A DNA stretch of 64,000 nt from Arenicola marina. Taxonomy: Eukaryota > Annelida > Polychaeta > Arenicolidae. The position numbers and the translations under genes were made by a program. This document shows positions 1 to 64,000 of this stretch, piece after piece. Where the stretch lies: positions 35,256,133 through 35,320,132 of the forward strand of contig OZ025263.1 of the NCBI GenBank assembly GCA_964019135.1, written 5' to 3'. The notes beneath the pieces were generated by a model, which saw only the letters and a list, made by a program, of their open reading frames with translations, made no database searches and was not told where the DNA came from. How positions within the stretch are numbered: the stretch's first letter is position 1; each line of letters starts with the position of its first letter.

Positions 1-3000
1 TCTGGTAGTTCTCCTGTCACACGGTAACACAACGCTCACGTCCGGGTTTATAAACATTAAAGGCAATCTACCCAGTGACAATAGCTTCGGCTTGCTGGCC
101 TCCAGGTTCCTCTGGTAGTTCTCCTGTCACACGGTAAAACAACGCTCACGTCCGGGTTTATAAACATTAAGGCCATCTACCCAGTGACAATAGCTTCGGC
201 TTGCTGGCCTCCAGGTTCCTCTGGTAGTTCTCCTGTCACACGGTAACACAACGCTCACGTCCGGGTTTATAAACATTAAGGCAATCTACCCAGTGACAAT
301 AGCTTCGGCTTGCTGGCATCCAGGTTCCTCTGGTAGTTCTCCGGTCACACGGTAACACAACGCTCACGTCCGGGTTTATAAACATTAAGGCAATCTACCC
401 CCAGTGACAATAGCTTCGGCTTGCTGACCTCCAGCTTCCTCTGGTAGTTCTCCTGTCACACGGTAACACAACGCTCACGTCCGGGTTTATAAACATTAAG
501 GCAATCTACCCCCAGTGACAATAGCTTCGGCTTGCTGGCCTCCAGGTTCCTCTGGTAGTTCTCCGGTCACACGGTAACACAACGCTCACGTCCGGGTTTA
601 TAAACATTAGGGCAATATACCCCCAGTGACAATAGCTTCGGCTTGCTGGCCTCCAGGTTCCTCTGGTAGTTCTCCTGTCACACGGTAACACAACGCTCAC
701 GTCCGGGTTTATAAACATTAAGGCAATCTACCCAGTGGCAATAGCTTCGGCTTGCTGGCCTCCAGGTTCCTCTGGTAGTTCTCCTGTCACACGGTAACAC
801 AACGCTCACGTCCGGGTTTATAAACATTAAGGCAATCTACCCAGTGACAATAGCTTCGGCTTGCTGGCCTCCAGGTTCCTCTGGCAGTTTTCCTGTCACA
901 CGGTAACACAACGCTCACGTCCGGGTTTATAAACATTAAGGCAATCTACCCAGTGACAATAGCTTCGGCTTGCTGGCCTCCAGGTTCCTCTGGTAGTTCT
1001 CCGGTCACACGGTAACACAACGCTCACGTCCGGGTTTATAAACATTAAGGCAATCTACCCAGTGACAATAGCTTCGGCTTGCTGGCCTCCAGGTTCCTCT
1101 GGTAGTTCTCCTGTCACACGGTAACACAACGCTCACGTCCGGGTTTATAAACATTGAGGCAATCTACCCAGTGACAATAGCTTCGGCTTGCTGGCCTCCA
1201 GGTTCCTCTGGTAGTTCTCCTGTCACACGGTAACACAACGCTCACGTCCGGGTTTATAAACATTAAGGCAATCTACCCAGTGACCATAGCTTCGGCTTGC
1301 TGGCCTCCAGGTTCCTCTGGAAGTTCTCCTGTCACACGGTAACACAACGCTCACGTCCGGGTTTATAAACATTAAGGCAATCTACCCAGTGACAATAGCT
1401 TCGGCTTGCTGGCCTCCAGGTTCCTCTGGTAGTTCTCCTGTCACACGGTAACACAACGCTCACGTCCGGGTTTATAAACATTAAGGCAATCTACCCAGTG
1501 ACAATAGCTTCGGCTTGCTGGCCTCCAGGTTCCTCTGGTAGTTCTCCTGTCACACGGTAACACAACGCTCACGTCCGGGTTTATAAACATTGAGGCAATC
1601 TACCCAGTGACAATAGCTTTGGCTTGCTGGCCTCCAGGTTCCTCTGGTAGTTCTCCTGTCACACGGTAACACAACGCTCACGTCCGGGTTTATAAACATT
1701 AAGGCAATCTACCCAGTGACCATAGCTTCGGCTTGCTGGCCTCCAGGTTCCTCTGGTAGTTCTCCTGTCACACGGTAACACAACGCTCACGTCCGGGTTT
1801 ATAAACATTACGGCAATCTACCCAGTGACAATAGCTTCGGCTTGCTGGCCTCCAGGTTCCTCTGGTAGTTCTCCTGTCACACGGTAACACAACGCTCATG
1901 TCCGGGTTTATAAACATTAAGGCAATCTACCCAGTGACAATAGCTTCGGCTTGCTGGCCTCCAGGTTCCTCTGGTAGTTCTCCGGTCACACGGTAACACA
2001 ACGCTCACGTCCGGGTTCATTAACATTAAGGCAATCTACCCAGTGACAATAGCTTCAGCTTGCTGGCCTCCAGGTTCCTCTGGTAGTTCTCCTGTCACAC
2101 GGTAACACAACGCTCACGTCCGGGTTTATAAACATTAAGGCAATCTACCCAGTGACAATAGCTTCGGCTTGCTGGCCTCCAGGTTCCTCTGGTAGTTCTC
2201 CTGTCACACGGTAACACAACGCTCACGTCCGGGTTTATAAACATTAAAGCAATCTACCCAGTGACAATAGCTTCGGCTTGCTGGCCTCCAGGTTCCTCTG
2301 GTAGTTCTCCTGTCACACGGTAACACAACGCTCACGTCCGGGTTTATAAACATTAAGGCAATCTACCCAGTGACAATAGCTTCGGCTTGCTGGCATCCAG
2401 GTTCCTCTGGTAGTTCTCCGGTCACACGGTAACACAACGCTCACGTCCGGGTTTATAAACATTAAGGCAATATACCCCCAGTGACAATAGCTTCGGCTTT
2501 CTGACCTCCAGGTTCCTCTGGTAGTTCTCCTGTCACACGGTAACACAACGCTCACGTCCGGGTTTATAAACATTAAGGCAATCTACCCCCAGTGACAATA
2601 GCTTCGGCTTGCTGGCCTCCAGGTTCCTCTGGTAGTTCTCCGGTCACACGGTAACACAACGCTCACGTCCGGGTTTATAAACATTAGGGCAATATACCCC
2701 CAGTGACAATAGCTTCGGCTTGCTGGCCTCCAGGTTCCTCTGGTAGTTCTCCTGTCACACGGTAACACAACGCTCACGTCCGGGTTTATAAACATTAAGG
2801 CAATCTACCCAGTGACAATAGCTTCGGCTTGCTGGCCTCCAGGTTCCTCTGGTAGTTCTCCTGTCACACGGTAACACAACGCTCACGTCCGGGTTTATAA
2901 ACATTACGGCAATCTACCCAGTGACAATAGCTTCGGCTTGCTGGCCTCCAGGTTCCTCTGGTAGTTCTCCTGTCACACGGTAACACAATGCTCACGTTCG

Positions 3001-6000
3001 GGTTCATAAACATTAAGGCAATCTACCCAGTGACAATAGCTTCGGCTTGCTGGCCTCCAGGTTCCTCTGGTAGTTCTCCTGTCACACGGTAACACAACGC
3101 TCACGTCCGGGTTTATAAACATTAAGGCAATCTACCCAGTGACAATAGCTTCGGCTTGCTGGCCTCCAGGTTCCTCTGGTAGTTCTCCTGTCACACGGTA
3201 ACACAACGCTCACGTCCGGGTTTATAAACATTAAGGCAATCTACCCAGTGACAATAGCTTCGGCTTGCTGGCCTCCAGGTTCCTCTGGTAGTTCTCCTGT
3301 CACACGGTAACACAACGCTCACGTCCGGGTTTATAAACATTGAGGCAATCTACCCAGTGACAATAGCTTCGGCTTGCTGGCCTCCAGGTTCCTCTGGTAG
3401 TTCTCCTGCCACACGGTAACACAACGCTCACGTCCGGGTTCATAAACATTAAGGCAATCTACCCAGTGACAATAGCTTCGGCTTGCTGGCCTCCAGGTTC
3501 CTCTGGTAGTTCTCCTGTCACACGGTAACACAACGCTCACGTCCGGGTTTATAAACATTGAGGCAATCTACCCAGTGACAATAGCTTCGGCTTGCTGGCC
3601 TCCAGGTTCCTCTGGTAGTTCTCCTGCCACACGGTAACACAACGCTCACGTCCGGGTTCATAAACATTAAGGCAATCTAACCAGTGACAATAGCTTCGGC
3701 TTGCTGGCCTCCAGGTTCCTCTGGTAGTTCTCCTGTCACACGGTAACACAACGCTCACGTCCGGGTTTATAAACATTAAGGCAATCTACCCAGTGACAAT
3801 AGCTTCGGCTTGCTGGCCTCCAGGTTCCTCTGGTAGTTCTCCTGTCACACGGTAACACAACGCTCATGTCCGGGTTTATAAACATTAAGGCAATCTACCC
3901 AGTGACAATAGCTTCGGCTTGCTGGCCTCCAGGTTCCTCTGGTAGTTCTCCTGTCACACGGTAACACAACGCTCACGTCCGGGTTTATAAACATTAAGGC
4001 AATCTACCCAGTGACAATAGCTTCGGCTTGCTGGCCTCCAGGTTCCTCTGGTAGTTCTCCTGTCACACGGTAACACAACGCTCACGTCCGGGTTTATAAA
4101 CATTAAGGCAATCTACCCAGTGACAATAGCTTCGGCTTGCTGGCCTCCAGGTTCCTCTGGTAGTTCTCCTGTCACACGGTAACACAACGCTCACGTCCGG
4201 GTTTATAAACATTAAGGCCATCTACCCAGTGACAATAGCTTCGGCTTGCTGGCCTCCAGGTTCCTCTGGTAGTTCTCCTGTCACACGGTAACACAACGCT
4301 CACGTCCGGGTTTATAAACATTAAGGCAATCTACCCAGTGACAATAGCTTCGGCTTGCTGGCATCCAGGTTCCTCTGGTAGTTCTCCGGTCACACGGTAA
4401 CACAACGCTCACGTCCGGGTTTATAAACATTAAGGCAATCTACCCCCAGTGACAATAGCTTCGGCTTGCTGACCTCCAGCTTCCTCTGGTAGTTCTCCTG
4501 TCACACGGTAACACAACGCTCACGTCCGGGTTTATAAACATTAAGGCAATCTACCCCCAGTGACAATAGCTTCGGCTTGCTGGCCTCCAGGTTCCTCTGG
4601 TAGTTCTCCGGTCACACGGTAACACAACGCTCACGTCCGGGTTTATAAACATTAGGGCAATATACCCCCAGTGACAATAGCTTCGGCTTGCTGGCCTCCA
4701 GGTTCCTCTGGTAGTTCTCCTGTCACACGGCAACACAACGCTCACGTCCGGGTTTATAAACATTAAGGCAATCTACCCAGTGACAATAGCTTCGGCTTGC
4801 TGGCCTCCAGGTTCCTCTGGTAGTTCTCCTGTCACACGGTAACACAACGCTCACGTCCGGGTTTATAAACATTAAGGCAATCTACCCCCAGTGACAATAG
4901 CTTCGGCTTGCTGGCCTCCAGGTTCCTCTGGTAGTTCTCCTGTCACACGGTAACACAACGCTCACGTCCGGGTTTATAAACATTAAGGCAATCTACCCAG
5001 TGACAATAGCTTCGGCTTGCTGGCCTCCAGGTTCCTCTGGTAGTTCTCCTGTCACACGGTAACACAACGCTCACGTCCGGGTTTATAAACATTAAGGCAA
5101 TCTACCCAGTGACAATAGCTTCGGCTTGCTGGCCTCCAGGTTCCTCTGGTAGTTCTCCTGTCACACGGTAACACAATGCTCACGTCCGGGTTTATAAACA
5201 TTAAGGCAATCTACCCAGTGACAATAGCTTCGGCTTGCTGGCCTCCAGGTTCCTCTGGTAGTTCTCCTGTCACACGGTAACACAACGCTCACGTCCGGGT
5301 TTATAAACATCAAGGCAATCTCCCCCCAGTGACAATAGCTTCGGCTTGCTGGCCTCCAGGTTCCTCTGGTAGTTCTCCTGTCACACGGTAACACAACGCT
5401 CACGTCCGGGTTTATAAACATTAAGGCAATCTACCCAGTGACAATAGCTTCGGCTTGCTGGCCTCCAGGTTCCTCTGGTAGTTCTCCTGTCACACGGTAA
5501 CACAACGCTCACGTCCGGGTTTATAAACATTAAGGCAATCTACCCAGTGACAATAGCTTCGGCTCGCTGGCCTCCAGGTTCCTCTGGTAGTTCTCCTGTC
5601 ACACGGTAACACAACGCTCACGTCCGGGTTTATAAACATTAAGGCAATCTACCCCCAGTGACAATAGCTTCGGCTTGCTGGCCTCCAGGTTCCTCTGGTA
5701 GTTCTCCTGTCACACGGTAACACAACGCTCACGTCCGGGTTTATAAACATTAAGGCAATCTACCCAGTGACAATAGCTTCGGCTTGCTGGCCTCCAGGTT
5801 CCTCTGGTAGTTCTCCTGTCACACGGTAACACAACGCTCACGTCCGGGTTTATAAACATTAAGGCAATCTACCCAGTGACAATAGCTTCAGCTTGCTGGC
5901 CTCCAGGTTCCTCTGGTAGTTCTCCTGTCACACGGTAACACAACGCTCACGTCCGGGTTTATAAACATTAAGGCAATCTACCCAGTGACAATAGCTTCGG

Positions 6001-6030
6001 CTTGCTGGCCTCCAGGTTCCTCTGGTAGTT
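1..6030. repeat. 109-bp minisatellite, about 55 copies, at left edge
   Basis: The unit starts tctggtagttctcctgtcac and ends cctccaggttcc. Most copies are 109 bp; variants with acccccagtg instead of acccagtg are 111 bp. The array ends near 6030, where the sequence becomes unique. It lies downstream of INO80D exon 6 on the minus strand, so it is in the next intron or overlaps the next exon. Read on the minus strand, each unit has a 3' splice site (ccgtgtgacag) followed by 52 nt that read ENYQRNLEASKPKLLSLG in the phase exon 6 requires, then GTAGAT. The short open frames in the array are repeat artefacts. Confidence 0.95.
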
Positions 6031-6168
6031 CTGTCGGAACCGGTGCACACAAGGCACCGGTTTAGCCGACATTTCCCTCACTATGGCATACTCTGGGATA
6101 TACGCAATTTCCATTGTATCATTGACACACATAAACCTGGACCTATAAGATTATCATAGTTAACTTAC

Positions 6169-6302
6169 GGCTTTGACGGCATGTTCCAGACATAGAGGCA
6201 GCTCGTGACGAATGTCGAACACAGGAACACAGCACTGAGTGTTGTCCGCGAACTTGGCAGTGCAATAGTCAAACAGCTGCTGGTCCACGTTGTACATTAT
6301 AT
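6169..6302 (-). CDS. INO80D: INO80D coding exon 6 (second zinc module, C-terminal half)
   Basis: 134 nt, acceptor ccggccccag, donor GTAAGT, ending in phase 0. It encodes IMYNVDQQLFDYCTAKFADN, then TQCCVPVFDIRHELPLCLEHAVKA. The block CTAKFADxxQCxVPVFDI is highly characteristic of INO80D. Confidence 0.92.
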
Positions 6303-9300
6303 CTGGGGCCGGGTTAAGGCGCCATCCCCTACAGCTAATGCAATGCTTCAATACCAACAAGTACTGTTGTTCTTTTCAGAACTACGTCTCACATAGAGAA
6401 AGAAATGTTTGTTAATATAGTTAAACAGGCGAACACGAACGTCGGAATGTTGGTATGAGGCAAGGATACGTTTACTGCAGTGGTTGGTGTGTGGCAAGGC
6501 GGTTTCATCACATTGTTTGTTTTCCTCCTCCTTCTCGTAGAGACAGGGGCGGCCCGTCTCCCGGCCCTCGCCAAACCTGCGGACAGAGGCATACCGTGCA
6601 GGGTACACGTACAACACTCGAACACACCGACCACGCGGCCGAGTCAGCAATGCTGAGTCAGCAATACTGGTCGGCTGGTTTACATAGGCCGCTTTAACCT
6701 CTATATGCTCTATCGTGATAATGGGACGGGTCGAAGCAGAGAGGAACCATGTTTCCGGGAATATGCCCCTTAGTCTTTGAGAAGAAAGACATGGAATCCT
6801 TATCCTGCACACACATTTGCACAGGTGGAATTGGACATCCGCACCGGTCGCTTGGGCTGGGCCGGCCTTCACCGGATCAAGCAGTCTTCAATTAACAAAA
6901 TTGGAAGAAACAGGGCAGCGGGTATTGCCATTTAGAACAAGACTAGCCGTGTTTCCCTTGTCAATAGGGCAGCAGGGGCAACCATTTGATGATTGGTTGG
7001 TTGTATATTCAGGACGCTTTAACCATTTTGGTGATATCGAGTCAATGGTTTGATAGGTTGGTTATTCAGGACGCTTTAACCAGTTTTGGTAATATCGAGT
7101 CAATGGGAGAAGGACGCGAGAGTGGAGCCATGTCCCCGGGGCTAACCCCCAACTCTTTGCGAAGAAAGACATGTGATCTTCATCCTATGACCACACAGAC
7201 ATGGCCAAAGCGGGGCTTGAACCACCGGTCCACGTGCCATTAGGCCCTTAACCATTTGAAGCAAGAATGGCCCTGCTGGAGTTGTAAGTAGAAGAGGGTG
7301 ACGTACTTGTTGACCTTGCCGAGCGACTCCTCGAGGACGACTGCCAGGGCCTCGGCGGCGGCCTGCGGGTCGGCGCGGGCGGCGAGCAGCAGGCTTGCAC
7401 AGTCCACCGTGCGCTGCTGACAGTTGCGCAGACTGGTGCGCTCCAGCTGCCCCAGTTGGCGGCGCAGCTTGGCCTTCAGCAGCGACAGCTTGGTGCGCCG
7501 AATACTGGACAGCACGCTGGCGTCAATCCTGCAACGACCAACAGGCAACAGGCTCAAACACAGCCTGAAAGGATCGCGAGAAGCGACTTCAGGATTTAGA
7601 CTTCGATTCACCCCCGCTGCGTGGTGGCACGTCAGGAATAAACCTCCTGTTTTGTGTTCTCCTTTATCAGCAGATGCAAGCAGACACAAGATATAAAAAA
7701 ACGCAATCCCTGAATATTTCTGTTATGGCTTTCAACGTCTGGTCGTCCGAAAGTTCATAATGGAAATTTGAATTAATGTTTGATTCGACAAGGTATTCTG
7801 ATACTGATTTCCATGCATATATTTCTTCGACAGTAGCGACCTGTCTCAGGATTGTCAATCCAACTCAAACGCCATATAGTTCAATAAAATTGCATTTAAT
7901 AGGTAAAGGTCGCGGGGCAAATGTGCTTACGAATCGTCATCGTCCTTGTCATCATCCGAGGAAGAAACGAGCCATTCCCGCTGTAATGGGAAGTCTTCAC
8001 CTTCCCCGCCACTGTCGTCAGAACTGTCAACCCCTGCAAGACCATCACACCGTGCAATAGGAGAAAGAAACAGCCTAAGGCCAAACACCATTCGATTACT
8101 TCGGGTACGAATCTGGATAGCATCGCCACGTGTTGACAATTACCATAGCCACGTATTGACCGGTTACCATGGACACATACTGACTGGTTACCATCGCCAT
8201 GTTCTGACTGGATACCATCGCCACGTATTGACTGGTTACCATGGACACATACTGACTGGTTACCATCGCCATGTATTGACTGGATACCATCGCCACGTAT
8301 TGACCGGTTACCATGGACACATACTGACTGGTTACCATCGCCATGTATTGACTGGATACCATCGCCACGTATTGACTGGTTACCATGGACACATACTGAC
8401 TGGTTACCATCGCCATGTATTGACTGGATACCATGGCCACTTACTGAGTGGATACCATCGCCACGTATTGATTTGATACCATCGCCACGTATTGATTGGT
8501 TACCATGGTCACGTATTGACTGGATACCATGGCCACGTATTGACTGGTTACCATCGCCACGTATTGACTGGATACCATGGCCACGTACTGACTGGATACC
8601 ATCGCCACGTATTGACGTTACCATAGACATATACTGACTGGTTACCATCGCCATGTATTGACTGGATACCATGGGCACGTATTGACTGGATACCATCGCC
8701 ACGTATTGACTGGTTACCATGGACATATACTGACTGGTTACCATCGCAATGTATTGACTGGATACCATGGCCACGTATTGACTTGATACCATCGCCACGT
8801 ATTGACTGGTTACCATGGCCACTTATTGACTGGATACAATCGCCACGCACTGACTGGATACCATCGCCACGTATTGACTGGATACCATGGCCACGCACTG
8901 ACTGGATACCATCGCCACGTACTGACTGGATACCATCGCCACGTATTGACTGGATACCATCGCCACGTATTGACTGGATACCATCGCCACGTACTGACTG
9001 GGTACCATGGCCACGTATTAACTGGATACCATCGCCACGTATTGACTGGATACCATCGCCACGTACTGACTGGGTACCATCGCCACGTATTGACTGGATA
9101 CCATCGCCACGCATTAACTTCACCACAATTGCCCAGTTTATCCCAGCGGTCTAAAACACCAATGCATTCATAACTTATTTGAGAAACAAGCAATGTTGCT
9201 CAAATCTCTTACCTAGCGGAACTAAATCAAACTTATCCCGCCTTCGTTTGATCTTCTGTTGACAGAAGTGCAGCGCCGAGTACCTCTTGAGTCGTCGCTT

Positions 9301-12300
9301 GAGCTCCTGCTCCGGTAACACATCTTTACGCCGTCTCACTTTGACCACAGTAACACCATTATTTGGCCGAGTCACCACTGCAGGAGTGACACCTTCAGGA
9401 CACTTCGCGCGGGTCAGATCCGAGGGCGAGGAGTCCACAGGATCAGCCACAGGCGCTGGAGTATTATCAGGAATATCCACTTGGGGAAATTTGGAAAGCT
9501 TTGAATTTAACGAAGCGGTCTTTTTCCCAAGAGAGGGAGAGGCAGTTTGACTTGTATCTGGGTGAGGTGACGCGCGGATCGGACTCGGGGTGAGGGGCAA
9601 AGCGTATGGCGGGGGAGGGGGCAAGGGGTGTGCCGGCGGGACCGCGGACACCGGCGCCGGATAGGGAGGTAACACGGGGACGCTGGCGGGGGACTCCATG
9701 CAGACGGACGTGGCTTGGACATTAGGCGGGTACTGCAGTCCGGTCATGTTGAGGGTGGTGGGTACCGGGCTGATCCGCGGCCGGGCGGCAGCCGGCGGGT
9801 AGCAGCTGCCTGCCAGCCCAGCGCTCGGGGCCAGCACGGGGCTCGGAGCCAGCACAGCGCTCGGGGCCAGCACGGGGCTCGGGACCAGCACGGGGCTCGG
9901 GACTAGCACGGGCCCGACCGCTGAAGGCACCGTGGGCGGAGGCCCGGGCACGGCAGACAGGGAGCTTGCAACAGATGAGAGGAAGGTGGTAGCGGGTCTG
10001 ATGCTGCCGCTGATGGAGTTCATGGGCAGACCCATTGAGAATGCGGACAACCAGCTTTCCGGGCTGGTCGTGTGACTAGAAGGTGGTTTGTTCCCGTATA
10101 GGTTGCCCACGGTTCCGTACGTCAGGGGCGTCGAGCCGAGCGCCACGCCGTTCGTGCTCGTGCAGACCGTGTGGTGCGGGGCGCTCACCAAGGGCGCCGA
10201 GACCGCTAGAGTGGCGACCGGTGTGGTGATCGGCGTCAGAGCTGGGTGTGCCGCCCCCGCAGCCCCCTTCTCGGCACGTGGCGGTGCCACGCCCGCCGAC
10301 CCTTTCTGAGCACGTGCCTGGGTTCCCGCTGACCCTTTCTCGCCACGTGGCTGGGTCCCCGCCGACCCCTTCTCGCCACGTGACTGCGCCGCGACCGTCG
10401 CTGAAGACTTGCGACTAGCCTTAGTCGATGATTTCTTTGGCTGTTTAGTTTTCCCTGCAGCTTGAGTACCTGAAGCTGACGATTTGGCAAGCGCGTTGTT
10501 TGGACCATGGGACGGCGCGTTGCCATTGCGCGTCTTCCCTTTCTTGTGACTGTTCCTTGAGGGGGCAACCGGCGTGTGATTGTGCAATGTGTCCTCCACA
10601 TTGGCGGTGCTGACACTGCCGATACCGCCCAGGGTGAGAGACCGTCCCTGGGGCTGTGGTACCTCTCCGCTGACACTGCCGATAGGACCCAGTGTCTGCG
10701 GCCGTCCCTGTGGCTGTGGTACTTCTCCGCTGACACTGCCGATATGACCAAGGGTCTGAGGCCGTCCCTGGGGCTGTGGCACCTCTCCGCTGACACTGCC
10801 GATATGATCCAGGGTCTGAGGCCGTCCCTGGGGCTGTGGTACCTCTCCGCTGACACTACCGATATGACCCAGGGTCTGAGGCCGTCCCTGGGGCTGTGGT
10901 ACCTCTCCGCTGACACTACCGATATGACCCATGGTCTGAGGCCGTCCCTGGGGCTGTGGTACCTCTCCGCTGGCACTGCCGATATGACCCATGGTCTGAG
11001 GCCGTCCCTGGGGCTGTGGTACCTCTCCGCTGACACTGCCGATATGACCCATGGTCTGAGGCCTTCCCTGGGGCGGCGGTCCCTCGCCACTGACACTTTT
11101 ACGGTTATTTGACGTCCCATTACCGCCACCGCTTCTTTTTAACTTGTCCTTTATTTTGTTCTGAGCAATTTTCGTCTGCAGGCGATTCATGGAGTGCTCG
11201 TTACAAGGGTTCTTGCTGTTGGTGGAGACGGCGGAGGTGATTGAAGAGACCGAGGACGCTGAGGAGGCTCGGCTTTTAGAGAGTTCCGAGGAGGACAACC
11301 TGAGAGCCAGCTGCTGAGACATGGCGTTCACGGGGGGCTTGTTCCGCCCGAGGTCCAACTTCTCAGCCAGCTCCGGGTACAGCTTGGCAATCGGCGTGGG
11401 GCTTTTGTTGTTCGGGGGCCCGCCCTTGTAACCGGCGCCCGCTACTTCATGCGACGCTCCAGTCTTGTTCCTGGCCACCAAATCAGCCAAGGCCTGAGAT
11501 AAGCTGGGGTGAGGTGGCCCTGCGCTGCCAGCTAGACTCTTCGACTGGGTTGCCTGGGTTGCCGGCGGATCAGGATCCGAAGGAAATGCATATGGGTCAT
11601 CCATGACACTGTTGGACGTCAGACTTTTCATCAAGTGTTTAGATCGTATCCCAACTCCCAAATTCGATATTTTCTTCTTGGCTGACGATGGTGCCATGGC
11701 AACATCCTGACCGGAGTGATCAGGCGATGCCGTGGCAGCAGGTTTCAGCGGGAAGCCTGCAGCCATCCCTGCGCCGGTGTCAGTTGAACTGCTCACTCCG
11801 TTGCTAACAGTCGGTGTCTGTACCTGACTGCTGGCAGTCATGCTTGAAGATGTCGCGGACAACTGGCACTTGAGGTCTGTTCCATCGCCGTGAAGGGCCA
11901 CATGGCTGTTACAATATCTGCAAGGAGAAAACGGACAATATCGAGTATGAACACAGCTGGCTCATATTTCACTCAGGCACTGCAGATACAAGCTTCATGA
12001 TCTATAGTATTCACATAAATGTGACACCAAGCGGTTGGACGTCGTCTGAACATCTTTACCTATGGCCACCTGCCATCACTCTCCCAGAAGTAAACATTTG
12101 CATGTACTATGCGTTGTCGTAAAACTCTTGAACTAAATAAAGCTTATATAAGTAAGAAGATAATAATATGGGTTTTGACCTGAGAAAAATCATAATCTTA
12201 TGCTACAAATAAAATAAACAACAGTGGATCTTTTGCTCTCTTCCAGAAACCATACAGGTAAGCAGTATATCATCTTGAACATAAATACATACTCGGTTTT

Positions 12301-12507
12301 CCTACTCTTTGGGATAACCCCACTGCACTGCTGGCCATTCTTGCCATCATGCTTGCATTGCTTGTATGGCGCTGAGGGATCTTCCAGGATGTGGCGCATA
12401 CAGAGAGCATACTTGCTGAGTCTCCGTTGTTTGCACACTTTCTTGCTGAAGGAACAAAGTGGCCGGTTGTCTAGAGGGGAGAAGTGAATATTCTTCCCTT
12501 CATACAT
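6169..12507 (-). CDS. INO80D: INO80 complex subunit D, 5' six coding exons (gene continues left)
   Basis: Orthologue of vertebrate INO80D, a nuclear accessory subunit of the INO80 ATP-dependent chromatin remodeller. Coding exons on the minus strand are 12507-12293, 11917-9213, 8033-7931, 7528-7307, 6576-6470 and 6302-6169. All junctions have AG/GT borders and matching phases, giving 1162 codons with no stop. The start MYEGKNIHFS matches the vertebrate start MYEGKHIHFS as I remember it. Two zf-C3Hc3H-type Cys/His modules are visible with nearly the same spacing: C18, C25, C36, H39, C51, C61, C74, H77, and C1093, C1104, C1115, H1118, C1131, C1141, C1155, H1158. Between them lies low-complexity Pro/Ser/Ala sequence with coding repeats, a basic stretch and an acidic patch. 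The C-terminal part is not in the window, or begins within the 109-bp array. KANSL2 shares the zinc modules but not this start or layout. Confidence 0.92.
6470..6576 (-). CDS. INO80D: INO80D coding exon 5 (second zinc module, N-terminal half)
   Basis: 107 nt, acceptor cctctgtccgcag, donor GTATCC. It encodes FGEGRETGRPCLYEKEEENK, then QCDETALPHTNHCSK plus one base. I chose donor C|GTATCC over the nearby A|GTAAAC because it creates codon CAT (His1118) across the junction. That restores the C-x2-H spacing and the length seen in the family. Confidence 0.85.
6725..7250 (-). repeat. probable tRNA-derived SINE copies in INO80D intron 4
   Basis: On the minus strand, 7255-7200 reads atggttaagggcctaatgg ... 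gtggttcaagccccgc, resembling a degenerate A box and a B box. The downstream block about 7235-7110 (gaagaaagacatg with flanks) has a diverged second copy near 6740-6810, and 6990-7050 is partly duplicated at 7055-7107 (caggacgctttaacca with tatcgagtcaatgg). This looks like two old SINE insertions or one with an internal duplication. No family is assigned and boundaries are approximate. Confidence 0.4.
7307..7528 (-). CDS. INO80D: INO80D coding exon 4 (helical)
   Basis: 222 nt, acceptor gtcgttgcag, donor GTACGT. It encodes a Leu/Arg/Lys-rich, probably helical segment (IDASVLSSIRRTKLSLLK and on) with an Ala-rich stretch, ending GKVNK. The position corresponds to the helical region before the second zinc module of INO80D. 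GC content is higher than in the flanking introns. Confidence 0.85.
7931..8033 (-). CDS. INO80D: INO80D coding exon 3 (acidic)
   Basis: 103 nt between acceptor cttgcag and donor GTAAGC. It reads VDSSDDSGGEGEDFPLQREW followed by an Asp run ending DDDKDDDDS. Vertebrate INO80D has a comparable Ser/Glu-rich acidic patch after a tryptophan-containing segment. The phase fits both neighbours (1 nt in, 2 nt out). Confidence 0.82.
8126..9118. repeat. 24-bp minisatellite in INO80D intron 2
   Basis: About 41 copies of gataccatcgccacgtattg + actg, with alternating gttaccatgg and gataccatcg subtypes. It lies between the exon 2 donor (9213) and the exon 3 acceptor (8033) without including either. Open frames through it on both strands exist only because 24 is divisible by 3 and the unit lacks stops. 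Confidence 0.95.
9213..11917 (-). CDS. INO80D: INO80D coding exon 2 (large, repeat-bearing)
   Basis: 2705 nt, acceptor tttctccttgcag, donor GTAAGA. The first codons complete the zinc module as E|YCNSH, joining exon 1 in phase. A conventional open-frame start at 11901 would be a GTG and is not a real start. The exon encodes about 900 residues of Ser/Pro/Ala-rich, probably disordered sequence. Within it are a 20-residue repeat (10609-11095), an AEKGSAG-type repeat (10260-10385) and a VLAPSP-type hexapeptide repeat (9817-9915). It ends in a basic segment with KVRRRKDVL and QQKIKRRRDKFDLVPLG. Confidence 0.9.
9817..9915. repeat. coding 18-bp repeat in INO80D exon 2
   Basis: Five to six copies of gctcggggccagcacggg. 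On the minus strand they encode the hexapeptide series VLVPSP/VLAPSA/VLAPSP within the INO80D low-complexity region. The unit is a multiple of 3, so copy-number change keeps the frame. Confidence 0.88.
10260..10385. repeat. coding imperfect repeat (RGEKGSAG type) in INO80D exon 2
   Basis: Three to four imperfect copies containing gaccctttctcgccacgtg. On the minus strand they encode RGEKGSAGTQP-like segments, the last being AEKGAAG. Positively charged and Gly/Ala-rich; no fold is recognised. Confidence 0.75.
10609..11095. repeat. coding 60-bp minisatellite (20-residue repeat) in INO80D exon 2
   Basis: About eight copies of a 60-bp unit containing ctgaggccgtccctggggct. On the minus strand it encodes SVSGEVPQPQGRPQTLGHIG repeated in register. 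The last minus-strand copy changes GRPQTLGH to GRSLTLGG. The array is in frame with flanking INO80D sequence, so the repeat is translated. I do not know it in vertebrate INO80D. Confidence 0.92.
12293..12507 (-). CDS. INO80D: INO80D coding exon 1
   Basis: It starts at ATG 12507 and ends with two bases of codon 72 before the donor GTATGT. It encodes most of the first Cys/His module, including KVCKQRRLSKYALCMRH and PKSRKTE. The acceptor cacatatcacag just upstream of the ATG (about 12519) suggests a non-coding 5' exon further right, which I did not locate. Confidence 0.93.
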
Positions 12508-13493
12508 AATCCTGTGATATGTGACAGCTCTTATGGAATATTTGAAGTGGCTGTCAAACTGTCTTTTTCAGTTCTTGTTTGCCCCACCATACCTCTGCTG
12601 GCATCTTCGAACACCTGGAACAAAAATATTGCAAAAGTATTACCAAAAATTTATCAGATTACATACTTGGGTTCAAAACAATTGCAGTTAGAGAATGCTG
12701 GATGACAACATAAACTAACTCTAGGAGCTAATTCAAGTATACTCGTCCCGTACCACTAATACTTATTTATATAAACATGGTACCTCTTTTTTTTCTGTCA
12801 GCACAAAGGGGTGTCAATGAGTGGTAGGGGTCTTTGAAAGGATAGCAGGAAGACACATGTACAATTTCAGACATATGCTTTATATATTACTTGCAATATT
12901 TTAAACATCTTTAGCACAGTTGCATTATTTTAATAACCTGTATAATTAATGATTAAGCAATTCACATTTACTTTTATTAACATCAATTACATATGTTTTA
13001 GAACACGAATGATGTACCTGTTTTTGTGCTCCCAATTATGAAAAAAAAAGTAGTCTTTGGGGGTGGTATGCTTTTGAACACCACAGATAAAGGCAAATTT
13101 TTGCATCCAATGTTTTTTAGTACACCCCAATTTTTCTGATAGTTGTCTATTGAGTGAGGTAGGTAGGGCTGTGACGATTGGTTGATATGGAGCAGACTTC
13201 TAAGTGTGCATAACTAAGTGTTATTTATACCTTTCATGCACATTTGATATTATTATATTATATTATTATAGTATTTGAGTCAATACATGTATACAATGGC
13301 TGGAGAAACAATCATCAGCATAGTAGCTTTGTTATATGAAATAGAAAGCTGCCCATCTTGAGGCATCCCTCTATTATAGTCTTTTTGGGCTGGCAGAACA
13401 GAAGTTGTATAATGCATGAACCACCAACCCATACTGTAGTTTATCAGGAACAAACTGGAACTGGAGTCCTGGCCCCTGTATTTACTTTAGGTA

Positions 13494-13545
13494 TGGTACA
13501 GTGAGAAGGTTTGAAGTTTTGGTACAGTGAGAAGGTTTGAAGTTT
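13494..13545. repeat. 26-bp direct duplication
   Basis: Two adjacent copies of tggtacagtgagaaggtttg + aagttt at 13494 and 13520. Small tandem duplication in intergenic DNA; no function inferred. Confidence 0.8.
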
Positions 13546-16184
13546 GACATAAGGAAGTCATACAATGTGGGCCAGTTCACTGGCAGACTGATAACGATAC
13601 CACATCCTGTGATGGCTAGAGCTGCTCTTTACCTATTTACCTTTTGCAAAGGTAGAAACTAATGAAATAATTTCTGATTTATTGCATAGCATCAGTTACA
13701 ATTTGTTTACGATAGAGCTTATGCCCATGTCATAAGATCAATCCTATTGGTTTGTACAACTCTATGATACATATTGTATATCTAAATCTTGTTATGTGTA
13801 CAATGCAGGGTTATCCCTCTAGCCCAAGATATAAGAGTGGTTGACTCGAAATTAACAGATAGTGAGCTTGACTATTGACAAAGAAATGTTAGAGCACATG
13901 ACTTTTCCCCACCAACCATCCGCTATATTTGTTTTTGGCGCATGCTGGTACCTGCTAATGCTACCTCTGCTCCGTTAACATAGGACTCTCTGTTAGGAGC
14001 CGTTGTCAGTCACTCGCTATAAAATTAAGAATAACAGCAGCTCCCTCTGTCACTGGTAATTCATGGTTACAAAGTTTAGGATCCAGACTACAAATGGTTC
14101 AAATGGTGGCGGGATTCGCCAGGTCCCGCTGCATATTTATGGTGTTTGGTTGGGAAAAGATACTCCAATATTTCTTTGAAAAAAAAAAACCAAAACAATA
14201 TATTGTTGATACACTTTCTTTATGTCAAAAGATAGAACAAGGTATATAAAATATGCAAACACTATGATTGTATACGCATACATTATACTAGAAGCTACAG
14301 TTGATTCCTGAATGGTATCTAAAGAATTCAGCATTGACACAGGTATGCCCTTAGAGAAGCAGGCTTACCTGGGGGCACTTGCGCCAAATTATAGCTATAC
14401 TCCTTTGTCTAACAATTTATCTATGCTGGCCTCCAGTATTTCTTTCCATGCTGTTGTCAGGTAGAATACTATCAACACTGACAACAGCTAAAATATTCAC
14501 AGTATTTCTCACACAAATATATATATAGATCTATATAGGTGACACTTGTCAATAGATTCTCTACCTTAATGAATTATATCTACCCTTACATTCTAACCTA
14601 AAATAGATACCATACTGCTTTCTAGTTTCACTTGAATATCAATACACTACAGTTCGGCTATGGTTAAGACAAATGTTTGGCATGATATGACAGAGTTGTT
14701 GTGTATTCGAGGTTTAAGCTTAGTGCTTGAACAATCATTCATGTATAATAAACAAATCCTTACGAATTGCGGATTTTTATGACCGATTTTCTGTACTTGT
14801 GTTCAAAGTGGATATTACTGCACAAATAAAGAGTTGTAAATAATCTAATTCAAGAGAAAAACAAAGAATTTGAGAAAATATTCGTGTTTTGGGAACTTAC
14901 AGGAAGTGAGCGATAATGGATGAAAATGAAAACTATATAAACAAGGGCATATTTCATGGGCAGAAAGCTATCGCTTCATATCGGTAACTTCAGGCCTAAC
15001 AACAACTATATACATACCAGAAAGGTACTTATGAAGACTGATTTTAAAACGAATTATCAACCCGTATTATCATTGCATAGGCTACAAACAAAATGGCGAC
15101 CTGTAAACCTATGCAAATTTATACGCGAATCACATCGTAGCAGCCATTGTATTCATACGAGCGAGGATGACGGTGGATTACAGTGGGTCACTTTGGACAC
15201 ATACAGGTCCGTATGTATAGTTGGGAGATACTGCAACTGTGCGACATTCTTCCTTTAGGTTGGCTAGTTACAAATTTTATGATTTGACTTGTGCTTGCAT
15301 AGTTATCGTCATGGCAGAGAACCATGGGGTATGGATAAGGTTTTTTTCGTGTGCCAATCCGCCATCCGAAAGAAGTTCATTTATTTCTCTCGCTGGGTTA
15401 GCTCACGGACTTCAAATTGATCGTTGGCGCCATACGTTGGCACGATTGCGGAATTTAATAGCAGAGTATGTGTCTATAAATTAGGAGAAAGAGCATCAAG
15501 TAAACGACTCTGGGCATATATTGTAAGTAGTGCCGGAAAGTAGCGCACTGTTGTGTGACCCGCCTCCCGAACCACCTGCACGCCATCGCACGTCACAGCG
15601 GTGCCATATCCCTTTTTATGGGCCTTATTTTCATACGCGTAACTAACAGAGGAAGGCATGTGGCTTTGCCAAACTTATCCATTGGTTAGAAATGGGATTG
15701 ATAATTTGCATGCCAGTGCGAAAATAATTAGCACGCCCTGGATCGTGTTGCAATTTAATTGTTCTGTGAAGCCCATTTCATCAAACAGCCAGACGAGCTG
15801 TCCCAGTTGTATGACCCAATTATCTCTCTACTGATTGGTTTACAGGTTATGTGTTCTGCTTGAAACCTCTTTTTATTGGACAAGCCGTGTCTTCCGTCTC
15901 GCACTGTTTGTCATATGGGTCAAATATGACGCTTGTCGTCTTGCTCCGTCGCACAAGAATGACAACAGTCCAGCCCAAAAGCACAGACCTGCTGCGTCGG
16001 GCGGAACGTGTTTGCGCAATAAAACTTAATACCTATCTGTTGATGTGGCGTCTGCTTGGTAGTTTATCGGTATAAAGCTGTGTAAGTCACTAAGTATCTG
16101 TGTGTTGGTCTTGAGTATCACCATCAGTCGATCACTTGGATCAGTTCCATACCGTATCCTACCACTAAATTTACTAACACTATA

Positions 16185-16203
16185 CTATACTATAGTATAG
16201 TAA
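16185..16203. repeat. AT-rich palindrome
   Basis: ctatactatagtatag is a perfect inverted repeat within a tacta-rich run. It is probably simple-sequence DNA. Confidence 0.6.
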
Positions 16204-17436
16204 CTTACAGTACCAGACCTACCGTACGTTCATGATTGACCTGGCAAGGGGGGTATTTCCATTCCTCGGGAATGCCAAATGGGCTTGTCATTGGAAACCT
16301 TTCATTGCACCGTAAACTGAGAATGAGAAAAATAATTCTTTGTGTACTGGAAATGAGAAAATTACTTCTTTGTGAACTGGGAATGCCTGGGAAAACTTAT
16401 TAATCCAGGATTTTCATTAATCATTTACTGAGAATTTTAATATTAAATAACCATGAATTGGGACAACATCAATTTATATCATGTATCCACCCCTTCCATT
16501 GTAGGAAACCTCTAACAGGACAAGGGCAGACCAAACTTTTCCAAATCTGACTATCACTTAATGGAAGCTCCTTTGCAAAACATGTGTGCATGCTGAAACT
16601 CGGCCTGAAAACAAGATGTTACTGTTGTAAGGAGCGATATGTAACCTGTCCCTTTCCCAGCCAACTGTCTAACAACGACAGTAACGTCTTAATTCTGGTT
16701 GAAACCCAATACAGTGCATCTCCCACAATTATACATAATTTATTGTTGTAACATTTGCTATAGTTAATCTTGGGAATTTAGTCTGTTTGATATCAAACTT
16801 AATTATAGATACTCAGAATGAAAGTAGTGTGAAAGATGATAATGAGGCTTAATTACGTCAATTATAGATAAACTAATCAGCTGCTCTCATGAAAGATCAT
16901 ATAATGCAGGGACCCGTGTATATGTAGTAATTTGGCATATAAATACCCATAGATCAGTCAGGGTTTGAAGGTTGGAATTTATACAGCCATCAACATGTTC
17001 TTGTTGCAACATTCTTATTTATATAGTGCCAGACTTAAAAGGTAATCTTGTAAAGTAATCCTGAATAAAAAGTTGAAAGAGTTTATCAAAGTGAATGTTT
17101 AATATATACCCCTTTCACTACCTCTCTACTGGTCTATTGCACAATACATTAAAGGGGCATGAAGAATGGTGCCAGATATTTATATTCTGATATAGAGACT
17201 GCCATTTTGACTGGACTACCATTCTGAATTAATCATTGGTTAACAAGTTTGGGCTTGTGGGAGCAAGTGTTATTGATTTAAACTATAGAGTGGTCTTGCA
17301 TGGCTTGATTTTAAGCTTCTGCACATGTAAGTTTACTGATTTATTGACAAAGGGATAATCCATGTATACATATCTATATATTCTTTATTACCTTGCATAT
17401 AATATTTAGAGCCTTTGCTATGGGTTTATCTTGCAG

Positions 17437-17652
17437 GTTGAAGGGGGGGAGGGCAGCAGAAGGTTTTAGAGACCCAAGCTTGGCCCAGCTCTGTTACACC
17501 TTCAGATGTGTGTAAAACAGCATGCCAACAGATTCAGTCAACAAGAACAAGTCTAAACGAATGGCCATGCCTCGGCGAGGCAGGGGGCTTGCAGAGGTAG
17601 ACGCCCACAGATTGGATATGGAATCAGAAGGACTATTACCAGGGCCTCTCAG
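17437..17652 (+). CDS. WDR37: WDR37 exon with start codon (5'UTR tail plus coding exon 1)
   Basis: Acceptor gggtttatcttgcag ends at 17436, so 17437-17521 is probably 5'UTR and the transcript starts further left. ATG at 17522 opens [19 protein letters not shown], matching the MPT start of vertebrate WDR37. The exon ends CTC AG before donor GTAAGC at 17653. Confidence 0.85.
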
Positions 17653-20600
17653 GTAAGCTTATATATCATTTCATAAGGGTCTATGCTTTTCATAACCAGT
17701 CCAGTGGTCTCTGCATTGTATTACTTCAGTTCTGCCAGCCTAAAAAGACTGTATAACAGAGGGAGTTGTATAATAGAGGGATGCCCCTGATAAGCTGTCT
17801 AGGTTCAAGCATGATAACATGTGAAAAATGAACCATAATTTTAAAATGCTAATTTTAAAGGTAAAAGTGCAAGACTTATTGGTCAACTTGATAAATGTAT
17901 ATGCACCAAACAAAGAGGGAGAACAGATAGCATTTTATAATAATTTCAAGTCTATTATAAGAAAATATGGTACAGACATATCGGTAGTAAGGGGAGATTT
18001 CAATCGCATATTTAATCCACAATTAGAGAAGAAAGGAGGAATTAAGGATGTTAGAAAATCAAGTGAAATAATGGAAGAGGTATTAGCCAAAAATGACTTA
18101 CAAGATATATGGAGATTAAGAAATCCAGATGTGAAAAGATATACTTGGAGGCAAAACAAACCAAGAATTCAGTGTAGGCTTGATTACTTCTTTATATCCG
18201 ATCAACTTCATGACAATGTAATGGATACAGATATTATACCATCTGTCCATTCAGATCACTCTGCAATTAGTATCCATTTTCAGTCTGTCAAGAATGATTT
18301 ACGGGGAAGAGGTTATTGGGAACTAAATTCATCTCTGATAGAGGATGAAGAATATGTACATGATCTCAAAATAGAAAAGGCGAAATGGCTGGATGAAATC
18401 GCCTCTTTATCAGATCCTTGTATTAGATGGGAATATCTCAAATATAAAATCAGACAATTCTCTATGAAGAAAAGTTCACAGAAAAGGAGACTGAGAGAAC
18501 AAAAAGAGAAGAAATTGAATGAACAATTAGAATTTGCACAAAAAAAATATGAGGAGTGTGAATTAGAAGAGGATATTTGGAAGTATGAAGAAGATTTAGA
18601 GCAAGTCAAAAGAGAGCTACTGGAGTTAGAAGAATATGTCACCAAAGGTATCATGATTAGATCAAGGGTGCAATGGTATGAAGAAGGAGAGAAAGGAACT
18701 AAGTATTTTTTGGGATTGGAAAAGAGCAAGGGGGTTAAAAAATGTATCAGAAAACTTCAGAAACCAGATAACAGCGTAACAACAAATATGAAAGAAATTC
18801 TTGATATGGAAAAGGAATTTTACACCGATTTATATTCGCTGAAGATAAGCAAGAGTGATGAGAATATAGAGGCTTATTTGGAAGATGTAGAAACTCCAAA
18901 GTTATCTGAACTACAGAAACAAACGTTAGATGCCCCACTAACCATTGAAGAGTGTTGGGAGACATTAAGAACATTTAAGAATTTTAAAAGCCCAGGTAAT
19001 GATGGAATAACATCTGAATTTTATAAGAAATTTTGGTCTGAGTTTAGTGTCCACATAATAGAGTCCTTTAAAGCATCTCTGGAGTATGGAGAACTTGGAT
19101 CCTCCCAAGTACAAGCTGTTATCACCTTATTAGATAACAATAAAAACAGACTACTTCTCCAAAACTGGCGTCCTATATCTTTATTAAATGTTGACTACAA
19201 AATAGCATCGAAAACATTAGCGCGAAGGCTGGTTGATATACTCCCTGACATAATACACAATAATCAAGCAGGCTATGTAAAAGGTCGATTTATTGGGCAA
19301 AACATTAGAACAGTTATTGATATTTTGCAATATACCAAACTAGAAGATCTATCTGGCCTTCTTTTAGCAGTGGATTTTGAAAAAAGCCTTTGACTTACTG
19401 GAATGGTCATTCATGTTTAAAGTGCTTGAAAAATTCAACTTTGGTCCAGTTTTTCTAAAGTGGTTGCAGATATTTTATACAAACGCCCAAAGTTGTACAA
19501 TTAATAATGGTTTAACTTCAGGATATTTTAAGATCACGCGCGGTGTGCGCCAAGGGGACCCTTTATCGCCCTATTTGTTTATATTGTGTGTAGAGATCAT
19601 GGCCATAAAAATCAGGCAGTATAGGAACATTAAAGGGGTAGAAATAAATGGAGAAGAGATAAAATTGATCCAGTTTGCTGATGATGCAAATGGGCTTCTA
19701 GCTGATAAAAACTCTGCAAAACATTTCCTGAAGCAAATAGAAGAATTTGGGCTTTATAGTGGACTACGGATAAACAAAGAAAAAACTGAAGCTATGTGGC
19801 TGGGCAAAGATCGGAATAATTTATCTAAACCATTAGGAATCTCTTGGCCAGATAAACCAATCAGAGTCCTGGGAATTTTTATCTATATTTTGGGGAAAAA
19901 AGCTCATGGAAAACACTTTGGATATATCAGATGAATAGGCTATGTCCGATACCTAACCTTTTGTTTTGTTGTAATTTTGACATCAGTTGGTTTGAAAGAT
20001 TAGGAATAGATCCGTTTTATCTTGAAATAATGAGGGCATGGTCAATGTTACAGAAAAACAAACCTAGGGGAAATATTATGGATCAAAGTGTTTTGTATAA
20101 TAGAAATTTGAAATTAAAAACGTTCTTTTGTCCAGATTTATATAAGGCCGGTATACACAAAATAAAAGACCTGTTCGATGATTGAAATGTGATCTTGACA
20201 TTTAACAAAATGAAAGAAAAAGGTATTGGAAACAAAAGCTTCCTCTCATGGTACGCCATAGCGCAAGCCGCGCAATACGCTGTAAAGAATGAGTGGCAAG
20301 GGGAAGAGGTGCCTGATATTTTACATTTTGTGTACAAGGAGAATGTTTATCAACTGGAAAAGGCTGGCAGTAAGATCATTTATTATTGTATTAGAGACAA
20401 CTTTGTTGGGGGAAATGTGGTCAAACCTAAATGTTGTAAGCACACAGACGGAGATCTAGACTATTCTAGTATCTATAAGCGGAACTTTCAATTGTTAATA
20501 GACACAGCGAGTAGGGTGTTTCAATATAAATTTTTAAACGACTGTCTTGTAAATAATTATTGGCTTAAAATATGGAAAATTCAAACCATAGATACCTGCA

Positions 20601-23600
20601 CGTTTTCGCGGTAAGGATATTGAAAATATTGTGCACTTATTTTGGAATTGTGTAGAAGTACAGAAGTTCTGGAGCGCTGTGGAAAATTGGTTTAAATATA
20701 AAAAGCTGCAAGTCCGAATCAGTAAATCTCTGATATTCTGTGGGTTCATTGAAGCTACCGATTATGTAAATATCACTCTGGTGACTGCCAAAAGGTTCAT
20801 TCAAAAGAAGAGGGATAAGGGGGAGAAATTAATATTTGAAGGTTTCATCAGGTTTATGAAAGATTATATCAATCTAGATTTCCGCAGACAGATAAATAAA
20901 TATGTAGATCTAAATTGGCTGTTTTGTATGAACTTATCTGAAAGAGATTAATCCTTTGAGGTTGTTGTCTTTTGTATTGTCTTTTGTACTGTTTTTGTAG
21001 CACTTTTTTTTTTCTTGTCCTATTGTTTAGTGATGTTTAAATGATGTATTGTCCTTGTCTTGTGATTGTATTTTGTATATTTCAATGAATCAAAAAAAAA
21101 ATAAAAAAAATGAACCATAATACATAGACTTAGTTGTGTCTGGCTTCCTTCTTCGACTTATGCATAACAGCATCAACAGCATGAATAGCATTGACATGCT
21201 TGGCTTGCAGCCTCCATGCTTTGTTTGTCGATTCAGTCACTTAGATAGATAGCCCAACTTATATCCGATTTACACAAACATTGTACTGGTAATTGACAAT
21301 AACACATACTATTACATCCACGTCTTAGTAGCCAGTCAGATTACACAAGGTGTTGTTTGCTCAGAGATGTAATGTACCAGTATAATGAAGGGACAGTGTA
21401 ATACAGGGACCACTGTAGTAGTATTATAGGGATAAACTTTTTTACCATTATAATGACACATTACGACTGATATCCCTGTAATTACCACATTTTACTTTCA
21501 TTAAGTGGGTCCTACTGTAGCAAGCATTGTCCAGTTCTTTACAGGATGACTATACTGGCTTGTTTCTCAATGTAAACAAAAGAATCCACTTAAGTAATAA
21601 ATAATTCAGGTGTGTTGTATTGAAAAGTGCAGGTCCTATTATAGGATGTAAAAAATCATAAATTTAGCTAACAGAAAGTATGTCAATGTACCCCAATAGA
21701 ATAGTCTCCATTTAACTGTTTTGTCCTTAAGTTTACCTATGTTTTTTGTAGTACTGAAACCAGGTGTGAAAGAATTTGTATATTTCAAAACACTCCTTTT
21801 AAATCCTTTTAAATGATTCTTTCTATTAATTATTATGGCATAACGAATTTTTGTTCTTGTTCAGATCCAGATTGTATGATCTCTTTGGTCAAATTGAGAG
21901 AGAATTTGAAAACATCTATGCAGAAAACTTGGCTTGTAAGTATGTCTATTCTGTCCACCAAAATGGGATTGCAAATTTTTTGGGAAGGATATTGTGTTGT
22001 CCTGGTGTTTTTTCGCCATTCCCCTTCTGCTTTAATTGTGTCATGATTAGCCTCTCTGGTTACATTGCTTTTTATTTTGTTTATAATTGCATCTTGTGAA
22101 TAACTGCACTGTTCATGCCTATGTTCGCCGTTCGTTTTTATTGTATTTCAGTGCAAGAGAAAATCGAAGTGTTAAATGAGAAACTTGAGCAAGCGACTGG
22201 TGGGGAGAAGGTCCCAGGAGACGCCACAGACGATGGCTCTCAGTCCTGGAAACAGGCCAAAAAGTGTAGGTACAGCGCGAGGGTGATGTGGAAAACAGAT
22301 GTATAGTTTAACACGCTATCAGTCAGCTATGTCACACACACAAATAGTGATCCTATGGAAGCAACAGTGAATGCATGAACGTTGCATTTTGTCTAATTTT
22401 GATTTTTTTTTAATCTAGATAATCTATCATTTATTTGCCACCTTCATGTTCTCCTTGGAACAGCTGCTGGAAGTCAAATATCTCAGCGGCTCAAGTTGAC
22501 CTACAAATCTTCTACGAGCAAGATTGTGTCAAGCTTTAAGACCGCGCCGACCGGGTGTCAGCTGGTGCGGGAGTTCCGCGGCCACCGAGACGGAGTCTGG
22601 GAAGTGAGCGTGTCCAAGACAGATCCTCACGTCATAGGAACCGCCTCAGCCGGTGAGATCACCTACCTTGTGTGTTATACACCCCCTCAGTAGACCAGAA
22701 AACTTACCTCATGTTTCCCCCAATGTTGTTCTCGTACTTGACATATCGTGGTGCTAATTGCTGTGTTTTTGTGTTCAGACCACACAGCCCGGGTGTGGTG
22801 GGCGGAGAGCGGGTCCTGTATGCTGTGTTTTTGTGTTCAGACCACACAGCCCGGGTGTGGTGGGCGGAGAGCGGGTCCTGTATGCTGCAGTACGTGGGAC
22901 ACACCGGCTCCGTCAACTCCCTGCGCTTCCACCCTCAGCAGGACCTCGTCGTCACGGCCTCGGGGGACCAGCAGACTCACATCTGGAAGGCCCACGTCAG
23001 CGTGCCGCCCACCCTGGATACCATCGTGAGTCTCCACCCCCACCCACCCTGGATACCATCGTGAGTGCCCCACCCCCACCCTCCCTGGATACCATCGTGA
23101 GTGCCCCACCCCCACCCACCCTGGATACCATCGTGAGTGCCCCACCCCCACCCTCCCTGGATACCATCGTGAGTGCCCCACCCCCACCCACCCTGGATAC
23201 AATCGTGAGTCCCTCACCCCCACCCACCCTGGATACCACCGTGAGTCCCCCACCCCCACCCACCCTGGATACCATCGTGAGTCCCCCACCCCCACCCGCC
23301 CTGGATACCATCGTAAGTGCCCCATCCCCGCCCAACCTGGATACCATCGTGAGTCCACCACCTCCACCCACACTGGATACTATCTTGAGTCCACCCCCCC
23401 CCCCCCCACCCCAACTTGGACTGATAAGCATAGGTCACATTTATCAAGTTTACTGTGATGTAACCCTGTGATATATACCCTTACAGAGGTCACACTGACC
23501 ATGTTTAATGTGATGTAACCCTGTGATATATACCCATACAGAGGTCACATTGATCATGTTTTATGTGATGTAACCCTATGGTATATACCCTCACAGAAGT

Positions 23601-26600
23601 CACATTGACCATGTTTACTTTGATGTAACCTTATGATATATATCCTCACAGAAGTCACATTGACCATGTTTAATGTGATGTAACCCTGTGATATATACCC
23701 TTACAGAGGTCACACTGTACAGAGGTCACATCGATCACGTTTTATGTGATGTAACCCTATGGTATATCCCCTCACAGAAGTCACATTGACCATGTTTAAT
23801 GTGATGTAACCCTGTGATATATACCCTCACAGAGGTCACACTGACCATGTTTAATGTGATGTAACCCTGTGATATATACCCTTACAGAGGTCACATTGAG
23901 CATGTTTTATGTGATGTAACCCTATGGTATATACCCTCACAGAAGTCACATTGACCATGTTTAATTTGATGTTACCCTGTGATATATATCCTCACAGAAG
24001 TCACATTGACCATGTTTAATGTGATGTAACCCTGTGATATATACCCTCACAGAGGTCGCATTTACCATGTTTAATGTGATGTAACCCTGTGATATATACC
24101 CTTACAGAGGTCACATTGATCATGTTTTATGTGATGTAACCCTATGGTATATACCCTTACAGAGGTCACATTGACCATGTGTAATGGGATGTAACCCTAT
24201 GGTATATACCCTCACAGAAGTCACATTGACCATGTTTAATGTGATGTAACCCTGTGATATATACCCTTACAGAGGTCACATTCGTCAGGAGAGGAGGACG
24301 TGGAGGGTTCGGAACGAGAGGACGGCGACGGTAAGTCTGGGTCACGTGTCAGAATTGTCTTTCATTTAAAATGCAGACATCTTCATGTTACCTGAAAAAA
24401 TATTTTATCGGAAGCTTGGATCTCTCCTTATATATTGTCTTAGGTGTCCTAGGGGCATTTATTGTTATTTAAGCTACCAATGATGAGTCATATGTGAGAC
24501 ATCTATACTAACATTACTTGAGCAAAGATGATCCATTTGTGACGCATTTGTCAGAAGGTACAGTTCTCACTTCTTTGGATGGGCTACTTTTCTTGCTTGC
24601 ATGCATAATGCAGTTAATAATATGCCACACTGTGGTAGATAATAATGTAACATTTATTGACCTGCAGCGGGCTAAGGGCCCATAGTACACATTTGTGAAC
24701 GACTTACATATACATATATATAGATATAAGTAGAGGAAACTCATGCCCTCTTCGCGAGTGTTCTAAACTAAGTCTGTATTTTGATGTGCCTTGCTGACTG
24801 TCGCAGGTCTGGACTCGTCTGACGACAAGCACGAGCCGATCTACATCCGGCAGCCCACGATGACCCTGCTGGGCCACTCCGGCGTCGTCATCGCCGCTGA
24901 CTGGCTGTCGGGCGGCAGTCAGGTGATCACGGCGTCCTGGGACCGCACGGCCAACCTGTACGACGCGGAGACCGGCGATATCGTCAACACGCTAACAGGT
25001 ACGCTACAACATGCTCATCTCTGGTTTAAACATATGTTTATTTTGCAATTGGAAATCAGGCAAGGCCTATAACAAATTCCTCTTGCTTCTTTCTGGTCAC
25101 CCCCAGCTGTGTAATGCTGCCTCTTATGTCGTCGCTAAGCGATATACCAAACCGTTTCTTATGAATTATGAAACTGGTGCATTGGTGGTCGTAGTTAATC
25201 GGTGGCTTCTTCACGCTGGGGTCTTACTACTGTGGCAGTTTTTGCACTTTGCATTCTGGTTTAACGTCGATTGTGTTTATTTTGCCCCTCTCCCCGCCCC
25301 TCTCTCCTGAAGGTCATGACCAGGAGCTGACAAACGTGTGCTGCCACACATCTCAACGGTTGGTGGTCACATCCTCCAAGGACGCCACCTTTAGGCTGTG
25401 GGACTTCCGGGACCCCTCCATGAAGGTCAACGTCTTTCAAGGTCACACACAGTAAGTGCGTCTCATCTGTCGTAGGGGGGGGGGGATCCTTGGTATAGAG
25501 GTTACCGCACTAGATTGCAGATCAATAGGTCCTGGGTCTGAATCCGGGCCCATTTCTCATGGTGCATGTTTCATCCACTCACCATTCATCGGCCCAGGAG
25601 GTTATTCGGAGTTGTGATGTTATTTATATTAAATAGGCTGGACCTATACAGCGTACGGGGCTCGGTAAATGATAACGTTCGTTCGACTACACACTACTGC
25701 CTGCTATAGCCTGGGGACCAGAGGAAAGAACTACACACAAATATATGTGAGATATGTGATCGCCTCCAGAATCCAGCCTTATCTCCAATGTGAGTTCCAA
25801 TCTAACGTGATAATGCTAATTCGAAAAGTGAAATCCTGGTCTAAAGAGCTATGTAGGCATCGTGCGCCGTCCGCCACGTGCATGAATCCGTGGGTTTCAG
25901 CAGCCAAAGCCACGATAGAAGATGACGGCCGCATTGATATGCCGGCGTCTCCTGCCTCGGGGGAGCCAGGCGAGCGGCCGGCTCCACACGGCGGGCCAGC
26001 TAGAAGATAGGAGCCGTGATTGGCTGAGTTTAAATGCCCTCTTAGTGATGAATATTCAATACTTCCCTTACACCCCCAATACCGGATTCTGGAACGTTCT
26101 TCAGCGGTGGCGGGGTCCCAGGACCCACGGCACTACACCAGGCACTATGACGACTGCTGTGTTTGTGGTACATGACGACTTGTTTGTCTATTTGTAATCC
26201 CATGGCTACGGCTGTCTACGTGTTTGCTTGCCTTGACGACGTTTGTTTATGCGTTTGCATCACCTTGACGACGATTGTTTATCTATTGCGTGCCCTTGAC
26301 GACGGTTGTATATGTGTTTTGTTTGTGTTTGCGTGCCCTTGACGATGGTTGTATATGTGTTTGTTTGTGTTTGCGTGCCCTCGACGACGGTTGTGTATGT
26401 GTTTGTTTGTGTTTGCAGACCCGTGACGACGGCGGTGTTTGCCGGCGGCGACCATGTTGTGTCCGGAAGTGACGACAGGACGGTCAAGGTGTGGGACCTG
26501 AAGAAACATGCGCTCGCCCATCACGGCCATCCGCACGGACGCGGCAGTCAACAGGTCCGTCTGCCCCCCGCTGTGGCCCCCCGCTGTGGCCCCCCCGCTG

Positions 26601-29600
26601 TGGCCCCCCCGCTGTGGCCCCCCCGCTGTGCCCCCCCCGCTGGCCCCTCCGCTGTGGCCCCCCCGCTGTGGTCCTCCCGCTGTGGCCCCCCCGCTGTGCC
26701 CCCACCCTGTGGCCCCCCCGCTGTGGCCCTCCCGCTGTGGCCTCCCGCTGTGGCCCCCCCGCTGTGGCCCTCCCGCTGTGGCCCTCCCGCTGTGGCCCCC
26801 CCGCTGTGGCCCCCCCGCTGTGGCCCCCCCGCTGTGGCCCCCCCGCGGTGGCCCCCCCGCTGTGCCCCCCCCCCCCCGCTGTGGCCCCCCCGCTGTGGCC
26901 CCCCGCTGTGGCCCTCCCGCTGTGGCCCTCCCGATGTGGCCCCCCCGCTGTGGCCCTCCCGCTGTGGCCCTCCCGCTGTGGCCCCCCCGCTGTGGCCCCC
27001 CCGCTGTGGCCCCCCCGCTGTGCCCCCCCCCGATGTGGCCCCCCCGCTGTGGCCCCCCGCTGTGGCCCCCCCGCTGTGGCCCCCGCTGTGGCCCCCGCTG
27101 TGGCCCCCCCGCTGTGGCCCCCCTGCTGCGCCCCCCCGCTGCGGCCCCCCCGCTGTGGCCCCCCCCCGCTGTGGCCCTCATGCTGTGGCCCCCCGCTGTG
27201 GCCCTCACGCTGTGGCCCTCACGCTGTGGCCCTCACGCTGTGGCCCTCCCGCTGTGGCCCCCCCGCTGTGGCCCCCGCTGTGGCCCTCCCGCTGTGGCCC
27301 CCCCCGCTGTGGCCCCCCCGCTGTGGCCCCCCCGCTGTGGCCCTCACGCTGTGGCCCCCCGCTTTTTTCCTTACGCTGTGGCCCTCCCGCTGTGGCCCTT
27401 ACGCTGTGGCCCTCCCGCTGAGGCCCTCTCGCTGTGGCCCCCCCCGCTGTGGGCCCCCCCCGCTGTGGCCCCCCCGCTGTGGCCCCCCCCGCTGTGGCCC
27501 CCCGCTGTGGCCCCCCCGCTGTGGCCCCCCCGCTGTGGCCCCCCCGCTGTGCCCCCCCCCGCTGTGGCCCCTCCGCTGTGGCCCCCCCGCTGTGCCCCCA
27601 CCCTGTGGCCCCCCCGCTGTGGCCCCCCCGCTGTGGCCCCCCCGCTGTGGCCCCCCGCTGTGGCCCCCGCTGTGGCCCCCCCGCTGTGGCCCCCCCGCTG
27701 TGGCCCCCCCGCTGTGCCCCCCCCCTGTGGCCCCCCCCGCTGTGGCCCCCCCGCTGTGGCCCTCCCGCTGTGGCCCCCCCGCTGTGGCCCTCCCGCTGTG
27801 GCCCTCCCGCTGGTGGCCCTCCCGATGTGGCCCCCCCGCTGTGGCCCTCCCGCTGTGGCCCTCCCGCTGTGGCCCCCCGCTGTGGCCCCCCCCGCTGTGC
27901 CCCCCCCCCCCCCCCGATGTGGCCCCCCCGCTGTGGCCCCCCCGCTGTGGCCCCCCCGCTGTGGCCCCCCCCGCTGTGGCCCCCCCGCTGTGGCCCCCCC
28001 GCTGTGGCCCCCCGCTGTGGCCCCCCCGCTGTGGCCCCCCCGCTGCGGCCCCCCCCGCTGCGGCCCCCCCGCTGTGGCCCCCCCCGCTGTGGCCCTCATG
28101 CTGTGGCCCCCCGCTGTGGCCCTCACGCTGTGGCCCTCACGCTGTGGCCCTCACGCTGTGGCCCTCCCGCTGTGGCCCCCCCCGCTGTGGCCCCCCCGCT
28201 GTGGCCCTCACGCTGTGGCCCCCCGCTTTTTTCCTTACGCTGTGGCCCTCCCGCTGTGGCCCTTACGCTGTGGCCCTCACGCTGTGGCCCCCCGCTTTTT
28301 TCCTTACGCTGTGGCCCTCCCGCTGTGGCCCTTATGCTGTGGCCCTCCCGCTGAGGCCCTCCCGCTGTGGCCCCCCCGCTGTGCCCCCACCCTGTGGCCC
28401 CCCCGCTGTGGCCCTCCCGCTGTGGCCCTCCCGCTGTGGCCCCCCCGCTGTGGGCCCTCCCGCTGTGGCCCTCTCGCTGTGGCCCCCCCCGCTGTGGCCC
28501 CCCCCGCTGTGCCCCCCCCCGCTGTGGCCCCCCCGCTGTGGCCCCCCCGCTGTGCCCCCCCCCCTGTGGCCCCCCCCGCTGTGGCCCCCCGCTGTGGCCC
28601 TCCCGCTGTGGCCCCCCCGCTGTGACCCTCCCGCTGTGGCCCTCCCGCTGTGGCCCTCCCGCTGTGGCCCTCCCGCTGTGGCCCCCACGCTGGCCCCCCC
28701 GCTGTGGCCCCCCGCTGTGGCCCTCACGCTGTGGCCCCCGGCTGTGGCCCCCCCGCTGTGGCCCCCCCGCTGTGGCCCTCATGCTGTGGCCCCCCGCTGT
28801 GGCCCTCACGCTGTGGCCCTCACGCTGTGGCCCTCACGCTGTGGCCCTCCCGCTGTGGCCCCCCCGCTGTGGCCCCCCCGCTGTGCCCCCCCCCGCTGTT
28901 TTCCTTACGCTGTGGCCCTCCCGCTGTGGCCCTTACGCTGTGGCCCGCTCGCTGAGGCCCTCCCGCTGTGGCCCCCCCGCTGTGGCCCTCCCGCTGTGGC
29001 CCTCCCGCTGTGGCCCTCCCGCTGTGGCCCCCACGCTGTGGCCCCCCCGCTGTGGCCCCCCGCTGTGGCCCCCCCCGCTGTGGCCCTCACGCTGTGGGCC
29101 CCGGCTGTGGCCCCCCCGCTGTGGCCCCCCCCGCTGTGGCCCTCATGCTGTGGCCCCCCGCTGTGGCCCTCACGCTGTGGCCCTCACGCTGTGGCCCTCA
29201 CGCTGTGGCCCTCCCGCTGTGGCCCCCCCCGCTGTGCCCCCCCCCCCCCCCCCGCTGTTTTCCTTACGCTGTGGCCCTCCCGCTGTGGCCCTTACGCTGT
29301 GGCCCGCCCGCTGAGGCCCTCCCGCTGTGGCCCTCCCGCTGTGGCCCTCCCGCTGTGGCCCCCCCCGCTGTGGCCCCCCCCCGCTGCGGCCCCCCCCCCG
29401 CTGCGGCCCCCCCCGCTGTGGCCCTCATGCTGTGGCCCCCCGCTGTGGCCCTCACGCTGTGGCCCTCACGCTGTGGCCCTCCCGCTGTGGCCCCCACGCT
29501 GTGGCCCTCCCGCTGTGACCCTCCCGCTGTGGCCCTCACGCTGTGACCCTCCCGCTGTGGCCCCCACGCTGTGATCCTCCCGCTGTGGCCCTCCCGCTGT

Positions 29601-30204
29601 GCCCCCCCCGCTGTGGCCCCCCCGCTGTGGCCCTCCCGCTGTGGCTCTCACAGCGTAGCAGGCTGTTTGGCTGGGTGGTGGCCCGCAACCTGTAACTAAA
29701 TTTTCTGAAATAAATAAATGTAGTGAATATCAAGTAAATAACAGAAAAGTCCAATGTGGGATACAAGTATATTGAAGACTAGTAGTCGCTAGCATGAAGA
29801 AATCTTTGTCATGGGCAATACATGAAGCAATATCAAATATCAATAGGAAAGTAAGTAAAATGTGGGATAGAAGTACAATAGGCATTGAAGACTGCTAGTC
29901 GCTGGCAATATTCGCTATCCTGGGAGCAGTGCAGTCTGTGTTGTAAGTGAGACGGGTGGACTGTTGCAGGCTGTCGGTGTCAGCGCACCAGAACCTGATC
30001 GCCATCCCGCAGGACAACCGCCACATCCGGCTGTCTGACATGGGCGGCCTGCGCATGGGGCGTCTCTCCAAGAGCAGCCGCCAGGGCCACAGCCGCATGG
30101 TCTGCGGCACCGTCTGGAACGACCGCGACAACGCCGAGTGCAACCTCTTCTCCTGCGGCTTCGATCGCCACGTGTTCGGCTGGAGCATCCACGTCCAGCA
30201 GTGA
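17522..30204 (+). CDS. WDR37: WD repeat-containing protein 37, complete, ten coding exons
   Basis: WDR37 is a WD40 beta-propeller protein; in vertebrates I recall it partnering PACS proteins. Coding exons are 17522-17652, 21865-21935, 22152-22265, 22464-22652, 22841-23025, 24273-24330, 24807-24998, 25313-25451, 26419-26554 and 29970-30204. All splice phases agree except for one extra base in exon 9; allowing for it gives 482 residues plus stop (human about 494). A coiled-coil segment (exons 2-3: [16 protein letters not shown], then [15 protein letters not shown]) precedes [14 protein letters not shown], and the WD repeats follow, with [51 protein letters not shown] and [14 protein letters not shown]. 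The C-terminus reads [16 protein letters not shown] then TGA. Introns 4, 5, 8 and 9 and the 3' end carry arrays that copy or abut gene borders. Confidence 0.95.
17824..17839 (+). repeat. left target-site duplication of the LINE
   Basis: aaaaatgaaccataat at 17824-17839 is repeated exactly at 21106-21121 after the A-rich tail. This is the hallmark of target-primed reverse transcription and fixes the element ends. Confidence 0.88.
17828..20951 (+). pseudogene. LINE ORF2 remnant (endonuclease and reverse transcriptase), frameshifted
   Basis: Open segments are 17828-19393, 19377-19934, 19931-20185, 20189-20614 and 20631-20951 (segment starts are nominal; the first reads from flanking DNA). The first break is an A-run: six A's occur where AVDFEKAFD would need five, at about 19380-19386. 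An in-frame stop ends a segment at 20183-20185. The endonuclease core reads RGDFN where a Gly usually precedes GDFN. Described as a broken copy only. Confidence 0.88.
17840..21105 (+). mobile_element. 5'-truncated L1/Tx1-type LINE retrotransposon in WDR37 intron 1
   Basis: About 3.27 kb, sense to WDR37, flanked by a 16-bp target-site duplication and ending in an A-rich tail (21091-21110). It encodes the C-terminal part of an apurinic-type endonuclease ([16 protein letters not shown] near 17995, HSDHSAISI near 18255), then a reverse transcriptase ([49 protein letters not shown] at 19674), and a zf-RVT-like tail ([13 protein letters not shown] near 20637). The frame is broken near 19380 and again near 19935, 20183 and 20612, so this copy is dead. 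ORF1 and the endonuclease N-terminus are missing. Clade is judged from motif style only. Confidence 0.92.
21106..21121 (+). repeat. right target-site duplication of the LINE
   Basis: Exact second copy of the 16-mer found at 17824-17839, directly after the A-rich tail. Confidence 0.88.
21122..21864 (+). other. rest of WDR37 intron 1
   Basis: AT-rich intronic sequence ending in acceptor ttttgttcttgttcag. No gene, RNA or repeat is recognised. Confidence 0.6.
21865..21935 (+). CDS. WDR37: WDR37 coding exon 2
   Basis: 71 nt encoding [20 protein letters not shown], then NLA. The motif [13 protein letters not shown] is near-identical to vertebrate WDR37. Donor GTAAGT after one base of the next codon. 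Confidence 0.95.
22152..22265 (+). CDS. WDR37: WDR37 coding exon 3
   Basis: 114 nt encoding [18 protein letters not shown] and on to WKQAKK. Of two possible donors (T|GTAGGT and AG|GTACAG) only T|GTAGGT fits the exon 4 phase, giving [13 protein letters not shown] across the junction. Confidence 0.88.
22464..22652 (+). CDS. WDR37: WDR37 coding exon 4
   Basis: 189 nt; acceptor ctccttggaacag, donor GTGAGA. It encodes [18 protein letters not shown] and continues with [20 protein letters not shown] to GTASA, the opening of the first WD repeat. Confidence 0.93.
22759..22882 (+). repeat. 62-bp tandem duplication of the intron 4 acceptor and exon 5 start
   Basis: 22759-22820 and 22821-22882 are essentially identical: each has tgctgtgtttttgtgttcag followed by ACCACACAGCCCGGGTGTGG and on to cctgta (copy 1 differs at its first bases). 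Two equal acceptors result, at 22779 and 22841. Because 62 is not a multiple of 3, only the second keeps the WDR37 frame. Confidence 0.93.
22841..23025 (+). CDS. WDR37: WDR37 coding exon 5
   Basis: 185 nt from the second of two duplicated acceptors to the first of ten repeated donors (GTGAGT at 23026). It encodes [20 protein letters not shown], then [20 protein letters not shown] and [15 protein letters not shown]. Phase 0 at its end fits exon 6 exactly. Confidence 0.9.
23026..23400 (+). repeat. 36-bp minisatellite repeating the exon 5 end and its splice donor
   Basis: The unit comprises gtgagtgccccaccccc, then accctccctggataccatc. Intact donors (GTGAGT, once GTAAGT) sit at 23026, 23061, 23097, 23133, 23169, 23205, 23241, 23277, 23313 and 23349, with a decayed TTGAGT at 23385. 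The first spacing is 35 bp and all later ones 36. The exonic part of each unit repeats the exon 5 ending LDTI. Confidence 0.95.
23432..24272 (+). repeat. 55-bp minisatellite repeating the intron 5 acceptor and exon 6 start
   Basis: About fifteen 55-bp units: agg/aagtcacattgaccatg ... gtgatgtaaccctgtg ... atatatacccttacag. Each ends in a 3' splice site followed by AGGTCAC, the first bases of exon 6. One extra 16-bp unit near 23715-23733 (aggtcacactgtacag) accounts for the only spacing irregularity. Only the copy at 24273 continues into coding sequence. Confidence 0.95.
24273..24330 (+). CDS. WDR37: WDR37 coding exon 6 (acidic linker)
   Basis: 58 nt encoding [19 protein letters not shown] plus one base, donor GTAAGT. 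It corresponds to the SGEDE-type acidic linker of vertebrate WDR37. Its first seven bases are also the start of every upstream 55-bp unit. Confidence 0.9.
24807..24998 (+). CDS. WDR37: WDR37 coding exon 7
   Basis: 192 nt, acceptor tgactgtcgcag, donor GTACGC. It encodes [16 protein letters not shown], then [20 protein letters not shown] and [20 protein letters not shown], ending LTG: one full WD repeat. Confidence 0.95.
25313..25451 (+). CDS. WDR37: WDR37 coding exon 8
   Basis: 139 nt, acceptor ctctctcctgaag, donor GTAAGT. It encodes [20 protein letters not shown], then [20 protein letters not shown], ending FQGHT: a WD repeat nearly identical to vertebrate WDR37. Confidence 0.95.
25492..25565 (+). 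repeat. tRNA-like sequence, possible SINE head
   Basis: ttggtatagaggttaccgc resembles an A box and gggtctgaatcc a B box, with an anticodon-arm-like segment between (loop ttgcaga). It lacks a convincing acceptor stem, so it is more likely a tRNA-derived SINE relic than a working tRNA gene. Confidence 0.35.
26205..26418 (+). repeat. 42-bp minisatellite upstream of and resembling the exon 9 acceptor
   Basis: About five imperfect units of cttgacgacggttgtatatg + tgtttgtttgtgtttgcgtgcc. The real acceptor is gtttgtgtttgcag followed by ACCCGTGACGACGGCGGTGT, so each unit resembles acceptor plus exon 9 start. In the upstream copies the AG is replaced (gcgt or gcat). Confidence 0.88.
26419..26554 (+). 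CDS. WDR37: WDR37 coding exon 9 with a one-base frameshift
   Basis: It encodes [20 protein letters not shown], then TVKVWDLK, and after a frame change [16 protein letters not shown]. The exon is 136 nt where 135 fits both phase and family: AAGAAACATG at 26501-26510 has one A more than the expected AAG AAC ATG. Donor GTCCGT at 26555 is weak but yields R|LSVSAHQ with exon 10. An assembly indel in an A run and a genuine frameshift allele are both possible; conservation beyond the shift favours the former. Confidence 0.9.
26565..29650 (+). repeat. 13-14-bp C-rich minisatellite filling most of intron 9
   Basis: About 3.1 kb of gctgtggcccccc and gctgtggccctcc variants, starting some 15 bp after the exon 9 donor. 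Marker segments with gcttttttccttacgctgtg recur at about 27363, 28227 and 28296, and shortened forms at about 28896 and 29257, showing higher-order copying. Long open frames on both strands (the longest about 1,000 codons) are artefacts of the stop-free unit. Confidence 0.95.
29651..29969 (+). other. remaining unique part of WDR37 intron 9
   Basis: About 320 bp of AT-rich sequence ending in acceptor gtggactgttgcag. A loose repeat of agtaaataacag/agtaagtaaaatgtggga type is visible; nothing else. Confidence 0.6.
29970..30204 (+). CDS. WDR37: WDR37 terminal coding exon 10
   Basis: 235 nt ending in TGA at 30202-30204. It encodes [20 protein letters not shown], then [20 protein letters not shown] and [20 protein letters not shown]. 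The last 27 nt including the stop belong to the array that follows. Confidence 0.95.
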
Positions 30205-32145
30205 GAGTGACGGCGGCGGGTGTGTGGCTGGAGCAGTGAGAGTGACGGCGGCGGGTGTGTGGCTGGAGCAGTGAGAGTGACGGCGGCGGGTGTGTGGCTG
30301 GAGCATCCACGTCCAGCAGTGAGAGTGACGGCGGCGGGTGTGTGGCTGGAGCAGTGAGAGTGACGGCGGCGGGTGTGTGGCTGGAGCAGTGAGAGTGACG
30401 GCGGTGGGTGTGGGGCTGAAGCATCCACGTCCAGCAGTGAGAGTGACGGCGGCGGGTGTGTGGCTGGAGCAGTGAGAGTGACGGCGGCGGGTGTGTGGCT
30501 GGAGCAGTGAGAGTGACGGCGGCGGGTGTGTGGCTGGAGCAGTGAAAGTGACGGCGGTGGGTGTGGGGCTGAAGCATCCACGTCCAGCAGTGAGAGTGAC
30601 GGCGGCGGGTGTGTGGCTGGAGCAGTGAGAGTGACGGCGGCGGGTGTGTGGCTGGAGCAGTGAGAGTGACGGCGGCGGGTGTGGGGCTGGAGCATCCACG
30701 TCCAGCAGTGAGAGTGACGGCGGCGGGTGTGTGGCTGGAGCAGTGAGAGTGACGGCGGCGGGTGTGGGGCTGGAGCATCCACGTCCAGCAGTGAGAGTGA
30801 CGGCGGCGGGTGTGTGGCTGGAGCAGTGAAAGTGACGGCGGCGGGTGTGTGGCTGGAGCAGTGAGAGTGACGGCGGCGGGTGTGTGGCTGGAGCATCCAC
30901 GTCCAGCAGTGAGAGTGACGGCGGCGGGTGTGTGGCTGGAGCAGTGAGAGTGACGGCGGCGGGTGTGGGGCTGGAGCATCCACGTCCAGCAGTGAGAGTG
31001 ACGGCGGCGGGTGTGTGGCTGGAGCAGTGAGAGTGACGGCGGCGGGTGTGTGGCTGGAGCATCCACGTCCAGCAGTGAGAGTGACGGCGGCGGGTGTGTA
31101 GCTGGAGCAGTGAGAGTGACGGCGGCGGGTGTGTGGCTGTAGCATCCACGTCCAGCAGTGAGAGTGACGGCGGCGGGTGTGTGGCTGGAGCAGTGAGAGT
31201 GACGGCGGCGGGTGTGTGGCTGGAGCAGTGAGAGTGACGGCGGCGGGTGTGTGGCTGGAGCAGTGAGAGTGACGGCGGCGGGTGTGTGGCTGGAGCATCC
31301 ACGTCCAGCAGTGAGAGTGACGGCGGCGGGTGTGTGGCTGGAGCAGTGAGAGTGACGGCGGCGGGTGTGTGGCTGGAGCAGTGAGAGTGACAGCGGCGGG
31401 TGTGTGGCTGGAGCAGTGAGAGTGACGGCGGCGGGTGTGTGGCTGGAGCAGTGAGAGTGACAGCGGCGGGTGTGTGGCTGGAGCAGTGAGAGTGACGGCG
31501 GCGGGTGTGTGGCTGGAGCAGTGAGAGTGACGGCGGCGGGTGTGTGGCTGGAGCAGTGAGAGTGACGGCGGCGGGTGTGTGGCTGGAGCAGTGAGAGTGA
31601 CGGCGGCGGGTGTGTGGCTGGAGCAGTGAAAGTGACGGCGGCGGGTGTGTGGCTGGGGAATCCACGTCTAGCAGTGAGAGTGACGGCGGCGGGTGTGGGG
31701 CTGGAGCATCCACGTCCAGCAGTGAGAGTGACGGCGGCGGGTGTGTGGCTGGAGCAGTGAGAGTGACGGCGGCGGGTGTGTGGCTGGAGCATCCACGTCC
31801 AGCAGTGAGAGTGACGGCGGCGGGTGTGTGGCTGGAGCAGTGAGAGTGACGGCGGCGGGTGTGTGGCTGGAGCAGTGAAAGTGACGGCGGCGGGTGTGTG
31901 GCTGGGGAATCCACGTCTAGCAGTGAGAGTGACGGCGGCGGGTGTGGGGCTGGAGCATCCACGTCCAGCAGTGAGAGTGACGGCGGCGGGTGTGTGGCTG
32001 GAGCAGTGAGAGTGACGGCGGCGGGTGTGTGGCTGGAGCAGTGAGAGTGACGGCGGCGGGTGTGTGGCTGGAGCATCCACGTCCAGCAGTGAGAGTGACG
32101 GCGGTGGGTGTGTGGCTGGAGCATCCACGTCCAGCAGTGAGAGTG
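30178..32145 (+). repeat. 35/48-bp minisatellite containing the WDR37 stop codon region
   Basis: The 48-bp unit holds ggctggagcatccacgtcca + gcagtga, the last codons and stop of WDR37, then gagtgacggcggcgggtgtgt. The 35-bp unit lacks catccacgtccag, a deletion between two short gag-cag repeats. Nearly fifty units follow the true stop, so the 3'UTR begins as an array. Long minus-strand open frames are artefacts. Confidence 0.95.
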
Positions 32146-32211
32146 ACTGGATGGATGGAGAAAACGCTTCAACCTCTAAATTCAACCCAGATGGACGCTG
32201 TTTGGAGTCTG

Positions 32212-32290
32212 GAGGTGAAGTCTCGAGGTGAAGTCTCGAGGTGAAGTCTCGAGGTGAAGTCTCGAGGCCTCGAGGTGAAGTCTCGAGGTG
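32212..32290 (+). repeat. 13-bp tandem repeat
   Basis: About five copies of gaggtgaagtctc, one interrupted by gcctc. It may lie in the WDR37 3'UTR. I saw no canonical AATAAA between the stop codon and 32720. Confidence 0.85.
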
Positions 32291-32724
32291 GCTGCCGCCC
32301 CTTGTGTGTAATACATGTCACGGGTGCCGCGGTCGCTGGCTTGTACCACGTGGGCTTAGTTCATTTATTCTACATTCGTTTCTTGGTATATTATTGGGCC
32401 AACTTCGCGACCCCAAACGTCTGCTAACTTGTTCTTATGTAGTTGGGGAAAAGGTATAGCGAAGTCGATTCAATTACTTCTTTCACTTCACAGTCAATTC
32501 AACAGGTCTGTCCTGTCTGTTGTAATTCGCAGGTGGACTCGTGTATACAAAGATGTAACCTAGAGAACGCTGTAACAGGCAACTTCAATTAATTACTACA
32601 GATGTACTTCTTGTTTACATTTGCCATTAATCAGTATTTAACCGCTAGATACCTAACTTATTTTTCTATTTGATATAAGTGTTTAGAGCGATTGTCTAGT
32701 TTCCGACCCCTGTCAGTGGATTAC
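32291..32724. other. unique intergenic sequence
   Basis: About 430 bp with no gene, RNA or clear repeat. It may include the end of the WDR37 transcript. Confidence 0.5.
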
Positions 32725-34125
32725 TTGGGTAATGGGGAGGGGGTCTTCCCACCAGTGTGTGCCCTGAGAGAGGGGGGTCTTCCCACCGATGTGTGCCGTG
32801 AGAGGGGGGGGTCTTCCCACCGATGTGTACCCTGAGAGGGGGAGGGCTTCCTACCGATGTGTGCCGTGAGAGGGGGAGGGGGTCTTCCTACCGACGTGTG
32901 CCCTGAGTGGGGGGAGGGGGTCTTCCCACCAGTGTGTGCCCTGAGAGCGGGGGGGGGGGGGCTTCCCACCGATGTGTGCCCTGAGAGCGGGGGGGGGCTT
33001 CCCACCGATGTGTGCCGTGAGAGGGGGAGGGGGTCTTCCTACCGATGTGTGCCCTGAGAGGGGGAGGGGGTCTTCCCACCGATGTGTGGCCTGAGAGCGG
33101 GGGGGGGCTTCCTACCGATGTGTGGCCTGAGAGCGGGGGGGGGCTTCCCACCGATGTGTGCCGTGAGAGGGGGAGGGGGTCTTCCTACCGATGTGTGCCC
33201 TGAGAGGGGGAGGGGGTCTTCCCACCGATGTGTGGCCTGAGAGCGGGGGGGGGCTTCCTACCGATGTGTGGCCTGAGAGCGGGGGGGGGCTTCCTACCGA
33301 TGTGTGGCCTGAGAGCGGGGGGGGGCTTCCTACCGATGTGTGGCCTGAGAGCGGGGGGGGGCTTCCTACCGATGTGTGGCCTGAGAGCGGGGGGGGGGCT
33401 TCCTACCGATGTGTGCCGTGAGAGGGGGAGGGGGTCTTCCTACCGATGTGTGGCCTGAGAGCGGGGGGGGGCTTCCTACCGATGTGTGGCCTGAGAGCGG
33501 GGGGGGGGCTTCCTACCGATGTGTGGCCTGAGAGCGGGGGGGGGCTTCCTACCGATGTGTGGCCTGAGAGCGGGGGGGGGCTTCCTACCGATGTGTGGCC
33601 TGAGAGCGGGGGGGGGGCTTCCTACCGATGTGTGCCGTGAGAGGGGGAGGGGGTCTTCCTACCGATGTGTGGCCTGAGAGCGGGGGGGGGCTTCCTACCG
33701 ATGTGTGGCCTGAGAGCGGGGGGGGGCTTCCTACCGATGTGTGGCCTGAGAGCGGGGGGGGGCTTCCTACCGATGTGTGGCCTGAGAGCGGGGGGGGGCT
33801 TCCTACCGATGTGTGGCCTGAGAGCGGGGGGGGGCTTCCTACCGATGTGTGGCCTGAGAGCGGGGGGGGGGCTTCCTACCGATGTGTGGCCTGAGAGCGG
33901 GGGGGGGCTTCCTACCGATGTGTGGCCTGAGAGCGGGGGGGGGGCTTCCTACCGATGTGTGGCCTGAGAGCGGGGGGGGGGCTTCCTACCGATGTGTGGC
34001 CTGAGAGCGGGGGGGGGGCTTCCTACCGATGTGTGGCCTGAGAGCGGGGGGGGGCTTCCTACCGATGTGTGCCCTGAGAGTGGGGGGGGGCTTCCTACCG
34101 ATGTGTGCCCTGACATGAGGGGGGG
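32725..34125. repeat. 36-37-bp G-rich minisatellite
   Basis: About 38 copies of gtgtggcctgagagc + G7-G9 + cttcctaccgat, with gtgtgccgtgagaggggga variants at the left. Every unit carries a G run on the plus strand. Confidence 0.95.
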
Positions 34126-34633
34126 GGCGTAGTGGTCATCGGAGGGGAGGGGTGCCCCCTAATAGGAGGGGTGGGGGGTGTCATCAGGCTGTGATACGGG
34201 CCCTAACCTACTTACCTTACTTGGTTTTGTTGTGTATCGAGCTACTGTTGTCGTTAACAAAGACGTTTGTTTTTATCGTTGTTTGTAGCGCGAAGCTTAA
34301 GGTTATATAAGTTCGTGTATTTATATGTACATGTGTATATATATAGTACTGTTAATGAAGCTTATCTTGGCCAGAATCCGTTCTCTCGTATGTAGAGTGT
34401 GCAAGAGTGCGTAGTATGTACGAGTGTACGAGTGTACGCGGGTACGAGTGTACGTGGGTACGAGTGTTTGGTGACCCGGCTTCCTGGTAACTGGTTGCCT
34501 TGTGTTGACAGGAGAAGAGTCCTGACTGTTATTGATGTGTGTTAGTTCATCATTATAATGATAACATTAATCCGAGAGTAGTGCCATAGCACATAGAGGG
34601 CACCAGTGTGCGCCTTGTGATGCAGGTCATCGG
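34126..34633. other. intergenic spacer with short tacgagtg repeats
   Basis: No gene. 34415-34470 is a short degenerate repeat of gtacgagtgtacg. The rest is unique AT-rich DNA. Confidence 0.6.
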
Positions 34634-34805
34634 GTGGGTCACACTGTGGGTAACATTGTGGGTCACATTGTGGGTCACATTGTGGGTCACACTGTGGGTA
34701 ACGTTGTGGGTCACATGGTGGGTCACATTGTAGGTCACATTGTGTGTCACTGTGGGTCACGTTGTGAGTCACACTGTGAGTCACACTGTGGGTCACACTG
34801 GGTAA
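34634..34805. repeat. 12-bp minisatellite
   Basis: About fourteen copies of gtgggtcacatt or gtgggtcacact (some gtgggtaac). It directly precedes the 29-bp array. Confidence 0.93.
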
Positions 34806-34814
34806 CTTCTGCCG

Positions 34815-36262
34815 GTACGTCCAGAGCGGCATGTGTAGGCGCTACGTGTCCAGAGCGGCAGGTGTAGGCGCTACGTGTCCATAGCGGCAGGTGTAGGCGC
34901 TACGTGTCCAGAGCGGCAGGTGTAGGCGCTACGTGTCCATAGCGGCAGGTGTAGGCGCTACGTGTCCAGAGCGGCAGGTGTAGGCGCTACGTGTCCAGAG
35001 CGGCAAGTGTTGGCGCTACGTGTCCATAGCGGCAGGTGTAGGCGCTACATGTCCATAGCGGCAGGTGTTGGCGCTACGTGTCCAGAGCGGCAGGTGTAGG
35101 CGCTACGTGTCCATAGCGGCAGGTGTAGGCGCTACGTGTCCATAGCGGCAGGTGTAGGCGCTACGTGTCCATAGCGGCAAGTGTAGGCGCTACGTGTCCA
35201 GAGCGGCAAGTGTAGGCGCTACGTGTCCGGAGCGGCAGGTGTTGGCGCTACGTGTCCAAAGCGACAGGTGTAAGCGCTACGTGTCCATAGCGGCAGGTGT
35301 AGGCACTACGTGTCCAGAGCGGCAGGTGTAGGCACTACGTGTCCATAGCGGCAGGTGTAGGCGCTACGTGTCCAGAGCGGCAGGTGTAGGCGCTACGTGT
35401 CCAGAGCGGCAAGTGTTGGCGCTACGTGTCCATAGCGGCAGGTGTAGGCGCTACATGTCCATAGCGGCAGGTGTTGGCGCTACGTGTCCGGAGCGGCAGG
35501 TGTTGGCGCTACGTGTCCAAAGCGACAGGTGTAAGCGCTACGTGTCCATAGCGGCAGGTGTAGGCACTACGTGTCCAGAGCGGCAGGTGTAGGCACTACG
35601 TGTCCATAGCGGCAGGTGTAGGCGCTACGTGTCCAGAGCGGCAGGTGTAGGCGCTACGTGTCCAGAGCGACAGGTGTAGGCGCTACGTGTCCAGAGCGGC
35701 AGGTGTAGGCGCTACGTGTCCAGAGCGGCAGGTGTAGGCGCTACGTGTCCAGAGCGGCAGGTGTAGGCGTTACGTGTCCAGAGTGGCAGGTGTTGGCGCT
35801 ACGTGTCTAGAGCGGCAGGTGTAGGCGCTACGTGTCCAGAGCGGCAGGTGTAGGCACTACGTGTCCATAGCGGCAGGTGTTGGCGCTACGTGTCCATAGC
35901 GGCAGGTGTTGGCGCTACGTGTCCAGAGCGGCAGGTGTTGGCGCTACGTGTCCATAGCGGCAGGTGTAGGCACTACGTGTCCATAGCGGCAGGTGTTGGC
36001 GCTACGTGTCCATAGCGGCAGGTGTTGGCGCTACGTGTCCAGAGCGGCAGGTGTAGGCGCTACGTGTCCATAGCGGCAGGTGTAGATGCTACGTGTCCAG
36101 AGCGGCAGGTGTAGGCCCTACGTGTCCCTAGCGGCAGGTGTAGGCGCTACGTGTCCATAGCGGCAGATGTAGGCGCTACGTGTCCAGAGCGGCAGGTGTA
36201 GGCGCTACGTGTCCATAGCGGCAGGTGTAGGTGCTACGTGTCTAGAGCGGCAGGTGTAAGTG
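34815..36262. repeat. 29-bp minisatellite, about 50 copies
   Basis: The unit is gtgtccatagcggcaggtgt + aggcgctac, with cataged/cagag and ggtgta/ggtgtt subtypes (read catag versus cagag). A block around 34990-35090 recurs near 35400-35500, indicating internal duplication of several units. Confidence 0.95.
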
Positions 36263-37394
36263 CTAATCCTTACTTGTAGAACGGCTTTCGATGACACCAA
36301 GAATACTGAGGGTAAAAATTACTCATTGTAAAACCGAAATTGAAGTCACCAAATATTCGTAGTGTAACTATATGTAGCGCTGGTAGAGCCACTGGCCTGA
36401 ACGCCTCCAAGTCCACGTGGTTTGTTCAGCCATCGTTGAGACTTCTGGATAAGTGCGAGAACGAAATATTTTACCGCTCAAAAGTCGTTTTGAGTTTTAA
36501 TATTACCCGGAATCTGTCAACCAGTGTGTCGGTCATTGCCCTTGAATATAGTTCACACATATGTATATGCTTTATATCTTGTCCTTTTGCATTTAGAATA
36601 TGTTGCTGCAGTGTTAATGCATCTTCATTGGTAACCAATAGTGACCCTTTACGATCAGCGATGTTACAAGAAATAAAAACCATTGATAACGTTCAATGTG
36701 TGCATTCTATCTCTGAATGAGCAACCACGTGCAGACATAATGAACGAGGTATGTTCGTTTATTACCGAAATATAAAACCTTTTATATCATACATAAAATA
36801 TATTATATATAAATCATTTAAAATCTACATATCACAGATCAATCAGTGAGTTACAACGTAAGTGCGTGAACCTCTATTTTAACAGCTGCGTACACGGTCC
36901 CGATTTGTTATGGCGAAAATCGCCATGTCAGTCGGTTCTGTGTGTGTGTCTGTCTGTCGTCACGATAACTCTCGAACACTTGCAGCTATCGTTGTCAAAC
37001 TTCGCCAAAAGATACCAGAAGCCAAAAGTCAGGTCAAGTTCGTTAACGGGCAATATAGGTCAAAGGTCGACGTCACGGGGACGTCATACGTCCAAAACAC
37101 ATTTCCCAGTCTAACTCGCTTAATATTACAGTTAGAAACACAAAATTAGTGTCTATATACTCAGATAATCAATATCTTTCTCTTTACTGCCATCAAATTT
37201 GAAATAGGATTAATAGTTTTCACGCTACAGCCTTTGAAAATTTCGAATTGCCCACACCAATTGTTTTCCTTAAATCTCAGAGCTATTGTGTTTGTCAACA
37301 TATCAAGTGTCACTGGCGCCGCTGTGTCTGGGGCCGTAAATATCACTGGTAGATAAATAAACAACCAAATCAAGATACAGAGCCACATCACACC
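36263..37394. other. unique intergenic sequence, possible SINE relic
   Basis: No gene supported. 36370-36435 (tagcgctggtagagccactg ... tggtttgttcagcc) is faintly tRNA-like. The frame opening atggcgaaaatcgccatgtc near 36910 matches nothing I know. Confidence 0.5.
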
Positions 37395-40300
37395 GACAGG
37401 CATAGCTGTTAAGATACATAGCGATATTCATAGTTGTTACATATAGATACTTAGCGATATGCATAGCTGTTAGATATTTATCGATATGCATGGCTGTTAC
37501 AGATACAGCCACATCACACCGACATGCATGGCTGTCACAGATACAGCCACATCACACCGACAGGCATGGCTGTTACAGATACAGCCACATCACACCGACA
37601 GGCATGGCTGTTACAGATACAGCCACATCACACGGACAGGCATAGCTGTTACAGATACAGCTACATCACACCGACAGACATGGCTGTTACAGATACAGCC
37701 ACATCACACCGACAGGCATAGCTGTTACAGATACAGCCACATCACACCGACAGACATGGTTGTTACAGATACAGCCACATCATACCGACAGGCATGGCTG
37801 TTACAGATACAGCCACATCACACCGACAGGCATGGCTGTTACAGATACAGCCACATCACACGGACAGGCATAGCTGTTACAGATACAGCCACATCACACC
37901 GACAGGCATGGCTGTTACAGATACAGCCACATCACACGGACAGGCATGGCTGATACAGATACAGCCACATCACACCGACAGGCATGGCTGTTACAGATAC
38001 AGCCACATCACACCGACGGGCATGGCTGTTACAGATACAGCCACATCACACCCACAGGCATGGCTGTTACAGATACAGCCACATCACACGGACAGGCATG
38101 GCTGTTACAGATACAGCCACATCACACCGACAGGCATGGCTGTTACAGATACAGCCACATCACACGGACAGGCATGGCTGTTACAGATACAGCCACATCA
38201 CACCGACAGGCATAGCTGTTACAGATACAGCCACATCATACCGACAGGCATGGCTGTTACAGATACAGCCACACCACACCGACATGCATGGCTGTTACAG
38301 ATACAGCCACATCACACCGACAGGCATGGCTGTTACAGATACAGCCACATCACACCGACAGGCATGGCTGTTACAGATACAGCCACATCACACCGACAGA
38401 CATGGCTGTTACAGATACAGCCACATCACACCGACAGGCATGGCTGTCACAGATACAGCCACATCACACCGACAGGCAGAGCTGTTACAGATACAGCCAC
38501 ATAACACCGACAGGCATGGCTGTTACAGATACAGCCACATCACACCGACAGGCATGGCTGTTACAGATACAGCCATATCACACCGACAGGCATGGCTGTT
38601 ACAGATACAGCCACATCACACGGACAGGCATGGCTGTTACAGATACAGCCACATCACACCGACAGGCATGGCTGTTACAGATACAGCCACATCACACCGA
38701 CAGGCATGGCTGTTACAGATACAGCCACATCACACCGACAGGCATAGCTGTTACAGATACAGCCACATCACACCATGGCTGTTACAGATACAGCCACATC
38801 ATACCGACAGGCATGGCTGTTACAGATACAGCCACATTACACCGACAGGCATGGCTGTTACAGATACAGCCACATCACACCGACAAGCATGGCTGTTACA
38901 GATACAGGCACATCACACCGACAGGCATGGCTGTTACAGATACAGCCACATCACACCGACAGGCATGGCTGTTACAGATACAGCCACATCACACCGACAG
39001 GCATGGCTGTTACAGATACAGGCACATCACACCGACAGGCATGGCTGTTACAGATACAGCCACATCACACCGACAGGCATGGCTGTTACAGATACAGCCA
39101 CATCATACCGACAGGCATGGCTGTTACAGATACAGCCACATTACACCGACAGGCATGGCTGTTACAGATACAGCCACATCACACCGACAGGCATGGCTGT
39201 TACAGATACAGCCACATCACACCGACAGGCATGGCTGTTACAGATACAGCCACATCATACCGACAGGCATAGCTGTTACAGATACAGCCACATCACACCG
39301 ACAGGCATGACTGTCACAGATACAGCCACATCACACCGATAGGCATGGCTGTTACAGATACAGCCACATCATACCGACAGACATGGCTGTTACAGATACA
39401 GCCACATCACACCGACAGGCATGGCTGTTACAGATACAGCCACATCACACCGACAGGCATGGCTGTTACAGATACAGCCACATCACACCGACAGGCATGG
39501 CTGTTACAGATACAGCCACATCACACCGACAGGCATGGCTGTTACAGATACAGCCATATCACACCGACAGGCATGGCTGTTACAGATACAGCCACATCAC
39601 ACCGACAGGCATAGCTGTCACAGATACAGCCACATCACACCGACAGGCATGGCTGTTACAGATACAGCCACATCACACCGACAGGCATGGCTGTTACAGA
39701 TACAGCCACATCACACCGACAGGCATGGCTGTTACAGATACAGCCACATCACACCGACAGGCATGGCTGTTACAGATACAGCCATATCACACCGACAGGC
39801 ATGGCTGTTACAGATACAGCCACATCACACCGACAGGCATGGCTGTTACAGATACAGCCACATCACACGGACAGGCATAGCTGTTACAGATACAGCCACA
39901 TCACACCGACAGGCATGGCTGTTACAGATACAGCCACATCATACCGACAGACATGGCTGTTACAGATACAGCCACATCACACCGACAGACATGGCTGTTA
40001 CAGATACAGCCACATCACACCGACAGGCATAGCTGTTACAGATACAGCCACATCACACCGACAGACATGGCTGTTACAGATACAGCCACATCACACCGAC
40101 AGGCATGGCTGTTACAGATACAGCCACATCACACCGACAGGCATAGCTGTTACAGATACAGCCACATCACACCGACAGGCATAGCTGTTACAGATACAGC
40201 CACATCACACCGACAGACATGGCTGTTACAGATACAGCCACATCACACCGACAGGCATGGCTGTTACAGATACAGCCACATCACACGGACAGGCATAGCT

Positions 40301-43300
40301 GTTACAGATACAGCCACATCACACCGACAGGCATGGCTGTTACAGATACAGCCACATCATACCGACAGGCATAGCTGTTACAGATACAGCCACATCACAC
40401 CGACAGGCATGGCTGTTACAGATACAGCCACATCACACCGACAGGCATGGCTGTTACAGATACAGACACATCACACCGACAGGCATGGCTGTTACAGATA
40501 CAGCCACATCACACGGACAGGCATGGCTGATACAGATACAGCCACATCACACCGACAGGCATGGCTGTTACAGATACAGCCACATCACACCGACGGGCAT
40601 GGCTGTTACAGATACAGCCACATCACACCCACAGGCATGGCTGTTACAGATACAGCCACATCACACGGACAGGCATGGCTGTTACAGATACAGCCACATC
40701 ACACCGACAGGCATGGCTGTTACAGATACAGCCACATCACACGGACAGGCATGGCTGTTACAGATACAGCCACATCACACCGACAGGCATAGCTGTTACA
40801 GATACAGCCACATCATACCGACAGGCATGGCTGTTACAGATACAGCCACACCACACCGACATGCATGGCTGTTACAGATACAGCCACATCACACCGACAG
40901 GCATGGCTGTTACAGATACAGCCACATCACACCGACAGGCATGGCTGTTACAGATACAGCCACATCACACCGACAGACATGGCTGTTACAGATACAGCCA
41001 CATCACACCGACAGGCATGGCTGTCACAGATACAGCCACATCACACCGACAGGCAGAGCTGTTACAGATACAGCCACATAACACCGACAGGCATGGCTGT
41101 TACAGATACAGCCACATCACACCGACAGGCATGGCTGTTACAGATACAGCCATATCACACCGACAGGCATGGCTGTTACAGATACAGCCACATCACACGG
41201 ACAGGCATGGCTGTTACAGATACAGCCACATCACACCGACAGGCATGGCTGTTACAGATACAGCCACATCACACCGACAGGCATGGCTGTTACAGATACA
41301 GCCACATCACACCGACAGGCATAGCTGTTACAGATACAGCCACATCACACCATGGCTGTTACAGATACAGCCACATCATACCGACAGGCATGGCTGTTAC
41401 AGATACAGCCACATTACACCGACAGGCATGGCTGTTACAGATACAGCCACATCACACCGACAAGCATGGCTGTTACAGATACAGGCACATCACACCGACA
41501 GGCATGGCTGTTACAGATACAGCCACATCACACCGACAGGCATGGCTGTTACAGATACAGCCACATCACACCGACAGGCATGGCTGTTACAGATACAGGC
41601 ACATCACACCGACAGGCATGGCTGTTACAGATACAGCCACATCACACCGACAGGCATGGCTGTTACAGATACAGCCACATCATACCGACAGGCATGGCTG
41701 TTACAGATACAGCCACATCACACCGACAGGCATGGCTGTTACAGATACAGCCACATCACACCGACAGGCATGGCTGTTACAGATACAGCCACATCATACC
41801 GACAGGCATAGCTGTTACAGATACAGCCACATCACACCGACAGGCATGACTGTCACAGATACAGCCACATCACACCGATAGGCATGGCTGTTACAGATAC
41901 AGCCACATCATACCGACAAACATGGCTGTTACAGATACAGCCACATCACACCGACAGGCATGGCTGTTACAGATACAGCCACATCACACCGACAGGCATG
42001 GCTGTTACAGATACAGCCACATCACACCGACAGGCATGGCTGTTACAGATACAGCCACATCACACCGACAGGCATGGCTGTTACAGATACAGCCATATCA
42101 CACCGACAGGCATGGCTGTTACAGATACAGCCACATCACACCGACAGGCATAGCTGTCACAGATACAGCCACATCACACCGACAGGCATGGCTGTTACAG
42201 ATACAGCCACATCACACCGACAGGCATGGCTGTTACAGATACAGCCACATCACACCGACAGGCATGGCTGTTACAGATACAGCCACATCACACCGACAGG
42301 CATGGCTGTTACAGATACAGCCATATCACACCGACAGGCATGGCTGTTACAGATACAGCCACATCACACCGACAGGCACAGCTGTCACAGATACAGCCAC
42401 ATCACACCGACAGGCATGGCTGTTACAGATACAGCCACATCACACCGACAGGCATGGCTGTTACAGATACAGCCACATCACACCGACAGGCATGGCTGTT
42501 ACAGATACAGCCACATCACACCGACAGGCATGGCTGTTACAGATACAGCCATATCACACCGACAGGCATGGCTGTTACAGATACAGCCACATCACACCGA
42601 CAGGCACAGCTGTCACAGATACAGCCACATCACACCGACAGGCATGGCTGTTACAGATACAGCCACATCACACCGACAGGCATGGCTGTTACAGATACAG
42701 CCACATCACACCGACAGGCATGGCTGTTACAGATACAGCCATATCACACCGACAGGCATGGCTGTTACAGATACAGCCACATCACACCGACAGGCACAGC
42801 TGTCACAGATACAGCCACATCACACCGACAGGCATGGCTGTTACAGATACAGCCACATCATACCGACAGACATGGCTGTTACAGATACAGCCACATCACA
42901 CCGACAGGCATGGCTGTTACAGATACAGCCACATCATACCGACAGACATGGCTGTTACAGATACAGCCACATCACACCGACAGGCATGGCTGTTACAGAT
43001 ACAGCCACATCACACCGACAGGCATGGCTGTTACAGATACAGCCACATCACACCGACAGGCATGGCTGTTACAGATACAGCCACATCACACCGACAGGCA
43101 TGGCTGTTACAGATACAGCCACATCATACCGACAGGCATAGCTGTTACAGATACAGCCACATCACACCGACAGGCATGGCTGTTACAGATACAGCCACAT
43201 CACACCGACAGGCATGGCTGTTACAGATACAGCCACATCACACCGACAGGCCTGGCTGTTACAGATACAGCCACATCACACGGACAGGCATAGCTGTTAC

Positions 43301-46300
43301 AGATACAGCCACATCATACCGACCGTCATAGCTGTTACAGATACAGCCACATCACACCGACAGGCATGGCTGTTACAGATACAGCCACATCACACCGACA
43401 GGCATAGCTGTTTCAGATACAGCCACATCATACCGACAGACATGGCTGTTACAGATACAGCCACATCACACCGACAGGCATGGCTGTTACAGATACAGCC
43501 ACATCACACCGACAGGCATGGCTGTTACAGATACAGCCACATCATACCGACAGACATGGCTGTTACAGATACAGCCACATCACACCGACAGGCATGGCTG
43601 TTACAGATACAGCCACATCACACCGACAGGCATGGCTGTTACAGATACAGCCACATCACACCGACAGGCATGTCTGTTACAGATACAGCCACATCACACC
43701 GACAGGCATAGCTGTTACAGATACAGCCACATCATACCGACAGACATGGCTGTTACAGATACAGCCACATCACACCGACAGACATGGCTGTTACAGATAC
43801 AGCCACATCACACCGACAGGCATGGCTGTTACAGATACAGCCACATCACACCGACAGGCATAATTGTTACAGATACAGCCACATCACACCGACAGGCATG
43901 GCTGTTACAGATACAGCCACATCATACCGACAGACATGGCTGTTACAGATACAGCCACATCACACCGACAGACATGGCTGTTACAGATACAGCCATATCA
44001 CACCGACAGGCATGGCTGTTACAGATACAGCCACATCACACCGACAGGCATGGCTGTTACAGATACAGCCACATCACACCGACAGGCATGGCTGTTACAG
44101 ATACAGCCACATCACACCGACAGACATGGCTGTTACAGATACAGCCACATCACACCGACAGGCATAGCTGTTACAGATACCGCCACATCACACCGACAGA
44201 CATGGCTGTTACAGATATAGCCACATCACACCGACAGGCATGGCTGTTACAGATACAGCCACATCACACCGACAGACATGGCTGTTACAGATACAGCCAC
44301 ATCACACCGACAGGCATGGCTGTTACAGATACAGCCACATCACACCGACAGGCATGGCTGTTACAGATACAGCCACATCACACGGACAGGCATAGCTGTT
44401 ACAGATACAGCCACATCATACCGACAGGCATAGCTGTTACAGATACAGCCACATCACACCGACAGGCATGGCTGTTACAGATACAGCCACATCACACCGA
44501 CAGGCATGGCTGTTACAGATACAGCCACATCACACCGACAGGCATAGCTGTTACAGATACAGCCACATCATACCGACAGACATGGCTGTTACAGATACAG
44601 CCACATCACACCGACAGGCATGGCTGTTACAGATACAGCCACATCACACCGACAGGCATGGCTGTTACAGATACAGCCACATCACACCGACAGGCATGGC
44701 TTTTACAGATACAGCCACATCATACCGACAGGCATGGCTGTTACAGATACAGCCACATCACACCGACAGGCATGGCTGTTACAGATACAGCCACATCACA
44801 CCGACAGGCATGGCTGTTACAGATACAGCCACATCACACCGACAGGCATGGCTGTTACAGATACAGCCACATCACACCGACAGGCATAGCTGTTACAAAT
44901 ACAGCCACATCACACCGACAGGCATAGCTGTTACAGATACAGCCACATCACACCGACAGGCATAGCTGTTACAGATACAGCCACATCACACCGACAGGCA
45001 TGGCTGTTACAGATACAGCCACATCACACCGACAGGCATGGCTGTTACAGATACAGCCACATCACACCGACAGGCATAGCTGTTACAGATACAGCCACAT
45101 CACACCGACAGGCATGGCTGTTACAGATACAGCCACATCATACCGACAGACATGGCTGTTACATATACAGCCACATCACACCGACAGGCATGGCTGTTAC
45201 AGATACAGCCACATCATACCGACAGACATCGCTGTTACAGATACAGCCACATCACACCGACAGGCATGGCTGTTACAGATACAGCCACATCACACCGACA
45301 GGCATGGCTGTTACAGATACAGCCACATCACACCGACAGGCATGGCTGTTACAGATACAGCCACATCATACCGACATGCATAGCTGTTACAGATACAGCC
45401 ACATCACACCGACAGGCATGGCTGTTACAGATACAGCCACATCACACCGACAGGCATGGCTGTTACAGATACAGCCACATCACACCGACAGGCATGGCTG
45501 TTACAGATACAGCCACATCACACGGACAGGCATAGCTGTTACAGATACAGCCACATCATACCGACAGGCATAGCTGTTACAGATACAGCCACATCACACC
45601 GACAGGCATGGCTGTTACAGATACAGCCACATCACACCGACAGGCATGGCTGTTACAGAAACAGCCACATCACACCGACAGGCATAGCTGTTACAGATAG
45701 AGCCACATCATACCGACAGACATGGCTGTTACAGATACAGCCACATCACACCGACAGGCATGGCTGTTACAGATACAGCCACATCACACCGACAGGCATG
45801 GCTGTTACAGATACAGCCACATCACACCGACAGGCATGGCTGTTACAGATACAGCCACATCATACCGACAGACATGGCTGTTACAGATACAGCCACATCA
45901 CACCGACAGGCATGGCTGTTACAGATACAGCCACATCACACCGACAGGCATGGCTGTTACAGATACAGCCACATCACACCGACAGGCATGGCTGTTACAA
46001 ATACAGCCACATCACACCGACAGGCATAGCTGTTACAGATACAGCCACATCACACGGACAGGCATAGCTGTTACAGATACAGCCACATCACACCGACAGG
46101 CATAGCTGTTACAGATACAGCCACATCACACCGACAGGCATGGCTGTTACAGATACAGCCACATCACACCGACAGGCATAGCTGTTACAGATACAGCCAC
46201 ATCACACCGACAGGCATAGCTGTTACAGATACAGCCACATCACACCGACAGGCATGGCTGTTACAGATACAGCCACATCACACCGACAGGCATAGCTGTT

Positions 46301-49300
46301 ACAGATACAGCCACATCATACCGACAGGCATGGCTGTTACAGATACAGCCACATCACACGGACAGGCATAGCTGTTACAGATACAGCCACATCACACCGA
46401 CAGGCATAGCTGTTACAGATACAGCCACATCACACCGACAGGCATGGCTGTTACAGATACAGCCACATCACACCGACAGGCATAGCTGTTACAGATACAG
46501 CCACATCATACCGACAGGCATGGCTGTTACAGATACAGCCACATCACACCGACAGGCATGGCTGTTACAGATACAGCCACATCACACCGACAGGCATAGC
46601 TGTTACAGATACAGCCACATCATACCGACAGGCATGGCTGTTACAGATACAGCCACATCACACCGACAGGCATGGCTGTTACAGATACAGCCACATCACA
46701 CCGACAGGCATGGCTGTTACCGATACAGCCACATCATACCGACAGACATGGCTGTTACAGATACAGCCACATCACACCGACAGGCATGGCTGTTACAGAT
46801 ACAGCCACATCATACCGACAGACATGGCTGTTACAGATACAGCCACATCACACCGACAGGCATGGCTGTTACAGATACAGCCACATCACACCGACAGGCA
46901 TGGCTGTTACAGATACAGCCACATCACACCGACAGGCATGGCTGTTACAGATGCAGCCACATCATACCGACAGACATGGCTGTTACAGATACAGCCACAT
47001 CACACCGACAGGCATGGCTGTTACAGATACAGCCACATCACACCGACAGGCATGGCTGTTACAGATACAGCCACATCACACCGACAGGCATGGCTGTTAC
47101 AGATACAGCCACATCACACGGACAGGCATAGCTGTTACAGATACAGCCACATCATACCGACAGGCATAGCTGTTACAGATACAGCCACATCACACCGACA
47201 GGCATGGCTGTTACAGATACAGCCACATCACACCGACAGGCATGGCTGTTACAGATACAGCCACATCACACCGACAGGCATGGCTGTTACAGATGCAGCC
47301 ACATCACACCGACAGGCATGGCTGTTACAGATACAGCCACATCACACCGACAGGCATGGCTGTTACAGATACAGCCACATCATACCGACAGACATGGCTG
47401 TTACAGATACAGCCACATCACACCGACAGGCATGGCTGTTACAGATACAGCCACATCACACCGACAGGCATGGCTGTTACAGATACAGCCACATCATACC
47501 GACAGACATGGCTGTTACAGATACAGCCACATCACACCGACAGGCATGGCTGTTACAGATACAGCCACATCACACCGACAGGCATGGCTGTTACAGATAC
47601 AGCCACATCACACCGACAGGCATGGCTGTTACAGATACAGCCACATCATACCGACAGGCATAGCTGTTACAGATACAGCCACATCACACCGACAGACATG
47701 GCTGTTACAGATACAGCCACATCATACCGACAGACATGGCTGTTACAGATACAGCCACATCACACCGACAGGCATAGCTGTTACAGATACAGCCATATCA
47801 TACCGACAGACATGGCTGTTACAGATACAGCCACATCACACCGACAGGCATGGCTGTTACAGATACAGCCACATCACACCGACAGGCATGGCTGTTACAG
47901 ATACAGCCACATCATACCGACAGACATGGCTGTTACAGATACAGCCACATCACACCGACAGGCATGGCTGTTACAGATACAGCCACATCATACCGACAGA
48001 CATGGCTGTTAAAGATACAGCCACATCACACCGACAGGCATGGCTGTTACAGATACAGCCACATCACACCGACAGGCATGGCTGTTACAGATACAGCCAC
48101 ATCACACCGACAGGCATGGCTGTTACAGATGCAGCCACATCATACCGACAGACATGGCTGTTACAGATACAGCCACATCACACCGACAGGCATGGCTGTT
48201 ACAGATACAGCCACATCACACGGACAGGCATAGCTGTTACAGATACAGCCACATCATACCGACAGGCATAGCTGTTACAGATACAGCCACATCACACCGA
48301 CAGGCATGGCTGTTACAGATACAGCCACATCACACCGACAGGCATGGCTGTGACAGATACAGCCACATCACACCGACAGGCATGGCTGTTACAGATACAG
48401 CCACATCACACCGACAGGCATGGCTGTTACAGATGCAGCCACATCATACCGACAGACATGGCTGTTACAGATACAGCCACATCACACCGACAGGCGTGGC
48501 TGTTACAGATACAGCCACATCACACCGACAGGCATGGCTGTTACAGATACAGCCACATCACACCGACAGGCATGGCTGTTACAGATACAGCCACATCACA
48601 CCGACAGGCATGGCTGTTACAGATACAGCCACATCACACCGACAGGCATGGCTGTTACAGATACAGCCACATCACACCGACAGGCATGGCTGTTACAGAT
48701 ACAGCCACATCATACCGACAGACATGGCTGTTACAGATACAGCCACATCATACCGACAGACATGGCTGTTACAGATACAGCCACATCACACCGACAGGCA
48801 TGGCTGTTACAGATACAGCCACATCACACCGACAGGCATGGCTGTTACAGATACAGCCACATCACACCGACAGGCATGGCTGTTACAGATACAGCCACAT
48901 CACACCGACAGGCATGGCTGTTACAAATACAGCCACATCACACCGACAGGCATAGCTGTTACAGATACAGCCACATCACACGGACAGGCATAGCTGTTAC
49001 AGATACAGCCACATCACACCGACAGGCATGGCTGTTACAGATACAGCCACATCACACCGACAGGCATAGCTGTTACAGATACAGCCACATCACACCGACA
49101 GGCATAGCTGTTACAGATACAGCCACATCACACCGACAGGCATGGCTGTTACAGATACAGCCACATCATACCGACAGACATGGCTGTTACAGATACAGCC
49201 ACATCATACCGACAGGCATGGCTGTTACAGATACAGCCACATCACACCGACAGACATGGCTGTTACAGATACAGCCACATCATACCGACAGACATGGCTG

Positions 49301-52300
49301 TTACAGATACAGCCACATCACACCGACAGGCATGGCTGTTACAGATACAGCCACATCATACCGACAGACATGGCTGTTACAGATACAGCCACATCACACC
49401 GACAGGCATGGCTGTTACAGATACAGCCACATCACACCGACAGGCATGGCTGTTACAGATACAGCCACATCACACCGACAGGCATGGCTGTTACAGATGC
49501 AGCCACATCATACCGACAGACATGGCTGTTACAGATACAGCCACATCACACCGACAGGCATGGCTGTTACAGATACAGCCACATCACACCGACAGGCATG
49601 GCTGTTACAGATACAGCCACATCACACCGACAGACATGGTTGTTACAGATACAGCCACATCATACCGACAGGCATAGCTGTTACAGATACAGCCACATCA
49701 CACCGACAGGCATGGCTGTTACAGATACAGCCACATCACACCGACAGGCATGGCTGTTACAGATACAGCCACATCACACCGACAGACATGGCTGTTACAG
49801 ATACAGCCACATCACACGGACAGGCATAGCTGTTACAGATACAGCCACATCATACCGACAGGCATGGCTGTTACAGATACAGCCACATCACACCGACAGG
49901 CATGGCTGTTACAGATACAGCCACATCACACCGACAGACATGGCTGTTACAGATACAGCCACATCATACCGACAGACATGGCTGTTACAGATACAGCCAC
50001 ATCACACCGACAGGCATGGCTGTTACAGATACAGCCACATCACACCGACAGGCATAGCTGTTACAGATACAGCCACATCACACCGACAGGCATGGCTGTT
50101 ACAGATACAGCCACATCACACCGACAGCCATGGCTGTTACAGATACAGCCACATCACACCGACAGGCATAGCTGTTACAGATACAGCCACATCACACCGA
50201 CAGGCATGGCTGTTACAGATACAGCCACATCACACCGACAGGCATGGCTGTTACAGATACAGCCACATCACACCGACAGGCATGGCTGTTACAGATACAG
50301 CCACATCACACCGACAGGCATGGCTGTTACAGATACAGCCACATCACACCGACAGGCATAGCTGTTACAGATACAGCCACATCACACCGACAGGCATGGC
50401 TGTTACAGATACAACCACATCACACCGACAGGCATGGCTGTTACAGATGCAGCCACATCACACCGACAGGCATGGCTGTTACAGATACAGCCACATCATA
50501 CCGACAGACATGGCTGTTACAGATACAGCCACATCACACCGACAGGCATGGCTGTTACAGATACAGCCACATCACACCGACAGGCATGGCTGTTACAGAT
50601 ACAGCCACATCACACCGACAGGCATGGCTGTTACAGATACAGCCACATCACACCGACAGGCATGGCTGTTACAGATACAGCCACATCATACCGACAGGCA
50701 TAGCTGTTACAGATACAGCCACATCACACCGACAGACATGGCTGTTACAGATACAGCCACATCACACCGACAGGCATGGCTGTTACAGATACAGCCACAT
50801 CACACCGACAGGCATGGCTGTTACAGATACAGCCACATCACACCGACAGGCATGGCTGTTACAGATACAGCCACATCACACCGACAGGCATAGCTTTTAC
50901 AGATACAGCCACATCACACCGACAGGCATAGCTGTTACAGATACAGCCACATCACACCGACAGGCATGGCTGTTACAGATACAGCCACATCACACCGACA
51001 GGCATGGCTGTTACAGATACAGCCACATCACACCGACAGGCATGGCTGTTACAGATACAGCCACATCACACCGACAGGCATGGCTGTTACAGATACAGCC
51101 ACATCACACCGACAGGCATGGCTGTTACAGATACAGCCACATCATACCGACAGGCATGGCTGTTACAGATACAGCCACATCACACCGACAGGCATGGCTG
51201 TTACAGATACAGCCACATCACACCGACAGGCATGGCTGTTACAGATACAGCCACATCACACCGACAGGCATGGCTGTTACAGATACAGCCACATCATACC
51301 GACAGACATGGCTGTTACAGATACAGCCACATCACACCGACAGGCATAGCTGTTACAGATACAGCCACATCACACCGACAGGCATGGCTGTTACAGATGC
51401 AGCCACATCATACCGACAGACATGGCTGTTACAGATACAGCCACATCACACCGACAGGCATGGCTGTTACAGATACAGCCACATCACACGGACAGGCATA
51501 GCTGTTACAGATACAACCACATCATACCGACAGGCATAGCTGTTACAGATACAGCCACATCACACCGACAGGCATGGCTGTTACAGATACAGCCACATCA
51601 CACCGACAGGCATGGCTGTGACAGATACAGCCACATCACACCGACAGGCATGGCTGTTACAGATACAGCCACATCACACCGACAGGCATGGCTGTTACAG
51701 ATACAGCCACATCACACGGACAGGCATAGCTGTTACAGATACAGCCACATCATACCGACAGGCATAGCTGTTACAGATACAGCCACATCACACCGACAGG
51801 CATGGCTGTTACAGATACAGCCACATCACACCGACAGGCATGGCTGTTACAGATACAGCCACATCACACCGACAGGCATAGCTGTTACAGATACAGCCAC
51901 ATCATACCGACAGACATGGCTGTTACAGATACAGCCACATCACACCGACAGCCATGGCTGTTACAGATACAGCCACATCATACCGACAGACATGGCTGTT
52001 ACAGATACAGCCACATCACACCGACAGGCATGGCTGTTACAGATACAGCCACATCACACCGACAGACATGGCTGTTACAGATACAGCCACATCACACCGA
52101 CAGACATGACTGTTACAGATACAGCCACATCATACCGACAGACATGGCTGTTACAGATACAGCCACATCACACCGACAGACATGGCTGTTACAGATACAG
52201 CCACATCACACCGACAGGCATGGCTGTTACAGATACAGCCACATCACACCGACAGGCATGGCTGTTACAGATACAGCCACATCACACCGACAGGCATGGC

Positions 52301-52765
52301 TGTTACAGATACAGTCACATCACACCGACAGGCATGGCTGTTACAGATACAGCCACATCACACCGACAGGCATGGCTGTTACAGATACAGCCACATCACA
52401 CGGACAGACATGGCTGTTACAGATACAGCCACATCACACCGACAGGCATAGCTGTCACAGATACAGCCACATCACACCGACAGACATGGCTGTTACAGAT
52501 ACAGCCACATCACACCGACAGGCATAGCTGTTACAGATACAGCCACATCACACCGACAGGCATGGCTGTTACAGATACAGTCACATCACACCGACAGGCA
52601 TGGCTGTTACAGATACAGCCACATCACACCGACAGGCATGGCTGTTACAGATACAGCCACATCACACGGACAGACATGGCTGTTACAGATACAGCCACAT
52701 CACACCGACAGACATAGCTGTTACAGATACAGCCACATCACACCGACAGGCATAGCTGTTACAGA
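37395..52765. repeat. 38-bp satellite array, about 400 copies, 15 kb
   Basis: The unit is catggctgttacagatacag + ccacatcacaccgacagg. Copies up to about 37480 are degenerate (gatatgcatagctgttaga). Common variants are catagctg, cataccgac, cacacggac, cagacatgg and gatgcagcc. Marker variants show a duplication of about 2 kb: the series at 37945-39340 recurs at 40522-41880. The unit has no stop unless catagctg occurs in frame, which explains many overlapping open frames of 90-580 codons; none is a gene. It lies between convergent WDR37 and SLC49A4. Confidence 0.97.
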
Positions 52766-52832
52766 GATGTAACGTTAATACGTCACACCGTGTTTTAAAC
52801 AAGTATTTTAATTACGTGTGACGTCGCCAGAC

Positions 52833-52898
52833 TGTATGACGTCACGGCAGCGGCCAACACTATCACCACACGATGTGTATGACGTCACGGCAGCGGCC
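52833..52898. repeat. 43-bp-offset duplication around the SLC49A4 stop codon
   Basis: tgtatgacgtcacggcagcg + gcc occurs at 52833 and again at 52876. The second copy contains the SLC49A4 stop (52885-52887, minus strand); the first is its 3'UTR copy. Confidence 0.88.
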
Positions 52899-53012
52899 GG
52901 TAATCCCCAGTGTCTATATCCAGGCGACTGTAGCGCTCTCTGTAGGCAATGAAGAAGGGGACGCAGGCGACCGTGCAGCCAAACATGGTCCAGTTCATCC
53001 AGCTCAGGTCCT
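52885..53012 (-). CDS. SLC49A4: SLC49A4 terminal exon (last membrane helix and tail)
   Basis: 128 nt; acceptor gggctttcag, stop TGA at 52887-52885. It encodes the final transmembrane helix (WTMFGCTVACVPFFIAY) and a short charged cytosolic tail. Confidence 0.88.
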
Positions 53013-54874
53013 CTGAAAGCCCAGGAGACCACGTGATGCAACAACGCCACAGTCATGGCAACATACACGTCATCAACGCAGTATTGTTTATTAAAGCTTG
53101 AAGACGTAACGTTGTTCATACAGCAATTCCACCTCAGTTCAGATTTTTCACATCTTTTCGGATGAACGCCGTGGACACATTGTCTGACTGTGAATGTTAA
53201 CTGCATGACAGATGTGTTATTATAATATATGTTAAACTGTAAAAAAACGGCAGCAATGTCCGAACTTTCATGACGTAGTACACAAGAAAGCCACACTTTT
53301 CCACACGAGATTTGACCAAACAGTGCCTAAACAATATGCCATTTTGTATATTGACCAAACAGTGCCTAAACAATATGCCATGTTGTATATTGACCAAACA
53401 GTGACTAAACAATATGCCATGTTGTATATTGACCAAACAGTGCCTAAACAATATGCCATGTTGTATATTGACCAGTGCCTAAACAATATACCATGTTGTA
53501 TATTGACCAAACAGTGCCTAAACAATATGCCATGTTGTATATTGACCAAACAGTGCCTAAACAATGCCATGTTGTATATTGACCAAACAGTGCCTAAACA
53601 ATATGCCATGTTGTATATTGACCAAACAGTGCCTAAACAATATGCCATGTTGTATATTGACCAAACAGTGCCTAAACAATATGCCATGTTGTATATTGAC
53701 CAAACAGTGCCTAAACAATATGCCATGTTGTATATTGGCCAAACAGTGCCTAAACAATATGCCATGTTGTATATTGTACAGTGCCTAAACAATATGCAAT
53801 GTTGTATATTGACCAAACAGTGCCTAAACAATATGCCATGTTGTATATTTACCAAACAGTGCCTAAACAATATGCCATGTTGTATATTGACCAAACAGTG
53901 CCTAAACAATATGCCATGTTGTATATTGACCAAACAGTGCCTAAACAATATGCCATGTTGTATATTGTACAGTGCCTAAACAATATGCCATGTTGTGTAT
54001 TGACCAAACAGTGCCTAAACAATATGCCAGGTTGTATATTGCATACCATGAAGGTTTGTCGGTAAAATGTTGCTGTATGAGTGACAATCATCTTTAAAGA
54101 TATAACATTCATCGTTTTCAACTTGACGTGCTTCTTTCTTGGTTGTTGTTATATGACTAATATTCGATTACGCAGGCCTTAATCGAATTCAGTGAAGTCG
54201 GTGACTCACCATTAGGGGCCAGGAGTGCGTGAATCACCAAGCGTGGGTGACTCACCAGGCGTGGGTGACTCACCAGGCGTGGGTGACTCACCAGGCGTGG
54301 GTGACTCACCAGGCGTAGGTGACTCACCAGGCGTGGGTGACTTACCAGGCGTGGGTGACTCACCAGGCGTGGGTGACTCACCAGGCGTGGGGGACTCACC
54401 AGGAGTGGGTGACTTACCAGGCGTGGGTGACTCACCAGGCGTGGGTGACTCACCAGGCGTGGGGGACTCACCAGGAGTGGGTGACTCACCAGGCGCGGGG
54501 GACTCACCAGGCGTGGGTGACTCACCAGGCGTGAGTCGTGGGTGACTCACCAGGCGTGGGTGACTCACCCGGCGTGGGTGACTCACCAGGCGTGGGTGAC
54601 TCACAAGGCGTGGGTGACTCACCAGGCGTGGGTGACTCACCAAGCGTGGGTGACTCACCAGGCGTGGGTGACTCACCAGGCGTGGGTGACTCACCTATCG
54701 GGGCATACAGGACAAGCAGGAAGACGAGGCCGGCCAGGTTGTTGAGCCAGGTCATGAGGCCGTTGGTGAGGCCCTCGGCGATGGGGTAGGTCGCCTCGCA
54801 GACCAGTTCAAAGAGCAGCGGCACGGCGCCCACCACACACACACTGCCCACCACCATCGTGGCGTACAGCCCGC
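52885..54874 (-). CDS. SLC49A4: SLC49A4 (DIRC2)-type MFS transporter, last two exons
   Basis: C-terminal part of a 12-helix major facilitator of the SLC49 family; vertebrate SLC49A4 is lysosomal. Exons on the minus strand are 54874-54695 and 53012-52885. The first encodes GLYATMVVGSVCVVGAVPLL, then FELVCEATYPIAEGLTNGLM and a hydrophobic helix ending LLVLYAPI. The ELxxExxYPxxEG signature is typical of the family. The last exon encodes EDLSWMNWTMFGCTVACVPF, then FIAYRERYSRLDIDTGDYRP and LP-stop, matching the family ELSWFNW and RESYxRLxLD pattern as I remember it. Phases join exactly (G|AG gives Glu). The gene continues to the right, beyond the window. FLVCR-type SLC49 members are the alternative. 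Confidence 0.87.
53013..53314 (-). other. unique part of the last SLC49A4 intron
   Basis: About 300 bp of AT-rich sequence between the terminal exon and the 39-bp intronic array; nothing recognised. Confidence 0.6.
53315..54048. repeat. 39-bp minisatellite in the last SLC49A4 intron
   Basis: About nineteen copies of accaaacagtgcctaaacaa + tatgccatgttgtatattg. A few shortened units (gaccagtgcc, gtacagtgcc, caatgccatg) break the register. It does not touch an exon border. Confidence 0.95.
54232..54694 (-). repeat. 18-bp minisatellite repeating the SLC49A4 splice donor in frame
   Basis: On the minus strand the unit is gtgagtcacccacgcctg, and the first copy is the donor of the penultimate exon (GTGAGT at 54694). 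About 25 copies follow, nearly all with intact GTGAGT (a few GTAAGT). 18 bp is six codons (GESPTP) with no stop. Confidence 0.95.
54695..54874 (-). CDS. SLC49A4: SLC49A4 penultimate exon
   Basis: 180 nt; acceptor ccgtggtgttacag, donor GTGAGT. It encodes two hydrophobic segments separated by the FELVCEATYPIAEG loop. It begins with two bases that complete a codon, so the upstream exon must end in phase 1. Confidence 0.9.
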
Positions 54875-54964
54875 CTGTAACACCACGGTGCACGGTGAGC
54901 ACAGAGTACCAGGGTCCAGTACCACGGCATTATACGGCATTATACCAGGGCGTAATAGCAGCAT

Positions 54965-55340
54965 ACAGGGTGATCAGACAGACCTTCAGACATCAGTGGC
55001 GCCCTGTATGTCAGACAGACCTTCAGACATCAATGGCGCCCGGTATGTCAGACAGACCTTCAGACATCAGTGGCGCCCGGTATGTCAGACAGACCTTCAG
55101 ACATCAGTGGCGCCCGGTATGTCAGAGAGACCTTCAGACATCAGTGGAGCCCGGTACGGCAGACAGACCATCAGACATCAGTGGCGCCCGGTATGTCAGA
55201 CAGACCATCAGACATAAGTGGCGCCCTGTATGGCAGACAGACCATCAGATATCAGTGGCGCCCGGTATGTCAGAGAGACCATCAGACATCAGTGGCGCCC
55301 GGTATGTCAGACAGACCATCAGACATCAGTGGCGCCCTGT
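54965..55340. repeat. 37-bp minisatellite, sister type of the 39-bp array
   Basis: About ten copies of gtcagacagaccttcagaca + tcagtggcgcccggtat. It shares tcagtggcgccc and gtatgtc with the neighbouring 39-bp unit but has cagacagaccttcagaca in place of ttacctacgctgagaggta. Some copies have gagagacc or gaccatc. Confidence 0.93.
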
Positions 55341-58300
55341 ATGTCTTACCTACACTGAGAGGTATCAGTGGCGCCCTGTGTATGTCTTACCTACGCTGAG
55401 AGGTATCAGTGGCGCCCTGTATGTCTTACCTACGCTGAGAGGTATCAGTGGCGCCCTTTATGTCTTACCTACGCTGAGAGGTATCAGTGGCGCCCTGTAT
55501 GTCTTACCTACGCTGAGAGGTATCAGTGGCGCCCTGTATGTCTTACCTACGCTGAGAGGTATCAGTGGCGCCCTGTATGTCTTACCTACGATGAGAGGTA
55601 TCAGTGGCGCCCTGTATGTCTTACCTACGCTGAGAGGTATCAGTGGCGCCCTGTATGTCTTACCTACGCTGAGAGGTATCAGTGGCGCCCTGTATGTCTT
55701 ACCTACGATGAGAGGTATCAGTGGCGCCCTGTATGTCTTACCTACGCTGAGAGGTATCAGTGGCGCCCTGTATGTCTTACCTACGCTGAGAGGTATCAGT
55801 GGCGCCCTGTATGTCTTACCTACGATGAGAGGTATCAGTGGCGCCCTGTATGTCTTACCTACGCTGAGAGGTATCAGTGGCGCCCTGTATGTCTTACCTA
55901 CGCTGAGAGGTATCAGTGGCGCCTTGTATGTCTTACCTACGCTGAGAGGTATCAGCGGCGCCCTGTATGTCTTACCTACGCTGAGAGGTATCAGTGGCGC
56001 CCTGTATGTCTTACCTACGCTGAGAGGTATCAGTGGCGCCTTGTATGTCTTACCTACGCTGAGAGGTATCAGTGGCGCCCTGTATGTCTTACCTACGCTG
56101 AGAGGTACCAGTGGCGCCCTGTATGTCTTACCTACGCTGAGAGGTATCAGTGGCGCCCTGTATGTCTTACCTACGCTGAGAGGTATCAGTGGCGGTCTGT
56201 ATGTCTTACCTACGCTGAGAGGTATCAGTGGCGCCCTGTATGTCTTACCTACACTGAGAGGTATCAGTGGCGCCCTGTGTATGTCTTACCTACGCTGAGA
56301 GGTATCAGTGGCGCTCTGTATGTCTTACCTACGCTGAGAGGTATCAGTGGCGCCCTGTATGTCTTACCTACGATGAGAGGTATCAGTGGCGCCCTGTATG
56401 TCTTACCTACGCTGAGAGGTATCAGTGGCGCCCTGTATGTCTTACCTACGCTGAGAGGTATCAGTGGCGGTCTGTACGTCTTACCTACGCTGAGAGGTAT
56501 CAGTGGCGCCCTGTATGTCTTACCTACGATGAGAGGTATCAGTGGCGCCCTGTATGTCTTACCTACGCTGAGAGGTATCAGTGGCGCCCTGTATGTCTTA
56601 CCTACGATGAGAGGTATCAGTGGCGCCCTGTATGTCTTACCTACGCTGAGAGGTATCAGTGGCGCCCTGTATGTCTTACCTACGCTGAGAGGTATCAGTG
56701 GCGCCCTGTATGTCTTACCTACGATGAGAGGTATCAGTGGCGCCCTGTATGTCTTACCTACGCTGAGAGGTATCAGTGGCGCCCTGTATGTCTTACCTAC
56801 GCTGAGAGGTATCAGTGGCGCCCTGTATGTCTTACCTACGCTGAGAGGTATCAGTGGCGCCCTGTATGTCTTACCTACGCTGAGAGGTATCAGTGGCGCC
56901 CTGTATGTCTTACCTACGCTGAGAGGTATCAGTGGCGGTCTGTATGTCTTACCTACGCAGAGAGGTATCAGTGGCGCCCTGTATGTCTTACCTACACTGA
57001 GAGGTATCAGTGGCGCCCTGTGTATGTCTTACCTACGCTGAGAGGTATCAGTGGCGCTCTGTATGTCTTACCTACGCTGAGAGGTATCAGTGGCGCCCTG
57101 TATGTCTTACCTACGCTGAGAGGTATCAGTGGCGCTCTGTATGTCTTACCTACGCTGAGAGGTATCAGTGGCGCCCTGTATGTCTTACCTACGCTGAGAG
57201 GTATCAGTGGCGCTCTGTATGTCTTACCTACGCTGAGAGGTATCAGTGGCGCCCTGTATGTCTTACCTACGCTGAGAGGTATCAGTGGCGCCCTGTATGT
57301 CTTACCTACGCTGAGAGGTATCAGTGGCGCCCTGTATGTCTTACCTACGATGAGAGGTATCAGTGGCGCCCTGTATGTCTTACCTACGCTGAGAGGTATC
57401 AGTGGCGCCCTGTATGTCTTACCTACGATGAGAGGTATCAGTGGCGCCCTGTATGTCTTACCTACGCTGAGAGGTATCAGTGGCGCCCTGTATGTCTTAC
57501 CTACGCTGAGAGGTATCAGTGGCGCCCTGTATGTCTTACCTACGATGAGAGGTATCAGTGGCGCCCTGTATGTCTTACCTACGCTGAGAGGTATCAGTGG
57601 CGCCCTGTATGTCTTACCTACGCGGAGAGGTATCAGTGGCGCCCTGTATGTCTTACCTACGCTGAGAGGTATCAGTGGCGGTCTGTATGTCTTACCTACG
57701 CTGAGAGGTATCAGTGGCGCCCTGTATGTCTTACCTACACTGAGAGGTATCAGTGGCGCCCTGTGTATGTCTTACCTACGCTGAGAGGTATCAGTGGCGC
57801 TCTGTATGTCTTACCTACGCTGAGAGGTATCAGTGGCGCCCTGTATGTCTTACCTACGATAAGAGGTATCAGTGGCGCCCTGTATGTCTTACCTACGCTG
57901 AGAGGTATCAGTGGCGCCCTGTATGTCTTACCTACGCTGAGAGGTATCAGTGGCGCCCTGTATGTCTTACCTACGCTGAGAGGTATCAGTGGCGCCCTGT
58001 ATGTCTTACCTACGCTGAGAGGTATCAGTGGCGCCCTGTATGTCTTACCTACGCTGAGAGGTATCAGTGGCGCCCTGTATGTCTTACCTACGCTGAGAGG
58101 TATCAGTGGCGGTCTGTATGTCTTACCTACGCTGAGAGGTATCAGTGGCGCCCTGTATGTCTTACCTACGATGAGAGGTATCAGTGGCGCCCTGTATGTC
58201 TTACCTACGCTGAGAGGTATCAGTGGCGCCCTGTATGTCTTACCTACGATGAGAGGTATCAGTGGCGCCCTGTATGTCTTACCTACGCTGAGAGGTATCA

Positions 58301-61300
58301 GTGGCGCCCTGTATGTCTTACCTACGCTGAGAGGTATCAGTGGCGCCCTGTATGTCTTACCTACGCTGAGAGGTATCAGTGGCGCCCTGTATGTCTTACC
58401 TACGCTGAGAGGTATCAGTGGCGCCCTGTATGTCTTACCTACGCTGAGAGGTATCAGTGGCGCCCCGTATGTCTTACCTACACTGAGAGGTATCAGTGGC
58501 GCCCTGTATGTCTTACCTACGCTGAGAGGTATCAGTGGCGCCCTGTATGTCTTACCTACGCTGAGAGGTATCAGTGGCGCCCTGTATGTCTTACCTACGA
58601 TGAGAGGTATCAGTGGCGCCCTGTATGTCTTACCTACGCTGAGAGGTATCAGTGGCGCCCTGTATGTCTTACCTACGCTGAGAGGTATCAGTGGCGCCCT
58701 GTATGTCTTACCTACGCTGAGAGGTATCAGTGGCGCCCTGTATGTCTTACCTACGCTGAGAGGTATCAGTGGCGCTCTGTATGTCTTACCTACGCTGAGA
58801 GGTATCAGTGGCGCCCTGTATGTCTTACCTACGCTGAGAGGTATCAGTGGCGCCCTGTATGTCTTACCTACGCTGAGAGGTATCAGTGGCGCCTTGTATG
58901 TCTTACCTACGCTGAGAGGTATCAGTGGCGCCCTGTATGTCTTACCTACGCTGAGAGGTATCAGTGGCGCCCTGTATGTCTTACCTACGCTGAGAGGTAT
59001 CAGTGGCGCCCTGTATGTCTTACCTACGCTGAGAGGTATCAGTGGCGCCCTGTATGTCTTACCTACGCTGAGAGGTATCAGTGGCGCCCTGTATGTCTTA
59101 CCTACGCTGAGAGGTATCAGTGGCGCCCTGTATGTCTTACCTACGCTGAGAGGTATCAGTGGCGCCCTGTATGTCTTACCTACGTTGAGAGGTATCAGTG
59201 GCGCCCTTTATGTCTTACCTACACTGAGAGGTATCAGTGGCGCCCTGTATGTCTTACCTACGCTGAGAGGTATCAGTGGCGCCCTGTATGTCTTACCTAC
59301 GCTGAGAGGTATCAGTGGCGCCCTGTATGTCTTACCTACGATGAGAGGTATCAGTGGCGCCCTGTATGTCTTACCTACACTGAGAGGTATCAGTGGCGCC
59401 CTGTATGTCTTACCTACGCTGAGAGGTATCAGTGGCGCCCTGTATGTCTTACCTACGCTGAGAGGTATCAGTGGCGCCCTGTATGTCTTACCTACGATGA
59501 GAGGTATCAGTGGCGCCCTGTATGTCTTACCTACGCTGAGAGGTATCAGTGGCGCCCTGTATGTCTTACCTACGCTGAGAGGTATCAGTGGCGCCCTGTA
59601 TGTCTTACCTACGTTGAGAGGTTTCAGTGGCGCCCTGTATGTCTTACCTACACTGAGAGGTATCAGTGGCGCCCTGTATGTCTTACCTACGCTGAGAGGT
59701 ATCAGTGGCGCCCTGTATGTCTTACCTACGCTGAGAGGTATCAGTGGCGCCCTGTATGTCTTACCTACGCTGAGAGGTATCAGTGGCGCCCTGTATGTCT
59801 TACCTACGCTGAGAGGTATCAGTGGCGCCCTGTATGTCTTACCTACGCTGAGAGGTATCAGTGGCGCCCTGTATGTCTTACCTACGCTGAGAGGTATCAG
59901 TGGGGCCCTGTATGTCTTACCTACGCTGAGAGGTATCAGTGGCGCCCTGTATGTCTTACCTACGCTGAGAGGTATCAGTGGCGCCCTGTGTATGTCTTAC
60001 CTACGCTGAGAGGTATCAGTGGCGCCCTGTATGTCTTACCTACGCTGAGAGGTATCAGTGGCGCCCTGTATGTCTTACCTACGCTGAGAGGTATCAGTGG
60101 CGCCCTGTATGTCTTACCTACGCTGAGAGGTATCAGTGGCGCCCTGTATGTCTTACCTACGATGAGAGGTATCAGTGGCGCCCTGTATGTCTTACCTACG
60201 CTGAGAGGTATCAGTGGCGCCCTGTATGTCTTACCTACGCTGAGAGGTATCAGTGGCGCCCTGTATGTCTTACCTACGTTGAGAGGTATCAGTGGCGCCC
60301 TGTATGTCTTACCTACGTTGAGAGGTATCAGTGGCGCCCTTTATGTCTTACCTACACTGAGAGGTATCAGTGGCGCTCTGTATGTCTTACCTACGCTGAG
60401 AGGTATCAGTGGCGCCCTGTATGTCTTACCTACGCTGAGAGGTATCAGTGGCGCCCTGTATGTCTTACCTACGCTGAGAGGTATCAGTGGCGCTCTGTAT
60501 GTCTTACCTACGCTGAGAGATATCAGTGGCGCCTTGTATGTCTTACCTACGCTGAGAGGTATCAGTGGCGCCCTGTATGTCTTACCTACGCTGAGAGGTA
60601 TCAGTGGCGCCCTGTATGTCTTACCTACGCTGAGAGGTATCAGTGGCGCCCTGTATGTCTTACCTACGATGAGAGGTATCAGTGGCGCCCTGTATGTCTT
60701 ACCTACGCTGAGAGGTATCAGTGGCGCCCTGTATGTCTTACCTACGCTGAGAGGTATCAGTGGCGCCCTGTATGTCTTACCTACACTGAGAGGTATCAGT
60801 GGCGCCCTGTGTATGTCTTACCTACGCTGAGAGGTATCAGTGGCGCTCTGTATGTCTTACCTACGCTGAGAGGTATCAGTGGCGCCCTGTATGTCTTACC
60901 TACGCTGAGAGGTATCAGTGGCGCTCTGTATGTCTTACCTACGCTGAGAGGTATCAGTGGCGCCCTGTATGTCTTACCTACGCTGAGAGGTATCAGTAAA
61001 GGCCTGTATGTCTTACCTACGATGAGAGGTATCAGTGGCGCCCTGTATGTCTTACCTACACTGAGAGGTATCAGTGGCGCTCTGTATGTCTTACCTACGC
61101 TGAGAGGTATCAGTGGCGCCCTGTATGTCTTACCTACGCTGAGAGGTATCAGTGGCGCCCTGTATGTCTTACCTACGCTGAGAGGTATCAGTGGCGCCCT
61201 GTATGTCTTACCTACGATGAGAGGTATCAGTGGCGCCCTGTATGTCTTACCTACGCTGAGAGGTATCAGTGGCGCCCTGTATGTCTTACCTACGCTGAGA

Positions 61301-64000
61301 GGTATCAGTAAAGGCCTGTATGTCTTACCTACGCTGAGAGGTATCAGTGGCGCCCTGTGTATGTCTTACCTACGCTGAGAGGTATCAGTGGCGCCCTGTA
61401 TGTCTTACCTACGCTGAGAGGTATCAGTGGCGCCCTGTATGTCTTACCTACGATGAGAGGTATCAGTGGCGCCCTGTATGTCTTACCTACGCTGAGAGGT
61501 ATCAGTAAAGGCCTGTATGTCTTACCTACGCTGAGAGGTATCAGTGGCGCCCTGTGTATGTCTTACCTACGCTGAGAGGTATCAGTGGCGCCCTGTATGT
61601 CTTACCTACGCTGAGAGGTATCAGTGGCGCCCTGTATGTCTTACCTACGCTGAGAGGTATCAGTAAAGGCCTGTATGTCTTACCTACACTGAGAGGTATC
61701 AGTGGCGCCCTGTGTATGTCTTACCTACGCTGAGAGGTATCAGTGGCGCTCTGTATGTCTTACCTACGCTGAGAGGTATCAGTGGCGCCCTGTATGTCTT
61801 ACCTACGCTGAGAGGTATCAGTGGAGCCCTGTATGTCTTACCTACGATGAGAGGTATCAGTGGCGCCCTGTATGTCTTACCTACGCTGAGAGGTATCAGT
61901 GGCGCCCTGTATGTCTTACCTACGCTGAGAGGTATCAGTGGCGCCCTGTATGTCTTACCTACGATGAGAGGTATCAGTGGCGCCCTGTATGTCTTACCTA
62001 CGCTGAGAGGTATCAGTGGCGCCCTGTATGTCTTACCTACGCTGAGAGGTATCAGTAAAGGCCTGTATGTCTTACCTACGATGAGAGGTATCAGTGGCGC
62101 CCTGTATGTCTTACCTACACTGAGAGGTATCAGTGGCGCCCTGTGTATGTCTTACCTACGCTGAGAGGTATCAGTGGCGCTCTGTATGTCTTACCTACGC
62201 TGAGAGGTATCAGTGGCGCCCTGTATGTCTTACCTACGCTGAGAGGTATCAGTGGCGCCCTGTATGTCTTACCTACGCTGAGAGGTATCAGTAAAGGCCT
62301 GTATGTCTTACCTACGATGAGAGGTATCAGTGGCGCCCTGTATGTCTTACCTACACTGAGAGGTATCAGTGGCGCCCTGTGTATGTCTTACCTACGCTGA
62401 GAGGTATCAGTGGCGCTCTGTATGTCTTACCTACGCTGAGAGGTATCAGTGGCGCCCTGTATGTCTTACCTACGCTGAGAGGTATCAGTGGCGCCCTGTA
62501 TGTCTTACCTACGCTGAGAGGTATCAGTGGCGCCCTGTATGTCTTACCTACGCTGAGAGGTATCAGTGGCGCCCTGTATGTCTTACCTACACTGAGAGGT
62601 ATCAGTGGCGCCCTGTATGTCTTACCTACGCTGAGAGGTATCAGTGGCGCTCTGTATGTCTTACCTACGCTGAGAGGTATCAGTGGCGCCCTGTATGTCT
62701 TACCTACGCTGAGAGGTATCAGTGGCGCCCTGTATGTCTTACCTACGCTGAGAGGTATCAGTGGCGCCCTGTATGTCTTACCTACGCTGAGAGGTATCAG
62801 TGGCGCCTTGTATGTCTTACCTACGCTGAGAGGTATCAGTGGCGCCCTGTATGTCTTACCTACGCTGAGAGGTATCAGTGGCGCCCTGTATATCTTACCT
62901 ACGCTGAGAGGTATCAGTGGCGCCCTGTATGTCTTACCTACGCTGAGAGGTATCAGTGGCGCCCTGTATGTCTTACCTACGCTGAGAGGTATCAGTGGCG
63001 CCCTGTATGTCTTACCTACGCTGAGAGGTATCAGTGGCGCCCTGTATGTCTTACCTACGCTGAGAGGTATCAGTGGCGCCCTGTATGTCTTACCTACGCT
63101 GAGAGGTACCAGTGGCGCCCTGTATGTCTTACCTACGCTGAGAGGTATCAGTAAAGGCCTGTATGTCTTACCTACGCTGAGAGGTACCAGTGGCGCTCTG
63201 TATGTCTTACCTACGCTGAGAGGTATCAGTGGCGCCCTGTATGTCTTACCTACGCTGAGAGGTATCAGTGGCGCCCTGTATGTCTTACCTACGCTGAGAG
63301 GTATCAGTAAAGGCCTGTATGTCTTACCTACGCTGAGAGGTACCAGTGGCGCTATGTACGTCTTACCTACGCTGAGAGGTATCAGTGGCGCCCTGTATGT
63401 CTTACCTACGCTGAGAGGTATCAGTGGCGCCCTGTATGTCTTACCTACGCTGAGAGGTATCAGTGGCGCCTTGTATGTCTTACCTACGCGGAGAGGTATC
63501 AGTGGCGCCCTGTATGTCTTACCTACGCTGAGAGGTATCAGTGGCGCCCTGTATGTCTTACCTACGCTGAGAGGTATCAGTGGCGCCCTGTATGTCTTAC
63601 CTACGCTGAGAGGTATCAGTGGCGCCCTGTATGTCTTACCTACGCTGAGAGGTATCAGTGGCGCCCTGTATGTCTTACCTACGCTGAGAGGTATCAGTGG
63701 CGCCCTGTATGTCTTACCTACGTTGAGAGGTATCAGTGGCGCCCTGTATGTCTTACCTACGCTGAGAGGTATCAGTGGCGCCCTGTATGTCTTACCTACG
63801 CTGAGAGGTATCAGTGGCGCCCTGTATGTCTTACCTACGCTGAGAGGTATCAGTGGCGCTCTGTATGTCTTACCTACGCTGAGAGGTATCAGTGGCGCCC
63901 TGTATGTCTTACCTACGCGGAGAGGTATCAGTGGCGCCCTGTATGTCTTACCTACGCTGAGAGGTATCAGTGGCGCCCTGTATGTCTTACCTACGCTGAG
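55341..64000. repeat. 39-bp minisatellite, about 220 copies, running off the window
   Basis: The plus-strand unit is cgccctgtatgtcttaccta + cgctgagaggtatcagtgg. On the minus strand each unit ends ...ctctcagcgtag then gtaagaca, a good 5' splice site preceded by codons APLIPLSVG in phase 1. Variants: gatgagagg, gcgctctg, cgccttg, a 41-bp form with ccctgtgtatg, and agtaaaggcctg only right of about 60990. Because 39 is divisible by 3 the plus strand is open for up to 1,025 codons (CLTYAERYQWRPV or VLPTLRGISGALY); this is not a gene. Confidence 0.97.

Follow-up and report, generated by a model that had tools for sequence, protein, structure and literature searches.

Why do minisatellites at this locus contain borders of the genes that they adjoin? 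The window analysed here, a stretch of 64,000 nucleotides, holds three neighbouring genes according to our gene models: WDR37 on the + strand, and INO80D and SLC49A4 on the − strand. From the window alone, the original prediction had named eight arrays or duplications carrying a splice site or stop codon of WDR37 or SLC49A4, and a ninth candidate at INO80D.

Gene borders within tandem arrays

WDR37 comprises ten coding exons (17522..30204, +), with exons 1 to 5 at 17522-17652, 21865-21935, 22152-22265, 22464-22652 and 22841-23025, and exons 6 to 10 at 24273-24330, 24807-24998, 25313-25451, 26419-26554 and 29970-30204. The exon-5 acceptor of intron 4 is duplicated in a 62-bp unit present twice (22759..22887, +), with TGCTG at both unit ends; the real exon starts at 22841 and its exon-like copy at 22779, and the two agree over about 20 bases of intron and 47 of exon. 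Intron 5 is nearly all taken up by two arrays. A 36-bp array (23008..23411, +) copies the exon-5 donor, the real donor being the first copy, and contains the 9-mer ATC/GTGAGT (slash at the border) exactly eight times, the real donor included. The 55-bp array that accompanies it (23432..24282, +) copies the exon-6 acceptor and ends in the real one; it holds 16 CAG/A(A/G)GTC sites, counting the real acceptor. At the exon-9 acceptor of intron 8 lies a decayed 42-bp array (26231..26432, +) whose best copy retains 19 of 24 border bases and which has lost the AG in the five copies displayed. A 14-bp array (26564..29645, +) starts 10 bp past the exon-9 donor and leaves that donor uncopied. Finally, an array of 35/48-bp units (30178..32147, +) copies the stop codon together with the end of the last exon, the 18-base stop context being found in exact form 15 times, including the real one.

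SLC49A4 shows a comparable arrangement. Its last and penultimate coding exons lie at 52885..53012 and 54695..54874 (both −), and its stop codon is held in a 23-bp duplication at 43-bp spacing (52832..52897, −). From the penultimate donor extends an 18-bp array (54219..54695, −) with a donor in nearly every unit (24 GGTGAGT or GGTAAGT sites); the nearest copy has one exon base in common with the real border and one more distant copy has six. A 37-bp array (54974..55324, −) has about half of its unit in common with the 39-bp array that follows (55325..64000 and on to 67013, −). The latter copies the antepenultimate donor (LIPLSV/G, then GTAAG) in about 299 units, with the real exon at the far end, in the flanking genome. 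Two more arrayed donors of this gene are found in the flank, giving four in all, with an unplaced exon between two of them; the stretch from 67.1 to 68.0 kb holds at least one exon whose borders are unplaced, and the protein stretch between the exons at 80.0 and 71.3 kb is unplaced in the genome. A 20-bp array of this gene begins at most 10 bp from a donor, and its nearest tested copies contain no more than two exon bases.

For INO80D, which encodes a zf-C3Hc3H domain, coding exons 2 to 7 with their introns (in our own numbering) occupy 6169..12507 (−); the borders of the later exon 9 are less certain. A 109-bp array (1..6032, −) copies the exon-8 acceptor, each unit consisting of 39 exon bases and otherwise of intron, and the units encode ENYQRNLEASKPK after the AG. 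It runs about 10.3 kb past the window to the real exon and totals about 149 units. Within exon 3, three arrays of coding tandem repeats (9812..11097, −) have units that are multiples of three and keep the frame open.

All eight proposed border arrays or duplications thus hold, with differing strength. The INO80D candidate likewise proved real once its exon had been located in the flank, and therefore three genes are affected.

Host lineage and known border-copying repeats

The organism had been taken for an amphioxus, an assignment that WDR37 contradicts. The protein is about 70% identical to those of Paralvinella and Capitella and 57–59% identical to those of Branchiostoma, and it falls into an annelid grouping with support of 98/95, Owenia being placed outside the annelid set. 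A clade with amphioxus was rejected (p-AU 6e-14). INO80D is also nearest to Capitella, its top match. No relative of WDR37 was found in a scan of viral contigs.

By contrast, the precedent that had been named was the correct one. The 'mirage' minisatellites of amphioxus were reportedly treated by Canestro in 2002. Later papers describe them in Adh3, the globins BflGb6 and BflGb9, PGBD5 and other genes, with units of 10 to about 160 bp and with data on splicing and instability (PMC3087553, PMC3902484). As in those accounts, the repeats described here span intron–exon boundaries at both 5′ and 3′ ends, affecting donors and acceptors alike, and AG or GT is retained in many copies, the 42-bp array being the exception. 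Unlike the mirages so described, they reside in an annelid, copy stop codons as well, and occur at several borders of one gene together; the arrays reach about 299 units, compared with 6 and 3 in BflGb6, and are known from one assembled sequence. The annelid host, the stop-codon copies and the scale are new.

Partial likenesses exist elsewhere. Genes in primate segmental duplications contain internal minisatellites with a mean unit of about 30 bp, some at exon–intron boundaries, which differ from ours in averaging about four repeats, in producing novel introns and alternative transcripts, and in belonging to recent paralogs (PMC2812944). In Cryptococcus, repeat expansion similarly copies splice signals; whole introns are gained there (PMC2395259), whereas border copies only are described here. 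Earthworm metallothionein genes share with our genes the presence of large minisatellites in annelid introns, although the passages of PMC12783039 describe no exon-border copies. Among titles and abstract openings of the open-licence literature, we found no border-copying minisatellite from an annelid.

Frequency of border copies

Arrays fill 68% of the window, and of the 86.8 kb spanned by the bodies of the three genes they cover 67.7 kb. Array sequence is abundant in the genome at large, covering 32.7% of 14 sampled stretches (one 10-kb stretch at the same coordinate of each of 14 contigs; arrays of at least 100 bp with a period of at least 7); counted as one unit per array, its share here is about 4%. 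For a placement test, each array was cut to one unit and placed at random in the window. Six of 23 arrays contain a border against a null mean of 1.14 (p 0.0006), or 1.40 when placements inside coding sequence are skipped (p 0.0016), and the window placement nulls overall gave p 0.00005–0.003. Arrays unlike in sequence and unit length thus have in common that they include a gene border more frequently than random placement would give. Once the genes are followed into the flank, a border is held by 10 of the 25 arrays that lie outside coding interiors, where 2.9 are expected (p ~1.5e-4). With the rate of surviving coding arrays adjusted for a frame filter, the border excess drops to six observed versus 2.4 expected (P 0.035).

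Considered from the side of the borders, 7 of 36 in the window have a copy no more than 250 bp away that matches at least 18 of 24 bases; for none of the remaining 29 does the match exceed 15 of 24. In the placement and border-copy tests WDR37 exons 1 and 2 had their borders displaced by 1–2 bp, and in the window the INO80D start was 4 bp off, a start unused in the extended-gene test; the count of 7 was unchanged after correction of the WDR37 positions. Two predictions made from the window alone, for an acceptor of INO80D and for the antepenultimate donor of SLC49A4, agreed with the flank, which had not been seen before.

Border copies are not a feature of every array or gene. The three genes also contain border-free arrays (8113-9119, 53312-54041 and others). 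In VCP, a gene elsewhere in the genome that served as sole control and was covered in part, none of 24 borders is copied, which indicates that the density of border arrays is not uniform and that rates differ between genes; VCP does have array sequence that starts within 12 bp of a donor and leaves it uncopied.

Splice-site columns were no more variable than the remaining columns in five arrays. Donor columns vary less than others, as selection preserving decoy splice sites might produce, but invariant runs of comparable length are found elsewhere in the same units, and the alignment of the 109-bp array slips at indels.

Origin of the arrays

We consider it probable that the arrays descend from ordinary tandem duplications in a minisatellite-rich genome, which are tolerated at coding edges as the exon-side copy works. 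Such a genome would form and expand minisatellites at a high rate, starting from short tandem duplications that slippage or microhomology may create, chiefly where G+C content lies above that of the non-coding background. Microhomology has the anecdotal support of one case, the 62-bp duplication, and the link to G+C is weak: G+C exceeds 0.45 in 20 of 25 arrays, compared with 0.39 in non-coding non-array DNA and 0.60 in coding sequence, and is 0.38 in the 55-bp border array. Inside coding exons only duplications that keep the frame would survive, and the coding repeats are indeed multiples of three. Duplications spanning an edge would survive as well because one complete edge, touching the exon body, still works, and the surplus copies would end up in the intron or the 3′ UTR. 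Slippage and unequal exchange could then lengthen the survivors to tens or even hundreds of units, the majority with a decoy donor, acceptor or stop; large block duplications do occur, as an intergenic 38-bp array contains an exact block of 1252 bp that recurs 2577 bp away. Splicing would have to take the exon-side site, i.e., the first donor copy or the last acceptor copy, presumably through exon definition. In fact, the units contain the border and the real border stands at the exon-side end. The exon part of the copies corresponds to the sequence of homologous proteins, and hence copying went from exon to array.

The original prediction had offered two possibilities, that some process initiates expansion at exon edges or that selection tolerates it only there. 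Tolerance fits as well, given the coding arrays in multiples of three, the stop copies and the P of 0.035. A border-specific process, such as DNA damage linked to transcription or splicing, or replication slippage caused by the step in base composition at exon ends, is nonetheless a possibility to be taken seriously, if an unlikely one. It would account for border-containing arrays being three to five times as frequent as expected, for arrays at four SLC49A4 donors, and for those that begin within 12 bp of an uncopied donor in WDR37 (exon 9) and VCP; against it stand the 24 uncopied VCP borders, the modest excess after frame correction and the copied stop codons, which have no role in splicing and are better suited to a selection filter. 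Less probable still is an origin of arrays at arbitrary points in introns, followed by encroachment that selection halts at a splice site; array edges would then coincide with borders at which the arrays were not born. The 18-bp and 20-bp arrays of SLC49A4 and the 14-bp array of WDR37 look that way, as they start no more than 10 bp from a donor and have at most two exon bases in their nearest tested copies, and so does the WDR37 intron consisting almost entirely of two arrays; however, 8 of the 11 border copies include from 10 to 47 bases of exon, which encroachment is unable to supply. That chance and hindsight produced the pattern is very improbable, as the original prediction had also held: the window is rich in repeats, the finding was chosen for its look and VCP yielded none, but the placement nulls (p 0.00005–0.003 in the window, 0.00015 in the extended genes) and the predictions borne out in the flank argue otherwise.

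Two observations sit uneasily with a selection filter. The 10 of 25 arrays compared with 2.9 exceed uniform placement, and frame correction takes this only to P 0.035; moreover, VCP is without copies at its 24 borders.

Under a bolder and at present doubtful reading, exon edges would be preferred birthplaces of minisatellites in animals as distant as lancelets and annelids, owing to some mechanism linked to gene structure, and border arrays would be a general, recurrent feature that continually supplies alternative splice sites and new introns. The arrays described here carry the mirage phenomenon from amphioxus into another phylum. With up to hundreds of look-alike edges, the cell must choose the single real one, and a pre-mRNA in which more than 100 acceptors, or hundreds of donors, are nearly identical and the exon-side one alone makes sense puts exon definition to a natural test. 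Border arrays also provide material for testing conversion into new introns and call for caution in gene-prediction pipelines.

Gene models and minisatellite load

Translation and comparison with homologues placed three genes in the window: INO80D (− strand), in which two stretches match zf-C3Hc3H with Capitella as the best hit, WDR37 (+ strand) with ten coding exons, and SLC49A4 (− strand), of which the last two coding exons are covered. Splice sites were assigned by reading frame and homologous protein, and the intron numbering of the original prediction agrees with these models. WDR37 intron 1 harbors remains of a LINE-like element (17825–20951, + strand) with endonuclease-reverse transcriptase and RVT_1 domains in several frames. 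At an A run in exon 9 (about 26503) the frame changes relative to homologues, through either a genuine variant or an indel in the assembly.

Manual merging of 50 TRF rows left 25 non-redundant arrays that make up 67.7% of the window. Most of the gap between the convergent ends of WDR37 and SLC49A4 is occupied by a 38-bp array (37400–52765; 15.3 kb, about 400 units). INO80D exon 3 contains several coding minisatellites (9812–11097; units of 18/36, 33/36 and 60 bp); each preserves the frame, the unit lengths being multiples of 3. About half the unit of a 37-bp array (54974–55324) is common to the adjoining 39-bp array, and the unit of one of the two therefore seems to have been changed by partial replacement. 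Minisatellite arrays account for 32.7% of 140 kb sampled as 14 stretches of 10 kb, each from a different one of 14 contigs, two stretches being entirely array and two devoid of any.

Copying of gene borders

For each of 36 borders in the window (splice sites, starts and stops), a copy of the 24 bases across the junction was sought at most 250 bp away. Seven borders were copied with at least 18/24 matches, the remaining 29 reaching at most 15/24. The WDR37 exon-5 acceptor and stop matched at 24/24, the exon-6 acceptor at 22/24, the exon-5 donor at 20/24 and the exon-9 acceptor at 19/24; in SLC49A4, the stop matched at 21/24 and the penultimate donor at 18/24. Only 1.05% of 4000 non-array control positions reached 18/24, a control that excludes arrays and hence flatters the border result. 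As a fairer null, every array was shrunk to one unit and placed randomly in the window. A border lay inside six of the 23 arrays for which this can be judged within the window, versus a mean of 1.14 expected (p = 0.0006), or 1.40 when placements wholly in coding sequence were skipped (p = 0.0016); other subsets of the same data gave p values from 0.00005 to 0.003. Chance is thus an unlikely explanation, as originally proposed.

Two arrays running off the window had been predicted to copy borders outside it. The INO80D 109-bp unit contains AG followed by in-phase ENYQRNLEASKPK, which matches DNYxxxxxExKPK of the homologues and then departs from coding sequence. The SLC49A4 39-bp array has 222 GGTAAG donors in 222.5 unit lengths, most units carrying in-phase LIPLSV|G ahead of the donor. 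Compared with three SLC49A4 homologues, its consensus peptide had a score that none of 3938 GT sites and 0.05% of shuffles attained. The flanking genome, obtained afterwards, bore out both predictions: at its outer end the 109-bp array meets the real INO80D exon ENYQRNLEASKPKKPRKKTKPSALTR, and the 39-bp array, after 73 further donor sites, meets the real SLC49A4 exon, which ends EYIKVIPLSV|G. By TRF, the arrays total about 149 and about 299 units, with the neighboring 37-bp array counted in the second figure.

A 65-bp flank array holds an exact copy (24/24) of another SLC49A4 donor with 39 exon bases, and a 20-bp array begins at the preceding donor (17/24; 1–2 exon bases). Arrays thus sit at the borders of four SLC49A4 donors, two of which are separated by an unplaced exon. 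Among 15 flank borders tested, three reached at least 18/24 (two being the predicted ones), one reached 17 and eleven at most 15, so that 10 of 51 borders in window plus flanks are copied at 18/24 or better. Outside coding interiors, the three gene bodies hold 25 arrays, of which 10 include a border versus 2.94 expected (p = 0.00015); for arrays wholly within the flanks, the count is 2 of 12.

Border copying is dense in INO80D, WDR37 and SLC49A4 and absent in the control gene VCP on another contig, where none of 24 borders (20 and 2 in one stretch, 2 in another) was copied. A further, likely VCP donor, placed without its downstream exon, is not copied either; a 39-bp array (stretch L032, 719–1300, reverse complement) starts 12 bp past it.

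Array layout and origin

The arrays stretch away from the exon, the real site being the first copy at donors, the last at acceptors and the first at the WDR37 stop. Judged by sequence, the decoy copies are equal to the real splice sites; seven decoy donors carry the real donor's 9-mer, and two decoy acceptors have 37 bases in common with the real acceptor. Splicing from the decoy donors of the 36-bp array in WDR37 would put the message out of frame (offsets of 35, 71 and onward); the first units of the SLC49A4 18-bp array preserve the frame. Amphioxus minisatellites spanning intron–exon boundaries, termed mirages, are reported to yield normal mRNAs despite the copies (PMC3087553). If this holds here, the copy touching the exon body would have to win, as exon definition predicts.

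The 62-bp duplication has TGCTG at each end, which would fit an origin by slippage or microhomology. Large exact blocks in the intergenic 38-bp array, where 1252 bp are repeated exactly 2577 bp further on, point to growth through unequal exchange or a similar process. A selection filter would account for the copying of stop codons as well as that of splice sites. With the coding rate corrected for frame, 6 border arrays stand against 2.4 expected (P = 0.035), and beyond this filter an additional process may initiate arrays at borders.

Host lineage and precedents

The original prediction took the host for amphioxus, an assignment that the WDR37 protein does not sustain. Among the best 120 of 1377 matches, the top named ones are annelids (Paralvinella 70%, Capitella 70%, Ridgeia 67%), and Branchiostoma shows 57–59% identity. 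A 30-row tree places the query in a 13-member set (support 98/95) with Paralvinella, Capitella, Ridgeia, Helobdella and eight further proteins; Owenia falls outside, and the query–Capitella pairing is weak (90/75). Forcing the query into a clade with amphioxus carries a penalty of 77 log units (p-AU 6e-14), and grouping with the five molluscs was likewise rejected (p-AU 2e-57). WDR37 and INO80D of Capitella are each on record with a contig of 246257 bases, which suggests, without proving it, that they are neighbors there too. The assembly size is 867 Mb.

Border-copying minisatellites are already known as mirages (PMC3087553; PMC3902484). In primates, tandem repeats are described at exon–intron boundaries (PMC2812944). 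The literature searched yielded no annelid case. Compared with amphioxus mirages, copied stops, array size and number per gene set the present case apart; together with the host group, these are the new features of border copying in A. marina.
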